Of a stretch of DNA of 64,000 nucleotides, positions 1 to 64,000 are shown one piece after another (positions within the stretch are counted from its first letter, which is position 1; each line of letters begins with the position of its first letter). Under the pieces are notes generated by a model. That model searched no databases. It worked only from the letters and a program-made list of their open reading frames with translations, and had not been told where the DNA came from. The stretch is from positions 124,001-188,000 of the forward strand of contig CP036296.1 of the NCBI GenBank assembly GCA_007751255.1, given 5' to 3'. The position numbers and the translations under genes were made by a program. This DNA is from Engelhardtia mirabilis. Its GTDB lineage: Bacteria > Planctomycetota > UBA1135 > GCA-002686595.

Positions 1-1
1 C

Positions 2-1003
2 TACCAGCACGCCTGCTTCGGCAAGTGGCACCTGGGCATGACGCCCGAGGTCGACGGGTTGCTGGCGCCCAACAGCGCCGGCTTCGGTCACTTCGCCGGC
101 ACCAAGGGCAACCTCTTCGCCGAGCACCCGCCGGGTTCCCTGCCGGTCGACTACTACACGTTGATCGAGATCACCAACGGCGTCGAGCAGTACCTCGAGG
201 GGCAGTACGCGACCACGCGCACGGCGGACCTGGCCCTGGAGTGGATGCAGACCACGCCGGAGCCCTGGTACGCGCACGTCAACTTCCACGCGCCCCACGA
301 CCCCTGGCACGCGCCGCCGCCGGAGCTGCACACGGTCGACCTGTCCACGGCGGGGCCGCCGGAGCTGGACCCGAACCCCTACTACCGCGCCGCGCTCGAG
401 GCCCTGGACACGGAGCTCGGCCGAGTGCTCGCGTCGATGGGGGAGCTGCTCGATCGCACCGTGGTCGTCATCGTGGCCGACAACGGCAGCCCGGGTCCGG
501 TGGTGCTGCCGCCCTTCAAGCAGACCAAGGCCAAGACGACCCTGTACCAGGGCGGCATTCGAGTGCCGCTGATCATCTCCGGCCCCGGTGTCGCGACGAA
601 CTTCTCCGTCTGCCACGCGCCGGTCCAGACCACCGACCTGGTCGCGACCCTGCTCGAGCTGGCGGGCGTCGACCTGGCGGGCACGCCGGAGGTGCCGGCG
701 GACTTCGACTCGATCTCGCTCGTGCCCTACCTGCAAGATCCCAGCCAGCCGCCCCTGCGCGAGGTGCTGTACGCCGAGCGCTTCACGCCCAACGGCCTCG
801 GTCCCTACGTGAACGTGAAGCAGACGGCGCGCAGCGAGCGCTACAAGGTCATCCGCGACACGAGCGCGCCGAAGCAGTTCTACGACCTGTGGGTCGACCC
901 GCTGGAGGAGGTCAATTTGCTCGGGGGCACGCTGACCGTCCTCGAGCAGCGCGCCCTGCGCCAACTCGACCTCGCCATCGACGCCCTGAAGCCCCTGCCC
1001 TGA
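2..1003 (+). CDS. Sulfatase family protein, N-terminus cut off by window edge
   Basis: The reading frame is open from base 2, so the gene starts outside the window; the ATG at 38 is internal. The first visible residues contain GKWHLG, the Lys/His motif that follows the active-site loop of type I sulfatases. Further on are HAPHDPWH, then IVADNGS (metal-binding D-N) and a GGIRVPLIISGPG segment, the usual order for an arylsulfatase. The C-terminus (FYDLWVDPLEEVNLL) matches the conserved sulfatase tail. The formylglycine motif (C/S-x-P-x-R) lies upstream and cannot be checked, so substrate and activity are open. Probably exported, as most family members are. Confidence 0.9.
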   Translation, partial: YQHACFGKWHLGMTPEVDGLLAPNSAGFGHFAGTKGNLFAEHPPGSLPVDYYTLIEITNGVEQYLEGQYATTRTADLALEWMQTTPEPWYAHVNFHAPHDPWHAPPPELHTVDLSTAGPPELDPNPYYRAALEALDTELGRVLASMGELLDRTVVVIVADNGSPGPVVLPPFKQTKAKTTLYQGGIRVPLIISGPGVATNFSVCHAPVQTTDLVATLLELAGVDLAGTPEVPADFDSISLVPYLQDPSQPPLREVLYAERFTPNGLGPYVNVKQTARSERYKVIRDTSAPKQFYDLWVDPLEEVNLLGGTLTVLEQRALRQLDLAIDALKPLP

Positions 1004-1160
1004 CTCCGGGCCGGGCCTTTCACGAATCGAACCGGACTTGCGGAGCGCCGCGCTGGACGCGGTGTCAAGATCGCCCGTCGACGATGTCCAGGTCCATGCG
1101 ACTTCTGCCCCTGACCGAGGCGCGGCGCCATGGCTGACCCCCTGGGCGGGTCGGAGAATC

Positions 1161-2777
1161 ATGCACTTGCACAGCCTGACCGCCTGCGTCCTGCTCGCCT
1201 CGCCCGCACTGTCGCAACAGTCACTCGCTCCGCCCAACCTCGAGACGGGAGTTCTGGGAGGCTTCCAAGGCGCCATGTTCGGCGCCACCGTCGTGGTCGA
1301 CGGCGATCGCGCCCTGATCGCGGCACCTGTCACCAACCTGGGGACGTCCTTCTCGGGCGCCGCTTGGATCTACCACTGGAACGGCCAGGGCTGGGAGTTG
1401 GAGCAACGGCTCGACGCCCCGGGGGTCGAGTCCTACCAGGAGTTCGGAACCCACGCCGATCTGCGCGGCGATGTGGCCGTCGTCGGTTGTCGCTACATGG
1501 ACACGGCTTCCGGCTTCAACTCCGGCGGAGCGGTGGTCTTCGAGCGTCAAGCCGGGGCTTGGAACGTTGTGGCCGAGCTGACGCCGCCGGCCGGTTCGGC
1601 CGGCAAGCAGTTCGGTCGCGGCATCGCCGTCGACGGTGACCTGGTGGTGGTGAACACCGACCAGCCCCAGGACCCCTTCCTGGTGTACGAGCGTCAGGCG
1701 AACGGCACTTGGCCGCTGGTCGGCGAGGTCAACTTGGACCAACCCCAAGGCCTCTCGCTGCTTCAGTCGTCGGCCGAAGTGCGTGGCGACACGCTCTACT
1801 TGCCGATGCCCTACCAGGCGACGTCCGAGGGTGAGATCCAAGTCTTCGAACGCGACGCGCTGGGATGGCACCTCGCCCAGAAGATCCGGACCAACGCGAC
1901 GACGCCGTTCAACTACTTGGGACGCAGCTTCGACGTCGACGGCGACACGCTGGTGAGCGGCTCGCCCTTCGTCGAGCAGCCCGGTGGTGTTCAGGGCCAA
2001 GTCACCGTGTTCGAGCGCATCGGCGGGCAGTGGTTCGAGCTCGATGAGCTCTCCGATGGTCCCGCCAACATGCAGTCCCTCTACGGCGATTCGGTCGCCC
2101 TCTCAGGGGATCGAATGCTCGTCGGCCAACCCCAGTCCGGGCTGGGCGTCGCGGGCACCCCGCGCTTGCACGTCTACGAGCGCCTGAACGGCGCCTGGAC
2201 TCTGGTGCGGACCGAACTCGACCCGCGCGGCACACCCGTGCCCTATGTTCCCGGGCAGGGCGTCTACGGCACCTACTTCGGTGACGCCCTCGACCTCGAT
2301 GGCGAGCGGGCGATCGTCGGAGCACCCTTCGACGACGCCCTGTTCCAGGACGCCGGCGAGGCTTGGGTCTACGACGTCGGTCGACTCGGCGTCGACGTGG
2401 GGGCGGTCTCCCTGGGCGCCGGTGGCACTCAGGCGCTCGACCTGCAAGCCGGGTTCCCCGAGGCTGGCAACGTGCACCTGGTCCTGGGCAGCTTCGCGGG
2501 CAGCAGCCCCGGCCTGGCGGTGGCTGGCACGACCCTGCCCCTCAACGCGGATCCCTACCTGCTCTTCCTGCTGGCCAATCCCAACGCCCCGCCGGTGGTG
2601 GGGGGGCTCGGACTCCTCGACGCCAACGGTCAGGGCTCGGCCCAGGTAGTGGTTGGCGCCGCAAGCGCCCCGGCGCTTGCCGGCCTGACGGTTGCGCACG
2701 CCTACGTGGTCCTGGACGCGGTCAGCTTCGTCCCGCGCGCCGCCAGTGAGGCGGAGGCGCTCGAGCTCTTGCCCTAG
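1161..2777 (+). CDS. Secreted FG-GAP repeat protein
   Basis: 538 aa. The ATG at 1161 was chosen because it is preceded by GGAG (1153-1156) and opens a classic signal peptide ending at ALSQQ; the frame upstream is open but looks non-coding. Residues about 25-440 hold six or seven FG-GAP-type blades with a repeated pattern such as FGATVVVDGDRALIAAP and FGDALDLDGERAIVGAP, giving a beta-propeller typical of adhesion or extracellular proteins. The last about 130 residues form a separate Gly/Leu-rich domain (from DVGAVSLGAGG) that recurs at the end of the 57379-58938 protein. The stop codon TAG is supplied by the left end of the 167-bp repeat element, so the natural C-terminus may have been changed by its insertion. 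Function unknown. Confidence 0.85.
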   Translation: MHLHSLTACVLLASPALSQQSLAPPNLETGVLGGFQGAMFGATVVVDGDRALIAAPVTNLGTSFSGAAWIYHWNGQGWELEQRLDAPGVESYQEFGTHADLRGDVAVVGCRYMDTASGFNSGGAVVFERQAGAWNVVAELTPPAGSAGKQFGRGIAVDGDLVVVNTDQPQDPFLVYERQANGTWPLVGEVNLDQPQGLSLLQSSAEVRGDTLYLPMPYQATSEGEIQVFERDALGWHLAQKIRTNATTPFNYLGRSFDVDGDTLVSGSPFVEQPGGVQGQVTVFERIGGQWFELDELSDGPANMQSLYGDSVALSGDRMLVGQPQSGLGVAGTPRLHVYERLNGAWTLVRTELDPRGTPVPYVPGQGVYGTYFGDALDLDGERAIVGAPFDDALFQDAGEAWVYDVGRLGVDVGAVSLGAGGTQALDLQAGFPEAGNVHLVLGSFAGSSPGLAVAGTTLPLNADPYLLFLLANPNAPPVVGGLGLLDANGQGSAQVVVGAASAPALAGLTVAHAYVVLDAVSFVPRAASEAEALELLP

Positions 2778-2940
2778 TGTCCTGGATCGGAAATTCGGCG
2801 TCACTTCCCGGGCTCCGATCGCCGCTGGCGTCACCAGCGCCTCCTCCGAGTATCGCAGCGGATACGCGTCGTCGGCGCGCCTAGCCAGCATCGATCGGAC
2901 CTCCGGGCAGTGACGCCGAGTTTCTGATCCAGGACACCAG
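2774..2940 (+). repeat. 167-bp terminal-inverted-repeat element, copy A
   Basis: Begins CTAGTGTCCTGGATC and ends GATCCAGGACACCAG. The same 167-bp unit recurs at 29921-30087 (same orientation) and 38372-38538 (interior inverted). Arms of about 38 bp pair almost perfectly, and weaker complementarity extends inward past TCCGATCG, so the whole unit can fold into a long hairpin with small hairpins in its loop. It is too short to encode a transposase, so it resembles a MITE or an ERIC-like palindrome. The right end reads CCAG instead of CTAG in this copy only. Confidence 0.9.
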
Positions 2941-3236
2941 ACTCCGCCGTTGACCCGGCGCCGCGCCCAGCAGTGTTCGATCGGCGGCCTGCGGCCGCGT
3001 TTCACCTGCTGACGGCGCGTCGCTGCCCCGGGCTCCGCTGGCTCGGCGTCCCGCGCCGCCCGCGGGCTGGTGGGTCAACCAGGAACCGCCGTTGGCCGAG
3101 ATGCAGGAACCGGTTCCGAAGCCTGGCGCCCGGCGTCGGCTGGCCGGGCAGGCCACGCCTCTGGGCGCTACCTGGTGGCGCGCAGGGGCGAGCGCGGGCA
3201 ACCTGGCGCGAGCCTCGCACACCCCGCAGCCGCGCC
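2941..3236. other. Non-coding gap after repeat copy A
   Basis: With repeat copy A this makes about 460 bases without a gene between the FG-GAP protein and the VOC protein. Open frames here run into the VOC gene but have no recognisable protein sequence, and I see no clear promoter or terminator. Confidence 0.4.
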
Positions 3237-3605
3237 ATGCTCGACCACTTCAGCGTCAACGTCTCCGACCTCGCCCACTCGCGCGCCTTCTACGAGAAGG
3301 CCTTGGCCCCCCTGGGCATGACGGTCCAGATGGAGGTGGCGGACTTCGCCGTGGGCTTCGGCCAGGGCGGCAAGCCCTACTTCTGGATCGGCCGCCGCGA
3401 CCCGGTGACGAGCGGCGCCCACGTGGCCTTCACCGCCGGCGATCGCGCCACGGTCGACGCCTTCCACGCGGCGGCCCTGGCCGCCGGCGGCGCGGACAAC
3501 GGCGCGCCCGGCCTGCGGCCGCACTACCACCCGAATTACTGGGGCGCCTTCGTGTTCGACCCCGACGGCAACAACGTCGAAGCCGTCTGCCACTCGCCGG
3601 GCTGA
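3237..3605 (+). CDS. VOC family protein (glyoxalase/bleomycin-resistance fold)
   Basis: 122 aa. The ATG at 3237 starts MLDHFSVNVSDLAHSRAFYE, the standard first beta strand and helix of a VOC domain (metal-ligand His near the start, then SRAFYEKAL). The protein ends with VFDPDGNNVEAVCH, the conserved metal-ligand Glu strand of the family, so one complete VOC module is present. The longer open frame upstream reads as GC-rich non-coding sequence and was rejected. Members act as small metal-dependent lyases, dioxygenases or resistance proteins; substrate not predictable. It ends 9 bases before the nucleoside transporter, so the two may be co-transcribed. Confidence 0.88.
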   Translation: MLDHFSVNVSDLAHSRAFYEKALAPLGMTVQMEVADFAVGFGQGGKPYFWIGRRDPVTSGAHVAFTAGDRATVDAFHAAALAAGGADNGAPGLRPHYHPNYWGAFVFDPDGNNVEAVCHSPG

Positions 3606-3614
3606 TCCTCGCCG

Positions 3615-4892
3615 ATGCTGATTCTGCGCGGCCTGATCGGCCTGGTGTTCTTCTGCCTCGTGGCCTGGGCCCTGTCGTCGGCGCGCCGACGCTTCCCCTG
3701 GCGGGCGGTGCTGGGTGGGTTGGCCTTCCAGGTCGTGCTGGCGGCTCTGCTGTTGGGGACCTCCGGCGGCCACCGGTTCTTCGAGGGCCTGGCGGACAAG
3801 TTCTCCTGGCTGATCTCCAAGGCCGAGCCGGGCGCGAAGCTCGTCTTCGGGGTGTTGGCCGACCCCCAGGCCATGGGTGAGGTCTTCGGGCCCAAGGCGG
3901 GTTTCGTCTTCGCCTTCGCCGGGACGGGCCTGGCCGCGATCCTGTTCTTCTCGGCCCTGATGGCGGTGCTCTACCACCTGGGCGTGATGCAGGTGCTGAT
4001 CTGGCTCCTGGCCAAGGTCATGTCCCTGGTCATGGGAGTCTCCGGCGCCGAGTCCATGGCGGTGGCCGCCAACGTCTTCGTGGGCCAGACCGAGGCCCCG
4101 TTGGTGGTGCGGCCCTACATCGCCACCATGACCCAATCGGAGCTGAACGCCCTGATGACCGGGGGCTTCGCGACCATCGCCGGCAGCGTGCTGGCGGTCT
4201 ACATGGGCATCCTCGGCCCCGAGCTCGGACCACACCTGCTGACGGCCTCGGTGCTGTCGGCGCCGGCGGCCTTCATGATCGCCAAGATCATCGTGCCGGA
4301 GACCGAGACGCCGGTGACCAGCGGCAGCGTGGAGCTGCGCATCGAACGCAGCGCCTCCAACGTGATCGAGGCCGCCGCCAACGGGACCGCCGACGGGCTC
4401 AAGCTGTGGCTGAACGTGATCGCGATGCTGATCGGGTTCATGGGGCTGGTGGCCCTGGCCGACGGGCTCCTGGCCGAGATCAGCGGCAACAGCGTCATCA
4501 CCACCGAGCTGTCCCTGTCCGGCATCTTCGGCTGGGTCTTCGCCCCGGTGGCCTGGATGATGGGCATCGAGGGTTGGGCGGACTGCCAGCTCGTCGGCTC
4601 GCTGCTCGGCACCAAGATCGCCGTGAACGAGTTCGTCGCCTTCTCGGTGCTCGAGGGCATGGAGCCCGGGTCCGGCGCCGCGGCCGTGCTGAGCCCGCGC
4701 AGCGCGACCATGGCCGCCTACGCCCTGTGCGGCTTCGCCAACTTCGCGTCGATCGGAATCCAGATCGGCGGCATCGGGGCCCTGGTGCCCGAGCGTCGCC
4801 GAGACCTGGCCCAGTTGGCATTCAAGGCCATGCTCGGCGGGGCCATCGCCTCGTGGACCACCGCCACGGTGGCGGGGATGTTCCTGAGCTGA
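3615..4892 (+). CDS. nupC: Concentrative nucleoside transporter (NupC/CNT family)
   Basis: 425 aa, the usual length for bacterial CNT proteins. Hydrophobic segments alternate along the whole chain. Both family signatures are present: GQTEAPLVVRPY in the middle and VNEFVAF near residue 340, which carry the Glu/Asn residues that bind nucleoside and the coupling ion. It would import nucleosides with H+ or Na+ across the inner membrane. A purine nucleoside phosphorylase lies downstream on the same strand, and DeoC and RpiB lie converging a little further on, so the neighbourhood reads as nucleoside uptake plus pentose-phosphate catabolism. Confidence 0.93.
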   Translation: MLILRGLIGLVFFCLVAWALSSARRRFPWRAVLGGLAFQVVLAALLLGTSGGHRFFEGLADKFSWLISKAEPGAKLVFGVLADPQAMGEVFGPKAGFVFAFAGTGLAAILFFSALMAVLYHLGVMQVLIWLLAKVMSLVMGVSGAESMAVAANVFVGQTEAPLVVRPYIATMTQSELNALMTGGFATIAGSVLAVYMGILGPELGPHLLTASVLSAPAAFMIAKIIVPETETPVTSGSVELRIERSASNVIEAAANGTADGLKLWLNVIAMLIGFMGLVALADGLLAEISGNSVITTELSLSGIFGWVFAPVAWMMGIEGWADCQLVGSLLGTKIAVNEFVAFSVLEGMEPGSGAAAVLSPRSATMAAYALCGFANFASIGIQIGGIGALVPERRRDLAQLAFKAMLGGAIASWTTATVAGMFLS

Positions 4893-4950
4893 CCGGCGGC
4901 CAGTCGCAGCGGCTCGGCCGAGCGAGCGCTGCAGCGGGCCGGATGCGGCA

Positions 4951-5020
4951 GGGCCCGGGTCGGCAGGGCCCGGGTCGGCAGGGCCCGGGTCGGCAGGGCC
5001 CGGGTCGGCAGGGCCCGGGG
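4951..5020. repeat. 15-bp tandem minisatellite
   Basis: Four perfect copies of GGGCCCGGGTCGGCA plus a 10-base partial copy, in the nupC downstream region. The period is a multiple of three, so both strands stay open in the repeat, but no gene uses it. Confidence 0.95.
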
Positions 5021-5289
5021 AACTCACGGGGCCGACGGGACCAGCCCCTCGCCCCGTCCCGGAGCGAGCGCCCCCGACGGCGCGGGGCGCGCGTCGCCGG
5101 GGTGCTCAGAGTCTCCTCCGGTCCTCTCCTCTTCCTCCCGGGTTCCTCCCTCAGGTCTCTCCCTGACCTCCGTTCCGGAGCCCGGCTAGGCGCTCGACCC
5201 TAGCCTCGAGCTTCGAGGGCACAAGAAAGTTGCATCTGCGATGGCACTCCGGTGCCCAGTGGCCGCTGCGGGGGGCCGCTCCGCGCGGA

Positions 5290-5295
5290 TAGGCT
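5290..5295 (+). promoter_or_regulatory. Candidate -10 box TAGGCT before the phosphorylase
   Basis: TAGGCT fits TANNNT. Its end is 6 bases before the GTG at 5302, so transcription would begin at or next to that codon and give a leaderless mRNA. No convincing -35 hexamer at the expected distance. Similar TANNCT boxes precede several other genes here. Confidence 0.35.
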
Positions 5296-5301
5296 GTGCC
5301 C

Positions 5302-6120
5302 GTGACGATCACCAAGACCCTCGAGCGCGCCCGGGCGGTGGCTGACGGCCTGCGGGCCCGCGGCGTGGCGATGCCTGACGTGGCCCTGGTCCTGGGCTCC
5401 GGCCTGGGCGCCTTTGCCGAGCAACTCGAGGCCGCCCAGCGGATCGACTACGGCGAACTAGAGGGCCTGCCGACGAGCGCCGTCCCGGGCCACGCCGGGT
5501 GCTTCACCGTGGGCCGACTGGGCGGGGTGACCGTTCTGTGCCAGTCGGGGCGGGTGCACCTGTACGAGGGCTGGAGCCCCCACGACGTGACGGTGGCCGT
5601 GCGCGCCATCGCCCAGTTGGGCTGCCGAGCACTGGTGCTGACCAACGCCGCCGGGGGCCTGCGTCCCGAGTGGGAGCCGGGCACCCTGATGCGGATCGAG
5701 GACCACCTGAACCTGCAGGGAACCACGCCCCTGGAAAGGACCGAGGCCGGCGTCGGCTCGCCCTGGAGCCAGGAGCTCGGCACCGAGTTGGACGTGGTCG
5801 CCGCCGAGTTGGGCGTGCCCCTGCGGCGGGGGGTCTACGCCGCCCTGCCAGGGCCGAGCTACGAGACCCCGGCCGAGGTGCGCGCCCTGGCCGGCTTCGG
5901 CGCCGACGCGGTCGGGATGAGCACGGCCCTCGAAGCCTTGGCGGCCAGCGCCGCTGGAATGCAGGTGTGCGGCATCTCCTGCATCACCAACCACGCCGCC
6001 GGCATCACCGACGCGGCCCTGAACCACGCCGAAGTCGTCGAGGTCGGCCGGCGCACCGCCGGACTCTTCGCCCGCCTGCTCTCGAACGCCCTGCCCCGCC
6101 TGGCGCGGGTCGCGGGCTGA
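5302..6120 (+). CDS. punA: Purine-nucleoside phosphorylase, trimeric type
   Basis: 272 aa. Splits purine (deoxy)nucleosides with phosphate into base and (deoxy)ribose-1-phosphate in the cytoplasm. Motifs in order: LGSGLG (phosphate), VPGHAG, GRVHLYEG, NAAGGL, GPSYETPAE (base-contacting Glu), GMST and ITNHAAG (Asn for 6-oxopurines). These define the trimeric family 2 enzymes. Two GTG codons compete, 5296 and 5302; 5302 was chosen because a TAGGCT box occupies 5290-5295, which would place the transcript start at about 5302. With NupC upstream it forms an uptake-and-cleavage pair feeding DeoC/RpiB. A phosphopentomutase would still be needed and is not in the window. Confidence 0.92.
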   Translation: MTITKTLERARAVADGLRARGVAMPDVALVLGSGLGAFAEQLEAAQRIDYGELEGLPTSAVPGHAGCFTVGRLGGVTVLCQSGRVHLYEGWSPHDVTVAVRAIAQLGCRALVLTNAAGGLRPEWEPGTLMRIEDHLNLQGTTPLERTEAGVGSPWSQELGTELDVVAAELGVPLRRGVYAALPGPSYETPAEVRALAGFGADAVGMSTALEALAASAAGMQVCGISCITNHAAGITDAALNHAEVVEVGRRTAGLFARLLSNALPRLARVAG

Positions 6121-6222
6121 GCGGTGGCAACTCCCCATGCAGATCGGGCCGTGACACGGCTGTGCGGTTGCCTGGCGTCACCGGACACGGGTAGCCTGCC
6201 GACCCGCCACCGGCGACCCTCG

Positions 6223-7305
6223 ATGGTCCGACCCCGCACGACTCCGCTCCGGCTCAGCGCCCTCGTCCCGTGTCTCGTGCTCATGGCGCCAGGTGCGGCC
6301 TTCGCGCAGTCCTCGGCCAGCTCGCCGACCCTGCCCTCCGATCCGCGCACGCCGGGGACCCTGGACAAGGCCTACGAATCCCTGGTCGGCGACGGGACCG
6401 ACCTGCAGGTGGTCGAGCCCCGCGTCGAAGAGCCCCGCCCCGAGGACCCGCCGCCCCCGCCGCCCGACACCCTGGGTGAGTGGCGGCTCTCGGCGCGCCC
6501 GTTCATCGAGCAGCTCGGCCGCGTGGACCTGGCCGAGGTAGGCACGGTCGACGTGCGCCGCGCGGGCCTCGACTTCATCGCGCGCCGGCCCGGCGAGCGC
6601 CAGCGGGAGCTGTCCCTCGAGTTCGACTTCGAGTCGGCGACCTACGAGTTCGGCGACGCAGGCGGCCTGGTGCCGGCCTCGTTCGTGCCGGTCGAGGACG
6701 TGCTCTGGTCGCGCGTGGGTGCCGGCTGGCGCGGTCCCCAGGACCGGCGCTGGTCGTGGACTGCGGGGCTGGGTGTGTCCGCGGCGGCGGAACAGGACGC
6801 GGCCCTCGAGGAGTCGCTGATGTTCGGCGGCTTCGCCCAGACCCGCTACCGGGTCGACGACGACTTCGCCACGGTGGTCGGCCTGATGGCGCGCACGGGG
6901 CTCGAGGACGACGACCTGTTGATCCCGGTGCTCGGCGTGGACTGGCGCATCGACGACCGCACCAAGCTCGAGACCCTCGGTCCGAGCCTGCGCCTCGAGC
7001 GCGAGCTCGACCAGGGCAGCTCGATCTTCAGCAACCTGGCCTACCGCAACCGCGAGTACCGGCTCGACGGCAAGGGCCCGCTGCCCGGCGGCTCCTTCAC
7101 CGACGAGGAGCTGCGCCTGGTCGCCGGCCTCGACTGGCACCCGGGGCTCGAGGAGTGGGGGCCGTTGCAGTCCAGCAGCGCCCAGCTCTACTTCGGCACG
7201 ACCCTGTGGCGCGAGGTGTCGTTCCACTCCGATTCGGAGCAGGTCTCGAAGACCAGCGTCGATCCTGCTTGGATCCTCGGCGTGTCCGTGCGCCTGCGCT
7301 TCTGA
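6223..7305 (+). CDS. Outer-membrane beta-barrel-like secreted protein, unknown function
   Basis: 360 aa from the ATG at 6223, which gives a clear signal peptide with cleavage after PGAAFA. The upstream part of the frame (from 6124) is unlikely to be translated; a TAGCCT box at 6192-6197 suggests transcription starts just before the ATG. After a Pro-rich, acidic linker (residues about 50-85) the rest alternates short amphipathic beta strands, with repeated RxELDxGSS/LxRE-type segments, and ends in Phe (SVRLRF), the classic terminal residue of outer-membrane barrels. It resembles DUF6268-like barrel proteins. Function not known. Confidence 0.7.
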   Translation: MVRPRTTPLRLSALVPCLVLMAPGAAFAQSSASSPTLPSDPRTPGTLDKAYESLVGDGTDLQVVEPRVEEPRPEDPPPPPPDTLGEWRLSARPFIEQLGRVDLAEVGTVDVRRAGLDFIARRPGERQRELSLEFDFESATYEFGDAGGLVPASFVPVEDVLWSRVGAGWRGPQDRRWSWTAGLGVSAAAEQDAALEESLMFGGFAQTRYRVDDDFATVVGLMARTGLEDDDLLIPVLGVDWRIDDRTKLETLGPSLRLERELDQGSSIFSNLAYRNREYRLDGKGPLPGGSFTDEELRLVAGLDWHPGLEEWGPLQSSSAQLYFGTTLWREVSFHSDSEQVSKTSVDPAWILGVSVRLRF

Positions 7306-7372
7306 GTCGCCGACGCGCGGCTGATCCGTCGGTGCGGCGCAGCCATCGACGCGCTGCGGTGATCGGCGGTGC

Positions 7373-8257
7373 TCAGTAGCCGCCGCCGCTCGACTCACCG
7401 CCGCGCACAATCGCGACCGAGGCCGAGGCCCCCAGGCGCGTCGCGCCCGCGGCGATCATCTTCTCGGCGCTCTCGGTGTCGCGCACGCCGCCGGAGGCCT
7501 TGACGCCCATCACCGGTCCGACGGTTGCGCGCATCAGCGCGACGTCCTCGACCGTCGCTCCGCCGGTGGAGAAGCCCGTCGAGGTCTTGACGAAGTCCGC
7601 CCGCGCAGCCTTCGCGGCCTGGCAGGCGCGCCGCTTCTCGTCGTCGGTCAACAGGCACGTCTCGAGGATCACCTTGAGCTTGGCGCCCAACTCGTGACAG
7701 ACCTCGGCCACGGCCGCGATGTCCGCTTGCACGTAGGCGTCGTCGCCGGACTTCAGTGCGCCGACGCACAGCACCATGTCGACCTCGCAGGCGCCGTCCT
7801 CGATCGCGCGCCGCGCCTCGAAGGCCTTCACCTCGGGCACGGTCGAGCCCAGGGGGAAACCGACCACGGTGCAGACCGCCACGCCGCTGCCGGCCAAGAG
7901 CTCCGCGCAACGTCGCACGTGGATGCCGTTGACGCAGACCGACGCGAAGTGGTGCGCGCGGGCCTCCGCGCACAACGCGTCGATCTCGGCCAGGGTCGCG
8001 TCGGCCTTGAGCAGGGTGTGATCGATGTACCGGCCCAGGCTCCCGACGTCACCCAGGCCCGCGGGCGTCGCTCCCACGCGGCACGCGCCGGCGTCGATGA
8101 CGTGCTGCAGGTTGTCCGGGCAGAGCTGCACCGAGAGGGTCGTGCAACCCCACGGCGCCGCCGCGCCGACGCCGCGATCGAGAATCTGACGACCGACTTC
8201 GAGCAGCAATCGCTCGAGTTCTTCGGGGGTGGGCTGGGTTCGCGCGGGGGGCGTCAT
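7373..8257 (-). CDS. deoC: Deoxyribose-phosphate aldolase with N-terminal targeting-like extension
   Basis: 294 aa. Class I aldolase cleaving 2-deoxyribose-5-phosphate to glyceraldehyde-3-phosphate and acetaldehyde. The Schiff-base lysine is K224 (FVKTSTGF), with proton-relay K253 (MGVKASGG) and D160 (EVDMVL). The catalytic domain starts near [11 protein letters not shown] (residue 78), so about 75 residues precede it. These open with a predicted amphipathic helix, [19 protein letters not shown] (11-29), followed by a Gly/Ala stretch and a Cys-containing linker. Such an N-terminal helix plus linker resembles encapsulation peptides of bacterial microcompartment cargo; DeoC is a known cargo of the sugar-phosphate-utilising type. 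That link is inference. The gene lies 17 bases after rpiB, surely one operon. Confidence 0.95.
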
Positions 8258-8274
8258 GGTCGAAGGCTGGGCTG

Positions 8275-9111
8275 TCAGTGGGAGCTGATCGGCGCGCGCC
8301 GGGGCGCCGAGCCGTCGAGGGCGTCGATCTTGGCCACGCGCAGCCCGTGGCGCTGGGCCCCGAAGGGCGTGCCGAGGAAGGCGCGCACGATCTCGAGCGC
8401 TGCCGCTGTCTCGACCATGCGACCGCCCAGGGTCAGCACGTTGGCGTAGTTGTGCTCCCGCGCGTTGCGGGCCAGGGCGACCGAGTTGCAGTTGGCCGCG
8501 CGCACGCCGGGCACCTTGTTCGCGGCCATGGCCGAGCCGATCCCGGCGCCGTCGACGCACAGGCCGACGTCCGCGCGCCCCTCGGCGACCTCGCGCGCCA
8601 CCGCGACGGCGAAGTCGGGGTAGTCCACCGGCTGTTCGTCGTGGGTGCCCAGGTCGTGCACGCGGTGGCCCTGTTCGGTCAGCTGCGCGGCGAGTAGGCC
8701 CTTCAGCTCGAAGCCGCCGTGGTCGGAGCCGAGCGCGACCCGCAGTGCGCCGCCACCGCCGGTCGAGGTCAGCTCGATCGAGCGACGTCGGGCTTCGTCG
8801 CGGGCGAGGGCGGTCACCAGCGCATCGATCGGTACGGCGAAGCGCCCACCGTCGGCCACGCCCGCCAGGCACTCGACCGTGACCACGGCGCGGGACCGGC
8901 CAGCCGCGGGGCCCGGATCGGAGCCGGGGCCCGCACCGGCTGGGCCCGGAGTGGCTGCGCCGCGACTGCCGGGGCGCGGGACGGCGCCCCCGGTGACGTG
9001 GATCCCGCCCAGTCGCTGGCCGTCACCGCCGCCGGCCAGAAGTCGGCGCGCGACGCGGGCGGCGATCTCGGGCAGGGCTCGCTCGAGCGGGTCGGGGCGC
9101 GGGGCGGACAT
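8275..9111 (-). CDS. rpiB: RpiB-family sugar-phosphate isomerase with long N-terminal extension
   Basis: 278 aa, against about 150 for ordinary RpiB. The RpiB domain covers about residues 123-250: [33 protein letters not shown] and VRAFLGTPF. It is preceded by a helix ([18 protein letters not shown], 8-25), a Pro/Gly/Ala linker (40-72) and a short module with [18 protein letters not shown] (93-110), similar to a motif I recall from microcompartment-associated proteins. At the position of the E. coli catalytic Cys (CGTGIG) this protein has Asp187 (DGAGIG), so the proton-transfer residue differs. Likely interconverts ribose-5-P and ribulose-5-P or a related sugar phosphate. Operon with deoC. 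Confidence 0.9.
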
Positions 9112-9120
9112 CGGACGGGC

Positions 9121-9126
9121 AGTCTA
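9121..9126 (-). promoter_or_regulatory. Candidate -10 box TAGACT before rpiB
   Basis: On the minus strand TAGACT ends 9 bases before the rpiB ATG (9111), implying a leader of only a few bases or none for the rpiB-deoC operon. -35 not evident. Confidence 0.35.
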
Positions 9127-9212
9127 GCCCCCGGTGGTCACCGCCATCCGCGGCCAGTGGGGCCAACTCGCTCACCGGCGGTGCCCTTCGGTCCGCCCCC
9201 GAAGGCGCGACC

Positions 9213-9674
9213 TCAGATCCGACCGTCGGACAGCAGGCGGTCGACGATCATCACCTCGTCCCGCGCGGCGTCACGCTCGCCGGTCCGCAGGGTCAGGCGG
9301 CCGTCGTCGAGCTGGGCCTGCTCCCGGGCTGCCTGGATCGTGCGCAGGAGGTCCAGCACCCGATCCTCGAGCCGCCGGCCGGGGACGTTCTCCACGACCA
9401 ACTGCACCTGTCCGTCGGCGATGCTGTCCCAGTCGAGCCGCGGGGCCTGGAGGCTGCTCGAGGTCAGGCTGAGGCGCACCACGGGACGCGGGAACAGGAC
9501 GACCGAACGCGCAAACAGGGCCCGCAGTCGGACCCTGTCATGGGCGCGGAGCCACAGCTCCGAGGCTTCTCCGCCGGGTAGGGCCAGTTCCTGGCGCGGC
9601 AGAACGAGGAGTTGCCGCGGTACCTGCGACATGTCCTCCAGCCGGTCACGCCAGTAGCGCGGCTCGAAGAGCAT
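9213..9674 (-). CDS. Hypothetical protein
   Basis: 153 aa from the ATG at 9674; a GTG at 9704 in the same frame would add ten residues. No recognised domain. The middle (RLRALFARSVVLFPRPVVRL) looks like beta strands and the C-terminal third (LEDRVLDLLRTIQAAREQAQ) like a helix; no signal peptide or membrane segment. It sits 101 bases upstream of rpiB on the same strand, so it could be expressed with the rpiB-deoC pair, but the TAGACT box between them argues for a separate promoter. Codon use looks like that of the neighbours. Confidence 0.6.
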   Translation of the reverse strand: MLFEPRYWRDRLEDMSQVPRQLLVLPRQELALPGGEASELWLRAHDRVRLRALFARSVVLFPRPVVRLSLTSSSLQAPRLDWDSIADGQVQLVVENVPGRRLEDRVLDLLRTIQAAREQAQLDDGRLTLRTGERDAARDEVMIVDRLLSDGRI

Positions 9675-10060
9675 CGGGTGTAGGAAGCAGGTCTTGGGAC
9701 ACACGACCCGTGGCAGAGCCCACCGCGGCGGCGAACCGAACGAACCCGGATGTAATAGCCATGTAAGTGGCAGTTACCGGCCCGACTGGGCCGAAAGCCT
9801 CTGCCCGACCCCGCCCGCGGTATCAGTGGATGCGGCGGTCCTGTTATGCATCCCCGGGACCTGTCCCAATGGCTGACGCCCGCGACGAGCGGCCCTTGGG
9901 TAGACAGAGCCCCGGATTGCGGTCTCGGGCCAAAAAACCTTCCATACGTTTGCCTCGAACCGTCCCTAGGTCCGGAATGGCCCGCGGTGAGGTCCGTAAG
10001 GCCCACGCACCGTCCCCCTATCCGCCGTGCCGCACCCTGCGCCGCTGCGTCCCTTCTGCC
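9675..10060. other. Divergent intergenic region upstream of the amidohydrolase array
   Basis: About 385 bases between the minus-strand hypothetical gene and the first amidohydrolase-like gene. It must carry the promoter of the array. It is less GC-rich than its surroundings around 9929-9952 (a run of six A followed by CCTTCCATACGTT), with TTGCGG at 9917-9922 and TACGTT at 9945-9950 as weak -35/-10 candidates. No terminator or riboswitch recognised. Confidence 0.4.
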
Positions 10061-11509
10061 ATGCGTGAACTCCGCACCTGCCTGCCGCTGGTGATCGGCC
10101 TCCTCGCCGCCCCCACGGCCCTGGCCGCACCGGTCACTCCTCCCGTCCACCCGCTCGCCGTGCCGACGGCAGTCGCCGGGACCTCCGTCGACGGCACTTT
10201 CGAGGGCGACGACACCTCCGAGGGCGAAAGGGCCGATGGTGACGCGGTCGAATCGGCTCCCGCCGTTCTGATCCACGCCGGACGCGTCATCGTCCGGCCT
10301 GGCAAGGAGCTCGAAGGGGTCGACGTGCTGATCGAGGGTGGCCGCATCGCCGCCGTCGGCGTCGGTCTCGAAGTGCCCGAGGGCGCTCGCGTGATCGAAG
10401 GCGCGGTCGTTTGCGCGGGCTTCATCGATCCTTGGTCGACCCTGGGCATCGACGGCGCCAGCCTCAGCGATCGCGGCGCCGGGCCGGCCACGCGCACGGT
10501 GGACGGCTTCGACCCCTACGCCGAGAAGGCCTGGCGCGAAGCGGCCCTGGCCGCGGGCGTGACGGTTGCGCGCATCCAAGCGGGGGCCGGCTCGCGCATC
10601 GGCGGCTTGGGCGCGATGGTTCGCAACGATCGCAACGCGTCCTTGGATTCGATCCTGCTGTCTGACGCCTGCGTCGCGGCCCAGGTCGAGGGCGGCGACG
10701 TCTTCGAGCGCCTCGACTCGGTGGAGAAGATCGTCCAGTCGATCGAGAAGGGTGACCGCTATCGCCGCTCGCAGATCGACTACGAGAGCGACCTGGCCGA
10801 GTGGGAGGAAGCCATCGCCAAGGCCGAGAAGGAGCTCGAGGACGACTTCAAGAAGGCCAAGAAGGACCGCAAGAAGGAGATGGACGAGGCCCGCGAGAAG
10901 GGCAAGGAGTTCAAGGAGAAGCGCTACAAGGAGGACTCCCGCCCGCGGGCTCCGCGCTTCGACGCCGACTCCCAGGTCCTGGCGCGCGTGGCCAGCGGTG
11001 AGCTGCCGATCGTGATCGAGGCCCACCGCGTGGCGGAGATGCGCCTCTTGCTCGAGCTCATGGCCAAGCAGCCCCGCACCCGCTGGATCCTGGCCGGGGC
11101 GTCCGACGGCCACCTCATCGCCGAGGAGCTGGACGATGCCGGCGTCACCGTCCTGGTGGTGCCCGAGCGCCGTGGACTCGGCGGGCGCTTCGGTGCCAAG
11201 GAACTCCAACTCGCCGGACAACTGCAGTCCGCGGGTGTCGACGTGATGATCGGGACCGCTGGCGACAGCGAGGTCCGCGACCTGCCGCTCCTGGCGGCGA
11301 TGGCGGTGGGGCACGGCCTCGACCGCGAGGCCGCCCTGGCGGCGATCACCACTCGCCCGGCGCGAGCCTTCGACCTGGCCGATCGGGCGGGCACCGTCGA
11401 GGTCGGCAAGAACGCCGACCTGGTCGTGCTCACCGGCGATCCCCTCGCCTCTTCGTCGCGCGTGCAGTTCGTCGTGCTCGGTGGCGAAGTCGTCGTCGAG
11501 CGAGAGTAG
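10061..11509 (+). CDS. Amidohydrolase-like exported protein 1, metal site lost
   Basis: 482 aa. Signal peptide MRELRTCLPLVIGLLAAPTA (cleavage after LAA). The composite amidohydrolase fold is recognisable from the N-terminal small beta domain (VLIHAGRVIVRPGKELEG, IEGGRIAAVG) and the C-terminal end (AGTVEVGKNADLVVLTGDP). The strand that normally carries DxHxH reads FIDPWSTLG, so both metal-binding His are gone. Residues about 236-292 form a long Lys/Glu coiled coil, followed by GELPIVIEAHRVAEM, the order seen in a broad COG1228 subfamily. It is therefore probably a pseudoenzyme or binding subunit. First gene of the array; 124 bases separate it from the next. Confidence 0.88.
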   Translation: MRELRTCLPLVIGLLAAPTALAAPVTPPVHPLAVPTAVAGTSVDGTFEGDDTSEGERADGDAVESAPAVLIHAGRVIVRPGKELEGVDVLIEGGRIAAVGVGLEVPEGARVIEGAVVCAGFIDPWSTLGIDGASLSDRGAGPATRTVDGFDPYAEKAWREAALAAGVTVARIQAGAGSRIGGLGAMVRNDRNASLDSILLSDACVAAQVEGGDVFERLDSVEKIVQSIEKGDRYRRSQIDYESDLAEWEEAIAKAEKELEDDFKKAKKDRKKEMDEAREKGKEFKEKRYKEDSRPRAPRFDADSQVLARVASGELPIVIEAHRVAEMRLLLELMAKQPRTRWILAGASDGHLIAEELDDAGVTVLVVPERRGLGGRFGAKELQLAGQLQSAGVDVMIGTAGDSEVRDLPLLAAMAVGHGLDREAALAAITTRPARAFDLADRAGTVEVGKNADLVVLTGDPLASSSRVQFVVLGGEVVVERE

Positions 11510-11633
11510 CCCGGCCGTCTCTTTCGCGTCCCGTCCACGTCCCCGTCGCGCTCCCTCCAATGGGGCGCCGTGGGGGCGAATCCACCGACCGAGCGGGGCA
11601 ATCGCACCGCCTCCCGTACCACCCCCGAAAGCC

Positions 11634-12770
11634 ATGCATGCAACCCTGATCGGCCTCGCCCTCGCGCTGGCCCCCGGGCTGCCCGACGCCCCCGAATCCG
11701 TCGCGACAACGAACGGCGTTGTCGTGAACGGTGCTGCTGCGCCGGTCTTCGCGATCAAGGCGACCACGGTCGTCGTCGGCGACGGCAACGTCCTCGAGAA
11801 CGGCATCGTCGTCATCGAGGGCGGCCGCATCCGCGACGTGGGCGTCGGCCTGACGCTGCCCGAGGGCACCAACCTGGTCGAGCACGACGGTGTGCTCACG
11901 GCAGGCATGGTCGCCCCCCAGAGCAACCTGCTGCCCGCCAGCGAGCGCACGGACTCCACGCGACCCTTCCTCGAAGGGGCCGAGTTGCGGTTCGGCTTCG
12001 ACCCGCAGACGCAGGCGTGCGAGCAAGCGGCGGCAGCCGGGATCACCACTGCGGTGCTCACGCCCGCGGCGTCCAACGTCGTCGGCGGCTTGACGGCTGT
12101 GGTCAAGACCCACGGCGGCAAGGTCGTGAAGGGCAAGGCACACCTGGCCCTCTCGGTCAACGCGGCGGCGGCCAACACGGACCGTTACCCAACCAGCTAC
12201 TCGGGCGTGATCGCCGAACTCGATGCGCGCCTGGGCGAGGGCGCCGAGGGCGTGTACGCCGAGGCTCGCTCGGGCGCCCTGCCGGTGCTGATCGCGGCCA
12301 CCACCGAGGCCGACGCCCAGCGCGCCATGGCCCTGGCCAAGCGCCACGGTCTGCGCGGCGCCCTGCTCGGCGCACGCCGCGTCGGCGAGCAGCAGGTCGA
12401 GAGCCTGAGGAGCAGCGGCCTCGCCGTGGTCTTCGACAGCTTCGGCCCGGGACTGGGCGAGCGCTCGATCAACGCCATGTTGGCGGTCGTCGAGGCCGGC
12501 CTGCCCTTCGCCTTCGAGCTGACCGACGCCACCCGCTTCCGCTTCGACGGCGCCGCCCTGGTGCGCGCCGGGGCCGATGCCGACACCGTCTGGAAGGCCA
12601 TGACCTCGGGCGCCGCCGCCATCGCCGGCGTCGGTGACCGCGTCGGCACCCTGCGCCGCGGGTTGGACGCCGACCTGCTTCTTTGGAGCGGCCACCCGCT
12701 CGACCTGACCAGCGTGCTCGAGGCCGTCTATGTCGGCGGCGAGCGCGTGCACGGAGGTGACGACCAATGA
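11634..12770 (+). CDS. Amidohydrolase-like exported protein 2, metal site lost
   Basis: 378 aa from the ATG at 11634, giving the short signal sequence MHATLIGLALALAPGLPDAP; the longer upstream frame is unlikely. Domain landmarks: TTVVVGDGNVLENGIVVIEG at the start, GITTAVLTPAASNVVGG in the middle and VGTLRRGLDADLLLWSGHP at the end. The DxHxH segment is replaced by LTAGMVAPQSNLL, and no downstream His/Asp ligand pattern survives, so catalysis by the usual mononuclear or binuclear mechanism is not expected. It lacks the coiled-coil insert of protein 1. The stop overlaps the start of the next gene (ATGA), so the two are translationally coupled and may be made in equal amounts. Confidence 0.85.
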   Translation: MHATLIGLALALAPGLPDAPESVATTNGVVVNGAAAPVFAIKATTVVVGDGNVLENGIVVIEGGRIRDVGVGLTLPEGTNLVEHDGVLTAGMVAPQSNLLPASERTDSTRPFLEGAELRFGFDPQTQACEQAAAAGITTAVLTPAASNVVGGLTAVVKTHGGKVVKGKAHLALSVNAAAANTDRYPTSYSGVIAELDARLGEGAEGVYAEARSGALPVLIAATTEADAQRAMALAKRHGLRGALLGARRVGEQQVESLRSSGLAVVFDSFGPGLGERSINAMLAVVEAGLPFAFELTDATRFRFDGAALVRAGADADTVWKAMTSGAAAIAGVGDRVGTLRRGLDADLLLWSGHPLDLTSVLEAVYVGGERVHGGDDQ

Positions 12771-14032
12771 TCGTTTCGACCCTCGCCGCCGCCTGCGCCG
12801 CGGTGCTCTTCTCTGGACCCGTCGCCGGGCCCGTCATCGGTGGCGTCGCGACCGACGACTATATCAATGGCGTCGCGTCGGACGACCAAGAGACCAAGCG
12901 CTCGTGGACGATCAGCGCCGATGCGATCTACACCGCCGACGGCAGCGTGATCGAGAACGGCTTCATCCGCGTCCAGGACGGCAAGATCGTCGCCATGGGG
13001 CCCGGTGGCCCGAGTGGCGGCGACGTGATTCGAGTCGGCGCGATCACGCCCGGCTTGATCGACCTGAGCCTGCGCGTCGCCGCCAGTTGGAACACCGTCG
13101 AACAGGGCAGCGAGGTCACCGCCAATATGCGGATGGCCGACGCTGTCGACCTGTTCGACGAGGACTGGCAGCGCGCTCTGCGCGGCGGCGTGACCACCGC
13201 TCTGGCGACGCCCCTCGATCGCAACGTGATCGGCGGCCTCGGCGTCGCGCTCAAGACCGGCGGTGAGCCGACCATCGAAGCGCGCCAGGTGGCGGCAGAC
13301 GTGGTCCTGCGCGGCTGCGTCGGCAGCCTGCCGAGCTCCGGCAACCGGCCCGCCTTCCAGCGCCCGAACTCGATCTTCAACCGCCGGCCCACGACTCGCA
13401 TGGGCGTCGAATGGGAGGCTCGCAAGGCCTTCTACGACGCCATGGTGGCAGCGGCAGACGAGTCGAAGAGCTTCCCGGGCGCCGAGCAGCTGCAGGCTGC
13501 CATGGCCGGCGAGCTGCCCTTCATGGTCCAGGCCGCGACGACCCAGGACATCCGCACGACGCTGTTCCTGAAGGACGAGTTCGGCATTCCGAACCTGATC
13601 CTCGACTCGGCCGCCGAGGCGTGGAAGGAGCCCCAGATGGTCCAGCGCTCAGGCGCCTCGGTGGTCCTGCCGCCCTTCACCTGGGACGGACGGACCGACG
13701 TCGACGGCGCCGCGATGCCCTGGAACACCGCCGCTGGTCTGGCCGAGCTCGGCGTGACCTTCGCCCTCTCCGGGCACGGCAGCAGCGAGCCCGACCAACG
13801 CCTGTCGATGCAGCCCCTCTACGCCATGCGTGGTGGACTCGACTTCGACACGGCCCTGGCCTCGGTGACCCGCGTGCCGGCCGAGATGATCGGCATCTCC
13901 GATCGCGTCGGCACCCTCGCCATCGGCAAGGACGCCGACCTGTGCCTGTGGAGCGGCGTGCCCTTCGAGGCCACGTCCGCCGTCGTGGGCGTGATGCTCG
14001 AAGGCGACTTGGTCGTCGATCCGCGTGACTGA
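12767..14032 (+). CDS. Amidohydrolase-like exported protein 3, metal site lost
   Basis: 421 aa. Signal peptide MIVSTLAAACAAVLFSGPVAG. The beta-domain (ADAIYTADGSVIENGFIRVQ, DGKIVAMGPGG) and the terminal strand (VGTLAIGKDADLCLWSGVP) are typical. Where active enzymes have GxxDxHxH this one has TPGLIDLSLRVA, so the metal ligands are missing; the place of the catalytic Asp reads LSGHGSSEPD. GGVTTALATPLDRNVIGGLG aligns with the conserved GVTT...GG loop of the family. Starts within the stop of protein 2 (ATGA overlap). Probably exported and non-hydrolytic; a ligand-binding or partner role is inference from the array context. Confidence 0.85.
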   Translation: MIVSTLAAACAAVLFSGPVAGPVIGGVATDDYINGVASDDQETKRSWTISADAIYTADGSVIENGFIRVQDGKIVAMGPGGPSGGDVIRVGAITPGLIDLSLRVAASWNTVEQGSEVTANMRMADAVDLFDEDWQRALRGGVTTALATPLDRNVIGGLGVALKTGGEPTIEARQVAADVVLRGCVGSLPSSGNRPAFQRPNSIFNRRPTTRMGVEWEARKAFYDAMVAAADESKSFPGAEQLQAAMAGELPFMVQAATTQDIRTTLFLKDEFGIPNLILDSAAEAWKEPQMVQRSGASVVLPPFTWDGRTDVDGAAMPWNTAAGLAELGVTFALSGHGSSEPDQRLSMQPLYAMRGGLDFDTALASVTRVPAEMIGISDRVGTLAIGKDADLCLWSGVPFEATSAVVGVMLEGDLVVDPRD

Positions 14033-14102
14033 AACCCTCCCGCTCTATTCCGACTCTGACGAGCGACCCCGTACAGCAAGCAATCCAACGGAGCCCTCAC
14101 CG

Positions 14103-15554
14103 ATGAACCATCGAACGAGCCGCCAAGCGGGAATCGGCAGCCGCCTCTTCACCGGCATCGCCTTCGCCGCCGTAGCCACCGCGCCCTTCGCCCAAGCCGA
14201 CAAGCTGGTGATCGAAGCTGGCCGCATCATCCAGAACTCGGGAACCGAGATCGAAAACGGCGTGATCGTGGTCGAGGACGGCCGCATCGTCGCCATCGGT
14301 CCGGCCGCCGAGGTCGAGAAGCCCTGGGACGCGCCCGTGGTGGGCGGGCCCGAGCTGGTCGCCTTCCCGGGCTTCATCGAAGCCCACTCGAACCGCGGCA
14401 TGGACCGCCCCAACGAGAACATCGACGTCGCGCCGTTCCTGGACGTGCGCGACTCGATCGACCCGATCAACCTCTACTTCGAGGACTGCCTGCGCTGGGG
14501 GGTCACGACGATCAACGTCCAGCAGGGCAACGACACGGTCGTCGCCGCCAAGGGACGCATCGTGCATCCGACCGGGATGACCGTGGAAGAGATGACCGTG
14601 CGCCCGAACTACGGGCTCAAGCTCTCCGCGGCGCCCAAGCGCGGCAACTCGCGCGCCACCCAGGCCCAGGCCCTGCGCGGCGCATTCGGCGACCTGCAGC
14701 GCTACCTCGAGGACGTCGTCGCCGACGCCCGTCAGGGCGGCGACCTGGCCCGCCGCGAGGCCCTCTACCAGGGTCGCGACATGGAAGGCGAGAAGGCCAA
14801 GGGCCGCGCCATGGGCGGCAGCACCTGGAAGGTCGACGGCCTCGAGCTGATCCCGCGCGGCGCAATCGACGAGCAGCAGGAGCCCCTCCTGGAGCTGGTC
14901 GAGGGCCGCTACGACGCCTTCGTCTGGTGCGGCAGCCCCCGCGACGTGCACCTCGCGATCGACATCGCGACCCAGAACGGTTTCCTCGATCGGACCACGC
15001 TGGTGCTCGACAGCTCGTGCTGGAAGGCCGCTGACGTGATCGCCGCCGCGGGCCTCGACGTGATCCTGCAGGGGTCGCAGATGGACACCGAGACCGACCC
15101 GGTCACCGGTGAGGAGACCGAGACCTTCGTTCCCGGTGTGTTCGCGGAGAAGGGCATCACCTTCGCCCTCTCGAGCGAGAACGCCAGCAGCAACTCCCTG
15201 TGGTTCCAGGCGGCCCGCGCCGTGGCCCACGGGCTCGACCGGGCCGCGGCGTTGGACGCCGTGACCACCACCCCGGCGGCCATCCTGGGCCTTGGCGACC
15301 AGGTTGGCAGTCTCGAGGTCGGCAAGCTGGCCGACATCCTGCTGCTCTCCGGCGACCCGCTCAGCTCGCAGTCGTGGGTCGAGCACGCCTTCATCGAAGG
15401 CAACCACGTCTACGACCGCAGCAAGGACGTCCGCAACAAGTACATCTTCGAGGGTCAACAGCCCCTCGGTGCCGGCTCCGCGTCGCCCCAGGGCGTCGAG
15501 AGCGTCGGTGTGGTGGAAGAGTCCAACGACGACGAAGACGCCGAAGAGAAGTGA
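14103..15554 (+). CDS. Amidohydrolase-like exported protein 4, metal site reduced to one His
   Basis: 483 aa from the ATG at 14103, which has GGAG 10 bases upstream and gives a signal peptide ending near APFAQA. The family pattern is clear: LVIEAGRIIQNSGTEIENG, then FPGFIEAHSNRG where the usual DxHxH would be (only the first His remains, and D is E), then WGVTTINVQQGN and, at the end, VGSLEVGKLADILLLSGDP. The region LSSENASSNS replaces the Asp-bearing loop. After the fold comes a tail of about 45 residues ending in acidic NDDEDAEEK. It is the least degenerate of the inactive-type members but still lacks a full metal site. Two bases separate it from protein 5. Confidence 0.86.
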   Translation: MNHRTSRQAGIGSRLFTGIAFAAVATAPFAQADKLVIEAGRIIQNSGTEIENGVIVVEDGRIVAIGPAAEVEKPWDAPVVGGPELVAFPGFIEAHSNRGMDRPNENIDVAPFLDVRDSIDPINLYFEDCLRWGVTTINVQQGNDTVVAAKGRIVHPTGMTVEEMTVRPNYGLKLSAAPKRGNSRATQAQALRGAFGDLQRYLEDVVADARQGGDLARREALYQGRDMEGEKAKGRAMGGSTWKVDGLELIPRGAIDEQQEPLLELVEGRYDAFVWCGSPRDVHLAIDIATQNGFLDRTTLVLDSSCWKAADVIAAAGLDVILQGSQMDTETDPVTGEETETFVPGVFAEKGITFALSSENASSNSLWFQAARAVAHGLDRAAALDAVTTTPAAILGLGDQVGSLEVGKLADILLLSGDPLSSQSWVEHAFIEGNHVYDRSKDVRNKYIFEGQQPLGAGSASPQGVESVGVVEESNDDEDAEEK

Positions 15555-15556
15555 CG

Positions 15557-18508
15557 ATGCATCCCCTGCTCCTGACCCTCGCTGCCGGCGCGCTCGCCGC
15601 CCCCGCGCCCGCGGGCGCTCCCGCCCTAGCCGTAGCCGGTGACACCCTCGTGATTCGCGCGGGGACGATCCTGACCGTCGACGCCGCGGGGACCACCCTC
15701 GAGAACGGCGCGATGCTCGTCTCCGATGGACGCATCGTCGCCATCGGTGCCGATCTCGTCGTACCGGTCGGGGCGCAGGTGATCGACTACGGACCCGATG
15801 CCGTGCTGGTGCCCGGCTTCGTGGCCGCCAGTAGCGATCTGGCCCAGGGCTCACCGGCCCCGCGGACCGCGGCGCCGGACCTCTCGGCGGTGGACGGTTT
15901 CGACTTCTACGCGACCAACGTCGACGGCTTGGCCGCGGGCGTGACCTCGGCCTACATCAATCCGGCGCGAGGCCGCTTGATCGCAGGTCACGGCGCGGTG
16001 GTGAGCTTGGGGGCGGGCGAGCCCCAGGCGCGCGTGCTCAACGCCGACGCCGCGATCCACGGCGCGATCAGCGAAGAGGCCCGCAGCACCCCCGGCTACT
16101 GGATGCCGCCGATCCCCGCCACGGTGGACGTGGGTCTGGGCGTTCCCGAGGAGCAGTTGCCGCGCACCACCATGGGAGCGGTGCTGGCGTTGCGAGAGCT
16201 TCTGGACGGCGTCGCAGCCGGTGAGGAACTCGCTGCCTACGGGCCGAAGACGATCGCCGACCTCAAGGGCCTGATGGACGCCGGCGCCCCCTGGCGCATG
16301 ACCGCCATCACGGAGTCCGAGATTCGCGCCCTGCTCGCGGTCGCTCGCGAGCGCGGCCTGCGTCTGGTGATCCACGGCGCGCAGTACAGCGGCGACTTGG
16401 CCGAGGAGATTGCTGAGGCCGGCGCTTCCGTCGTGTACGAGGTGCCCTTCCGCGGCAACCGCGGCGCGAGCGATCGCGGCAAGGGCGACGACGACCGCTG
16501 GCCCGAGCTCGACGTGCCCGCCCGCCTCGCGGCGGCCGGCGTCCCGGTGGCGATCAGCCCGGCCTCGGGCTCGCCCCTGCGCGACCTGCACTTCGCAGCC
16601 GCCCTGGCCCTCAGCGGCGGACTCGGCAAGGACCTGGCCCTCGCCGGTGTGACCCGCATTCCGGCCGAGATCTACGGCGTCGGCGATCAGATCGGCAGCC
16701 TCGAGGTCGGCAAGCGCGCCGACTTCGTCGTGCTGAACGGCCAGCCCCTCGGGGGCAGCCCGGGCGTGCGTGCCACCTGGATCGGCGGCGAGCTGGCCTG
16801 GAAGCCCAAGTCGGGTTCGAGCAGCGGGTCCGCTGCCCGCTCGAGCACGACGGTCGTGTCCGTCGATGAGCTGTACTTGGGCGACGGCGAAGTCATCAGC
16901 CCCGGTGAACTGCTGATCCGCGGCGGCAAGATCGTCGAGGTCGGACGGCGCGTGGCCCGCCCCGGTGGCGCCACGGTCGTGCGCGGCGCCGCGGCGATGC
17001 CCGGGATCGTTGACGCCCTCGGGCACCTGGGTCTGGACGGCTCCCGCCGCATGCCGGCCACGGATTTCGACCTGACCCAGATCGTCGAGCCCGGCGATTC
17101 GGTCGATCGACGGGTCGCCCGTGCCGGCGTCACCACGGTCGTCCTGGACTTCCAGGGCAGCAACGGTTCTGGCGCGCCCATGCTCGCCTACCGTCCGGCC
17201 GCCGAGGACTTCGACAGCCTGATCGTCGAGACCCCCGCGGCCCTGCGCCTGAGCTGGACCGAATCCAACCGCGCGGACTCCGGTTCGAACGTGCGCAAGC
17301 TCCTCGAGAAGGCGGTCGAGTACCGCAACGACTGGCTCAAGTACGCCGCCGAGCTGGCGGAGTACGAGCCCGAAGTCGTCCCGCCGACCTTCACCCTGCC
17401 CGAGCCGGAAGTCGACGCCGACGACGACGGTGGGGACGAGGACAAGAAGGACGACGAGGACAAGAAAGAGAAGAAGAAGAAGCGCAAGGACAAGGCGCTC
17501 GATCCTGACGCCACCACCGGCATCTGGCTCGGCGGACTCACGCCGGCCGGGTCCGAAGAGGGTGCGGAGCCGGTTCGACTGCGGATGCAGCTGCGCCTCG
17601 ACGGCGAGAGCGTCAGCGGCTTCCTGCGCTGCGCGGCCCTCTCGTCGCAGCTGGTCGAGGTCTCTGGCAACTTTGCGACCTCGAGCGAAGAGGATGAGCC
17701 CGAGCCCCACGAGCTGGAAGGCACGTTGACCTTGCACGGCAAGGGAGCCGACGGGCCCTTCACCCTGACGGCCAAGTACTCGGACATCCTCGAGGAGCCC
17801 GAAGAGGACGTCACGCTCGAGGGCACCGTGGCCTACGGCGGCGCCGACCACGCGATCGCGGTCACCCGCCAGTCGCGCGAGTACCCGGTGGCCAAGCGCC
17901 CCGAGCCCAGCGAAGATCCGAAGTCGCCGGAGACTCCGAAGGGCGCTCCGAAGGAGCCCCGCGTCGATACCAAGCTCGAGCCCCTGCGGAGGGCCATCGA
18001 GGGCCGGGTCGCGGTGCTGATCGAGGTCGATCGCGCCGACGAGATCATCGCCTGCGTGGACGCCTGCGCGGCCGCGGGGATTCGTCCGGTGCTGATTGGT
18101 GCGAGCGACGCGTTGCTGGTGGCCGACAAGGTCGCGAGCCGCGTGGCGGGCCTGTTGGTCTCCACGACGGTGACCTCCGGTGCGACTACCGAGGACGACG
18201 GTTACCGCGTCTCGAACCGCATGGCCGACCTGCAGGCGGCGGGCTACCGGGTGGCCTTCTACTCGAACGCCGAAGAGGGGGCCGCGGATCTGCCGCTGAT
18301 GGCCGCCTACGCGGTGGCCGGTGGGATGAGCCCGACGGGAGCCCTGCGCGCCTTGACCTCCGATTCTGCCGCGATGATGGCCATCGACGACCAAGTCGGG
18401 TTGCTCGCGGCCGGCCGCAGCGCCGACGTGTTGCTGCTCGACGGTCCGCCGCTCGAGGCGGGCACGCGCGTGTTGCGGGTCTGGGTGGCCGGTGAGGAGG
18501 TTCGCTGA
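15557..18508 (+). CDS. Tandem two-domain amidohydrolase-like exported protein 5
   Basis: 983 aa, about twice the family length. Signal peptide MHPLLLTLAAGALAAPAPAG. Domain 1 (about 30-415) ends with QIGSLEVGKRADFVVLNG; domain 2 (about 435-983) restarts with DELYLGDGEVISPGELLIRG and ends with VGLLAAGRSADVLLLDGPP. Neither has DxHxH: domain 1 reads VPGFVAASSDLA and domain 2 MPGIVDALGHLG. Domain 2 carries a helical segment, then an Asp/Lys-rich run (about 615-650) and an inserted beta-rich module (about 660-790, starting TGIWLGGLTPAG) that looks like a separate domain of unknown kind. It is best read as a fused pair of pseudoenzymes. Its 3' end also holds the ribosome-binding site of gene 6. Confidence 0.87.
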   Translation: MHPLLLTLAAGALAAPAPAGAPALAVAGDTLVIRAGTILTVDAAGTTLENGAMLVSDGRIVAIGADLVVPVGAQVIDYGPDAVLVPGFVAASSDLAQGSPAPRTAAPDLSAVDGFDFYATNVDGLAAGVTSAYINPARGRLIAGHGAVVSLGAGEPQARVLNADAAIHGAISEEARSTPGYWMPPIPATVDVGLGVPEEQLPRTTMGAVLALRELLDGVAAGEELAAYGPKTIADLKGLMDAGAPWRMTAITESEIRALLAVARERGLRLVIHGAQYSGDLAEEIAEAGASVVYEVPFRGNRGASDRGKGDDDRWPELDVPARLAAAGVPVAISPASGSPLRDLHFAAALALSGGLGKDLALAGVTRIPAEIYGVGDQIGSLEVGKRADFVVLNGQPLGGSPGVRATWIGGELAWKPKSGSSSGSAARSSTTVVSVDELYLGDGEVISPGELLIRGGKIVEVGRRVARPGGATVVRGAAAMPGIVDALGHLGLDGSRRMPATDFDLTQIVEPGDSVDRRVARAGVTTVVLDFQGSNGSGAPMLAYRPAAEDFDSLIVETPAALRLSWTESNRADSGSNVRKLLEKAVEYRNDWLKYAAELAEYEPEVVPPTFTLPEPEVDADDDGGDEDKKDDEDKKEKKKKRKDKALDPDATTGIWLGGLTPAGSEEGAEPVRLRMQLRLDGESVSGFLRCAALSSQLVEVSGNFATSSEEDEPEPHELEGTLTLHGKGADGPFTLTAKYSDILEEPEEDVTLEGTVAYGGADHAIAVTRQSREYPVAKRPEPSEDPKSPETPKGAPKEPRVDTKLEPLRRAIEGRVAVLIEVDRADEIIACVDACAAAGIRPVLIGASDALLVADKVASRVAGLLVSTTVTSGATTEDDGYRVSNRMADLQAAGYRVAFYSNAEEGAADLPLMAAYAVAGGMSPTGALRALTSDSAAMMAIDDQVGLLAAGRSADVLLLDGPPLEAGTRVLRVWVAGEEVR

Positions 18509-18509
18509 T

Positions 18510-19820
18510 TTGCGAACCGCGTCCCTGATCCACGCGGGGCTCGCGGCGCTGGTCGCGGGCGGCGCTCTCTCGTCGCCGGCGGCGGCGTCGAGCGTGCCGC
18601 TCGCGGACCCGTCGTCGGACAACGTCGCGCTGCGCGCGGCGAAGATCCTGACCTGCGCCGAGGGCGACCTTCCGGCGGTGATCAACGACGGTCTGGTGCT
18701 GGTCGAGAACGGCGTCATCGTCGCCATCGGCCCCGCCGACTCGATCGAGGTACCCGAGGGCGTCGAGCTGATCGACGTCGGCGATCACTGGCTGATGCCG
18801 GGCATGATCGACCTGCACTGCCACGTTGCCGGTCGATCCCTGTTCGAGATCAACGATCTCAACGACGGCGTCTACCTGACCAATCCCGGCCTGCGGGCCT
18901 CGGCCGCGGTCGTACCGTTGGTCGACACCCTGGAGTTGGGCCTGGCGGGCGGCGTCACCTCGGTGCTCTACATCCCGGGCTCGGCCACCAACATCGGTGG
19001 CCAGGGTGTGCTGCTCAAAACCGGCTTCGACACCTTCGGGGAGATGCTGATCCGCAACCCGGGCTCGATGAAGCTGGCCCAGGCGGGCAACCCCGAGCGC
19101 TACACCTGGGGGGTCGGCCGCAGCTTCATGAACTGGAACACCCGCGACACCATCGAGCGCGGGATGGGTCGCGCCCGGGCGCGCGCCGCCGGCGCGACGG
19201 TCGAGACGATCGAGAAGGCCGACCCGCAGTTCGAGGTCTTCGACCACCTGCTGCGCAAGGAGATCCGCGTCTCCGCTCACACCCAGGTCTATCAGGTGGT
19301 CCTGATGACCGTGACCATGGTGCAGATGGAGCTGGGCGTCGACGTCTTCATCGACCACGGCACGATCGGCGCCTGGCAAGTGGCGCCCATCGCCGCAGCG
19401 GCGGGCGTTCCGGCGATCGTCGGACCGCGCGCGATCGATACCCCGCGTTTCCAGAGCGTGTTGCCGGCCGACGCGATCGGCATCCGCAGCGTGGCCGCGG
19501 GCTACCAGGCCCTCGGCCACCCGGAGGTCGGGTTCAACACCGACTCGCCCGTGGTGCCGCAGGAGGAACTCTCGATCCAGGCCACCATGGGCGCGCGCTA
19601 CGGCTTCAAGGACGATGCGCTGCAGACCATCCGCGGCCTGACGATCGTGCCTGCGCGCGCCGCGCGCATCGCCGACCGGGTCGGGAGCCTCGAGGTCGGC
19701 AAAGACGCTGACATCCTCGTCATCACCGGACATCCGATCGACCCCCGCACCGCGGTGGACTCGGTCTGGATCGAGGGTCGACTGGTCTACGACGCCGAGC
19801 GCGACGGCCGCCGGTGGTAG
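18510..19820 (+). CDS. Secreted imidazolonepropionase-like amidohydrolase 6, intact metal site
   Basis: 436 aa. The TTG at 18510 was preferred over the GTG at 18492 because GAGGAGG (18494-18500) sits 9 bases ahead of it and it gives a cleaner signal peptide (cleavage near PAAAS). Metal and catalytic residues are all present: H103 and H105 (IDLHCHV), H257 (SAHTQ), H283 (IDHGT) and D345 (NTDSPV). The end reads VGSLEVGKDADILVITGHP. A hydrolase of the COG1228 type acting outside the cytoplasm on a cyclic amide, dipeptide-like or similar substrate is likely; the substrate cannot be told. It starts within a few bases of the stop of protein 5. Confidence 0.9.
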   Translation: MRTASLIHAGLAALVAGGALSSPAAASSVPLADPSSDNVALRAAKILTCAEGDLPAVINDGLVLVENGVIVAIGPADSIEVPEGVELIDVGDHWLMPGMIDLHCHVAGRSLFEINDLNDGVYLTNPGLRASAAVVPLVDTLELGLAGGVTSVLYIPGSATNIGGQGVLLKTGFDTFGEMLIRNPGSMKLAQAGNPERYTWGVGRSFMNWNTRDTIERGMGRARARAAGATVETIEKADPQFEVFDHLLRKEIRVSAHTQVYQVVLMTVTMVQMELGVDVFIDHGTIGAWQVAPIAAAAGVPAIVGPRAIDTPRFQSVLPADAIGIRSVAAGYQALGHPEVGFNTDSPVVPQEELSIQATMGARYGFKDDALQTIRGLTIVPARAARIADRVGSLEVGKDADILVITGHPIDPRTAVDSVWIEGRLVYDAERDGRRW

Positions 19821-19873
19821 CCGCGAATCTGGCGAACTGAGCAGTCAAGACGCTGCCCCAAGCGATCGAATCC

Positions 19874-21367
19874 ATGAACTTCAATCGAGTCCTCGGCTCC
19901 ACACTGCGCACCCTTGGGCTTCCCGCGGGACCGATGCTCGCGTGCGGCGCCATCGCTCCGCTCGCCCTGTCTTGCGTCGCTTCGGCGGGGGTCGTCCCGG
20001 TCGGGGTCGAGGTGAACCGGTCGGGCGCCTCGGATTCCGGCTCCGCTACTGCTGCGAGCGCGGATGGCGCGGCCGCCATGGGTGCTGCTCCCGCCGTCGC
20101 GCAGGCGCACCCGGGGCACGTGCCGCGGATGCAGTCCGTCGAGGGTGCCGTCGCGGGGGCGCCGGGCGGGCCCGGTCTGGCGATTCACGCGGCCAAGATC
20201 CTGACCTGCACCATGGAAGGCCCGGCGGTCTTCGACAACGCGGTGCTGACCGTCAAGGACGGCAAGATCGAGGCCGTCGGCGCGGCCCGTGACGTCACGA
20301 TCCCCGGGGGCTACGAGGACCTCGACCTGGGTGATCGCTGGCTGATGCCGGGGATGATCGATCTGCACTGCCACATCGGCGGCACCTTCGACATCAACGA
20401 CGGCATCTTCCTGGCCAACCCCGGTCTGCGGGCGTCGACCGCGGTGCGGCCGTACAACTCGATGCTGCAGATGGCCGTGCGCTCGGGCGTGACGACCGTG
20501 CTGTTCATCCCCGGCTCGGGTACCAACGTCGGCGGTCAGGGCGTGCTGCTCAAGACCGGGCACGAGCACTACGACGACGCCGAGGTGCGCAACCCCGGCA
20601 GTCTGAAGGTCGCCCAATGGGGCAACCCGGAGCGCTGGCTCTTCGGTCCCGGCAAGACGTTCGAGAACTACACGATCCGCAACATTTTCACCCGCGGTCG
20701 GGCCTACGCGAAGCTGTGGAGCGACCACGACGGGAACGGAGGCCCGGCGCCCCAGGTCGACCCGCAACTCGAGATCTTCCGGCACCTCTTCGCAGGCGAC
20801 GCCCAGGTCTCGGTCCACACGCAGATCTACCAGGTCGTGGTCGCGACGATCATGATCATCAAGGGCGAGATGGACGTCGATGTGTACATCGACCACGGCA
20901 CCTTCGACGGCTATCTGGCGGCGCCCCTGGCGGCGAAGATGGGCGTCAACGCCATCCTCGGCCCGCGCAACGTGGACGCCCCGAACCGCGGGATCATGAA
21001 CTGGGTCGGCGCCAACCCCGAGCGCATCCAGGGCGTGGCGGCTGGCTACCAGGAGCGCGGCCACCCGATGATCGGTTTCAACACCGACTCGCCGGTGATT
21101 CCGCAGGAAGAGCTCTTCCTCCAGGCTTCGATGGCGGTGCGCCACGGCTTCAAGGACGACCTGATGCAGACCGTGCGCGGTTTGACGATCGTTCCAGCCG
21201 TTACCGCCGGGATCGACGATCGGGTCGGTTGTCTCGCGGTAGGGCGCGATGCCGACATCGTGGTGCTCGGCGGCCACCCGGCCGACCCGCGCACGCAGAT
21301 CGAGCGCGTGTTCATCGACGGGGTCAACATCTACGAGCGCGATCAGGAGCATCAGGTCGTCTGGTGA
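19874..21367 (+). CDS. Secreted imidazolonepropionase-like amidohydrolase 7, intact metal site
   Basis: 497 aa. A long N-terminal leader (signal segment about 15-40, then an Ala/Gly/Ser-rich stretch to about 95) precedes the fold. Metal and catalytic residues: H165 and H167 (IDLHCHI), H315 (SVHTQ), H341 (IDHGTF) and D405 (NTDSPV). It shares long blocks with genes 6 and 8, such as LFIPGSGTNVGGQGVLLKTG and IGFNTDSPVIPQEEL, so the three are recent paralogues. Ends with ADIVVLGGHPADPRTQIERV. Its stop overlaps the next ATG (TGATG), coupling translation. Confidence 0.9.
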   Translation: MNFNRVLGSTLRTLGLPAGPMLACGAIAPLALSCVASAGVVPVGVEVNRSGASDSGSATAASADGAAAMGAAPAVAQAHPGHVPRMQSVEGAVAGAPGGPGLAIHAAKILTCTMEGPAVFDNAVLTVKDGKIEAVGAARDVTIPGGYEDLDLGDRWLMPGMIDLHCHIGGTFDINDGIFLANPGLRASTAVRPYNSMLQMAVRSGVTTVLFIPGSGTNVGGQGVLLKTGHEHYDDAEVRNPGSLKVAQWGNPERWLFGPGKTFENYTIRNIFTRGRAYAKLWSDHDGNGGPAPQVDPQLEIFRHLFAGDAQVSVHTQIYQVVVATIMIIKGEMDVDVYIDHGTFDGYLAAPLAAKMGVNAILGPRNVDAPNRGIMNWVGANPERIQGVAAGYQERGHPMIGFNTDSPVIPQEELFLQASMAVRHGFKDDLMQTVRGLTIVPAVTAGIDDRVGCLAVGRDADIVVLGGHPADPRTQIERVFIDGVNIYERDQEHQVVW

Positions 21368-22707
21368 TGTCCGCCCGGCCGCAGCCCAACTCCCGCGCTG
21401 GTCGCGGGTTCCACGCGCTGATCGCGCGCGGCACCGTCAGGCTGGCGGCGGCCTGCGTCGTGTTCGGGGCGTCGGCAAGTGGGGCCGCGATCGATGGTGC
21501 CCGTCCGGTTGATCCGCCGCCTGCCATGGCGTTGCGCGCCGCGAAGATCCTGACCTGCGCGGCCGATGGCGAGGGGCAGGTCCTCGATCACAACTGGGTG
21601 CTGGTGCGCGACGGCAAGATCGAGGGCTTCCTCGACGCCCGCACGGACGAACCGGGACCCGAGTACGCGCGAGTGGACCTGGGCGACCGCTGGCTGATGC
21701 CGGGGATGGTCGACCTCCACAGCCACGTGGGCGGCAGCTTCGACATCAACGGGGCCGTCTACCAGGCGAACCCGGGTCTGCGCGTGTGGACCTCGGTGGT
21801 CCCCGGCAACCGCACGATGCGGGTGGGCCTGGCCTCCGGAGTGACCACGGTGCTGTTCATCCCCGGATCGGCGACCACGGTCGGGGGGCAGGGCGTGCTG
21901 ATCAAGACCGGCTTCGACGGATGGGAGCGCACCCTCGTGCGCCAGCCCGGTTCGCTCAAGGTGGCTCAAGCCGACAACCCCAAGCGCTGGGGCTACGGCA
22001 TGGAGCGGAGCATGCTGAACTGGCAGATCCGCGACGTGATGCGGCGCGGAGCAGCCTACGGCGAGCGCTGGGAGGCCTACGAGCGCGGCGAAGGCGAGCA
22101 GCCGCCGATCGACATCCAGTTCGAGATCTTCCGGCCCCTGGTCGCTGGCGAGGCGCAGATCTCGACCCACACCCAGGTGGCCCAGGTGGTCGCCGCCAGC
22201 GTGCGGATCATGGTCGAGGAGTTCGGCCTGCCGATGTTCATTGACCACGGGACGATGGACGGCTTTCGCGTGGCCGACTACGTCATCGAGCAGGGCGTGC
22301 CGGCGATTCTCGGCCCGCGCAACTTCAGCTCACAGGTCAAGGGCCGTGGGATCGACCACGACGGCAAGATCGAGGGCGTGGCCGCCAACTACCAGGCCTC
22401 CGGTCACCCCCAGATCGGGTTCAACACCGATGCGCCGGTGATTCCCCAGGAGGAACTGTCCCTCCAGGCAGGGATCGCGGTGCGCTTCGGGTTCGAGGAC
22501 GACGCTCTGCAGACCGTCCGCGGGCTCACGATCGTGCCGGCCATCACGGCCGGGATCGACGACCGAGTCGGCAGTCTGGAGATCGGCAAGGACGCGGACA
22601 TCGTGGCGCTCAGCGGTCACCCGGGTGACCCGCGCACAGCGGTGGATCGGGTCTGGCTGGAAGGCGAGTTGGTCTACGAGGCGAGCGCGGGGAGGCGGCT
22701 GTTCTGA
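21367..22707 (+). CDS. Secreted imidazolonepropionase-like amidohydrolase 8, intact metal site
   Basis: 446 aa from the ATG at 21367 (overlapping the previous stop); the signal segment is about residues 20-40 (VRLAAACVVFGASASGAA). Active-site set: H118 and H120 (VDLHSHV), H268 (STHTQ), H294 (IDHGT) and D355 (NTDAPV). Paralogue of genes 6 and 7 throughout, with the same GGQGVLIKTGF and GSLKVAQADNPKRWG blocks. Long antisense and upstream frames that overlap this gene have no family features and were ignored. Overlaps gene 9 by one base. Predicted to work in the periplasm or cell surface with its neighbours. Confidence 0.9.
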   Translation: MSARPQPNSRAGRGFHALIARGTVRLAAACVVFGASASGAAIDGARPVDPPPAMALRAAKILTCAADGEGQVLDHNWVLVRDGKIEGFLDARTDEPGPEYARVDLGDRWLMPGMVDLHSHVGGSFDINGAVYQANPGLRVWTSVVPGNRTMRVGLASGVTTVLFIPGSATTVGGQGVLIKTGFDGWERTLVRQPGSLKVAQADNPKRWGYGMERSMLNWQIRDVMRRGAAYGERWEAYERGEGEQPPIDIQFEIFRPLVAGEAQISTHTQVAQVVAASVRIMVEEFGLPMFIDHGTMDGFRVADYVIEQGVPAILGPRNFSSQVKGRGIDHDGKIEGVAANYQASGHPQIGFNTDAPVIPQEELSLQAGIAVRFGFEDDALQTVRGLTIVPAITAGIDDRVGSLEIGKDADIVALSGHPGDPRTAVDRVWLEGELVYEASAGRRLF

Positions 22708-23936
22708 TGTCGTTCCTCGGTTGCACACACCTCGCGGTCGCGGCGTTCACGGGCTTGGTCGCGTTGGCGCCCGCGGCCCGTGCGGGGCAGCAGGGGGCTG
22801 ACGGCGAGGTCCTCGCCCTGCGCTTCGATCGGGTCGTCACCTGCGATGCCAAGGACACGGTCTACGACCCCGGCATGATCCTGGTGCAGGGCGGCAAGCT
22901 GACCTACGTCGGCCCGCCGATCGACGCACCCGAGGGCACCGAGCTGGTCGAGCTCGAGGGCTGGGCCATCCCGGGCATGGTCGATCTGCACAGCCACGTG
23001 GTGACCGACGGCTGGGGCGGCATCAACGACATGGTCCTGCCGGCCAACCCGGACCTGTCGTCCGCGCCCACGATCAAGCCTTCGAACCAGCAGCTGCGCC
23101 TGGCCTGCGCGTCGGGCGTCACGACCCAGTTCCTGATCCCCGGCAGCGGCACGTCCATCGGCGGCTTCGGCGTCCTGTTCAAGTCGAAGACCCAGGCCAC
23201 CTACGCGGAGTGCGTGCTCGCCGATCCGGGGGGCATGAAGGTCGCCCAGGCCTACAACCCCGAGCGCGGCGGCGGCGACGTCGGCCGCACTCGGGCTGGC
23301 CTGTACTGGATCCTGTCCCGCGTCAATCGCGAGGCGATCGCCTCCCGCGAGCACGGCTTGGACGTCTTCCACCTGCGCAACCTGGCCAAGGTGCACGCGA
23401 AGGAGCTGCCGGTGCTGATCCACACGGCCGGCTCCGACGGCGTGACTGCCACCGTGCGGATGTGGCGCGACGAGTTTCCCACCATGTCGGTGCTCAGCCA
23501 CGGCAGCTTCGACGGTTGGACCACCGCGCCCTACGTGGCGCGCATGGGCATGCCCGTGAACCACGGCCCCCGCACCTTCGACACCTACGCCCGGGACGGC
23601 CGCATCGTCGGCTCCTCGCGGGAGTACGTCGAGGCGGGCGTGCCGCTCTTCTCCCTCAACACCGACGCGCCGGTGATTCCGGCGCACGAGCTCTTCCTGC
23701 AGGGCTCCATGTCCGCGCGCCAGGGCCTCGACTCGCGTCTGATGCTGCGCGCTCTCACCATCCACCCCGCGGAGTCCTTCGGGATCGGCGATCGGGTCGG
23801 GAGCCTCGAGGTCGGCAAGGACGCCGACATCGTGGTCTTCGACGGCGATCCGATCGATCCCCGTTCTCACGTGGAACACGTCTGGATCGACGGCGAGCTG
23901 CAGTACCGGCCCTCCGTCCACGGTCAGTGGTTCTAG
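22707..23936 (+). CDS. Secreted imidazolonepropionase-like amidohydrolase 9, intact metal site
   Basis: 409 aa. Signal peptide ends near APAARA. Active-site set: H95 and H97 (VDLHSHV), H239 (LIHTAG), H265 (LSHGS) and D320 (NTDAPV), and the standard end VGSLEVGKDADIVVFDGDP. It is more distant from genes 6-8 than they are from one another: the GGQGVLLKTG block is GGFGVLFKSK and the last third differs. This suggests an older split and possibly another substrate. ATG overlaps the stop of gene 8; 54 bases follow before gene 10. Confidence 0.9.
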   Translation: MSFLGCTHLAVAAFTGLVALAPAARAGQQGADGEVLALRFDRVVTCDAKDTVYDPGMILVQGGKLTYVGPPIDAPEGTELVELEGWAIPGMVDLHSHVVTDGWGGINDMVLPANPDLSSAPTIKPSNQQLRLACASGVTTQFLIPGSGTSIGGFGVLFKSKTQATYAECVLADPGGMKVAQAYNPERGGGDVGRTRAGLYWILSRVNREAIASREHGLDVFHLRNLAKVHAKELPVLIHTAGSDGVTATVRMWRDEFPTMSVLSHGSFDGWTTAPYVARMGMPVNHGPRTFDTYARDGRIVGSSREYVEAGVPLFSLNTDAPVIPAHELFLQGSMSARQGLDSRLMLRALTIHPAESFGIGDRVGSLEVGKDADIVVFDGDPIDPRSHVEHVWIDGELQYRPSVHGQWF

Positions 23937-23990
23937 CGCCCCCGCGCGCGCGCACCACGAAGGACCGCTGACCCTCTCCTACCCGCAACC

Positions 23991-25202
23991 ATGATCCTCA
24001 GCACCGTCACCATCGGCTCACTGGCGTGGCTCGCCCCGCCCGCCGCGGAACCTGTCCCGGACCTCTTGGCTCTGCGCGTCGGTCGCGCCGAGACCATCAG
24101 TCAGGGCACGATCGAGAATGCCGTCATCCTGATCGATGGCGGTCAGATCGTGATCGTCGGCGAGGACCTGCCGATCGAGCGCGGGATTCCGATCATCGAC
24201 CTACCCGACGCCGTGGTCATGCCGGGCTTCGTCAACTGTCGCTCGCGCCTGGGTCTCGACAGCCGCGCCGGGACGGTCAGCGACCCGGAAGTACGCGTGT
24301 CGGACGAGATCTACCCGCGCACCTCGGACTGGACCGACGTACTCGAGTACGGAGTCACGACCATCGGTCTGTACCCGCCCGGTCGCGGTATTGCGGGGCT
24401 CGCCGCCGCGATTCGACCCAAGGGTGACAGTGTCGATGAGCTGCTGCTCGCCGACGACTGCTATCTCACCATGTACATCGGAGCCGACCGCTCGGCCAAG
24501 AAGCTCGTGCGCGACGCGTTCGAGGAGGTCGACAAGTACATGGAGAAGGTCGAGAAGGCCCGCGAGAAGTGGCAGAAGGACCAGGACAAGAAGAAGAAGG
24601 ACGACGAGAAGGAGGCTTTCGAGCCGCCCGTCCCGGAGCCCGAGGTCCTGCCCATGCTGAAGCTGCGGACCCAGGAGCTGCGCGCACAGTTTTCGATCTC
24701 GAAGGCCGCCGACTACCTGCACCTCTTGGACGTGCTCGAGTCGGAGGCTGACGTCCTCTACGACATCCAGATCGATCTGCGCGACGACCTCGATCTCTTC
24801 TACATCTCGGACCAGCTCGGCGAAGCCCACACGCGCGTCATCTGCGACCCCGAGATCATCGACCATCCCGGGACTCGACGGGCGCGCAACCTGCCCGCCG
24901 AGCTGCACGCCGCGGGGGCCAAGGTCGCCTTCATCCCGCGCAGCGACAGCGTCACCGGCAACCGGGACTGGCTCGAGGACGTGGCGCACATGGTCGCCTA
25001 CGGCCTGGACCGTCAAGTGGCCCTGCGCGCCATGACGCTCGAGCCGGCCGAGGCGCTCAACGTGGGCGCGCTCGTCGGCAGCATCGAGGCCGGCAAGGCC
25101 GCCAATCTCCTGATCTTCGACGGGGACCCCTTCGAGGCCCAGACCGAACTGACCGCCGTGATGCTCGAGGGCGAGATCGTCCACGGGGAGCTCGACCAGT
25201 GA
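23991..25202 (+). CDS. Amidohydrolase-like exported protein 10, metal site lost
   Basis: 403 aa with a short hydrophobic start (MILSTVTIGSLAWLAPPAA). The HxH strand reads MPGFVNCRSRLG, so no metal ligands remain. Residues about 170-210 form a Lys/Glu coiled coil (EVDKYMEKVEKAREKWQKDQ and on), and KLRTQELRAQFSISKAADYL follows, the same layout as protein 1 and the second half of protein 5. It ends VGSIEAGKAANLLIFDGDP. With proteins 1-5 and 11 it belongs to the pseudoenzyme group of the array. Stop overlaps the GTG start of protein 11 (GTGA). Confidence 0.86.
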   Translation: MILSTVTIGSLAWLAPPAAEPVPDLLALRVGRAETISQGTIENAVILIDGGQIVIVGEDLPIERGIPIIDLPDAVVMPGFVNCRSRLGLDSRAGTVSDPEVRVSDEIYPRTSDWTDVLEYGVTTIGLYPPGRGIAGLAAAIRPKGDSVDELLLADDCYLTMYIGADRSAKKLVRDAFEEVDKYMEKVEKAREKWQKDQDKKKKDDEKEAFEPPVPEPEVLPMLKLRTQELRAQFSISKAADYLHLLDVLESEADVLYDIQIDLRDDLDLFYISDQLGEAHTRVICDPEIIDHPGTRRARNLPAELHAAGAKVAFIPRSDSVTGNRDWLEDVAHMVAYGLDRQVALRAMTLEPAEALNVGALVGSIEAGKAANLLIFDGDPFEAQTELTAVMLEGEIVHGELDQ

Positions 25203-26719
25203 AAGCGATGAAGATTCTGCCCACGTTCCTGCTCGCCCCTGCCGCACTGGCGCTGGGTGGCATCTGCTCCGCCCTGACCCCCGGCTTCGCGCCCACTGGC
25301 TTCCTCGACGACGACGAGGAGGACGAGGCCGCCGTCGCTGAAGAGGTCGAGGAGGAGGAGGGGCCCCATTGGTTGCTGCTCGAGGGCGGCGACATCTTCA
25401 CGGGGACCGGCGCGGTCTTGCGCGGCGCGGACCTGCTGTCGAAGGACGGCATCATCGAGGAGATCGGCTACGACTTCTGGGTGCCCGAGGATGCCGAGAG
25501 AATCGACTGCAGTGGCCTGCGGCTGTACCCGGGCATGGTGGCCCTTTCGGCCACTTCGCGGGTGACGCAGGGCTCCTTCGCGCCGGCCGGAGAGGTGGAG
25601 CAGCCGGGCTACGACCCGTCGCTCGACGTTCCCGCCGAGGACGGCGTCGACATCTGGGACTTCGACGCGATCGATGCCGCTGCCGCCATGACCGAGGCGG
25701 AGTCGCGCATCGCCGAGGCCTACGACCCCTTCAGCACCTACTTGATCCTGACTCTCGCCGCTGGCATCACGACGGTCGAGCAGTCGAACGCGGCCGTCAA
25801 GCTGCGCCGCTACGAGATCAAGGACGTGGTCATGCGCGAGGGCTTCCTGATCTCGCTCAGCTATTCGACCGCGGACTCGAGGCGCCGCACCCGCGCCGAC
25901 TTCGCCCTGGCGTCGACCTACCTGCGCGACTTCCGCGCCTGGGAGGAGGGCGGCAAGGATGGGGACGAGCCGAGCAAGAAGGGCGTCAACTCCAGCGTCC
26001 TGAAGATCCTGATGGGTGACGGCCGTGCGAAGTTCAACGCGGACGACCGCGACGAACTGCTGGCCATCGCGCGCTTGGCCCAGGAGTTCGGCTTCCGGCC
26101 GGTGATCGAAGGTTGTCGCGAGGGTTGGGTCGTGGCGGACGAGCTCGGTCGGGCCGGCGCGACGGCGATCGTCTCGCCGCGCGATCGTCGCTGGAAGGAC
26201 GAGCTTCAGGTTGCGGACGGCGGCTCGAGTATCGAGAACGCCGCCATCCTCCATGCCGCCGGTGTGCAGGTCGCGGTCGAGCCGCTCTCCGGCTCGATCG
26301 ACCTCGGTGGGATCGCGGGTCGAGATCTGCTGCACCTGAACATCGACGCCGGCTTTGCGATCCGCGGTGGGCTGTCGGAGCAGGCCGGGCTCGAGGCCGT
26401 TACGATCGTCCCCGCCCGCGTCATGGGCGTCGACCATCGGGTCGGCTCGCTCGAGGTCGGCAAGGATGCCGACGTGCTCGTCACCGACGGCGATCTGCTG
26501 CACTACGAGACGTTCGTCCAGTACGCGGTCGTCGGAGGCAAGCTCGCCTACGAGAAGTCCGAAGAGCTCTTCTACGCCCACATCCGACCGCTCCCCGAGC
26601 GCGAGGTGGTCGAGGCCTCCCAGGAGGGGGACGTCGAGGTGGAGGACGCCGACGACGAGGGCGACGATGAGGACGGGGATGACGACGGAGACGAGGACGA
26701 GGACGAGGACGAGGACTGA
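25199..26719 (+). CDS. Amidohydrolase-like exported protein 11 with acidic tails, metal site lost
   Basis: 506 aa. The GTG at 25199 overlaps the previous stop; an ATG at 25208 is equally possible. After the signal peptide comes an acidic stretch (DDDEEDEAAVAEEVEEEEG, about 37-55). The fold begins at LLLEGGDIFTGTGAVLRGAD and ends with VGSLEVGKDADVLVTDGD. The HxH strand is YPGMVALSATSRV, without His. The C-terminus (about 470-506) is nearly pure Asp/Glu with a few Gly/Val, ending DEDEDEDED. Such tails suggest cation binding or charge-based anchoring outside the cell; no covalent anchor is visible. Last gene of the array; the 136 bases after it hold GC-rich dyads but no clear T-run. Confidence 0.87.
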   Translation: MKAMKILPTFLLAPAALALGGICSALTPGFAPTGFLDDDEEDEAAVAEEVEEEEGPHWLLLEGGDIFTGTGAVLRGADLLSKDGIIEEIGYDFWVPEDAERIDCSGLRLYPGMVALSATSRVTQGSFAPAGEVEQPGYDPSLDVPAEDGVDIWDFDAIDAAAAMTEAESRIAEAYDPFSTYLILTLAAGITTVEQSNAAVKLRRYEIKDVVMREGFLISLSYSTADSRRRTRADFALASTYLRDFRAWEEGGKDGDEPSKKGVNSSVLKILMGDGRAKFNADDRDELLAIARLAQEFGFRPVIEGCREGWVVADELGRAGATAIVSPRDRRWKDELQVADGGSSIENAAILHAAGVQVAVEPLSGSIDLGGIAGRDLLHLNIDAGFAIRGGLSEQAGLEAVTIVPARVMGVDHRVGSLEVGKDADVLVTDGDLLHYETFVQYAVVGGKLAYEKSEELFYAHIRPLPEREVVEASQEGDVEVEDADDEGDDEDGDDDGDEDEDEDED

Positions 26720-26831
26720 GCCAGTTGGCGGCAGCCCCGCCGGCGCGGCGTCTGGGACCACAATCCCGGGCGCCGCGCGCCATTCGGGCGCCTCTGCGGG
26801 CCGCCGTGGCCGGGGACGCACCTCGAGCTGA

Positions 26832-26837
26832 TATGCT
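26832..26837 (+). promoter_or_regulatory. Candidate -10 box TATGCT before the TrpD2-like gene
   Basis: TATGCT lies 18 bases before the ATG at 26856 in otherwise GC-rich sequence, marking a likely promoter separate from the amidohydrolase array. Confidence 0.35.
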
Positions 26838-26855
26838 CGGCGGCCTCCCCCGCCC

Positions 26856-27920
26856 ATGATCCTGCGTGAACTCCTGCGAGTCCTCGGCACCAACCGTCGG
26901 GACGGACGCAACCTGTCCGAGGCGGAGGCCTACCGCGCCTTCGCCACAATCCTCGATGGCGTCGAGAGCGAGGTGCGCGTCGGGGCCTTCCTGATCGCCC
27001 TGCGGATGAAGGGCGTGACCGTGGAAGAACTCGTCGGCTTCGCCCGCGCCGCTCGAGATCGGGCGACCCTACCCTGCCACGGAATGGAGAATCTCGTGGC
27101 GGTCTGTCCGCCCCACGAGGGCTACGAGCGCTCGATTCCGCTCGAGGTCGCCGCCGGGTTGATCGCCGCCGCGGCTGGCGCGCGGGTGCTGCTCGTCACC
27201 GACCGCTGCGTCCCGCCCCGCCGTGGGCTGACGGCCGCGAGCGTGCTCGAGCACCTGGGCTGTGGGCTGACCTGGGATCCGCGCGAGGTGGAGTCCTGGG
27301 TGGCCAAGACCCGCTTCGGTGCCATCGCTGCCACGGGGATGCTGCCCGCGATGCTGGCCCTGCGCTCGATCCGCGACGACATCGGCGTGCGCACACCGCT
27401 CTCCACGATCGAGAAGTTGCTGGCGCCCTCGACGGCGGCGATCGTGCTCGGCGCCCAGGCCGGCCCGGTCCTCGGCACTGCGGTCGAAGTCATGCAGAGC
27501 CTCGGCCACCCGGCCGGCATGACCATCCAGGGCGTCGAGGGCGGTGTGGTGCCCACGGTCAAGCGGCGTTCGCGCGGCATCCACCTGGACGGCAACCACC
27601 AGGTGCCGATGACGATCGACCCGGGCGACTTCGGCTTCAGCGATTCCGACGACCCCGAGCTGCCAATGTTCGGGCCGCCCGAGGTGGGGCAGGGCGTGGC
27701 CGACAACCCGCAGCTCGTGCGCGCCGCCGGCGAAGCGACCCTCGCCGTGCTCGCCGGCCAACTCGGCACCCCGCGCAACGCCGCGCTGATGTGCGCGGCG
27801 ATCCTGCTCCGCACGGCCGGAGTGTCGATGACGTTCGCCGACGGCGTGGACCGGGCCTCGGCAGCGCTCGACTCGGGTGGCGCTAGCGCGGTGCTCGAGC
27901 GCCTGCGTTCGCTAGTCTGA
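26856..27920 (+). CDS. TrpD2/YbiB-like glycosyltransferase family 3 protein
   Basis: 354 aa. The N-terminal helical domain has the family 3 signature (EAYRAFATILDG, ALRMKGVTVEELVGFARAAR), followed by the phosphoribosyltransferase-like domain (LLVTDRCVPPRRGLTAASVL, SIEKLLAPSTAAIVLGAQAG region). The Gly-rich and Asp/Glu metal motifs of anthranilate phosphoribosyltransferase (GTGGD, KHGN) are not present as such, and no trp genes are nearby. It therefore fits the TrpD2 (YbiB) branch, whose E. coli member binds nucleic acid, and not tryptophan synthesis. Cytoplasmic. A candidate -10 box is 18 bases before the ATG. Confidence 0.82.
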   Translation: MILRELLRVLGTNRRDGRNLSEAEAYRAFATILDGVESEVRVGAFLIALRMKGVTVEELVGFARAARDRATLPCHGMENLVAVCPPHEGYERSIPLEVAAGLIAAAAGARVLLVTDRCVPPRRGLTAASVLEHLGCGLTWDPREVESWVAKTRFGAIAATGMLPAMLALRSIRDDIGVRTPLSTIEKLLAPSTAAIVLGAQAGPVLGTAVEVMQSLGHPAGMTIQGVEGGVVPTVKRRSRGIHLDGNHQVPMTIDPGDFGFSDSDDPELPMFGPPEVGQGVADNPQLVRAAGEATLAVLAGQLGTPRNAALMCAAILLRTAGVSMTFADGVDRASAALDSGGASAVLERLRSLV

Positions 27921-27939
27921 AACTGAAAGGGGTGGGGAC

Positions 27940-29907
27940 GTGGGAAAGTGGCTCGTAGGCCTGGCAGGGCTCGCGCTGTTGGTCGTCGTCGGTTGGCTCC
28001 TGTTCTCGGACTCGGACCACGCCCTCGATGCAGCCCTGGACCAACGCGTCGAGACCGCGGACGCGCAAGCCGCGCAGACCGTTCGAGCCGCGCAATCGCC
28101 TGCCGGCGAGGATCGTCGCATCGAGGCGATCGAGGCCCAGCCGCTGCCCGGTGACGTGGCGGGGCCCGCCTCCGGCGAACCGGCGGGAGAGGGCGTCTCG
28201 GTGCTCGTCGTCGACGTCCGCGGACATCCCGTTCCCGAGGTCCCGGTCGACATGCACGGGCTCGGCGAGTTCGCTGCGTCCGACGTGGACGGTCTCGTGA
28301 TCTTCGCGGGAGCGCCCTTGGACGCGCGACCGGAAGTCGGCCCCGGTTGGGCCCTGCTCGGTTGGGGAGTACCAGTCGCCGTCCCCGATGCCGACACCAT
28401 GCTGGTGGTCTCGTCGCGCGTCGACTTGTCCGGTCGGGTTCTCGACACCCAAGGCGCGCCGATCGCCGACGCGAAGGTCGAGTTGAACAGCTATCGGGCC
28501 CTGCGGGCCCTGCCCTTCGTGATCGATCAGCTGCACCTGGAGCAGGTCTTCGAGAGCGCGGTGACGGCCAGCGACGGCAGCTTCCGCCTCGACCAGGTCC
28601 CTGGCTCGTCGAGCCTCCAGCTGGTCGCCAAGGCGGCTGGTTTCGTCACGCGGCAGCTCCCTTGCCCCGAGCGTGACTCCTTCGACCTGCGGATCGAACT
28701 CGCGTCGACAGCGCCACCCGTCCAGCGCGACGATCGGCCTGCGGTCAAGGTCACTGGCACCGTCGTGAACAGCGCAGGCGAGCCGGTCTCCGATGCGGCC
28801 GTTTGCTGGTGGGGCATGGGCTTCGGCGCCGCCCCACGAACGGGTGAGCTAGGCGACTTCGCGCTCGAACTCACCGGGCCTCCCGAGCCCGACGCGCTGT
28901 TGGCGGCCAGGGCCGAGGGACTCGGTCTGGTCGTCGAGCCCCAAGCAGCCGCGCTGATCCTCGAGTCCTGGCCGGAGGCACCAGCGCCGTTCCTGCTGCG
29001 GTTCCCGGCGGAGCCCCTGGCGATCCGTGGTCGGTTGACCAGCTCGGAGGGCGAGCCGACCTCAGGATGGACCGTGAAGCTGCTCGGCGGAACCGTCGTG
29101 ACCCCCGGCTTCCTCTCGTCGGATTCGGCGCTCGAAGGTGAGGTCAGCGCCACCACTGACGATCAGGGGCGCTTCGCCCTGGTCGGCCTCGACCAACGAC
29201 CCTACGACCTCGTGGCCTTCGAGAACTCCAGTGGCGCCGTCGATCGGCTCGAGAACGTAGAGCCCAGCTCGCGCGAGCTCGAGTGGATCCTGCCCGAGGG
29301 CGCCAACCTCGCCGACCTGCATGGAGTCGTCGTCACGACCGACGGCGCGCCCCTCGAGGGAGCGACGATCACAGTGAACTCGGTGACGACTTGGATCCAG
29401 ACCGGCGGAAGTTCCATGGCGAGCTTCTTCGAGGCGGGCTCCTCCACGACCGACGCACAGGGCCGCTTCACCCTGGAGCAGGTTCCCCAGCAATTCGCAA
29501 AGCTCGGCGTCGTCGCTCCCGTGGGCACTCGCGTCGAGCCGCCGCAGCTCGACCTGGACGAGGTCGACTTCTCCGAAGAGCTGCGAATCGAAGTGCCGTT
29601 CCTGCGGCCCGTGGCGATCGAGGTCACCGATGGAAGCGGAGCGGATGTCGGCGGTCGAGTGCTCATGATCGAGGTGCACGACTCCTGGGGCGAGGCGCTG
29701 CAACTGCGAACATTCACGGCCAACGGCTCCTCCGGCATGACCAGGATGAGCTGGGCCGGGCGCAGCTACAGCCACGTGTGGACCTCCGAGCTGGCCGTCG
29801 AAGTCGTGCTCCTGGAGTTGATCGACGGCGCGTTCGAGGAGGTCGACCGTTCGCCGGTCGTCTTTGGTTCCGACGGCATGGCCAAGGTGCTGCTGACGGC
29901 TCCGTGA
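27940..29907 (+). CDS. Membrane-anchored carboxypeptidase-regulatory-like domain protein
   Basis: 655 aa starting with GTG; the A/G-rich GAAAGGGG before it can act as ribosome-binding site. One N-terminal membrane segment (WLVGLAGLALLVVVGWLLF) anchors a long extracytoplasmic part. After an Ala-rich linker the chain holds about five repeats of a CarboxypepD_reg-like beta-sandwich, seen as DLSGRVLDTQGAPIADAKV, VTGTVVNSAGEPVSDAAV, IRGRLTSSEGEPTSGWTV and GVVVTTDGAPLEGATITV, each followed by a DDQGRFAL- or ASDGSFRL-type strand. Such domains are structural, often in surface or large scaffold proteins. Its first bases follow the TrpD2-like stop by 19 bases; a TAGTCT box overlaps that stop. Function unknown. 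Confidence 0.85.
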   Translation: MGKWLVGLAGLALLVVVGWLLFSDSDHALDAALDQRVETADAQAAQTVRAAQSPAGEDRRIEAIEAQPLPGDVAGPASGEPAGEGVSVLVVDVRGHPVPEVPVDMHGLGEFAASDVDGLVIFAGAPLDARPEVGPGWALLGWGVPVAVPDADTMLVVSSRVDLSGRVLDTQGAPIADAKVELNSYRALRALPFVIDQLHLEQVFESAVTASDGSFRLDQVPGSSSLQLVAKAAGFVTRQLPCPERDSFDLRIELASTAPPVQRDDRPAVKVTGTVVNSAGEPVSDAAVCWWGMGFGAAPRTGELGDFALELTGPPEPDALLAARAEGLGLVVEPQAAALILESWPEAPAPFLLRFPAEPLAIRGRLTSSEGEPTSGWTVKLLGGTVVTPGFLSSDSALEGEVSATTDDQGRFALVGLDQRPYDLVAFENSSGAVDRLENVEPSSRELEWILPEGANLADLHGVVVTTDGAPLEGATITVNSVTTWIQTGGSSMASFFEAGSSTTDAQGRFTLEQVPQQFAKLGVVAPVGTRVEPPQLDLDEVDFSEELRIEVPFLRPVAIEVTDGSGADVGGRVLMIEVHDSWGEALQLRTFTANGSSGMTRMSWAGRSYSHVWTSELAVEVVLLELIDGAFEEVDRSPVVFGSDGMAKVLLTAP

Positions 29908-29920
29908 CCGATCGGGGTCG

Positions 29921-30087
29921 CTAGTGTCCTGGATCAGGAATTCGGCGTCACTTCCCGGGCTCCCATTGCCGCTGGCGTCGCCAGCGCCTCCTCCGAGTAT
30001 CGCAGCGGATACGCGTCGTCGGCGCGCCTAGCCAGCATCGATCGGACCTCCGGGAAGTGACGCCGATTTCCTGATCCAGGACACTAG
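29921..30087 (+). repeat. 167-bp terminal-inverted-repeat element, copy B
   Basis: The most perfect copy: starts CTAGTGTCCTGGATCAGGAA and ends with its reverse complement, one mismatch in about 38 bp of arm. Same orientation as copy A. It begins 13 bases after the stop of the carboxypeptidase-regulatory protein and disrupts no gene. The CTAG at each end could be a 4-bp target duplication or part of the element. Confidence 0.92.
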
Positions 30088-30371
30088 CCCGGTTCCATGG
30101 CTCGCAGCACGCCGACGGCAGGTCCCGGGGATGCTCCCGAGGAACGGAGGTCGTCGGCCGCCGCGGTGGACGGGGGAGGATCCGGGTCGATGTGGGTCGA
30201 TGTGGGTCGACCGCGACAGCTGGGGCGACAGCGGCGGCGACAGTCGCGAAGGTTCGCTGCCTCGCGCGAGTCAGCAGCGTCAGGTGCTTCCTTAACCGCC
30301 GCGGGCCCCCGCCCGCCCACCAGGGGAGACGGACGAAAGCCCCCTCGGTTACGTCCGATCGGCCGAATTCC
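30088..30371. other. Non-coding region after copy B
   Basis: With copy B, 464 bases have no gene between two convergently oriented genes. Contains the direct repeat TCGATGTGGG (about 30187-30206) and the conserved hairpin motif at 30291-30333. No other feature seen. Confidence 0.5.
30291..30333 (-). repeat. Conserved 3'-end hairpin motif, copy 1
   Basis: About 43 bases containing a perfect 6-bp hairpin (GCGGGC-CCCC-GCCCGC, 30301-30316) followed by GGGGAGACGGA. A near-identical copy is at 38545-38589. In both cases it lies about 40 bases downstream of the stop codon of a minus-strand gene, so it is probably a 3' regulatory or terminator-like element read on the minus strand. There is no T-run. 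Confidence 0.6.
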
Positions 30372-31406
30372 TCAACGCTGGCGGCCCGCGAGCTCGGCAC
30401 CGTGGGGTACCAACATGACCTTGCCGCGCGACATCGCTCCCCGATAGCGGACCAGGGCGGCCGGGTACCCGTCGAGGTCGACTCGCTCGGCGATCTCGGT
30501 CGCCAGACTCCCGGTTGCGAAGCGCCGACGGACGTCGCGGATCGCGGCCAAGCGGCGCAACAGGGGCGCGCGGCGCATCCAGCGACCGAGGTAGAAGCCC
30601 TCGACGCGGCACTCGCCGGACAGCATCGTGCCCAGGTCTAGGTGCATCTCCGTGGTCTCGCCCAGCGCGCCATAGACCACGCAGGTGGAGCCGGCGCCCA
30701 TGGCCCGCAGCAGGCGCTCGGGCCAAGTGGCGCCAATGGCGTCGAAAGCGAGGCTTGCGCCCAGCTCGCGACAGGCGCGAGTGAGCTGCTCGTCGGCGTC
30801 GTCGTCGAGCAGGTCGATGGCGATGGCGGCACCCAGGGCCCGGGCGCGGTCGGCCTGGTCCGCGCGTCGCACCACGGCGATGACAGGCAGGCGACGCTCG
30901 CCGGCCAGGACGAGCAGCTGCTGGCCGAGTTGGGAGACTGCGGCGGTGTGGACGATCGCGGGGGCCCGCTCCCGGCGTGCGCGGTCGACCATGGACCAGG
31001 CGGTGAGCGGGTTCACGATCGTGGTCGCGCCCTGCTCGGAGGGCACGGACCCGGGCAGGGGAATGCACTGGCCGGCGGGCACCACCGCGTAGTCGCACCA
31101 GGAACCGTCGCCGTCCTCGGCCGTGGCGAAGGCCACGCGACGCCCAGCGAAGAGGCGCGTCCAGCCCCCGCCCGTCGCGACCACCGTGCCGGCGCCCTCG
31201 AAGCCCGGGATCGCGGGCAGGGGGCGGGCGGCCGGGTACTCGCCGGCCAGGTAGATCAGGTCCGACGGGTTACAGGGCGACGCCTCGACGCGCACCAGGA
31301 CCTCGCCTGGGCCGGGCGTGGGGACGGGCTCGCGTACGACGGTCAACAGGCGCTGCAGGTCCTGCGCGTCGCGCGAGTGCTCGGCCAGGCGCAGTGCCCG
31401 GCGCAT
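30372..31406 (-). CDS. MDR-family oxidoreductase (enoyl reductase/quinone oxidoreductase type)
   Basis: 344 aa from the ATG at 31406; a GTG at 31424 would add six residues. Medium-chain dehydrogenase/reductase fold: N-terminal GroES-like domain (GPGEVLVRVEASPCNPSDL, IPGFEGAGTVVATG) and a C-terminal Rossmann domain (IVHTAAVSQLGQQLLVLA). It lacks the structural-zinc cysteines of alcohol dehydrogenases. SEQGATTIVNPLTAWSMV closely recalls 2-enoyl thioester reductases (MECR) and zeta-crystallin-like enzymes, so an NADPH-dependent C=C reductase is the best guess. It is divergent from the MFS gene, with 55 bases between starts. Confidence 0.85.
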   Translation of the reverse strand: MRRALRLAEHSRDAQDLQRLLTVVREPVPTPGPGEVLVRVEASPCNPSDLIYLAGEYPAARPLPAIPGFEGAGTVVATGGGWTRLFAGRRVAFATAEDGDGSWCDYAVVPAGQCIPLPGSVPSEQGATTIVNPLTAWSMVDRARRERAPAIVHTAAVSQLGQQLLVLAGERRLPVIAVVRRADQADRARALGAAIAIDLLDDDADEQLTRACRELGASLAFDAIGATWPERLLRAMGAGSTCVVYGALGETTEMHLDLGTMLSGECRVEGFYLGRWMRRAPLLRRLAAIRDVRRRFATGSLATEIAERVDLDGYPAALVRYRGAMSRGKVMLVPHGAELAGRQR

Positions 31407-31461
31407 CGTCGGAGTTTCGGCCACGCTTCCATCCTGGCGCCACCGAGCAGACCATGCACGC

Positions 31462-32709
31462 GTGTTCGCTCGACTGTGGCAAGGCCATGCGCGGTCCCTG
31501 ACCGGGCTGCCGCGTGAGATCTGGATCCTCTCCGCGGTGCTCCTGGTCAACCGTGCCGGCGTGATGGTGATGCCCTTCCTGGGGATCTACCTGGTCATGA
31601 AGCGCGACTTCAGCCCGCTCGAGATGGGTGCCTTCATGGCCCTGGCGGGCGTCGGGTCGATGGTCGGCGTGCAACTCGGCGGGTGGCTGACCGACCGCAT
31701 CGGCCACCTGAAGGTGCAACTCGGGTCCATGATCCTCGCCGCACCCCTGTTCCTGCTGCTCGGCGCCCAGGAGCACCCCGCGGCCATCGCGGTAGCGCTC
31801 TTCGCCCTGACCGTGGCCTTCGACGGCATCCGGCCGGCCAACGGAGCGGCCATCGCCCTGTACTCGCCGCTCGAGGTCCGCACCCGCGCCTTCGGCCTGA
31901 TGCGCTTGGCCGTGAACCTTGGGGTCACGGTCGGGCCGGCCCTGGGTGGCGTGCTCGCGGGGATCGACTACGCCTGGCTCTTCCGCGCGAACGCCCTGGC
32001 GAGCCTCGTCTCCGCTGGTGTGCTCTACGCCCTGGGTCGCGGCTGGACGCCGGTCGCCGAGCTCGAGGAGCCCGCCCGCGCCGACTCCCGCGCCTACACG
32101 CCCTGGCGCGACCGGCGGCTGTTGATCTTCATGGGCCTCTTGGTGATCGGCTCGATCCCCTTCTTCCAGATCCAGAGCACTCTGCCCCTGTTCCTCAAGG
32201 AAGTGCGCGGGATGAGCGAGGCGTGGATCGGCGCGACCTTCGCCATCAACACGGTCGTGATCGTGCTCTGCGAGCTGCCGCTCCTCTACGCGATCCGCCG
32301 GCACTCGTCGATCCGGGTGACCGCTTGGGGCTGTCTCTTCGCCGGCCTTGGCTTCGGGCTGACGCCGCTCTGGCCGGGCTTCGCCTGGGTCGCGGTGACC
32401 GTCCTCGTCTGGACCGTGGGGGAGATGCTGCAAGCGCCCTCCGCGGTGGCCTGGGTCAGCCTTCGCGGTCCGAACGCGACCCGCGGCCGAACCATGGGGG
32501 TCTTCGGCCTCGGGTTCGCCCTCGCCGCAATGCTCGGACCCCTCTTCGGGACGTTCCTCTACGAGTACATCGGGCCCCGCGCACCCTGGGCCGGATGCGC
32601 CCTACTCGGGGTCCTGACCTACCTGGGCATGACCGCCCTCGCGCGGGCGGAGGCGAGGGACGACGAGCCGCAGCCGCAGACGCCGCCCGCGGACACAACG
32701 GCGGCCTGA
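31462..32709 (+). CDS. MFS transporter
   Basis: 415 aa from the GTG at 31462; the longer frame upstream overlaps the divergent reductase gene and was not used. About twelve hydrophobic segments. Between TM2 and TM3 is GGWLTDRIGHLKVQLG, the MFS loop motif (G-x-L-x-D-R-x-G-x-x). The C-terminus is a Pro/Glu cytoplasmic tail. It resembles drug-efflux/YajR-type transporters. The substrate is unknown; the short divergent spacing may mean shared control with the reductase. Confidence 0.88.
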   Translation: MFARLWQGHARSLTGLPREIWILSAVLLVNRAGVMVMPFLGIYLVMKRDFSPLEMGAFMALAGVGSMVGVQLGGWLTDRIGHLKVQLGSMILAAPLFLLLGAQEHPAAIAVALFALTVAFDGIRPANGAAIALYSPLEVRTRAFGLMRLAVNLGVTVGPALGGVLAGIDYAWLFRANALASLVSAGVLYALGRGWTPVAELEEPARADSRAYTPWRDRRLLIFMGLLVIGSIPFFQIQSTLPLFLKEVRGMSEAWIGATFAINTVVIVLCELPLLYAIRRHSSIRVTAWGCLFAGLGFGLTPLWPGFAWVAVTVLVWTVGEMLQAPSAVAWVSLRGPNATRGRTMGVFGLGFALAAMLGPLFGTFLYEYIGPRAPWAGCALLGVLTYLGMTALARAEARDDEPQPQTPPADTTAA

Positions 32710-32715
32710 TCGTCG

Positions 32716-32721
32716 TATCCT
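32716..32721 (+). promoter_or_regulatory. Candidate -10 box TATCCT before the UGA-containing zinc-ribbon gene
   Basis: TATCCT 27 bases before the ATG at 32749, just after the MFS stop. It would give the short gene its own promoter. Confidence 0.35.
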
Positions 32722-32748
32722 CTCTCGACGGCCCCGCCGCACCCCACC

Positions 32749-33096
32749 ATGGAAGCCGAACGCCCGATCGTGATCGCCGAAGGCTCCCTGAGCCGCCTCG
32801 AGGAGCTCAAGCGCCTGCTCGCCGCGGCGCAGATCCCGGCCGAGGTCCTGCGGCCGGCCGAGAAGCTCGGCAACAAGTGAAGCTCGAAGCTCCTGCTCGC
32901 GGTCGCGGGCAGCCAAGCAGAGGCCGCCCTGGCGCGCATCGACTCCAGCTTCACCGAGGGCATGTCGGAGCGTGAACGCGCATCGGTCGAGACCACGATC
33001 GACCTCGACTCCGACGAGAACGTCTGCCCGGCCTGCCTGGTGCCCTTCTCCGGCCTGCCCGAGCGCTGCCCGTCCTGCGGACTGCGCTTGCAGTAG
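32749..33096 (+). CDS. Putative selenoprotein: small zinc-ribbon protein with in-frame UGA
   Basis: 115 codons if UGA at 32878-32880 (codon 44) is read through as selenocysteine. Before it: RPIVIAEGSLSRLEELKRLL, a DUF2007-like beta-alpha start. After it the frame stays open and clearly coding: SSKLLLAVAGSQAEAALARI, then a C-terminal zinc ribbon with two CxxC pairs (VCPACLVPF, RCPSCGLRLQ) and a TAG stop. Twenty bases after the UGA is an 8-bp hairpin with loop GGUC, the form and spacing of bacterial SECIS elements. A second gene in the window also has UGA at a catalytic Cys. Alternatives are a nonsense mutation or sequencing error, less likely given the hairpin. Family role unknown. An annotation pipeline would miss or split it. 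Confidence 0.75.
32878..32912 (+). promoter_or_regulatory. Bacterial SECIS-like hairpin
   Basis: UGA, then 12 bases, then stem CTGCTCGC / GCGGGCAG (32893-32900 with 32905-32912; one U-G wobble) closed by the loop GGTC (32901-32904). The apical loop begins 20 bases after the UGA and opens with G, as the general bSECIS model requires; E. coli fdhF also uses a GGUC-type loop. It would bind SelB to recode UGA. Confidence 0.7.
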
Positions 33097-33153
33097 GAAC
33101 GCAAGGTCCTTCCGAGTAGAGGTTTAGGGACGGAAGTCTGCGGGTTGGACACT

Positions 33154-33175
33154 CAAGGTAAAAACTTCTACCTTG
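33154..33175. promoter_or_regulatory. Palindromic operator-like site before the ATPase gene
   Basis: CAAGGTA-8 bases-TACCTTG: perfect 7-bp arms ending 6 bases before the ATG at 33182. The A-rich spacer may include a -10 element. Position suggests autoregulation or translational control of the ATPase. Confidence 0.5.
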
Positions 33176-33181
33176 CCGGTC

Positions 33182-34648
33182 ATGGCGGCTGAAAGCTGGG
33201 GCTTCTACGGGCGCAAGCAGGAACTCGAGCGACTTCGTGAGTCGCTCGCTCGAGACCGATGGTTCTTCGTTCAAGTCACCGGCCGTCGACGAATCGGCAA
33301 GACGAGTCTCGTCAATGAGGTCCTGCGCTTGGAACAGCGCCGAAAGGTCCTCTACATCCAGATCCCCGACTCCGATCCGGCAGGCGTGGTCAGTGCCGCG
33401 CGAGACTTCATGGAGTCCTTCCGGGTGCCGATCGACCTGCCGTCAGACCTAAGGGGCTTGGCTTCGGGCATCGGTTCGCTCTGCGCGGACGGCTGGGTGG
33501 TGGCGCTCGACGAGTTTCAGTACTTCCACCGGAAGGCACTGTTCTCATTCACGTCGCAGCTGCGGGCGGAAGTCGACCGGTTGTCGGCGCGTGCGTCTGA
33601 AGTTCGGGGCGGGTTGATCGTGCTCGGCTCGATCCACACAGAGATGGCCGCTCTGCTCGAGGACCGCGAGGCTCCACTTTTCAACCGCGTAACTGACGTG
33701 CTCGACTTGGGGCACCTCGACGTCGAGTCGCTACTTGAACTCATCTCGACCCACGCCGACGCTGAGGTTGGGCGACTCCTCTTCCTCTGGAACCTGTTCG
33801 AGGGAGTCCCGAAGTTCTACCGAGATTGCTTCGAACAGGGCGTGCTGGCGTCTGATCGTCGCGAGTTGCTCGAGACGATGTTCTTCAACAGTAGCTCGCC
33901 GCTCAGGAGCGAAGCAGACAACTGGTTCCTTCGGGAGCTACGCGGCCGATACGACCTGCTCCTCAAGTTCATCGCATCCCATCCGGGGTGCTCGAACGCG
34001 GACATTCTCGACCACGTGAAGTCTGTCGAGCCTGACAGCGCCAAGCAGGTTGGTGGCTATCTGAAGATCCTCGACGAGCGCTACCGGATGATCGAGCGGC
34101 TCCAGCCGGTCTTTGCGAAGGCGACCACGCGAAGCGGGCGCTTCTACATCCGGGACAATTTCCTGCGCTCATGGCTTGCCGCGCTCAAGGTCCCGGTCGC
34201 GTCCATCAACTTTCGCCCGACGAGGGATCTGGTCGAGGATGCGATCGCGAAGCTCGAAGTCGCGGAGGGACATGGCCTCGAGAGACTCGCGTCGACGCTG
34301 TACGAAGAGCGATCCAGGAAAGGGCTCGGGGACTTCCGTCTGACGCAAGCGGTGAGGGGATGGTGGGACCGCGGTGACACCGAGATCGACATGGTCGCAG
34401 TCGACGACGAAGACGAGATCTTGAGGCTCGGGACCTGCAAGAGGTCTGGGGCAAAGCTCCTCACTGATACCGGCCGATTCGACGAACACGTCGACCGCTT
34501 CTTGAGGCATGCACCAAGATTCGGTCTCTACCGCGTCGAGCGAGTAGCGATCGCCCCTCGCCTCTCGCCTGAGCAACGGTCAGTGCTAGAGCGTCGGGGA
34601 TTCCTCGCTCAGGACCTGCAGGACCTGATCGAGCCGCTCCTTCGTTGA
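33182..34648 (+). CDS. AAA+ ATPase, archaeal-type ATPase/DUF234-like family
   Basis: 488 aa from the ATG at 33182 (a TTG at 33173 overlaps the palindrome). Walker A is GRRRIGKTSL near residue 40 and Walker B VVALDEFQY near 110, in the ATPase_2 type; a sensor-like LIVLGSIHTEM follows. The centre holds a winged-helix-like segment (ILDHVKSVEPDSAKQVGGYL) and the C-terminal part, with YEERSRKGLGDFRLTQAVRGWWDRGDTEIDMVAVD, looks like a restriction-endonuclease-fold DUF234 domain (the D...E-D...K order DTEIDMV...GTCKR fits). The gene is visibly less GC-rich than its neighbours and uses more A/T-ending codons, so it was probably acquired. Role unknown; often linked to mobile or defence functions. Confidence 0.85.
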   Translation: MAAESWGFYGRKQELERLRESLARDRWFFVQVTGRRRIGKTSLVNEVLRLEQRRKVLYIQIPDSDPAGVVSAARDFMESFRVPIDLPSDLRGLASGIGSLCADGWVVALDEFQYFHRKALFSFTSQLRAEVDRLSARASEVRGGLIVLGSIHTEMAALLEDREAPLFNRVTDVLDLGHLDVESLLELISTHADAEVGRLLFLWNLFEGVPKFYRDCFEQGVLASDRRELLETMFFNSSSPLRSEADNWFLRELRGRYDLLLKFIASHPGCSNADILDHVKSVEPDSAKQVGGYLKILDERYRMIERLQPVFAKATTRSGRFYIRDNFLRSWLAALKVPVASINFRPTRDLVEDAIAKLEVAEGHGLERLASTLYEERSRKGLGDFRLTQAVRGWWDRGDTEIDMVAVDDEDEILRLGTCKRSGAKLLTDTGRFDEHVDRFLRHAPRFGLYRVERVAIAPRLSPEQRSVLERRGFLAQDLQDLIEPLLR

Positions 34649-34687
34649 AAAGCTGCGGGCCGGTCTCCGTGGCTGCTCAGCTCGGCC

Positions 34688-36160
34688 CTAGTAGTTCTTC
34701 GCGAACAGCACGCGCTGGGCCGAGTCCGCGCCGGTCTTGATGCACTTGCCGGGCTCGGCTTCGGGGCCGTCGCCGTCGGTGGGCAGGCAGCGAATGGTGG
34801 CCTTGGTCTCGTTCTTGATCGCGAGTTCCGTCTCGGTCGTCCCGTCCCAATGGGCGTAGACGAAGCGGCTGCCGCCGTCCTTGAACACGTCGACGAAGTC
34901 GTCCCAGGTGTCCACGTGCACCGTGCCAGCGGTCAAGCGCGCCTGGGCCGTGTCGAACAGTTGCGTCTGGAACTCGTCGAGGGTCTTGCCGATCGAGACG
35001 CCGAGGTCGGCCATCGGGCGCACTTCCTTCACGGCGCGACCGGACTCGTCAACCGCAGCCACGCGCAGCTTGGTCATGACCGACTCCGAGTCGAGGTCGC
35101 GCGGGCCGATCTCGATCCGCAGCGGCACGCCCTTGCGCTCCCACTCGTAGTACTTCGCGCCGGGCTTGAGGCTCACGCGGTCGTCGACCTTGACGTTCAA
35201 ACCGTCGTCGCGCAGTTCCGCGGCGATGCGGTTCGCGGCCTCGAGCACGCGCACCTTCTCATCGTCCTTGCGGAAGATCGGCACGATCACCACGTGGATC
35301 GGCGCGAGTTTGGGCGGCAACACCAGCCCGTCGTCGTCGGAGTGGGTCATGATCAGCGCGCCCACCAGGCGCGTCGAAACGCCCCAGGACGTCTGCCAGA
35401 CGTACTCTCGCTCGCCCGCGTCGTTCTGGAACTGCACGTCGAAGGCGCGACCGAAGTTCTGGCCCAGGTCGTGGCTGGTGCCGGCTTGCAGCGCCTTGCC
35501 GTCCTGCATCAGCGCTTCGATGGTCAGCGTCTCGAGCGCGCCGGCGAAGCGTTCGTTGGCCGTCTTGATGCCGCGAATGACCGGCATGGCCATGATCTCG
35601 TGGCAGAAGTCGCGGTAGACGTGGTGCATCCGCACCGCCTCCTCGCGCGCCTCGGCGTGGGTGGCGTGGGCCGTGTGGCCCTCCTGCCAGAGGAACTCGC
35701 TGGTACGCAGGAAGAGCCGCGTGCGCAGCTCCCAACGCATCACGTTGGCCCACTGGTTGATGAGCAGCGGCAGGTCGCGGTGGCTGTCGATCCACTTCGA
35801 GAAGAAGTGTCCGATGATCGTCTCCGACGTCGGCCGGATGGCGTAGGGCTCCTCGAGCTCCTTGCCACCCGCTTGGGTCACGACCGCGAGCTCGGGCGCG
35901 AAGCCCTCCACGTGTTCCGCCTCCTTGGTCATGAAGCTCATCGGGATGAGCAGCGGGAAGCTCGCGTTCTGGTGGCCGGTGGCCTTGAAGCGCCTGTCCA
36001 GGTCGGCCTGCATCGCCTCCCAGATCGCGTAGCCGTGGGGCCGGATCACCATGCAGCCCTTGACCACCCCCGCCGCCTCGGCGAGTTGGGCCTGGGCGAT
36101 GACGTCCTGGTACCACTGGGCGTAGTCCTCTGCGCGAGGAGTGATGCGATTCTCTGCCAT
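34688..36160 (-). CDS. proS: Prolyl-tRNA synthetase, archaeal/eukaryotic type
   Basis: 490 aa. Charges tRNA-Pro with proline. It has the class II core without the bacterial editing insertion: [17 protein letters not shown] (motif 1), [16 protein letters not shown] and [10 protein letters not shown] (motif 2), [20 protein letters not shown] (motif 3 region), followed by an anticodon-binding domain and a C-terminal extension ending in Tyr (LFAKNY), the hallmark of the ProS3 group. The ATG at 36160 was taken because [20 protein letters not shown] is the conserved start; the upstream extension is non-coding. A TACTCT box 94 bases upstream (minus strand) may be its promoter. Convergent with the ATPase gene. 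Confidence 0.96.
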
Positions 36161-36403
36161 GGTCGGCTTGGAGGCGGCTGGTGGGCACCCGTGGGGGTGC
36201 AGGGTCGTGATGAGGTGGTTCGCGCGACCCTGGAGGCCGGCGCGCAGCCGCACAGAGTAGGGCGGCGGGCCCCGGCGGACCACCGACGCGGCCCCGGGCC
36301 CCGGGTGGCCCCTGGGGCCAAAAGCTCACGTGGACGATAGGATTAGCGGCCCGCCCGAGGGCGCTCCGCGACCACCACCTCCGACCCGATCCGAGCCGCA
36401 GCC

Positions 36404-36943
36404 GTGACCGAGACCACCATCAGCCCCGAGATGACCATGGCCGAGATCCTCGAGAGGATCCCGTCCGCCCAGCGAGCCCTGTTCCAGCGCTACCACGTGG
36501 GGGGCTGCTCCTCCTGCGGGTTCCAGCCCACGGACACCCTCGCCAAGGTCTGCGCCGACCACAACATCCTGGACGTCCCCGAGGTCCTCGCCTACCTCAA
36601 CCGAGCAGGGGAGATCGACTCCAAGATGACCGTCGACCCGACGGAAGTTAAGGCCTGGATGGACGCGGGAGACACCCTGCGTCTGATCGACGTGCGACCC
36701 GCTGAGGAGATCGCCAAGGCAGCCCTGCCCGGCGCCGAGCCGCTCGACTACAGCAACTCCCAGCAGTACATGGACCTGCCAAAGGACAGCCGAATCGTCT
36801 TTGCGTGCAAGTCCGGTGCCCGCTCGCTGGACGTGGCCGCCTACTTCGCGGGACACGGCTTCACGGCCGTTCACTCGTTGAAGGGTGGGCTCGATGCCTG
36901 GCGTTCCCAGATCGACTCATCGATCCCCGATTACGCCCTCTAG
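36404..36943 (+). CDS. Rhodanese-domain protein with N-terminal CxxC redox domain
   Basis: 179 aa, GTG start. Residues 8-70 look like the small helical DUF1858-type domain (ILERIPSAQRALFQRYHVGG, then CSSCGF), which binds a metal or cluster or forms a redox disulfide. Residues about 78-179 are a rhodanese domain: LIDVRPAEEIAKAALPGAE, then the active-site loop CKSGARS with the sulfur-carrying Cys, and GGLDAWRSQID at the end. It would transfer sulfane sulfur to an acceptor in the cytoplasm. A TAGGAT box at 36338-36343 is a possible promoter. A strong terminator lies about 315 bases downstream, past a structured non-coding stretch. Confidence 0.88.
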   Translation: MTETTISPEMTMAEILERIPSAQRALFQRYHVGGCSSCGFQPTDTLAKVCADHNILDVPEVLAYLNRAGEIDSKMTVDPTEVKAWMDAGDTLRLIDVRPAEEIAKAALPGAEPLDYSNSQQYMDLPKDSRIVFACKSGARSLDVAAYFAGHGFTAVHSLKGGLDAWRSQIDSSIPDYAL

Positions 36944-37256
36944 CGTGTTGCGCCGACGGGGGAGCGAGTTACTCTCTCGTTGCACGAGTCGCCACCCCCA
37001 TGGCGGCTCTCGCTGGCTCTCCCCCAGGAGCCATGCTCTCTGCTCCGCAAGGAGTGCCGCTCCCCAGGAGTCACGGTTCCGCAAGGAACCAACCCCGTCG
37101 GAGCATGAGCTTCGCCCTCGCTCTCACGAGCGTTGGCGCCCGGTAGGCAACCCCTGCCCGCCGGGCCGCCGTCACTGACCACCCCCACGGTTCGTGACCG
37201 GCCCGTCGGCCCTGGTCCCACCCCGGACCAGACTCAACCGGCGACAGACCCGCGCG
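36944..37256 (+). ncRNA. Candidate structured RNA or long structured 3' UTR
   Basis: No credible gene. Two tandem units each start CCCCAGGAG (37022, 37062) and each holds a stem capped by GCAA: CTCC-GCAA-GGAG (37043-37054) and GGTTCC-GCAA-GGAACC (37075-37090), a GNRA tetraloop. More stems follow, e.g. GCTC-TCAC-GAGC and CTGGTCC-CACCCC-GGACCAG (37212-37231). The stretch ends in a classic intrinsic terminator. It matches none of tmRNA, RNase P, SRP or 6S as far as I can recall them. It may be an independent sRNA or the 3' UTR of the rhodanese mRNA. Confidence 0.4.
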
Positions 37257-37293
37257 GAGTCGTTCCCACGCCCCTGGGAGCGACTCCTTTTTC
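37257..37293 (+). terminator. Strong intrinsic terminator
   Basis: 12-bp stem GAGTCGTTCCCA / TGGGAGCGACTC (one G-U wobble), 6-base loop CGCCCC, then CTTTTTCTT. By far the clearest Rho-independent terminator in the window. Confidence 0.88.
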
Positions 37294-37304
37294 TTGTCTG
37301 GACG

Positions 37305-37363
37305 GTTTCTTCGTCTGGATGTTCTTCGTCTGGATGTTCTTCGTCTGGATGTTCTTCGTCTGG
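37305..37363. repeat. 15-bp tandem minisatellite (GTTCTTCGTCTGGAT)
   Basis: About 3.8 copies of a 15-base unit right after the terminator; the first copy has one extra T. The + strand frame reads as FFVWM repeats, but there is no plausible gene around it. Confidence 0.93.
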
Positions 37364-37402
37364 TCGGGCTTGCCCCGTCAGCTCTCGTCTCGCTCACGAC
37401 CG

Positions 37403-37477
37403 ATCGGGCCACGCGGTATCGGGCCACGCGGTATCGGGCCACGCGGTATCGGGCCAGAGCTGCTCGGGCCACGCGGT
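37403..37477. repeat. 15-bp tandem minisatellite (ATCGGGCCACGCGGT)
   Basis: Three perfect 15-base copies (37403-37447), a 9-base partial copy and a diverged copy (to 37477). Unrelated in sequence to the array 40 bases upstream but with the same period. Confidence 0.93.
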
Positions 37478-37630
37478 GCGGAGGCGACCCGGGCTCTTTC
37501 ACTTCGCATCGAGGTCCCTCGCACTTCGGAACGTGGGCGGTCCACCTGGCGAACGGCTGCGCGCCCCAATCGTGACCCGGCTGGGGAGTACTACGGCCCT
37601 AATGCCGCCCCCGTTGGCGCTGGTCTTGGC
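37478..37630. other. Remainder of the 690-base gene-free region
   Basis: No feature seen between the last minisatellite and the end of the pseudopilin gene. Together with the preceding four entries it makes up the gap 36944-37630. Confidence 0.4.
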
Positions 37631-38107
37631 TCAGCCCCCGGCTCCCACCAGTCGGATGGTGCCCTGGGGGGCTTCGACCCGCACCGTCCGCATCTCGCCC
37701 TCGAAGGCGACCCGGATCAGCGCGCCGCCGGACACGAACCCGCGCTCGTCGAACCGTAGGGGCATGCCGCCGCCGACGTTGGTCTCGACCAGCTTGACCC
37801 CCTGGAAGACCGCATCGCGATCGTAGTCGCGGACGAACTCACGCCCGGTGCGAGGGTGGATGCAGGGTTGGCCATCGGGGCCCACCACGCGATAGCCGTT
37901 GGCTTCGAAGTAGAAGTCGACCGGACCGGCGGCGCCAAGGGCCAGGCCCTGGGCCAACTCCAGGTCCTCCGAGAGGAGTGACGCGGCGTTGTTGAGGGTC
38001 ACCTCGCCGCGCTCGAACCAGGCCGGGATCGCGATGGTCGCCACGATCGCCACGACGGCCAGGGCGAGGATCAGCTCCAGGAGCGTGAAGCCATGGCGGT
38101 TGGACAT
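37631..38107 (-). CDS. Type II secretion/pilin-like pseudopilin (GspH type)
   Basis: 158 aa from the ATG at 38107. The N-terminus MSNRHGFTLLELILALAVVA is a type IV prepilin leader: cleavage after Gly6, Phe7 N-methylated, Glu at +5, then a hydrophobic helix. The remaining beta-rich domain (LNNAASLLSEDLELAQGLAL, then FYFEANGYRVVGPDGQPC and MRTVRVEAPQGTIRLVG) fits the minor pseudopilin GspH/FimT. It would be inserted in the inner membrane and built into a pseudopilus; no other secretion genes are near, so it is an orphan here. It has a 527-base upstream gap holding repeat copy C. Confidence 0.87.
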   Translation of the reverse strand: MSNRHGFTLLELILALAVVAIVATIAIPAWFERGEVTLNNAASLLSEDLELAQGLALGAAGPVDFYFEANGYRVVGPDGQPCIHPRTGREFVRDYDRDAVFQGVKLVETNVGGGMPLRFDERGFVSGGALIRVAFEGEMRTVRVEAPQGTIRLVGAGG

Positions 38108-38371
38108 GTCTCGGATCCGATCGGGGCGTCGTCGTCGAGGTTGGCGGCCCCACGGGCCCCAGCGCGGCGGTGGCCGGGCCACCTCGATCGATGTCGGCCC
38201 GCGATGGGGCGGAGGTTGACCTCGATCGGCGGAATGGACCTGGATCGGCGGGTTCCGGGCCGGATCGTCGGAACGGGGCCGGATCGGCGCCGTCGCGGTC
38301 TGGAGCGGCGTAGTCGAGGGGTAGCGGTCGTCCTGGGCTGGTCGTGCGCTCGAGATCGCCGATTCGGCGCG
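38108..38371. other. Upstream region of the pseudopilin gene
   Basis: Holds imperfect repeats of GGATCGGCGG/GGATCGTCGG (about 38220-38295) and no gene. It continues into repeat copy C and the second hairpin motif up to 38634. Confidence 0.4.
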
Positions 38372-38538
38372 CTAGTGTCCTGGATCGGAGATTCGGCGTC
38401 ACTGCCCGGAGGTCCGATCGATGCTGGCTAGGCGCGCCGACGACGCGTATCCGCTGCGATACTCGGAGGAGGCGCTGGCGACGCCAGCGGCGATCGGAGC
38501 CCGGGAAGTGACGCCGAATTTCTGATCCAGGACACTAG
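38372..38538 (-). repeat. 167-bp terminal-inverted-repeat element, copy C (inverted)
   Basis: Same ends (CTAGTGTCCTGGATC... and ...GATCCAGGACACTAG) and same length as copies A and B, but its interior is the reverse complement of theirs, so it is inserted in the other direction. It lies between two minus-strand genes and interrupts neither. Confidence 0.92.
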
Positions 38539-38544
38539 CGGCTG

Positions 38545-38589
38545 CTTGAACCACCGCGGGCCCCCGCCCGCCCTACCTGGGGAGACGGA
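38545..38589 (-). repeat. Conserved 3'-end hairpin motif, copy 2
   Basis: Matches 30291-30333 with few differences: CCGCGGGCCCCCGCCCGCC followed by GGGGAGACGGA. It sits 45 bases after the stop of the minus-strand gene ending at 38635, the same arrangement as copy 1 after the reductase gene. Confidence 0.6.
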
Positions 38590-38634
38590 TGGGCCCGGCC
38601 GAGGTTGCAGGGGAACCGGGAAGAACCTGCCGGA

Positions 38635-39693
38635 TCAGCCGCGAGTCTGGGCCGTGGCGGTCAGTTCGGTCTCGGTCGTGACGTCGGCCCGCACGCGGAC
38701 TTCGATGGTCTGACCTCCGCCGATGGGCTCGCCCCAGGTGAGGTTGACCTGGCCCTTGCCATCGAGGTCGACTTGCAGGCTGGCGAAGTGACCAGCCGTG
38801 GCGTCCCAGACGAGCTCGCCCTGACCCTCGAGGGTCCAGGCCATCTCGATCAGCAGGTCCTCACGGTCGGTCTCGAGGCCATTCGACTCGCACATGGCCC
38901 GGACCAGCTCCGTGCGGTCGGCGGCCAGTTCGAGGTCGAACTCGAGCTTGATAGTGATCAGCTCGTGGCCGTCTTCCTCGGTCGTCCCGGTCCACTCGGC
39001 CTCGGCCGTGCCCTCGGTGACCCTCCAGGGGAAGGCCAGGGCCAGCTGGGCCGAGGCGACCAGGTCGGTGGACTCCATGCCGCCACCGCCCGGGAGCTCG
39101 GGGATCGAGTCGGGAAGCAGGGCCAAGTCCCCGCCGGGCATGAACAGCGAGCCCAGTCGATCGTTGTCGACCACCCAGGAATCGCCCAGCTCGGCCCCCG
39201 CGTCGGGCAGCAGGGCGCGCAGGTCCGCGTCGATGTCGACCCCTTCGAGCGAGCTCGGTACTTCGCCGCTCGCCAACTCGACCACCATCTCGTCCGCCTC
39301 ATCGTCGTTGCGGAAGACGATCGTCTCGCCCACCAGGTCACTCGTGGCCGCGAACTCGAGCGGCAGGGTGCCGAGCGGGGAGACCATCTCCATATCCGCG
39401 GAGACGAAGGCCGCGCGCACCTCGCGCCGCAGACCGCGCAGCTCCCCGTCGACCATCGCGCCGAAGCTGTCGACGAACTCGAAGTTGCGCTCGAAGTCGC
39501 AGTCGAAGCCGTCGAGTCCTTGGACCGGTGTCTCCTCCCCGCCCACGAACTGGGTCACTTCGTCCAGGGTCCACGTGGTGGCCTCGTTGAACGTCTTGAC
39601 CAACTCCAGACCCTCGGCCGGTGCGAAGTGGAGGTCGGAGGCGAGGGCGACGCTGGCGACGGCGGGGAACAGGACGGTGAACAGGAAGCGCAT
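38635..39693 (-). CDS. Secreted hypothetical protein
   Basis: 352 aa from the ATG at 39693 with signal peptide MRFLFTVLFPAVASVALAS. No domain recognised. The mature part is acidic and rich in beta strands, with pairs such as RFDLEL/LVWDATAGHFASLQVDL and ELTATAQT at the end; FPWRVTEGTAEAEWTGTTEE near the middle. The order of elements (measured quantity, then comparison with weights) recalls DUF6263-like secreted proteins, but I am not sure. Probably periplasmic or surface. Divergent from the Lhr-like helicase, with 152 bases between. Confidence 0.8.
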   Translation of the reverse strand: MRFLFTVLFPAVASVALASDLHFAPAEGLELVKTFNEATTWTLDEVTQFVGGEETPVQGLDGFDCDFERNFEFVDSFGAMVDGELRGLRREVRAAFVSADMEMVSPLGTLPLEFAATSDLVGETIVFRNDDEADEMVVELASGEVPSSLEGVDIDADLRALLPDAGAELGDSWVVDNDRLGSLFMPGGDLALLPDSIPELPGGGGMESTDLVASAQLALAFPWRVTEGTAEAEWTGTTEEDGHELITIKLEFDLELAADRTELVRAMCESNGLETDREDLLIEMAWTLEGQGELVWDATAGHFASLQVDLDGKGQVNLTWGEPIGGGQTIEVRVRADVTTETELTATAQTRG

Positions 39694-39827
39694 GGCGGGG
39701 TGCCCACGGGCGGGGCGAGGGGTGCGAGGAGTGGTCCGGCGAGGATACGCCGCGCCCTTGGCAGTAGTTCCCAGACCTGTCGGCTTCCGAGGGCTCATCC
39801 GGACCCGGGGCGGGCGCCGGCCGTCGA

Positions 39828-39833
39828 TACACT
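39828..39833 (+). promoter_or_regulatory. Candidate -10 box TACACT before lhr
   Basis: TACACT 12 bases before the ATG at 39846, giving a leader of about five bases. No good -35. Confidence 0.35.
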
Positions 39834-39845
39834 CGACCCTCGCCC

Positions 39846-44339
<4,494 letters not shown>

Positions 44340-44363
44340 GTCGCGGCGGTGGCGCGGGACGTG

Positions 44364-44486
44364 CGGCTGTGGGACGTACGGTGGCGGGATCATCCGTCCC
44401 AACGGGTCTCGGTCAGCGGCAGCGAAGCTGCCGCTGACCGAGACCCGTTGGGACGGATGATCCCGCCACCGTACGTCCCACAGCCG
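44364..44486. repeat. Perfect 60-bp inverted repeat with 3-base loop
   Basis: Arms 44364-44423 and 44427-44486 are exact reverse complements around GAA. It starts 25 bases after the lhr stop and ends 74 bases before the convergent thioredoxin-like gene, so it could act as a bidirectional terminator; there are no T-runs. Such a perfect long palindrome is normally unstable in cells, so an assembly artefact has to be considered. Confidence 0.95.
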
Positions 44487-44560
44487 ACGCAACAGGGCCC
44501 GCCGCGATCGCTCGCGACGGGCCCTGCTCACTGCGTCAGGAATCGAATCGTGCCAGCTGG

Positions 44561-45622
44561 CTACTCGGAGCCGCCCTGGTCCCGAGCCTGCGCCGCGCGT
44601 TCCTTCTCGATGAAGTTCCGCAGGCGGTCGAGGTCCTCGACGGTCGAGGTTGCCGCGCGACCCGGCGCCTTCTCGGCGAAGTCCTCGGCCGTCGCCTCCA
44701 ACTCGTCGATCCAGCCGTTCAGCTTCTCGAGGTCGAGGGCCAGGGCCTTCTCGCGGGTGTCGGGCATCCCCGCGCGGATCTCGTCGATACGCGCGAAGAC
44801 CTTCTTGGCGGCCGCGAGCTTCTCGTCGTTCCCGAGGCGCGCCCTCAAACTGGCGACCTTGTCGGCCTCCGGAAGACCTTCGACGGCGAGGGCGACGCTG
44901 CCGGCCGAGGCCTCGGCGACATTGACGTCCAGGTCCTCGATCATGGCCGTGAAGCCCGCGACCTTGCCGTCGACAAGCTTGCGGAGCATCGACGGGGCCT
45001 TGGTGCGCAGCTCTTCGGACTGCTGCTCGCCGGCCATCTTGATGGCCATCCCGAACTTGCCCGCGACGATGGTCTCACGCAGGCGCGAAGCCTCGGCGGG
45101 CCACTCCCACATGGGCGTCTCGAGCGCGTCGGCGAGCAACGGTGCCACCGCGTCGGCGTCGAGGGTCATGGGGTGCCCGCGCCAGACGATCTGGCCGTAG
45201 GGGTCCACCAGGACCGCGTGGGGAATGCCACGGATCCCGAGGGACTTCATCAGGACTCCGTCGGGATCGTAGGCGTAGGCGTATTCGACGCCCTTGTCCT
45301 CGATCCAAGGTTCGGTGTCTTCCTTCGACTCGCTGGTCACGCCAACGATGTGCAGGCCCCGCCCGGCGAACTCCTCGTGGAGTTCATTGGTGTGCGGGAC
45401 GGCACTGCCGCAGGGGCCTCACCAGTAGGCGAAGAACTCGAGGAGCACGGCTTGGCCGAAGTACTCCTCGAGGCTGGATGCTTTCGACTGGGCGAAGTCG
45501 ACGAGGTGCGCCGGGGGCAGGGGAGTCGCCTCGTCGATGACCGGCGCGGGGCCGGCCAGGGACAGACTCACCGCCACCGAGGCTGCACCGACGCCGCCCA
45601 GGAGGGCTCGCGAGAGCTGCAT
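44561..45622 (-). CDS. Putative selenoprotein: TlpA-like thioredoxin-fold protein with WUGPC active site
   Basis: 353 codons from the ATG at 45622, with UGA at 45421-45419 (codon 68). Signal peptide near residues 1-25. Strand LLEFFAYW leads directly into U-GPCGSAVPHTNELHEEF: the UGA occupies the first Cys of the WCxPC thioredoxin motif, with the second Cys present. The fold goes on with LHIVGVTSESK and GIRGIPHAVLVDPYG (cis-Pro), as in TlpA/ResA proteins. About 200 further residues form a helical domain of unknown role. UGA at exactly a catalytic Cys, with the frame intact on both sides, argues for selenocysteine over mutation. Exported thiol-disulfide oxidoreductase. Pipelines would call only the 260-codon 3' part. 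Confidence 0.85.
45389..45421 (-). promoter_or_regulatory. Possible SECIS hairpin after the UGA
   Basis: On the minus strand, GTGC-CGTCCC-GCAC lies 14-27 bases after the UGA, flanked by a GG/CC pair; the loop starts at base 18 and has G at its second position, within the bSECIS model. The stem is short, and an alternative CGGC-AGT-GCCG pairing is nearer the UGA. Confidence 0.45.
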
Positions 45623-45807
45623 GGCTCGATCTGGGTAGGGGTTTCGGGTCAGGGCCCGGCACGCGCCGGGGACGACCAAGGTAGGACGATCGGTCCCCGC
45701 GCAGGTGACGGAGAAGTTGTCCGCAGACCGAATCGTGACTCCCGGTGATCCGGCCTCCGCCCGCGAGCGGCGTCCCGCGACGGTGGGCGCACCCCCGCCG
45801 GGCGCGA

Positions 45808-47679
45808 TCAGCGCAGGTAGCCCAGTCGCCGCAGGGCGTCGAGGTCGTCGCTGCCCAGTACGGCCTGGGCACCGTCGGCGCTCCACAGCCTCCCGGCGGA
45901 GGCGTCGACCAGACGTCCGACGAGCCGCTGCTCGAGACCCAGAGGAATCTCGGCGATTCCGACTCGGCGGGACCCCTCGATCCGGAACCCGCGGCGCTCG
46001 AGCTCGAACCCCTGGGTCGCCGCTGCCTCGCCCCCGCTCGCCAGAAGCTGCGCGAACGCTGCGCGCTCGAGCTTGCGCGGCGCGGGCCCGCCCACGTCGG
46101 AGTCGGGACCGAGGTCGATCCACTCCCCGGCGATCCGGATGCGCCCCGTGCTGGCGCCGCCCTCGACCTCATCGACCGCCCCGCGCAGCTCGAACTCGAC
46201 CTCGGTGCCCTCCGGGTAGAGCTTGATTCGCGTCACGACCGGAGGGGTGCCCTCCATTCGCAGCTTCACCATCGAGCCGACCGCGGGCTCGAGGCCCTCG
46301 GCCCCGTCGGCGAAGACCAACCGCGCCTCGGCCGCGCGCTCGTAGTGCCGCCCTCCCAGACCGATCCAACTGTCGTCGATCCCGTCCAGCGGGCCCTTCA
46401 GCTCCGCGGGATCGTCCACGTCGTCGTCGCCCTCATCGACCTCACTGGCGATCCAGGTCCCCGGCCCCGGTTCGAACTTGGCCTCGACGCGATCGCCGGG
46501 TCCGAACGGGATCCGTCCGGGGTCGGGCGCCGGAGCGAGCCAATCCAACTCCACGGCCAGGTCTCCGCGACGAAGAGTCGCCAAATAGCGATCGGGCGCC
46601 TTGTGCTCCGCAACGCGCTCGCGATCCGAGTCGGGGTCGGCGAGCCGATCGATCCCGTCGTGCGTTGCGGGCGCGTCGATGCCCGCGGCCGCGATCAGCG
46701 TGGGGAACAGGTCCAGCAGCGACACCGGTGCCGAGCTGCGGCGCGCCTCGATCCCCGGGCCGCTGATGATGAAGGGCACGTGCAGCAGCTCCTGACCGAG
46801 GCCGTAGCCGTGGCCGAAGCGCCCGTTCTCACCCAAGGCCTCACCGTGGTCGGAGACGAAGGCGAAGACCAGGTTGTCCGTCAGTCCACGCTGCTCGAGT
46901 CCCTCGAACAACAGGCGCAGCTGATCGTCCTGGTAGCGCAGGGCTCCGTCGTAGAGCGAGTCGAGCTGGTCTTGATCGGTCGTCGTCCAGGCCAGCTCGC
47001 CGTCCTCGACGGCATCGAACAGGTCGGCCGAGGAGCGCGCCTGGAAGCGGCGCACATCCGCGAGCGCCGTGAATCGACCGGCGTACTCGTCGGGGATCTC
47101 CCAGGGCCAGTGGGCGTCGATCGTGTGCAGGTAGAGGTAGAAGGGCTCGTTCCCGTCGAGACTGTCGAGCCAGTCCAGTGCCTCCCAGCGAATCGCACGG
47201 CTGTCGCCGACTCGGTCGCGGTAGGAATCGAACCCTTGCTCCAGTCCCAGACCGGGCCGCAGGTGCCCGTTCTTGACGAAGCCTGCCGTCCGGTAGCCGG
47301 CACCCTCGAACACCTCAGCCAGGGTCGTCGAATCGTCCGGGAGCAGGTCGGAGACCACTCCGGCTGCCTCCTTGCTGGAGCCGTCGTAGACCCCGTGGTG
47401 TGCCGGCAGGGTTCCCGTCATGAACGACGACACCGAAGGCTTGGTCCAGCCAGCGGTGCTCCAGGCGTCGTCGAAGATCAGCCCCTTCTGCGCGAGCTCG
47501 GACAGGAACGGAGTCGTGGGGTGCTTCTCGTAGCCGTAGGGTGTGAGCCGATCGGCTCGAACCGTGTCCCAGCAGATCAGGATCACGTTGGGTTGCGATG
47601 TGCCCTCCGGGCCCAACGCCTGTGGATTGGAGCCGCAGGCAGCGAGTAAGAGCAGCGCGACAGGGGTTGTGAACTTCAC
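45808..47679 (-). CDS. Alkaline-phosphatase-superfamily (sulfatase-like) lipoprotein with Thr nucleophile position
   Basis: 623 aa. Lipobox LLLAAC gives a lipid-anchored Cys15. The fold is that of sulfatases/phosphotransferases: NVILICWDTVRADRLTPYGY (metal Asp38), then WTKPSVSSFMTGTLPAHHGV, FAFVSDHGEALGENGRFGHG and HVPFIISGPG. At the place of the formylglycine motif (C/S-x-P-x-R) it has T79-K-P-S-V, so it cannot be matured to a formylglycine sulfatase; Thr nucleophiles occur in phosphoethanolamine and phosphoglycerol transferases. The C-terminal 250 residues are a beta-rich domain. Last gene of the eight-gene operon, 15 bases after the porin gene. A transferase or phosphodiesterase modifying the operon product is plausible. 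Confidence 0.87.
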   Translation of the reverse strand: MKFTTPVALLLLAACGSNPQALGPEGTSQPNVILICWDTVRADRLTPYGYEKHPTTPFLSELAQKGLIFDDAWSTAGWTKPSVSSFMTGTLPAHHGVYDGSSKEAAGVVSDLLPDDSTTLAEVFEGAGYRTAGFVKNGHLRPGLGLEQGFDSYRDRVGDSRAIRWEALDWLDSLDGNEPFYLYLHTIDAHWPWEIPDEYAGRFTALADVRRFQARSSADLFDAVEDGELAWTTTDQDQLDSLYDGALRYQDDQLRLLFEGLEQRGLTDNLVFAFVSDHGEALGENGRFGHGYGLGQELLHVPFIISGPGIEARRSSAPVSLLDLFPTLIAAAGIDAPATHDGIDRLADPDSDRERVAEHKAPDRYLATLRRGDLAVELDWLAPAPDPGRIPFGPGDRVEAKFEPGPGTWIASEVDEGDDDVDDPAELKGPLDGIDDSWIGLGGRHYERAAEARLVFADGAEGLEPAVGSMVKLRMEGTPPVVTRIKLYPEGTEVEFELRGAVDEVEGGASTGRIRIAGEWIDLGPDSDVGGPAPRKLERAAFAQLLASGGEAAATQGFELERRGFRIEGSRRVGIAEIPLGLEQRLVGRLVDASAGRLWSADGAQAVLGSDDLDALRRLGYLR

Positions 47680-47694
47680 CGCAGAGCCTCGGGG

Positions 47695-49443
47695 TCAGAA
47701 TCGATAGCGGAGTTGGAAGCGCGCGAAGCGCGCTGCTTCGGAGCCGTTTGGAAACGCCACGCCGGGAAAGAAGATCCCGGCTACGAGCTCGATGTCGAGA
47801 TCGCGCCAGCGGCGAGAGCCGACGACGAAGTCGAACTCGTAGCCCAGCTCGTTGTGGTACCCGTCGGGCTTCGCGTCCAGGTTCGTGCCCCGCAGGACCG
47901 TCGCCGGATCGAGTTGGTGAAACGAGTGGGCGATGAGTGAGACGCTGGTGCGCTCCTCTGGCCACCAGGATGAACCGACCGTACCAATGGCGATGTTCGA
48001 CAGCTCCGGCTCGAGGACTTCGCCGTAGTAGCGAATCGACGTCACGGTCCCGAGCCTCGCGTTGTTGTCCTCCAGGCCTGTCTGACGGTAGCCACTGTCG
48101 TTGTCCCCGCTGCCCAGGGCGTAGCCGAGGGAGAGACTGAACGGCAGCTCGTCGAACTCGAAGGTGGTGCCCACGTCGAAGGCGTAGCCGAGCACGTCGT
48201 GACCCGCCTCTTCGCCGGCGACCCCGCTCAGCTCGAGCCAGGACTCGGAGTCCGGTAGCCACTCGCCCAGCGCGCGGAAGCCGAAGTGGGTCAACTGGTC
48301 GCCACTGCCGTCCTGGAACGAGCGGTGGGTGACCCACCCCGCGAGGTGTTGATCGCGGTCCAGGTTCGAGAAGTAGGTGAACAGGTTCAGGGCATCGCGG
48401 TTGCGAGGGCTGGCCTCGCCGCCCCAGCTGGTGGCCGCTGCCAGCTCTAGCCGTGTCGACGCACCGGTGTGGATCAGGCGCAGACCGTCCAAGTTCTGGT
48501 CGTAGATCCACTCGCGAGGATCGTCGAAGTCCTGGCGACCCGCCTGGGCGTCCCAACCGCCCCCGAGGGCGTTGCGCCAGTACAGCCAGGTCTCGCCTAG
48601 CCGCGTCTGCGAGACGTTCGAGGGGCCGTCCTTCTCGTCCTCCAGCCAGCGCCTGGTGAAGCGGCCTTCTGCGCGGGCGAAGAGGTCGTCGGCAACTCGC
48701 CAGGCTAGGCGCAGGCGCGCCACGGCCTCGAGCGTCGAGCGGCCCTGGTCGACCTGATCATCCAGGTCGTACTCATCCTCGTCCGACCCCTCGATGCCGA
48801 GTTGTCCGCCGATGCGCAGCCCGGGTGCTAGTTCGATGCGCTCACGAAGCAGGTCGTCCTCGTCGACCAGGCCGACCAGCTGGGCCGGCTTCCAGCGGCG
48901 CGGGATCAACTGGATCTCATCCAGAGGCCGTTCCAGCTCGACCACCACGGTCTTCGGAACGAACACGGTGAAGCGCATGACCTCGAGCTCGAAGCCGCCG
49001 GCGACGGCGTTGATCTCGTCGATGCGTCCAGCCAGACGGTCGCGGCCCTCGCCCCAGGGGCGGATATCGCGGGCCGAGAACTTGCCGGGACCCCGGTAGC
49101 GGCCATCGATACGAACACGGCGGCCGACCAGTGGGGTACCCGGCTCGACCCGCGTCCACTCGGTTCGTTCCGAGAGGTTGATCGGTTGTCCGAGCAGCAG
49201 CCAGCTCCCGGAGCGGTCAGGGGCGGCGCTCACCGTCCCGAGCAGCGATTCGAACTCCTCGGGCGCGGTCAGCTCGAGATCTTCGGCCAGGAAGCGCGTG
49301 CGCTCGTCGGGCCCAGTCGCCGTGACGACCTCGCCCTTGACCGTGATCCACTGTCCGGCGCGCAGGTCGTCGAGCGACGCAGCGTCCTGCCGTGGCGTCG
49401 CGGAGGGGAGCAGGGCGGCCAGGATGAGTAGCAGCGATTGCAT
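47695..49443 (-). CDS. Alginate-export-like outer-membrane porin
   Basis: 582 aa. Signal peptide MQSLLLILAALLPSATPRQ. The first about 180 residues form one or two small OB-like domains (LRAGQWITVKGEVV, TPLVGRRVRIDGRYRGPGKF), as in DUF5666-type proteins. From about 215 the chain is an Alginate_exp-like beta barrel: TRLGETWLYWRNALGGGWDA, AGRQDFDDPREWIYDQNLDG, and a terminal strand ending in Phe (FQLRYRF). It would form an outer-membrane channel for an anionic glycan or a substrate of it. ATG overlaps the stop of the upstream kinase gene, so it is part of the same operon. Confidence 0.85.
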   Translation of the reverse strand: MQSLLLILAALLPSATPRQDAASLDDLRAGQWITVKGEVVTATGPDERTRFLAEDLELTAPEEFESLLGTVSAAPDRSGSWLLLGQPINLSERTEWTRVEPGTPLVGRRVRIDGRYRGPGKFSARDIRPWGEGRDRLAGRIDEINAVAGGFELEVMRFTVFVPKTVVVELERPLDEIQLIPRRWKPAQLVGLVDEDDLLRERIELAPGLRIGGQLGIEGSDEDEYDLDDQVDQGRSTLEAVARLRLAWRVADDLFARAEGRFTRRWLEDEKDGPSNVSQTRLGETWLYWRNALGGGWDAQAGRQDFDDPREWIYDQNLDGLRLIHTGASTRLELAAATSWGGEASPRNRDALNLFTYFSNLDRDQHLAGWVTHRSFQDGSGDQLTHFGFRALGEWLPDSESWLELSGVAGEEAGHDVLGYAFDVGTTFEFDELPFSLSLGYALGSGDNDSGYRQTGLEDNNARLGTVTSIRYYGEVLEPELSNIAIGTVGSSWWPEERTSVSLIAHSFHQLDPATVLRGTNLDAKPDGYHNELGYEFDFVVGSRRWRDLDIELVAGIFFPGVAFPNGSEAARFARFQLRYRF

Positions 49444-50543
49444 CAGGCACTAGCGGGAACGACCTCGTCGGTGCAACGCTCCGCGAGGCGAATGAGGTCA
49501 GCCGTGAGCGCCTGCCAGCGGGGCCGTAGCGCGTAGAGTGCGGACAGCCGCAGGAGGGCGGTGGCCTGATAGAACCGCAGTCGCGGCAGGTAGTCGGGCA
49601 GGACGTCGCGATCGAGGCCGGTCAGCAGTGCATCGCCGCAGGCGCGAACTCCGTCGGGTGTTGCCTCGGCCAGGCCTTGCAGGCGGCGCAGGGCCAGGTG
49701 AGCCAAGAGGTTCGCGACGTCGAGCAGCGGATCCGCGAGGCACAGCAGATCGAGGTCCATCAGGGTCGGCGCGCCGGTCCCCAGCAGCACTTGCCCATCG
49801 TGGAGGTCGCGGTGACAGGGAACGGGCACTGTTGGCCGAGGCGCGACGTTGCGCAGGCGTTCGAGGGTCTTGGAGTAGCCCTGGGGCTGCTGACCGAGGG
49901 CGATCACACAGCGTCGACCGCGCTCGGCCAGAACTGCCAGTTCGTCCTCGGCCGTGTGTGTCGGGAGCAGGTCGGCCAGCGGCTTCGACAGGCGCTCCTG
50001 TCCATCCTGCAGTCGCCGCAGAGCGCGGCCGATCTGTTCGAAGTCGGATTCGTCTGAAACGCGAACACGCGGCTCGAAGCCGACGACCCCCGTCAGCTTC
50101 AGAGCTGAGCGGTCGCAGTCGACGCCCAGCAGGGCAGGGATGGCGAAGCCTCCCTCGGCACCGTCGCACAGGGCCTGGGCGAGGTCATGGCGCCGAGCCG
50201 CCTCGGCCAGGCGCTTCGGCCGCAGGCCCTTCCAGAACTCGCTCCCACCTTCGCGGGGCAGCTCGACGACCATTCGCCGGCCCGGCCGCCAGGAGACCAG
50301 GCGAGTGTCCTCGGTGGCGGACGTGTACCAAGCCGCCAGCGGCAGCTCTCTCTCGTCGGCCGGCGCCAGCTCGCGCAGGACCGCCGCCGTGACCCTGAAC
50401 CAGGCGCCGCCCTCGGGTCCGTCGAGCTCGATCATCAATCGATCCTTGCGATCGAGGTCGGCTCGCCGCACGCGCTGGGACACGTCGGAGATGCTGAGAT
50501 ACCTGCCGATCCAGTCGAGGGCGGTCGTGAGTTGCGAGGTCAC
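49443..50543 (-). CDS. APH-fold phosphotransferase (kinase 2 of operon)
   Basis: 366 aa, starting with GTG at 50543 inside the stop of the previous gene (GTGA). Aminoglycoside-phosphotransferase/choline-kinase fold: catalytic loop PCHRDLHDGQVLL (H244, D246) and metal motif LMDLDLLCLADPLLDVANLL. The N-terminal lobe (RLVSWRPGRRMVVELP) lacks a standard P-loop, as in this family. It is more than a resistance gene: a second APH-fold kinase precedes it and the operon encodes glycosyltransferases, so phosphorylation of a sugar or lipid headgroup during surface-polymer assembly is likely. A close paralogue lies at 61360-62463. Confidence 0.85.
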   Translation of the reverse strand: MTSQLTTALDWIGRYLSISDVSQRVRRADLDRKDRLMIELDGPEGGAWFRVTAAVLRELAPADERELPLAAWYTSATEDTRLVSWRPGRRMVVELPREGGSEFWKGLRPKRLAEAARRHDLAQALCDGAEGGFAIPALLGVDCDRSALKLTGVVGFEPRVRVSDESDFEQIGRALRRLQDGQERLSKPLADLLPTHTAEDELAVLAERGRRCVIALGQQPQGYSKTLERLRNVAPRPTVPVPCHRDLHDGQVLLGTGAPTLMDLDLLCLADPLLDVANLLAHLALRRLQGLAEATPDGVRACGDALLTGLDRDVLPDYLPRLRFYQATALLRLSALYALRPRWQALTADLIRLAERCTDEVVPASA

Positions 50544-51835
50544 CGGGGCGCTTTCCGATCCAAGAGGGTCTTGGCGCGATCGACCAGCAACCGCGCGCGC
50601 TCCTGCGCATCGACCTCGAGTCGTCGCACGGCGGCCGCCGCCCGTCGGACCAGCGCTACGCCAACGCGCTCGCGCAAACCGTCTGCGGCGGGCGCTTCGC
50701 CACCGGCCAGGACGTAGGCATCGAGCAGCGGACCAGCGCACTGATTGAGGTCAGGCTCCACGCTCTCGTCCTCGGCCACGGCGTCGGCGATCCACTCGGC
50801 CAGGTCGTCGAGCGGTTCGCCGGCGCCCAGCCGGTCGAGGTCCAACAGGCGTGTGCTGTTGTTCCCCCGCTCCACGCCGATCTGATCGGGGTGGAAGTCC
50901 CCGTGGACCCAGGCGCGCGGACTGCTCTGGATGCGTGGCAACTCCGGCAGCAACCGCTCCAGCGCCGGGAAGCGGCGGAGCAAGGGCAAGGCGTCGGAGG
51001 CGCTGTGAGGCGTCGTCGTCGCGGCGGCCTCCCAGTTGGGCAGACGATGGAGCCGGGCCAGAGCCTCGCCCGCCCGCGGTGCGCCGACGAAGTCGCCGGG
51101 CCGCGCCACGTCGACGGGCAACCACTCTTCGAAGAGCAGGCCCGAGCGGGCCTCGGTGGCCAGCAGGGCCGGCGCCAGTGCTCGGGCTTGCGCCGATTGC
51201 TCGAAGCGACGACGTTGATCGATCGTGCGCAGCGCTACCGCGCGGCGCAGGCAGCGAGCGCCGATCCCGATACGGCGCTTCTCCCCTCGAGGACCCTCGA
51301 GCCTGACGTCCATGTGGAAGACCGCTCGGGACTCCGGCCGGTAGCGCACGAGCTCGGTGGAGACGTGTTTGCGGCGCACGCGCCAGCCGGGCATGGAGCC
51401 CTCGCGCTCGAAGAAGCGCGCGAAGCGACCGATGTCGAGGACCCGTGCCGCGCCCGGCAACTCACGATCGGCGGGGAAGCTCCAAGCCAGGCGACCCCGC
51501 TCGACGACGATCCGCAGCTCGACCTCGTGCTGGTGACCGAAGCGCCGCTTGTCGAGCTCACCTTGATCCAAGGCCCCGGCCTTGCCGTCGAGGTGCAGCT
51601 TGACCACCAGCAGTCGCTGCTGTTCGGCCCCGCCCACGCTGTAGCAGGCGGTGGTAGCGACACCCGGCTTCCACCGGGCGTAGGTCAGCTCGACCGGCGC
51701 GGACGAACCCAGTTCCGGGGCCAGCTGGGGGACCAGCTTCTCCGCCACCTCTTCGGGCGAGGGCGGCGTCAGCTCGGGCTCGCCGAGGCTGGCCGGGAGC
51801 GACAGGTCGCGGGTGTAGGTGCGCAGGCCTGTCAC
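50540..51835 (-). CDS. APH-fold phosphotransferase (kinase 1 of operon)
   Basis: 431 aa. The same kinase fold but only distantly related to kinase 2. N-terminal lobe with VELTYARWKPGVATTACYSV and KLHLDG; catalytic loop WVHGDFHPDQIGV (HGDxxPxN-type, here Q) and the metal motif RLLDLDRLGAGEPLDDLAEW. No signal peptide, so cytoplasmic. Start overlaps the stop of the ABC gene (ATGA), and its stop overlaps kinase 2. Two adjacent kinases suggest successive phosphorylations or a pair of acceptors. Confidence 0.85.
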   Translation of the reverse strand: MTGLRTYTRDLSLPASLGEPELTPPSPEEVAEKLVPQLAPELGSSAPVELTYARWKPGVATTACYSVGGAEQQRLLVVKLHLDGKAGALDQGELDKRRFGHQHEVELRIVVERGRLAWSFPADRELPGAARVLDIGRFARFFEREGSMPGWRVRRKHVSTELVRYRPESRAVFHMDVRLEGPRGEKRRIGIGARCLRRAVALRTIDQRRRFEQSAQARALAPALLATEARSGLLFEEWLPVDVARPGDFVGAPRAGEALARLHRLPNWEAAATTTPHSASDALPLLRRFPALERLLPELPRIQSSPRAWVHGDFHPDQIGVERGNNSTRLLDLDRLGAGEPLDDLAEWIADAVAEDESVEPDLNQCAGPLLDAYVLAGGEAPAADGLRERVGVALVRRAAAAVRRLEVDAQERARLLVDRAKTLLDRKAPR

Positions 51836-53610
51836 AGCTCACCTCCGGCCGCGGCTCGCAGCACTTCGCGGTAGCGAGGAGCTCGCGACACGAGTTCTTG
51901 GTGTCTGCCCTGGTCTTCGACCCGCCCATTCTCGAGCCAGATGATCCGGTCGAAGCTGGAGAGGTCCGCGAGGTCGTGGGCGATGACCACCACGATGCGA
52001 TCGTTGGCGAGGTTCCGCAGGCACTCGAGGACGCGTTCGACCCCCGGTCGGTCCAGCCCAGCGAAGGGCTCGTCGACGATGATCACTCCGGGGTCACCCA
52101 GCAGCGTTCGCGCGAGACACAACCTCCGCATCTGCCCGCCGGAGAGACCCTTGCCAGACGAGCCAAGGACCGTATCGAGACCCTCGGGCAGGTCTTGGAC
52201 CAGCTCCAAGCCGTCGGCGGTGGCCAGCGCTTCGAGCAGCTGCTCGTCCGTCGCCTCGGGTGCTGCCAGCAGCAGGTTCTCGCGCAGGCTCTCACCGAAC
52301 AGCACGGACTGTTGCAGGACCAGACCCACTCGTCGGCGCAGGGGTTCCAGCTGATAACGATCGAGATTCAGGCCGTCGATCGTGATCTTGCCGCTGCTGG
52401 GGTCCTCCAGCCGAGCCATCAGCATGGCCAAGGTCGACTTGCCTGCGCCGTTGCGACCCACCAGAGCCACGAGCTCTCCGCGCTGGAGGCTCAGGTTGAC
52501 GCCCGCGAGGGCCTCGTACCCGGTGGCGTAGCGATAGTGCAGGTCGCTGATCACGATGCGCTCGGGCCGGGCCGGGGGAAGCGCGGCGTCGCGGGCTTCG
52601 CGCAGGCCTGAGCGCTGGTCGAGCACGTGCAGCACTCGCTCCGCACCAGCCGTGCCGCGAGCGATGCGCTCGGCGTGGCGGGCAGCACCGCGGACAGGCT
52701 TCAACAGCCCGCGGGTGTACGAGAGGAACGCCAGCAACTCGCCTGGCGAGAGTGCGCCCTCGAGCACCCGCCAGCTACCCAGCCCCACCGCAATGGCGAG
52801 GGCCAGGCCGAGCTGGCCCTCGACGATCGCCGACAGGGCCGATGCCAGTCGGGCCGCCTTGAGGCCCGCGCGGACGCTCGTGCGGTTGTTGCGCTTGAAG
52901 CGTCGTACCACATGGGACGCTCCCCCCAAGCTCTGGACCACTTCGCTGCCGGAGATGGCCTCGTGCAGGAAATCGGCCAGTTGCCCTTCCTTGCTGCGTT
53001 GCTTGCGAATGGCGACCGTCAGGCGCTTGGTCATCAAGCGCGTCGAGTAGAGCAGCAGCGGGCCGGCCAGCAGCACCGCGGCGGCCAGCAGGGGGTCGAG
53101 GACGAACAGCATCGCCATCACCCCCAACGCCAGAAGGAGTCGCGTGCTCAACTCGATCGTCGAGTCGATCACCATCGTGCGGACCAGCGGAACGTCGCCC
53201 ATCAGGCGCACGAGGAGGTCGCCGGTCTTGTGACTCGAGTGGAACGACGGTGGCAACTGGGCCAGGTGACCGAAGATGCGCGTGCGCAACTGACGGGTGA
53301 AGTCGTGGCCGATCTCGGCCATCCGCACCGAGCGCCAGTACTCCACCAGCGCCAGGCCCCCGGCGATTCCGAGGGCAGCGAGGGTCCCGAGAACCACCGT
53401 GCGCAGGGGTGAGTCCGCCTCGCCGGCGGCCACGGGAACCAGCGCCAGGTCGAAGATCCAGGCGATCGGCCACGGTCGGGCCAGTGCCAGCCCCGTGGCC
53501 AGCAACGACGCGCCCGCTACGACGAATAGTCCCCGTCGGTGGTGAGTGACCTCGGGACCGAAGCGGCGCGCGAGTCGGAGGGCTCGCGAGAGGCGTTCCA
53601 GGCGCTTCAT
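51832..53610 (-). CDS. ABC exporter, fused permease and ATPase
   Basis: 592 aa from the ATG at 53610 (the longer frame upstream overlaps the glycosyltransferase stop). Six-helix membrane domain in the first about 320 residues, with the coupling-type segment FGHLAQLPPSFHSSHKTGDL, then an ATPase domain: Walker A GRNGAGKSTL, Q-loop LVLQQSVLFGESLRENLLLA, signature LSGGQMRRL, Walker B VIIVDEPFAGLD, H-loop VIAHD. Half-size MsbA-type exporters act as homodimers and move lipids or lipid-linked glycans outward. With three glycosyltransferases upstream, export of a glycolipid is the natural reading. Confidence 0.93.
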   Translation of the reverse strand: MKRLERLSRALRLARRFGPEVTHHRRGLFVVAGASLLATGLALARPWPIAWIFDLALVPVAAGEADSPLRTVVLGTLAALGIAGGLALVEYWRSVRMAEIGHDFTRQLRTRIFGHLAQLPPSFHSSHKTGDLLVRLMGDVPLVRTMVIDSTIELSTRLLLALGVMAMLFVLDPLLAAAVLLAGPLLLYSTRLMTKRLTVAIRKQRSKEGQLADFLHEAISGSEVVQSLGGASHVVRRFKRNNRTSVRAGLKAARLASALSAIVEGQLGLALAIAVGLGSWRVLEGALSPGELLAFLSYTRGLLKPVRGAARHAERIARGTAGAERVLHVLDQRSGLREARDAALPPARPERIVISDLHYRYATGYEALAGVNLSLQRGELVALVGRNGAGKSTLAMLMARLEDPSSGKITIDGLNLDRYQLEPLRRRVGLVLQQSVLFGESLRENLLLAAPEATDEQLLEALATADGLELVQDLPEGLDTVLGSSGKGLSGGQMRRLCLARTLLGDPGVIIVDEPFAGLDRPGVERVLECLRNLANDRIVVVIAHDLADLSSFDRIIWLENGRVEDQGRHQELVSRAPRYREVLRAAAGGEL

Positions 53611-54659
53611 CGGGTTCGACTCCGATCCCGGGCGACGTCGAGCGCGCGCTCTGCCTGGGCGTCCCAGGTCAGGCCAGCCACCGCGTGACGGCATCCCGCA
53701 GCGAGTCGCGCGCGCTCGCGGGCGTCGCAGCACAACTCGAGGGCCGCGGCGAACCAGGCATCCGCGTCGCCGGCCGGGAGCACGCGACCCGACTCACCGT
53801 CCTTCACGACCTGCGGAAGGTCGCCGCGATCGGCCACCAGCGGCACTGCTCCCACGGCCATGGCCTCGGCGAGCTTGAGGGGCGAGAACCACTCGGGGGC
53901 GTCGGGGCCGTAGGTGAGGGCGACCAGGTCGAATCGGGCCACGTAGGCGGGCACCTCGTGCGGAGCACACCAGGGCGCACGAACGACGCGGTCTGCGGGC
54001 AGCGTCCGTGCGGCGTCGAAGTCGCCCTCGCCGACGATCGCGAGCTCGAGGTCGATACCCGCCTCGATCAGTCGCGAGGCCAGCTCGACCTGGCGGTCGA
54101 ATCCGTGCCAGGGTCGCAGGCGCCCGTGGAAGCCCAGCACCAAGCGGCCCGGCGTTCCGAAGCCCGGCTCGGGCGTGGGGTTCGCCAGGAAGGCGGGGTC
54201 GACGGCGTTGGCCTCGACCACGACCGTGGCGTCCCCACCGGAGCGCTGCCGCACGTACTCGGCCAGGGCGCTCGAGACGCACAGGACACGGTCGCTGGCG
54301 AGGAAGATCTCGGCTTCGAGCAGCTCGTCGCTGCGCTCGGCGGTGCGACCGCGGTAGCGGGCTGCCTCGAGGATCAGGGGCGCATTGACCTCCAGCAGGT
54401 GGGGCACGCCATAGGTCCGGGCCAGCCGCACGGAGCGGTCGGCGCCGAGCGCGTAACGCTCGTAGATCAGGTCGATCGCTCCGCGCGCGAGCTCAGGGGC
54501 CAGCTGCGACTCGAGTCGATCGGGATCGGCCTCGTCGATGGCCAGCACCTCCGCGCCGGCGCGGGCCAAGGCGCTTCGCATCGCCAGCACATGGACCGCG
54601 GCTCCCTTGGGCTTGCCGGGCCGCACGCCCGGGTCCTGGTTCACGTAGGCGACGCGCAC
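53607..54659 (-). CDS. Glycosyltransferase, family 4 type
   Basis: 350 aa, GTG start. GT-B fold: the N-terminal domain has the Gly-rich loop region GKPKGAAVHVLAMRSALARA and the C-terminal nucleotide-sugar domain has LVLGFHGRLRPWHGFDR and APEWFSPLKLAEAMAVGAVP, the E-x7-E motif (S-P-L-K-L-x-E-A-M) of GT4 retaining enzymes. It overlaps its upstream neighbour by 19 bases and the ABC gene by four. Transfers a sugar from an NDP-sugar to a growing acceptor at the inner face of the membrane; sugar not known. Confidence 0.9.
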   Translation of the reverse strand: MRVAYVNQDPGVRPGKPKGAAVHVLAMRSALARAGAEVLAIDEADPDRLESQLAPELARGAIDLIYERYALGADRSVRLARTYGVPHLLEVNAPLILEAARYRGRTAERSDELLEAEIFLASDRVLCVSSALAEYVRQRSGGDATVVVEANAVDPAFLANPTPEPGFGTPGRLVLGFHGRLRPWHGFDRQVELASRLIEAGIDLELAIVGEGDFDAARTLPADRVVRAPWCAPHEVPAYVARFDLVALTYGPDAPEWFSPLKLAEAMAVGAVPLVADRGDLPQVVKDGESGRVLPAGDADAWFAAALELCCDARERARLAAGCRHAVAGLTWDAQAERALDVARDRSRTR

Positions 54660-55912
54660 GAGACCTCCCGAGCGTCGGTCGATGCGAGCGCGGAGGCGGC
54701 CAGCGCCGCACGGAACCAGTCCCGGAGGATCCTTCCCTGGACCTCTCGGTCGAAGAGCCTCGCTCCGAGCTCACGCCCGCGGCTGGCCAGGAGCTCCCCG
54801 CGGTCGGGGTTCTCCAGCAGCTCGGTCAAGGCGTCAGCCAGGGCCGCGGCATCGCCCTCGGGCACGAGCACTCCGCAGCGGCCTTGGTCGAGGATCTCTG
54901 TGACCCCAGCGACCGGGGTCGAGATCATCGGCACGCCCGCGGCCTGGGCCTCGAGCAGCACCGTGGGCAGTGCGTCCTTGTTCCCGTCGTTCCCGGTCTT
55001 GCAGGCCAGCGCGAACACTCGTGCCTGCTCTAGCTCGAGGCGCACGGCGTCGGCGGGCAGCGGACCCAGGAATCGGATCCGCTCGGCCGCCGGACCGCTG
55101 GCGGCGCGTGCCTCGAGCACCGCCCGCTCTTCGCCCTCTCCGACCAGCCGGGCATCGAACTCGAGGCCGCGCGCGGCCAGCAGATGGAGGGCGTCGATCA
55201 GCACGTCGAAGCCCTTCTTCTCGACCAATCGGCCGATCGAGAGCAGGCGTGCACCAGCCGGTCGGCGAACCACGGACTCGAAGGCCGCGCGCTCGATGCC
55301 GTTGTAGTGCCGCCGAACCCGTTCCAGGGCCGTCGACGACAGGATCGACTCGAGGTGCGCGACGTTGGCGTCGCAGACGGTGATGGTGAAGGCCGAGTGC
55401 GCGAACAGCTGGTTCAGGAAGGCGGGATCGGTGCCTTCGCGATAGATGTCCTTGGCGTGTGCGGTGATCGAGTAGCTGGGACCACCGAGCCGCTGCACCA
55501 GGTGCGCGAGCAGAGCCGAGTCCGTGGCGAAGTGGGCGTGCAGGTGGCCGATGCCGCGCTCGCGGCACTCGGACAGCAGCACCAGGGCCTCGGTCACGAT
55601 GGATCCCAGCCGAGGATGATCGAGGGGCCGCAGCTCCTCGAGCGCCTCGCCCAGACGGGCCAGCAGTTCCCCGGAGGCGCCGTCGGCGATCAGGATCGCG
55701 AAGGGGTCGGCTTCGCGCGGGTGGGGCAGGACCACCACCTCCGCGCGCAGTTGGTCGAGCTCGGGGTGCCGCGGCTCGTCGTCGGGCGCCCGGCGGGAGA
55801 ACACGACGATGTCGGTGCCGAGTGCTTCCTGGGCGAGGATCTCGCCCAGGACGAAGGTCTCGGACAGCCGCGGGAATTTCTTCAGCAGGTAGCCCACACG
55901 CAGATCGTTCAT
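54641..55912 (-). CDS. Glycosyltransferase, family 4 type
   Basis: 423 aa from the ATG at 55912, overlapping the stop of the first operon gene. N-terminus MNDLRVGYLLKKFPRLSETF, typical of GT4 enzymes that build exopolysaccharides (LSETF motif). It continues with HLHAHFATDSALLAHLVQRL, and the C-terminal domain has RLLSIGRLVEKKGFDVLIDA and DALPTVLLEAQAAGVPMIST (E-x7-E motif). The tail is a short helix. It likely adds a sugar to a lipid-linked oligosaccharide. Confidence 0.92.
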   Translation of the reverse strand: MNDLRVGYLLKKFPRLSETFVLGEILAQEALGTDIVVFSRRAPDDEPRHPELDQLRAEVVVLPHPREADPFAILIADGASGELLARLGEALEELRPLDHPRLGSIVTEALVLLSECRERGIGHLHAHFATDSALLAHLVQRLGGPSYSITAHAKDIYREGTDPAFLNQLFAHSAFTITVCDANVAHLESILSSTALERVRRHYNGIERAAFESVVRRPAGARLLSIGRLVEKKGFDVLIDALHLLAARGLEFDARLVGEGEERAVLEARAASGPAAERIRFLGPLPADAVRLELEQARVFALACKTGNDGNKDALPTVLLEAQAAGVPMISTPVAGVTEILDQGRCGVLVPEGDAAALADALTELLENPDRGELLASRGRELGARLFDREVQGRILRDWFRAALAASALASTDAREVSCASPT

Positions 55913-57108
55913 CGGATCGCTCCCGCGAGCTGGGGCTCGCGCTCGAGGAGTTCGGAGGCGACCTCGACCATGCCGTCGAGGCCGTCGAGACGCGGGCGGC
56001 TGATCGGATCCGGCCGGACCCCGCGCGAGAGGGCGCGCTCGATGGCCGCGCGCACCTCGGCGGGCCGGCGCTCGTCGGCCTGGGTCACCAGGCCCAGGCG
56101 CTCGAGGGCGTCGGCGCGCACCTGTTGCTCCAACCGCGGTTGGCGACGCGGCATGAGGACCGTCGGCCGCCCGCTGGAGAGCAGCTCGGCGACGGTGTTG
56201 TAGCCGGCCATGGCGACCACGGCGTCGGCCCGGGACATGCGCCGCGGCAGGTCCTCGCAGAAGCGGTGGACCTCGATCCCGCGCAGGCCGTGGGCGGCGA
56301 TGCGCACGCGACGTTCGGCCTCCGGCGCCAGCATCGGCCCCAGCACGATGGTGCTGCGCCAATCGGCGGGGGACAGGCGCAGGGCCTCGAGGTAGGCCAG
56401 GATGCGGCACTCGCCGTCCTCGCCGCCGCCGGTGGTGAGCAGCACCTCGGGCTCGAGGTCGGGGATCGGCTCGGGGCAGGGGCGCGCCTCCTGGCGCACC
56501 ACGTAGCCGACGTACTCCAGGCGGCGGCCGAGCTCCGGCGGGAAGGGGTAGGCCTCGCGCACGTCGAAGACCTCCGGCGAACCGTAGACGCAGACGCGGT
56601 CGTAGGCCTCCGAGAGGGCCCAGCGGATCGACTCGCGACCCCACTCCTGCGCCACCCGGTCGGGGGCGTCGATCACATCGCGCACGCCGAGGATCGTCCG
56701 CACCCCGTCGGCCGCGGCGCGCTGGAGCAGGCCCAGGATCTCGTCGCACAGGCCGGTGACCTGGTGGTCGACGATCAGGCAGTGGGGCTGCCAGCTCTCC
56801 CAGAGGGAGGTCAACAGCGCGCGCCGCACGCTCGACACCCGCTCCATGCTGCCCGGCAGGAAGCGCGGCGCGTAGGCGCCGCCCTCGGCCTTGCCGACCG
56901 ACGGGAGCTTGACCACCTCGACTCGCGGCGGGAGCACGAAGTGGGTCGCGCAGGGCGAGCCCGTGGCCACCACGGCGCTGGCGCCGGGGAAGGAGGCCGT
57001 CAGGCGGCGGGCGAGGTTCAGGCTGCGGCGCAGGTGCCCGAGCCCGAAGGAATCGTGGCTGTAGAGCAGGAAGCGCAGGGCGTGGGGGGGATGGTCGGCG
57101 AGCTTCAC
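55909..57108 (-). CDS. Predicted glycosyltransferase (COG4671/MurG-like C-terminal domain)
   Basis: 399 aa. First gene of the operon. N-terminal half begins RFLLYSHDSFGLGHLRRSLN, the nucleotide-sugar/acceptor site of the COG4671 family, and the C-terminal half carries the GT28-like EVHRFCEDLPRRMSRADAVV and MAGYNTVAELLSSGRPTVLM. The Gly-rich H-x-G-H-L-R segment is intact. Divergent from the 57379 gene with 270 bases between starts, which must hold both promoters. Everything from here to 45808 is minus strand with gaps of 15 bases or less, so an eight-gene operon is likely. Confidence 0.9.
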   Translation of the reverse strand: MKLADHPPHALRFLLYSHDSFGLGHLRRSLNLARRLTASFPGASAVVATGSPCATHFVLPPRVEVVKLPSVGKAEGGAYAPRFLPGSMERVSSVRRALLTSLWESWQPHCLIVDHQVTGLCDEILGLLQRAAADGVRTILGVRDVIDAPDRVAQEWGRESIRWALSEAYDRVCVYGSPEVFDVREAYPFPPELGRRLEYVGYVVRQEARPCPEPIPDLEPEVLLTTGGGEDGECRILAYLEALRLSPADWRSTIVLGPMLAPEAERRVRIAAHGLRGIEVHRFCEDLPRRMSRADAVVAMAGYNTVAELLSSGRPTVLMPRRQPRLEQQVRADALERLGLVTQADERRPAEVRAAIERALSRGVRPDPISRPRLDGLDGMVEVASELLEREPQLAGAIR

Positions 57109-57378
57109 GGCCGGCGGTGAGCAACAGCCGTGCCGAGGGGCAACAGGGGCTCGTCAAGGCCCCTTGGCGGTATCCAGGAGCGTGGCAGTACAGAACTTGG
57201 ATCGACGTCCAGGCCGTAGATCGCCGTCCGGCGCGGTCCGGCCCGCTGGGCCTTCGCGCGCCTTCGAAGCGCTCCCCGAAGGTCGGCATCGCTTTTGCCC
57301 TTCGACCTCCGCGCGGCGTCGTGGAGTCCCCCGGCCCGCTCCCCGACCGGACCCCAACAGACCCCGGAGACTCCTCCA

Positions 57379-58938
57379 GTGACTGCCAACGACAAACCCC
57401 TCCAGCTCATCTCCGCGGTGGCCCTGGCCTTCGGCCTCGCCACTCCCGCCGCCTCCGCCGACGTCGTCACGGGACGCGTCGTCGACCAGAACGGGGTGCC
57501 GATCCCCGACGTCAACATCGACATCGACAACATCGGCAGCGGCGGCGACCCGACGATCACGGACGACATCACCGACGCCGCCGGCAACTTCGCGATCGTG
57601 GTGCCGCCGGGCCTCTACGACGTGCTGTTCTTCCCGCCCAAGCCGCCGGTGACGACCTTCCTCAATGGCACGGTTCCCTCGGTGCCGGTGGTCGGCACCG
57701 TGAACCTGGGCGACGTGGTGCTGACCCAGGGCATCGGCATCCAGGGGCGCGTGCTGAGCCCCGCGGGCCTGCCCCTGCCGGCCCTCGACCTCGACATCAT
57801 GGACGCCATCACCGGCCAGGACCTGCTCCTGATCGGCGACAACACCGATGCCTTCGGCCAGTTCGTGCTGGCCGCGCCCGCGGGGCCCTTCGAGCTCGAG
57901 GTCGACGCCACCGGCGTGGTCGGCCAGGTGCTCGTGAGCTACGGCGCCCTGTACGACCTGGGCGTGAACACGAACCTGGGTGACATCACCCTCGAGCCCG
58001 GAGCCCTGATCACGGGCAAGGTCGTCGGCCCCGGCGGCGCCGCCGTGTCGGGCGCCGACATCGACCTGTTCCGCTCCGACGGAACCAAGGTCGTCACCCC
58101 CAAGGACAACACCAACGGCCTGGGGAACTTCAGCGTCACCGCGCCCTTCGACGTGGTCGACCTGACCGTCTGCCCCGCGCTCGGCCAGGCACTGGCCGGC
58201 AAGCTGGTCCCGGCGATCGGCGTGGTTGGTCCCACGGCGATCGGCACGGTGCCCCTGGCCGCCGGCGTGACCCTCTCCGGCAACGTGACGACCTTCGACG
58301 GCAGCCCCGCCGCCGGGGCTGATGTCGATCTGATCGACACGGTCACCGGCCTGTCGATCTTCCTGTGCGGCGACTCGGTCCAGGCCAACGGCAGCTACTC
58401 GTTCAAGGCCCCCCAAGGGGTCTACGACGTGGTCTTCGAGCCCTCGAACTTCGAGGTTCCCCTGGGCGCGGACGTGGTCGCGGGCGTCGGCCTGTTCGGG
58501 GCCCAGGTGGTCAACGGCGTCCTGCCGGACTGTCCCTTCCCCCTGGAATTCGGCGCGGGCACGCCCGGCTCCGGTGGCCTGGTTCCCGACCTGGTCGCCT
58601 TCGGCGGCGCTCCCCGCGCGGACAACTCCGACTTCGGTTTCGCCTTGAACGACCTCGCCGGTGGCTCCCTGGGCGCCTTGGCGATCGGATTCCAGCAGGT
58701 TGCCCTGCCTCTCTTCGGCGGCACCCTCTACGTCAACCCGGGCGGGCCGCTGGTCAGCGTGCCCTACTTCGCCGGCGGCGCGCCCGGTGTCCCCGGTGCC
58801 GGCGCGGCCAGCTTCCCCGTTCCCGTGCAGGCGAGTTACGCGGGCATCTTCGTGGTCGCACAAGCCTATGTGGTCGACCTGGGAGTCCCCGGATTCCTGG
58901 CCCTGTCCGACGCGGTCTCGACGACCTTCTGTCCCTGA
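57379..58938 (+). CDS. Secreted carboxypeptidase-regulatory repeat protein
   Basis: 519 aa, GTG start followed by a signal peptide ending near PAASA. Four or five CarboxypepD_reg-like beta-sandwich repeats follow (TGRVVDQNGVPIPDVNIDID, IQGRVLSPAGLPLPALDLDI, ITGKVVGPGGAAVSGADIDL, LSGNVTTFDGSPAAGADVDL), alternating with LPxGxYDVxF-type strands. From about residue 400 (GTPGSGGLVPDLVAFGG) comes a Gly/Pro-rich C-terminal domain with the same build as the end of the FG-GAP protein at 1161-2777, so it may be a shared sorting or surface-association domain. Followed 24 bases later by the beta-helix lipoprotein. Function unknown. Confidence 0.85.
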   Translation: MTANDKPLQLISAVALAFGLATPAASADVVTGRVVDQNGVPIPDVNIDIDNIGSGGDPTITDDITDAAGNFAIVVPPGLYDVLFFPPKPPVTTFLNGTVPSVPVVGTVNLGDVVLTQGIGIQGRVLSPAGLPLPALDLDIMDAITGQDLLLIGDNTDAFGQFVLAAPAGPFELEVDATGVVGQVLVSYGALYDLGVNTNLGDITLEPGALITGKVVGPGGAAVSGADIDLFRSDGTKVVTPKDNTNGLGNFSVTAPFDVVDLTVCPALGQALAGKLVPAIGVVGPTAIGTVPLAAGVTLSGNVTTFDGSPAAGADVDLIDTVTGLSIFLCGDSVQANGSYSFKAPQGVYDVVFEPSNFEVPLGADVVAGVGLFGAQVVNGVLPDCPFPLEFGAGTPGSGGLVPDLVAFGGAPRADNSDFGFALNDLAGGSLGALAIGFQQVALPLFGGTLYVNPGGPLVSVPYFAGGAPGVPGAGAASFPVPVQASYAGIFVVAQAYVVDLGVPGFLALSDAVSTTFCP

Positions 58939-58961
58939 TCGAAGCCGCACCTCGACCCCAG

Positions 58962-61205
58962 ATGCAGATGATCCGCTCCTCGAGGCTCCTGCCGGCCCTG
59001 ATCGCGATCGCAGCCCTCGGCTGCACCCGCGGTACGTTGCCTGTCGCTCCCAGCGATCCGGTGATTCCTCCGTCGGCAGGCACTGCCCTGCCGCCGGCGC
59101 CAGGCCTGCTCTCGGCGGTGGGCGGCGCCGTCGAGGTCCAGCTGCGCTTCATCGCGGCTGCACCAGGGATCGAGACGGGGCTGTTCCTGGCTTCGACGCG
59201 GACGGCCGTCTTCGACGCTCCGCCTGTGGCAGTCGACCCGGCCGGGGACGTGCTGGTCCTCGGCGGACTGACACCGGGCTCGCAGTTCCTCGGCCTGGCC
59301 GTCCGCGCCGACGCGGGTGATCCGTGGCGTCCGAGCGGGCCGGTCCTGGAGGCCTTCGTCGGAGCGCCGCTGTACGTCGACCCCGAAGCTGCGCCGGGAG
59401 GTGACGGGAGCTCACCGGCCTCGGCCTTCCAGAACCCGGTCGCGGCGCTGGTCACCGCGAGCATCTTCGGAGGCAACGTCTGGCTGCGCGGCGGCGACTA
59501 CGGCCCTGTGAGCCTGCCGGTCTTCGACGGCACGTTCCTCTCGGGTGGTTTCGGCGCGGCCTTCGACCTGGAGACTCGGGATCCCGAGTCGCAGCCGTCG
59601 GTCCTCGGCGGGGGCAGCGGCCAAGCGGTCATCGGTGCCAACGGAGGGCGAGTGGTGCTCGACGGACTGCGAATCGACGGTGGCGGCACTGCCAGCCTCG
59701 GCGTCGACGCGGTCGAGGTCGAGCTGGACCTGCGCTCGGTCGAGGTCCGCGACTGCGCGACCCGCGGTGTGCGTGTACGAGCAGCCTTGATCGGAGATCC
59801 CCTCGGAGTGCGCCTGGCTGGATGCACCCTGGCGAACAACGGCGGTGACGGCTTCTCCGGCCAGGGCGTCCTGGCACTCGAGGTCTTCGCCTCGCGCTTC
59901 GAGCAGAACGTCCAGGAGGGGCTCGATATCGACGACCTCGTGGCCTCGTCGGGCGCCACTGCACGGCTGACGGTGCTGGGCTCGGTGTTCGAGTCCAACG
60001 GCGCCGAGGGACTGGACGTGGATCTGGCCGCAGGCGACGCCGGCGCGGGCGGAGCCTTCGAGATCGACATCCGCGACAGTCGCTTCGTGACCAACAACCT
60101 CGCGGGGGTCTTGGTCGACATCGACTACGAGGCCAGTCCAGCCTGGAGCTTGGATCTGGAAGTCAGCGGCGTCGTCGCCTGGGGCAATCGCGGTGACGGC
60201 GCGCGCTTCGACCTGGACAGCACCTCGACCAGCTTCGTGCACCGCTCGGTCTTCGCCGGCAACGCGGGCGATGGGCTCGAGGTCAGCTCGGAATCCGCCG
60301 CGGGCGTTGCGGTCGTTTCGACCTCGTCCTTCGTGGGCAATCTGGGGGCCGGCCTGCGAGCCAGCCTGGGCAACGTGCCGGTCCTGGCGAGCCACTGTGT
60401 GCTGTCCGGCAACTTCGATGGGGGCATGCGCTCGGACACGGTGACGTCCACCGCGGCCTCCTGCCTGACTTGGCTGCAGCCCCAGGACTTCACCGGTATC
60501 TCCGGCGTCGGATCGGGAGCCGCTGCCGCCGGCGATTTGCTCAACGTCGCTCAGGCCTTCCTGACGGTCGAGGCCGCAGGCGTGGAGGTGCTCGACGTGG
60601 ATCAGCCGAACCTGTTGACCCTCGGCGTCGACGCAGAGTTGGCCGGGGACGACGTGGCGAGGGAGGTCGTCGCGATCAGCGGCTCGCTGGTCGAACTCGA
60701 CGTGCTGCCGGCGTTCGTGGGGGTGCCTACCGTCTTGGCCGCCTTCGGATTCGATACCGGCGTGGTCGAGGACCATCGACTTGTACCCGGCGCTTCGGTC
60801 AGCGGAGACGGGATGGTCGCGCCCGGCGCAGCGGCGGTCGACCCAGGCCCCCACGGTGCCCCGGACGGGGCCGAGCCCGGCCCGATCGGTCCCCTGGGGA
60901 TCGACGCCTATCGGTTGGCGCGCGTATTTCCAGCGCCCATCGGCAGCCTGGCCTCCGACGCTCTCGTGCGCCTGGAGTTCGACCGACCGGTGCTGGGCGC
61001 CACCGCGGATGACACGTCGGTTCGAGTGGTCGACGGCGCTGGTGTCGCTCTCGATCCGATCGTCGCCGTCGTGGGCGGCGCGATCGAGCTCACCGCGCCG
61101 ATCGGTGGCTGGCCCGCCGTGGTGTACGTGGACCTCGACAGGCAACTGAGCTCTGACGACGGCGTGATGCTCACGGCTCCTGTGAGAGTCGCCTTCGGCG
61201 GCTGA
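58962..61205 (+). CDS. Lipoprotein with parallel beta-helix domain
   Basis: 747 aa. The ATG at 58962 gives a signal peptide ending in a lipobox (AALGC). A fibronectin-like segment (LPPAPGLLSAVGGAVEVQLR) spans about 45-130. Residues about 135-500 form a right-handed parallel beta-helix: VVLDGLRIDGGGTASLGVDA, VEVRDCATRGVRVRAALIGD, NNGGDGFSGQGVLALEVFAS and similar rungs with N-x-G-x-G turns. The last about 100 residues look like a CHU_C/Big-like domain (VRLEFDRPVLGATADDTSVR). Such proteins bind or cleave polysaccharides, or are adhesins; no catalytic set is visible. Probably an operon with the preceding gene. Confidence 0.87.
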   Translation: MQMIRSSRLLPALIAIAALGCTRGTLPVAPSDPVIPPSAGTALPPAPGLLSAVGGAVEVQLRFIAAAPGIETGLFLASTRTAVFDAPPVAVDPAGDVLVLGGLTPGSQFLGLAVRADAGDPWRPSGPVLEAFVGAPLYVDPEAAPGGDGSSPASAFQNPVAALVTASIFGGNVWLRGGDYGPVSLPVFDGTFLSGGFGAAFDLETRDPESQPSVLGGGSGQAVIGANGGRVVLDGLRIDGGGTASLGVDAVEVELDLRSVEVRDCATRGVRVRAALIGDPLGVRLAGCTLANNGGDGFSGQGVLALEVFASRFEQNVQEGLDIDDLVASSGATARLTVLGSVFESNGAEGLDVDLAAGDAGAGGAFEIDIRDSRFVTNNLAGVLVDIDYEASPAWSLDLEVSGVVAWGNRGDGARFDLDSTSTSFVHRSVFAGNAGDGLEVSSESAAGVAVVSTSSFVGNLGAGLRASLGNVPVLASHCVLSGNFDGGMRSDTVTSTAASCLTWLQPQDFTGISGVGSGAAAAGDLLNVAQAFLTVEAAGVEVLDVDQPNLLTLGVDAELAGDDVAREVVAISGSLVELDVLPAFVGVPTVLAAFGFDTGVVEDHRLVPGASVSGDGMVAPGAAAVDPGPHGAPDGAEPGPIGPLGIDAYRLARVFPAPIGSLASDALVRLEFDRPVLGATADDTSVRVVDGAGVALDPIVAVVGGAIELTAPIGGWPAVVYVDLDRQLSSDDGVMLTAPVRVAFGG

Positions 61206-61359
61206 ACGGGAGCCCGAGGCCCATGCCCGGGGCAGCGTGCTGCCGCCGGTTCGGTCGGCCTCGATGGGGCGCCAGGCCGCGGCACTCGGCCCCGCGTTCT
61301 CGGACTGCCTTGCGGATGCTCGTGGTGCCCATCGGGCGCTGACGCGTGACGACCGGCCT

Positions 61360-62463
61360 TCAGGCGGGAGTGAGCCTGGCGTCTTGCGCACAGCGCTCCG
61401 CCAGGCGAACCAGGTCGGCGGTCAGCGGCTGCCAGCGGGGCTGCAGGGCGTGGACCGCGCAGAGGCGCAACAGCGCCGTGGCCTCGTAGAAGCGCAGGCG
61501 CGGCAGGTATTCGGGCAGGCCGCCGCGATCGAGCCCGGCCAGGAGGGCGTCCCCGCAGGCGCGCACGGCGTCGAAGTTGGCGCCGGTCTGACCCTGGAGT
61601 CGGCGCAGGGTGAGGTGCGCGAGCAGGTCGGCCGCGTCCAGAAGCGGGTCGGCCAGGCACAACAGGTCGTGGTCCAGAAGGGTCGGCGGGCCGCCGCCGA
61701 GCAGGACCTGGCCGTCGTGGAGGTCGCGCACACAGGGCACCAGGGCCGCGCCGCGCGGCAGGGCTTCGCGCAACTGCTCGAGCACGGCACTGAACCCCGC
61801 CGGCTCCTGGCCCAGGGTCACGACGCAGCGCATCCCATGGTCGGCCAACAGAGTCAGCTCGTCCTGAGCCGTGTGCGTCGAGAGCAGACTGGTGAGGGGC
61901 TTGGACAGCCGGTCCTGGCCTTCTTGCAATCGACGCAACGCGCGCCCGATGCGTGCGAAGTCGGCGTGACAGGAGACCTGGATACGCGGCGGCGCGCCCT
62001 CCACCGCGGCCAGGCGCAGGGCCGAGCGCTCGACGTCGACGCCCAGCAGCGTCGGAAGCGCAAAGTTGCCGCGGTGGCCGTCGCACAGGCTGCGGGCCAG
62101 GTCGTAACGGCGCGTGGCCTCGGCCAGGCACTCCGGTCGCAGGCCCCGCCAGAACTCGGTCCCGCCTGAGCGCTCGACGGCGACCACCATGCGCGTGCCC
62201 GGGGTCCAGGAGACCAGGCGGCAGGCCTCGTCGGAGGCCGCGAACCAGGTCGCGAGGGGCAGCTCGCGCTCGTCCACGGGCAGGAGCTCGCGCAGCACCG
62301 CCGGCGCGATCCGGAACCAGGTGGCGCCGTCGTTCCCGTCCAGCTCGATCAGCAGCCGATCCTCGGTGTCCACGTCCGTGCGCCGCACCCGCTGGGCGAC
62401 CCCGTCGTCACCCAGGTACTTCCCGATCCACTGGACCGCGGCGGTGAGGTCGGGGGTTACCAC
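61360..62463 (-). CDS. APH-fold phosphotransferase paralogue, altered catalytic loop
   Basis: 367 aa from GTG at 62463. Clear paralogue of 49443-50543 along its full length (shared VSWxPGxRMVV, RRLQxGQxRLSKPL, LRLAERC). The catalytic loop reads CVRDLHDGQVLL: the conserved His before the catalytic Asp is Val245, and the metal motif is LLDHDLLCLADPLLDAADLL in place of LMDLDLL. The catalytic Asp247 and metal Asp remain, so activity may persist or the protein may have become regulatory. Stands alone, divergent from nei, convergent with the beta-helix gene. Longer frames upstream have no family sequence and were not used. Confidence 0.82.
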   Translation of the reverse strand: MVTPDLTAAVQWIGKYLGDDGVAQRVRRTDVDTEDRLLIELDGNDGATWFRIAPAVLRELLPVDERELPLATWFAASDEACRLVSWTPGTRMVVAVERSGGTEFWRGLRPECLAEATRRYDLARSLCDGHRGNFALPTLLGVDVERSALRLAAVEGAPPRIQVSCHADFARIGRALRRLQEGQDRLSKPLTSLLSTHTAQDELTLLADHGMRCVVTLGQEPAGFSAVLEQLREALPRGAALVPCVRDLHDGQVLLGGGPPTLLDHDLLCLADPLLDAADLLAHLTLRRLQGQTGANFDAVRACGDALLAGLDRGGLPEYLPRLRFYEATALLRLCAVHALQPRWQPLTADLVRLAERCAQDARLTPA

Positions 62464-62820
62464 GGGACCTCCGCGAGTCGAGTCCAGTCGCGCCGGCTCG
62501 CGATCGGGGCCGCGGCGCGGGGCAGGCTCGGGATGTGTGGGCACCGCGCGCGTTCGATTGAAGCGCGGCCTCGGTCCGGCGACGGAAGGGGGTCGAGAGA
62601 GTCTTCCAAGGGGCTGGCGGCGGCCGGCGGCCAGCAGCGGCGCACTCGGCGTTCGTGGGAGCGCCCGGTCGATCGCGCCGTACAGGATTCGGTCGGAGAT
62701 TCGCTTCGCGCGACGCTGGGGCACCGCCCTACGCGAGCACCCCCGGCGGGGCCCCATGATCCAGTGGTGCCGCTCGGGAGTTGCGCGCGCGTACACCGGC
62801 TGCGGGCCTATCCTCACGCC
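62464..62820. other. Divergent intergenic region kinase/nei
   Basis: 357 bases without a gene, carrying promoters for the kinase (minus) and nei (plus). Besides the TATCCT box before nei I see nothing specific. Confidence 0.45.
62809..62814 (+). promoter_or_regulatory. Candidate -10 box TATCCT before nei
   Basis: TATCCT ends 6 bases before the ATG at 62821, so the transcript would begin at the ATG itself and be leaderless; no ribosome-binding site is present. Confidence 0.4.
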
Positions 62821-63678
62821 ATGCCCGAAGGGGACACGATCCATGCCCTGGCCGGCGCGCTGGGCCGCGAGCTGACCGGACACCGGGTGACGGGCTTCGA
62901 GCTGCGCGGTCGGCCGCCCGTGCATGCGCTGGTCGGCTGCGAAGTCCGCGCGGTGCGGGCGTGGGGCAAGAACACGTTCATCGAGCTGGACGACGCGGCC
63001 GTGCTCTGGGTGCACCTGGGGATGTACGGGCGCTGGAGCTGGTACCCGGCCGGGGATCGGCGCGGCGAGGGCCTGCGTGGGGCGCTGTTGCGCCTGGCGA
63101 CGGAGCGCCTGACGGTGGCCTGCTTCGAGGCCAAGACGGTCGAGCTGCTGCGGCCGCGGGACCTTGCGACCCACCCGAAGATCGCGACGCTGGGGCCGGA
63201 CCTGGTGCTGCCGGACGTGGACCTGGGTGTGGTCCTGGCGCGCGTGCGCCAGCGGTTGCACGACGCGCGGCCGTCCCTGCGCGAGCTGCTGCTCGACCAA
63301 CGGATCGCGGCGGGGATCGGGAACATCTTCCAGGCGGAGACGCTGTTCCTCGAGCGCCTGCATCCGGACACGGATCCGCGGGACCTGGACGACAGCCGGA
63401 TCGAGGCGGTCTACGCCCGCGCTTCCGCCCTGCTGGCCGCCAACGTCGGCGCGGTGCCACGCGTCTTCACGGCGGGCCTGCCGTCGCGCCACCTGCCCGG
63501 CGAGCACGGCGACCACGGCAACCGAACCTGGGTCTACGAACGAGGGGGTCGCCCCTGCCGCGTGTGCGCCACGCCGATCGTGCGGCGCGGCGAGAGCGCG
63601 TCCGACCGCGTCACCTGGTGGTGCCCCGCCTGCCAGCCCGCGCCGACCGCTGCCGCGTGGGTGGGGGGTGGGCCTTGA
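62821..63678 (+). CDS. nei: Endonuclease VIII / Fpg-family DNA glycosylase
   Basis: 285 aa. Bifunctional DNA glycosylase/AP lyase removing oxidised bases. The N-terminus MPEGDTIHALAGAL has the catalytic Pro2 and Glu3 and the TIH typical of Nei rather than Fpg (MPELPE). Further: AWGKNTFIEL (Lys of the catalytic beta strand), LWVHLGMYGRW, the H2TH part LLLDQRIAAGIGNIFQAETL, and a C-terminal zinc finger CRVC...CPAC ending WWCPACQPAP. It has no leader or SD; a -10 box suggests a leaderless mRNA. The stop overlaps the start of the next gene. Confidence 0.95.
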   Translation: MPEGDTIHALAGALGRELTGHRVTGFELRGRPPVHALVGCEVRAVRAWGKNTFIELDDAAVLWVHLGMYGRWSWYPAGDRRGEGLRGALLRLATERLTVACFEAKTVELLRPRDLATHPKIATLGPDLVLPDVDLGVVLARVRQRLHDARPSLRELLLDQRIAAGIGNIFQAETLFLERLHPDTDPRDLDDSRIEAVYARASALLAANVGAVPRVFTAGLPSRHLPGEHGDHGNRTWVYERGGRPCRVCATPIVRRGESASDRVTWWCPACQPAPTAAAWVGGGP

Positions 63679-64000
63679 CCACGCGCGGCTGGATGGTTCG
63701 GCTGGCTTCGGCGATCGCGGTCGTGCTCGTCTCGCCGCTCGTGGCCGCGGCCTACGGCGCGCTCCATGACCAGGTCACCTACACCCTCTCGCCCGAGTAC
63801 TACACCCACCTCAAGTTCGACCAGTTCCGCATCCCGGCCGGGATGCACGACCGCGTGGGCGTGGCGCTGGTGGGCGTGCTCGCCACCTGGTGGGTGGGTC
63901 CGCCGATCGGGCTGTGTCTGGCGCCCTTCCTGGCCCTGCGGCGGCCGGCGCAGCGGGCGCCGTGGCGCACGGGGCTGGCTCGCGTCGGCGCGGCGTTGGC
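63675..64000 (+). CDS. Small membrane protein, cut off by window edge
   Basis: At least 108 residues; the gene runs past the window end. The TTG at 63675 overlaps the nei stop; an ATG at 63693 is an alternative start. TM segment 1 is MVRLASAIAVVLVSPLVAAA, followed by YGALHDQVTYTLSPEYYTHL and KFDQFRIPAG, then TM segments 2 and 3 (GVALVGVLATWWVG and GLCLAPFLALRR, which are close together). The loop with H-D-Q-V-T-Y-T and E-Y-Y-T resembles a conserved membrane protein of unknown function that I recall from Bacteroidetes and Planctomycetes. The link to nei is spacing only. Confidence 0.75.
   Translation, partial: MTTRGWMVRLASAIAVVLVSPLVAAAYGALHDQVTYTLSPEYYTHLKFDQFRIPAGMHDRVGVALVGVLATWWVGPPIGLCLAPFLALRRPAQRAPWRTGLARVGAAL

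What the first reader, a model, noticed from the sequence alone, without database searches (positions are those of the whole stretch)
10061..26719. Sixteen-kilobase array of eleven exported amidohydrolase paralogues, active and metal-less
Eleven adjacent same-strand genes encode twelve amidohydrolase-type domains, nearly all with signal peptides, and most gene pairs overlap or are separated by under 130 bases. Genes 6-9 have the full HxH...H...H...D set. Genes 1-5, 10 and 11 keep the fold but have lost HxH. Pseudoenzymes flanking active ones in a single transcript suggest a multi-subunit extracytoplasmic assembly, with the metal-less members acting as scaffold, substrate-binding or regulatory subunits. 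I know of pairs of such genes but not arrays of this size.
Basis: partly seen in the sequence, partly recalled or inferred. Interest (0 to 1): 0.9.

Follow-up and report, generated by a model that had tools for sequence, protein, structure and literature searches.

The report
Conserved mostly metal-less amidohydrolase gene array
A row of eleven related genes, for proteins probably exported from the cell, pairs a few intact metal enzymes with seven relatives that lost the metal site, and much the same row recurs in many planctomycete bacteria, which points to an undescribed exported machine built almost entirely from one protein fold.

Summary
In detail: eleven same-strand genes (10061-26719), twelve amidohydrolase domains, gaps of 124 bases or less. 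g6-g9 carry all six metal ligands (H,H,K,H,H,D); g1-g5, g10 and g11 do not, and have no HxH elsewhere.

The row is old and conserved. The order g1-g2-g3-g4-g5(two fused domains)-[1 to 5 metal-bearing genes]-g10-g11 recurs through the window's class and, as eight genes with one metal-bearing gene, in other planctomycete families, patchily (199 of 254 sampled genomes outside the class have no marker). The ligands are complete in 87 of 87 metal-bearing-group domains but 1 of 327 metal-less-group domains. The metal-less genes are under purifying selection. Outside the class 48 of 55 genomes with any of three markers have all three; the array-type enzyme was never found without a metal-less marker (0 of 87). 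Neighbouring members are fused in some lineages; one genome split the row but kept both parts.

Best explanation: an exported hetero-oligomer with one catalytic subunit type, probably an exopeptidase or amidase, and eight pseudoenzyme domains in fixed places. Assembly, export and substrate are inferred, not shown. My text searches found no description.

The parts
10061..11509 (+). g1: amidohydrolase-fold protein without metal ligands, export-type N-terminus; charged helical insert
   Evidence: PF01979 48.4 bits; ligand columns lost
11634..12770 (+). g2: amidohydrolase-fold protein without metal ligands here; ligands wholly or partly kept in some distant relatives
   Evidence: PF01979 22.7 bits, below the cut-off of 25
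12767..14032 (+). g3: metal-less, export-type N-terminus; strongly conserved RRPTTRMG loop
   Evidence: PF01979 43.9 bits; conserved columns
14103..15554 (+). g4: metal-less as a set, but often keeps K and the first H; well conserved; acidic tail
   Evidence: PF01979 44.1 bits; A2, A4
15557..18508 (+). g5: two fused metal-less amidohydrolase domains; the second holds an inserted beta domain (about residues 655-773)
   Evidence: PF01979, two stretches; AlphaFold2 model pLDDT 86.1, pTM 0.62
18510..19820 (+). g6: amidohydrolase with all six metal ligands (alternative start 18492)
19874..21367 (+). g7: amidohydrolase with all six metal ligands
21367..22707 (+). g8: amidohydrolase with all six metal ligands (alternative start 21364)
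22707..23936 (+). g9: amidohydrolase with all six metal ligands; separate clade from g6-g8
23991..25202 (+). g10: metal-less, export-type N-terminus; charged insert
   Evidence: PF01979 45.6 bits
25208..26719 (+). g11: metal-less, export-type N-terminus; acidic tail (alternative start 25199)
   Evidence: PF01979 39.9 bits

Best explanation
The row encodes one exported hetero-oligomeric enzyme built from a single fold. The metal-bearing proteins (one ancestral gene type; here g6, g7, g8, plus g9) are binuclear metallohydrolases, most likely exopeptidases or amidases acting on small peptides or amides outside the cytoplasm. The eight metal-less domains (g1-g4, both halves of g5, g10, g11) each hold a fixed place in the assembly, where they build the particle and shape access to, or regulation of, the few active sites. 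They arose by duplication of active members that lost their ligands, in g2 and g5b step by step while already in the row. Shown: conservation, selection, co-occurrence, ligand loss, fusions. Inferred: physical assembly, export (from N-termini only), peptidase or amidase activity, the role of each metal-less domain.
For: Gene order conserved with gaps mostly under 100 bases across the class and, in the 8-gene form, outside it: 17 of 18 fetched loci have members from both ends of the row at one place, the other (L147) being a split row; also L172. All six ligands kept in 65 of 65 g6-8-type and 22 of 22 g9 domains, complete in 1 of 327 metal-less-group domains, window included. Metal-less genes under purifying selection in eight close pairs. 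Seven groups form single clades with SH-aLRT 97-100, five of the eight metal-less ones among them. Co-occurrence in 292 genomes: array-type enzyme at E 1e-100 or better in 87, none lacking both g4 and g11 markers. Fusions of neighbours: two domains in one frame at the g5 place throughout; g1 place with g2 in L150 and L157; g10 with g11 in L151. Split row with both parts kept in G249. Partial ligand sets in g2 and g5b of distant lineages.
Against: No complex was observed or predicted; pTM 0.62 for g5 means that even the mutual placement of its two fused domains is unsure. An operon of independent exported proteins with linked jobs would show much of the same conservation. g6-8-type copy number varies from 0 to 4, which fits a strictly fixed stoichiometry poorly unless copies exchange. 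The row is patchy: 199 of 254 sampled genomes outside the class have no marker at my cut-offs. g2 keeps all ligands in one lineage and g5b keeps four of six in a Phycisphaerae locus, so not every place is metal-less everywhere. Constraint on the metal-less genes is somewhat weaker than on the metal-bearing ones. No substrate evidence beyond distant homology.
Confidence: 0.6

Rival explanations
1. The metal-less members are exported substrate-binding or capture proteins that work beside the enzymes, in one pathway but not in one stable particle.
For: Group-specific residues are conserved in several metal-less groups (g3 RRPTTR and g4 N104 E105; at the ligand columns g4 K 38 of 42 and first H 34 of 42, g10 R at the second H 31 of 39 and D 32 of 39), as expected of a kept pocket. 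Explains operon, selection and co-occurrence.
Against: Does not by itself predict fusions between neighbouring members nor eight separate groups kept together. Outside the class no Pfam family occurs in more than 3 of 50 flanking frames sent from 16 loci, so no shared transporter or receptor stands out.
Confidence: 0.2
2. Some metal-less members are enzymes with a new, metal-independent or differently liganded active site, so the row is a multi-enzyme pathway.
For: Conserved residues at ligand columns in g4 and g10; many conserved columns in g3, g4 and g11 (75, 82 and 84, close to 96 and 97 in the metal-bearing groups).
Against: g1, g2 and g10 have few conserved columns (37, 32 and 35), and in most metal-less groups the ligand columns hold many different residues; ligand sets shrink by degrees in g2 and g5b, as in relaxation of catalysis.
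Confidence: 0.1
3. A regulatory or folding role only: metal-less members are chaperones or inhibitors of the active ones before or during export.
For: The array-type enzyme was never found without a metal-less marker. A pseudo-dihydroorotase chain is needed for activity of its partner in Pseudomonas (start of the abstract of PMC7053772 in the listing).
Against: Eight different dedicated chaperone domains for one enzyme type would be excessive; all have export-type N-termini.
Confidence: 0.07
4. Ordinary paralogue expansion with decaying copies.
For: The members are paralogues; g6-g8 are late copies; metal-less genes evolve somewhat faster.
Against: Purifying selection, the same order in distant families, co-occurrence.
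Confidence: 0.03

Closest known systems
Thermotoga maritima amidohydrolase, PDB 3ooq (no function in the entry's title)
   Different: One metal-bearing protein; I looked at no gene neighbourhood of it. A text search for its code found no paper.
Prolidases, arginine carboxypeptidases and ochratoxin amidases of the amidohydrolase superfamily (PDB 2p9b, 3mtw, 2qs8, 3be7, 8ihq)
   Same: Next solved relatives in sequence, and near ones in fold; basis for guessing an exopeptidase or amidase.
   Different: No NCBIfam cut-off reached among the models shown (Xaa-Pro dipeptidase NF051886: 73 bits at best against 500, 10 of 11 genes, best 25 models each).
Pseudomonas aeruginosa aspartate transcarbamoylase - pseudo-dihydroorotase complex (PMC7053772; start of the abstract seen in the listing)
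   Same: An inactive amidohydrolase-fold chain that is a needed subunit of a hetero-oligomer.
   Different: One kind of inactive chain with an unrelated enzyme; here eight kinds of metal-less domain beside an enzyme of the same fold, probably exported.
Collapsin response mediator (dihydropyrimidinase-related) proteins
   Same: Non-catalytic relatives of amidohydrolases that oligomerise (recalled; distant sequence hits such as 4b91).
   Different: Animal proteins, not in an operon with an active partner (recalled).
Pairs of one HxH-bearing and one metal-less amidohydrolase (separate or fused), as in Pontibacter L126-L129 and planctomycete loci L158, L159, L161
   Same: Same family, active plus metal-less side by side; in the tree the two kinds form two clades, each with Pontibacter and planctomycete rows.
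   Different: Two domains, not nine or more.

Membership tests
Binuclear amidohydrolase superfamily enzymes (g6-g9) | Amidohydrolase fold | tested here: met
Binuclear amidohydrolase superfamily enzymes (g6-g9) | HxH, bridging K, H, H, D | tested here: met
   All six in 65 of 65 and 22 of 22 domains, the window's four among them
Binuclear amidohydrolase superfamily enzymes (g6-g9) | Bound metal and hydrolytic activity | not testable with these tools
   needs purified protein
Amidohydrolase superfamily enzymes (g1-g5, g10, g11) | Amidohydrolase fold | tested here: met
Amidohydrolase superfamily enzymes (g1-g5, g10, g11) | Full metal ligand set | tested here: not met
   none of the eight window domains; 1 of 327 with relatives
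Xaa-Pro dipeptidase NF051886 | NCBIfam curated cut-off of 500 bits | tested here: not met
   best 73 bits, g8; g10 was not scanned
ATCase - pseudo-dihydroorotase complex | Aspartate transcarbamoylase gene beside the inactive chain | tested here: not met
   no such match among the window proteins scanned, immediate neighbours included
Hetero-oligomeric exported complex | Export | tested here: inconclusive
   hydrophobic N-termini in 88-100% per group against 1 of 18 for the neighbour; crude score only
Hetero-oligomeric exported complex | Physical contacts among members | not testable with these tools
   only single-chain predictions; fusions are indirect

The most novel reading that the evidence does not exclude
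A previously undescribed extracytoplasmic molecular machine of Planctomycetota: a particle of nine or more paralogous amidohydrolase-fold domains in fixed places, eight of them pseudoenzymes, in which catalysis has been reduced step by step to one subunit type. It would be a one-fold analogue of proteasome-like specialisation, outside the cytoplasm.
Probability: 0.45. Interest if true: 0.93.

Novelty: new variant of a known kind. Interest (0 to 1): 0.82.

Why it matters
Pseudoenzymes are usually met singly beside an active relative. Here eight metal-less domains and one enzyme type are kept together in many families of a bacterial phylum (array-type enzyme in 87 of 292 sampled genomes, 19 families outside the window's class), and different lineages preserve different stages of the loss (six, five, four and three ligands left in g2 or g5b). 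That makes the question how and why catalytic subunits turn structural directly testable in one system. It also points to a large conserved and probably exported system of planctomycetes with no assigned function that I could find.

Tried and rejected
Nucleoside salvage as the row's function: nupC, PNP, rpiB and deoC lie upstream and a TrpD-like gene downstream in many loci of the window's family (TrpD-like matches also in other families of the order, at 28-42% identity), but none was found in the 18 loci outside the class (tblastn at 1e-8), so I treat them as neighbours. The downstream gene first looked like thymidine phosphorylase, and my scripts call it deoA; NCBIfam places it nearer PRK07394 and TrpD, below cut-offs. 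Flanking frames outside the class: 50 of 88 candidates from 16 of 18 loci were scanned (L145 and L146 gave no candidate); no Pfam family is in more than 3.

Decay: contradicted by eight close pairs. Seven of the fifteen pairs run are distant and not used: four (L113/L111, L116/L117, L094/L101, L112/L117) gave 0.06-0.30 where defined; L082/L073 0.11-0.36; L103/L094 0.34-0.51; L051/L056 0.42-0.91, for active and metal-less genes alike. At 40-79% protein identity and extreme GC I judge these dS values unreliable. Row g3 of L085/L106 (1.24) is a misassigned truncated frame and was set aside.

HxH elsewhere in metal-less members: none in the window. Some regex hits in relatives' metal-less groups were checked by alignment: part sets in several, two being spurious frames of L107.

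Internal promoters and terminators: none and two matches, fewer than in shuffles, uninformative.

The inserted beta domain of g5 has no Pfam match (141 aa) and no NCBIfam match (200 aa); its fold was not searched alone.

Rows dropped: one search used 13 of 18 outside loci (L147, L149, L150, L151, L157 left out for incomplete, extra or fused frames) and, from L011-L049, only frames within length limits. Apparent gene swaps come from sorting overlapping stop-to-stop frames. Named and unnamed loci overlap (for example L107 and L032 lie on contigs of one length, 37537, likewise L104 and L021, L054 and L026), so they are not independent sets.

The g4 cut-off for co-occurrence (3.1e-56) does not lie at a wide gap (next genome 1.4e-52), and in G153 and G189 the best g4 match looks like another paralogue; without these two g4 calls the count is 47 of 54 instead of 48 of 55.
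Full report
What is there. The window is positions 124001-188000 of contig 1 of a 6.9-Mb genome. Its nearest named relatives are metagenome-derived genomes, most titled Planctomycetota, some only as bacterium. Eleven + strand genes fill 10061-26719. All match PF01979, ten over Pfam's cut-off; g5 holds two domains. Of 27 PF01979 matches in the genome 14 lie in this row. Only g6, g7, g8 and g9 have HxH and the full ligand set.

Conservation in the class. A search with g8 hit 31 of 31 genomes, the window's own and 30 relatives of its order. Reading their loci showed much the same row: g1-g2-g3-g4-g5-[metal-bearing genes]-(g9)-g10-g11, with gaps mostly under 100 bases. A g4 profile hit 151 of 151 genomes of the class at 1e-20 or better; by my count of the listing 143 of these reach 1e-60, the other 8 having only weaker, possibly paralogous matches. 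Of 79 named loci, 75 are titled as planctomycetes or only as bacteria, among them a Phycisphaerae contig (L119), and four are Pontibacter, which have only a pair of genes. Named and unnamed loci overlap. In the 53 named loci where both g1 and g11 are in view, g6-8-type copies number 0 (2 loci), 1 (17), 2 (20), 3 (11) or 4 (3), and g9 is present in 46. L064 shows four copies plus g9, five metal-bearing genes in all, without g11 in view.

Beyond the class. In 292 genomes of the phylum (at least 85% complete), g4-type matches at 1e-20 or better occur in 163, which includes other paralogues. I fetched 18 loci with strong g4 matches outside the class (L140-L157). In 17 the row runs from g1 (cut by the contig end in L151) to g11 with one gene of the g6-g9 type; the eighteenth, L147, stops after g5. 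That genome, G249, has its metal-bearing gene, g10 and g11 together on another contig (L170), away from contig ends, so its row is split and both parts are kept. Its congener G235 agrees, but there the second part begins 0.8 kb from a contig start (L171). In G207 of the same family the row is whole (L172), and in G166 it is unbroken from the contig start in g3 to g11 (L173). So the shortest common form is eight genes and nine domains, eight of them usually metal-less.

Co-occurrence. I counted by hand from the listings, with cut-offs g4 3.1e-56, g11 1.4e-74, metal-bearing array type 1e-100 (genome's best match). Outside the class (254 genomes) they occur in 53, 52 and 50 genomes; 55 have at least one and 48 have all three; 199 have none. 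The seven with one or two are G182, G189, G221, G226, G232, G294 and G348, four of them in more than 300 contigs. The g4 cut-off is close to paralogues; without two doubtful g4 calls (G153, G189) the figure is 47 of 54. In the class (38 genomes) g4 is in 38, g11 in 36 (G046 has a fragment at a contig start; in G023 the contig ends soon after g10, L034) and the metal-bearing type in 37 (not G054). The metal-bearing array type without both g4 and g11: 0 of 87. Its 50 outside genomes fall in 19 families.

Metal ligands. On one alignment of 414 domains, window included, six ligand columns read H, H, K, H, H, D in 65 of 65 g6-8-type and 22 of 22 g9 domains. Of 327 domains in the eight metal-less groups, one has all six (g2 of L032), one has four (a g10), and 159 have none. 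Some distant relatives keep part sets: g2 of L151 five of six, g5b of L119 four, g2 of L119 three. Unless ligands were regained, loss in g2 and g5b thus came after the row existed and went by steps.

Selection. Nei-Gojobori estimates for eight close pairs with dS under 1 give dN/dS of 0.03-0.38 for metal-less genes, mostly 0.05-0.15, and 0.025-0.15 for metal-bearing genes, mostly 0.03-0.10 (one misassigned row set aside). So both are constrained, the metal-less ones somewhat less. The highest values, 0.375 and 0.28, are g10 and g11 in one very close pair with dS near 0.1. Seven of the fifteen pairs run are distant and not used; some gave higher values for both kinds alike.

Tree. On 108 domains from ten arrays and six pair loci (quick method), g4, g5a, g5b, g10, g11, g9 and the g6-8 type each fall together (SH-aLRT 97-100); g1, g2 and g3 need 2, 2 and 3 changes. 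Many deep forks are open, so the order of duplications is not settled. Of 13 pair-locus rows, six HxH-bearing ones form one clade and six metal-less ones another, each with Pontibacter and planctomycetes; one long row (L160, 634-aa frame) falls with g3.

Fusions. The g5 place holds two domains in one frame in every array where it is in full view; L083 shows an additional g5a frame, and in several outside loci the second half scores best with another metal-less profile. The g1 place is fused to g2 in L150 and L157, and g10 to g11 in L151, each in one uninterrupted frame. Fusion of neighbours is indirect evidence of contact at one-to-one ratio.

Function. After 3ooq the solved relatives include prolidases, arginine or lysine carboxypeptidases, ochratoxin-degrading amidases and imidazolonepropionases. 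With export-type N-termini this suggests an exopeptidase or amidase outside the cytoplasm. No NCBIfam model shown reaches its cut-off (10 of 11 genes, best 25 models each), so the substrate is open. Nucleoside salvage genes flank the row in the window's family but were not found in the 18 outside loci.

Literature. Full-text searches showed no description of such an array. I saw listings and abstract starts only: 4 of 4, 4 of 4, 12 of 24, 0 of 0 and 12 of 189 papers; the library lacks most subscription papers. The nearest published parallel found is the Pseudomonas ATCase with an inactive dihydroorotase chain (PMC7053772, abstract start in the listing).

Judgement. New here are its range, the eight-gene core, the ratio of one metal-bearing gene type to eight metal-less domains, selection, co-occurrence, fusions, a split row and ligand loss by steps. 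A physical assembly is the best explanation (0.6) but remains to be shown.

Noticed in passing
window 9213-9704 (-): A divergent frame of about 163 aa just upstream of g1 has counterparts in five same-family relatives (36-43% identity) and no Pfam match.
   Followed up: partly
window 3615-9111 and 26856-27920: Nucleoside transporter, purine-nucleoside phosphorylase, DeoC and RpiB upstream and a TrpD-like protein downstream; they recur beside the row in the window's family, not in the 18 loci outside the class.
   Followed up: partly
L160 (G000:C1:1143000-1159999) and L161 (G000:C1:4766000-4783999): The same genome has two further small clusters: a 948-aa frame with an HxH-bearing and a metal-less half beside a 634-aa metal-less one, and a pair in which one has all six ligands.
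   Followed up: partly
L032, g2 frame at 11427 (-): g2 of this lineage has the complete ligand set, and the locus lacks a g6-8-type gene, keeping only g9: possibly a different choice of active members.
   Followed up: no
window 17519-17875 (+): Inserted beta-strand domain in g5b, mostly predicted with good confidence but without family match.
   Followed up: no
window 39846-44339 (+): Lhr-type large helicase, 1497 aa.
   Followed up: no
window 47695-57289 (-): A run of genes with an alginate-export-like protein, two adjacent phosphotransferase-family (PF01636) proteins, an ABC transporter and, further on, a glycosyltransferase.
   Followed up: no
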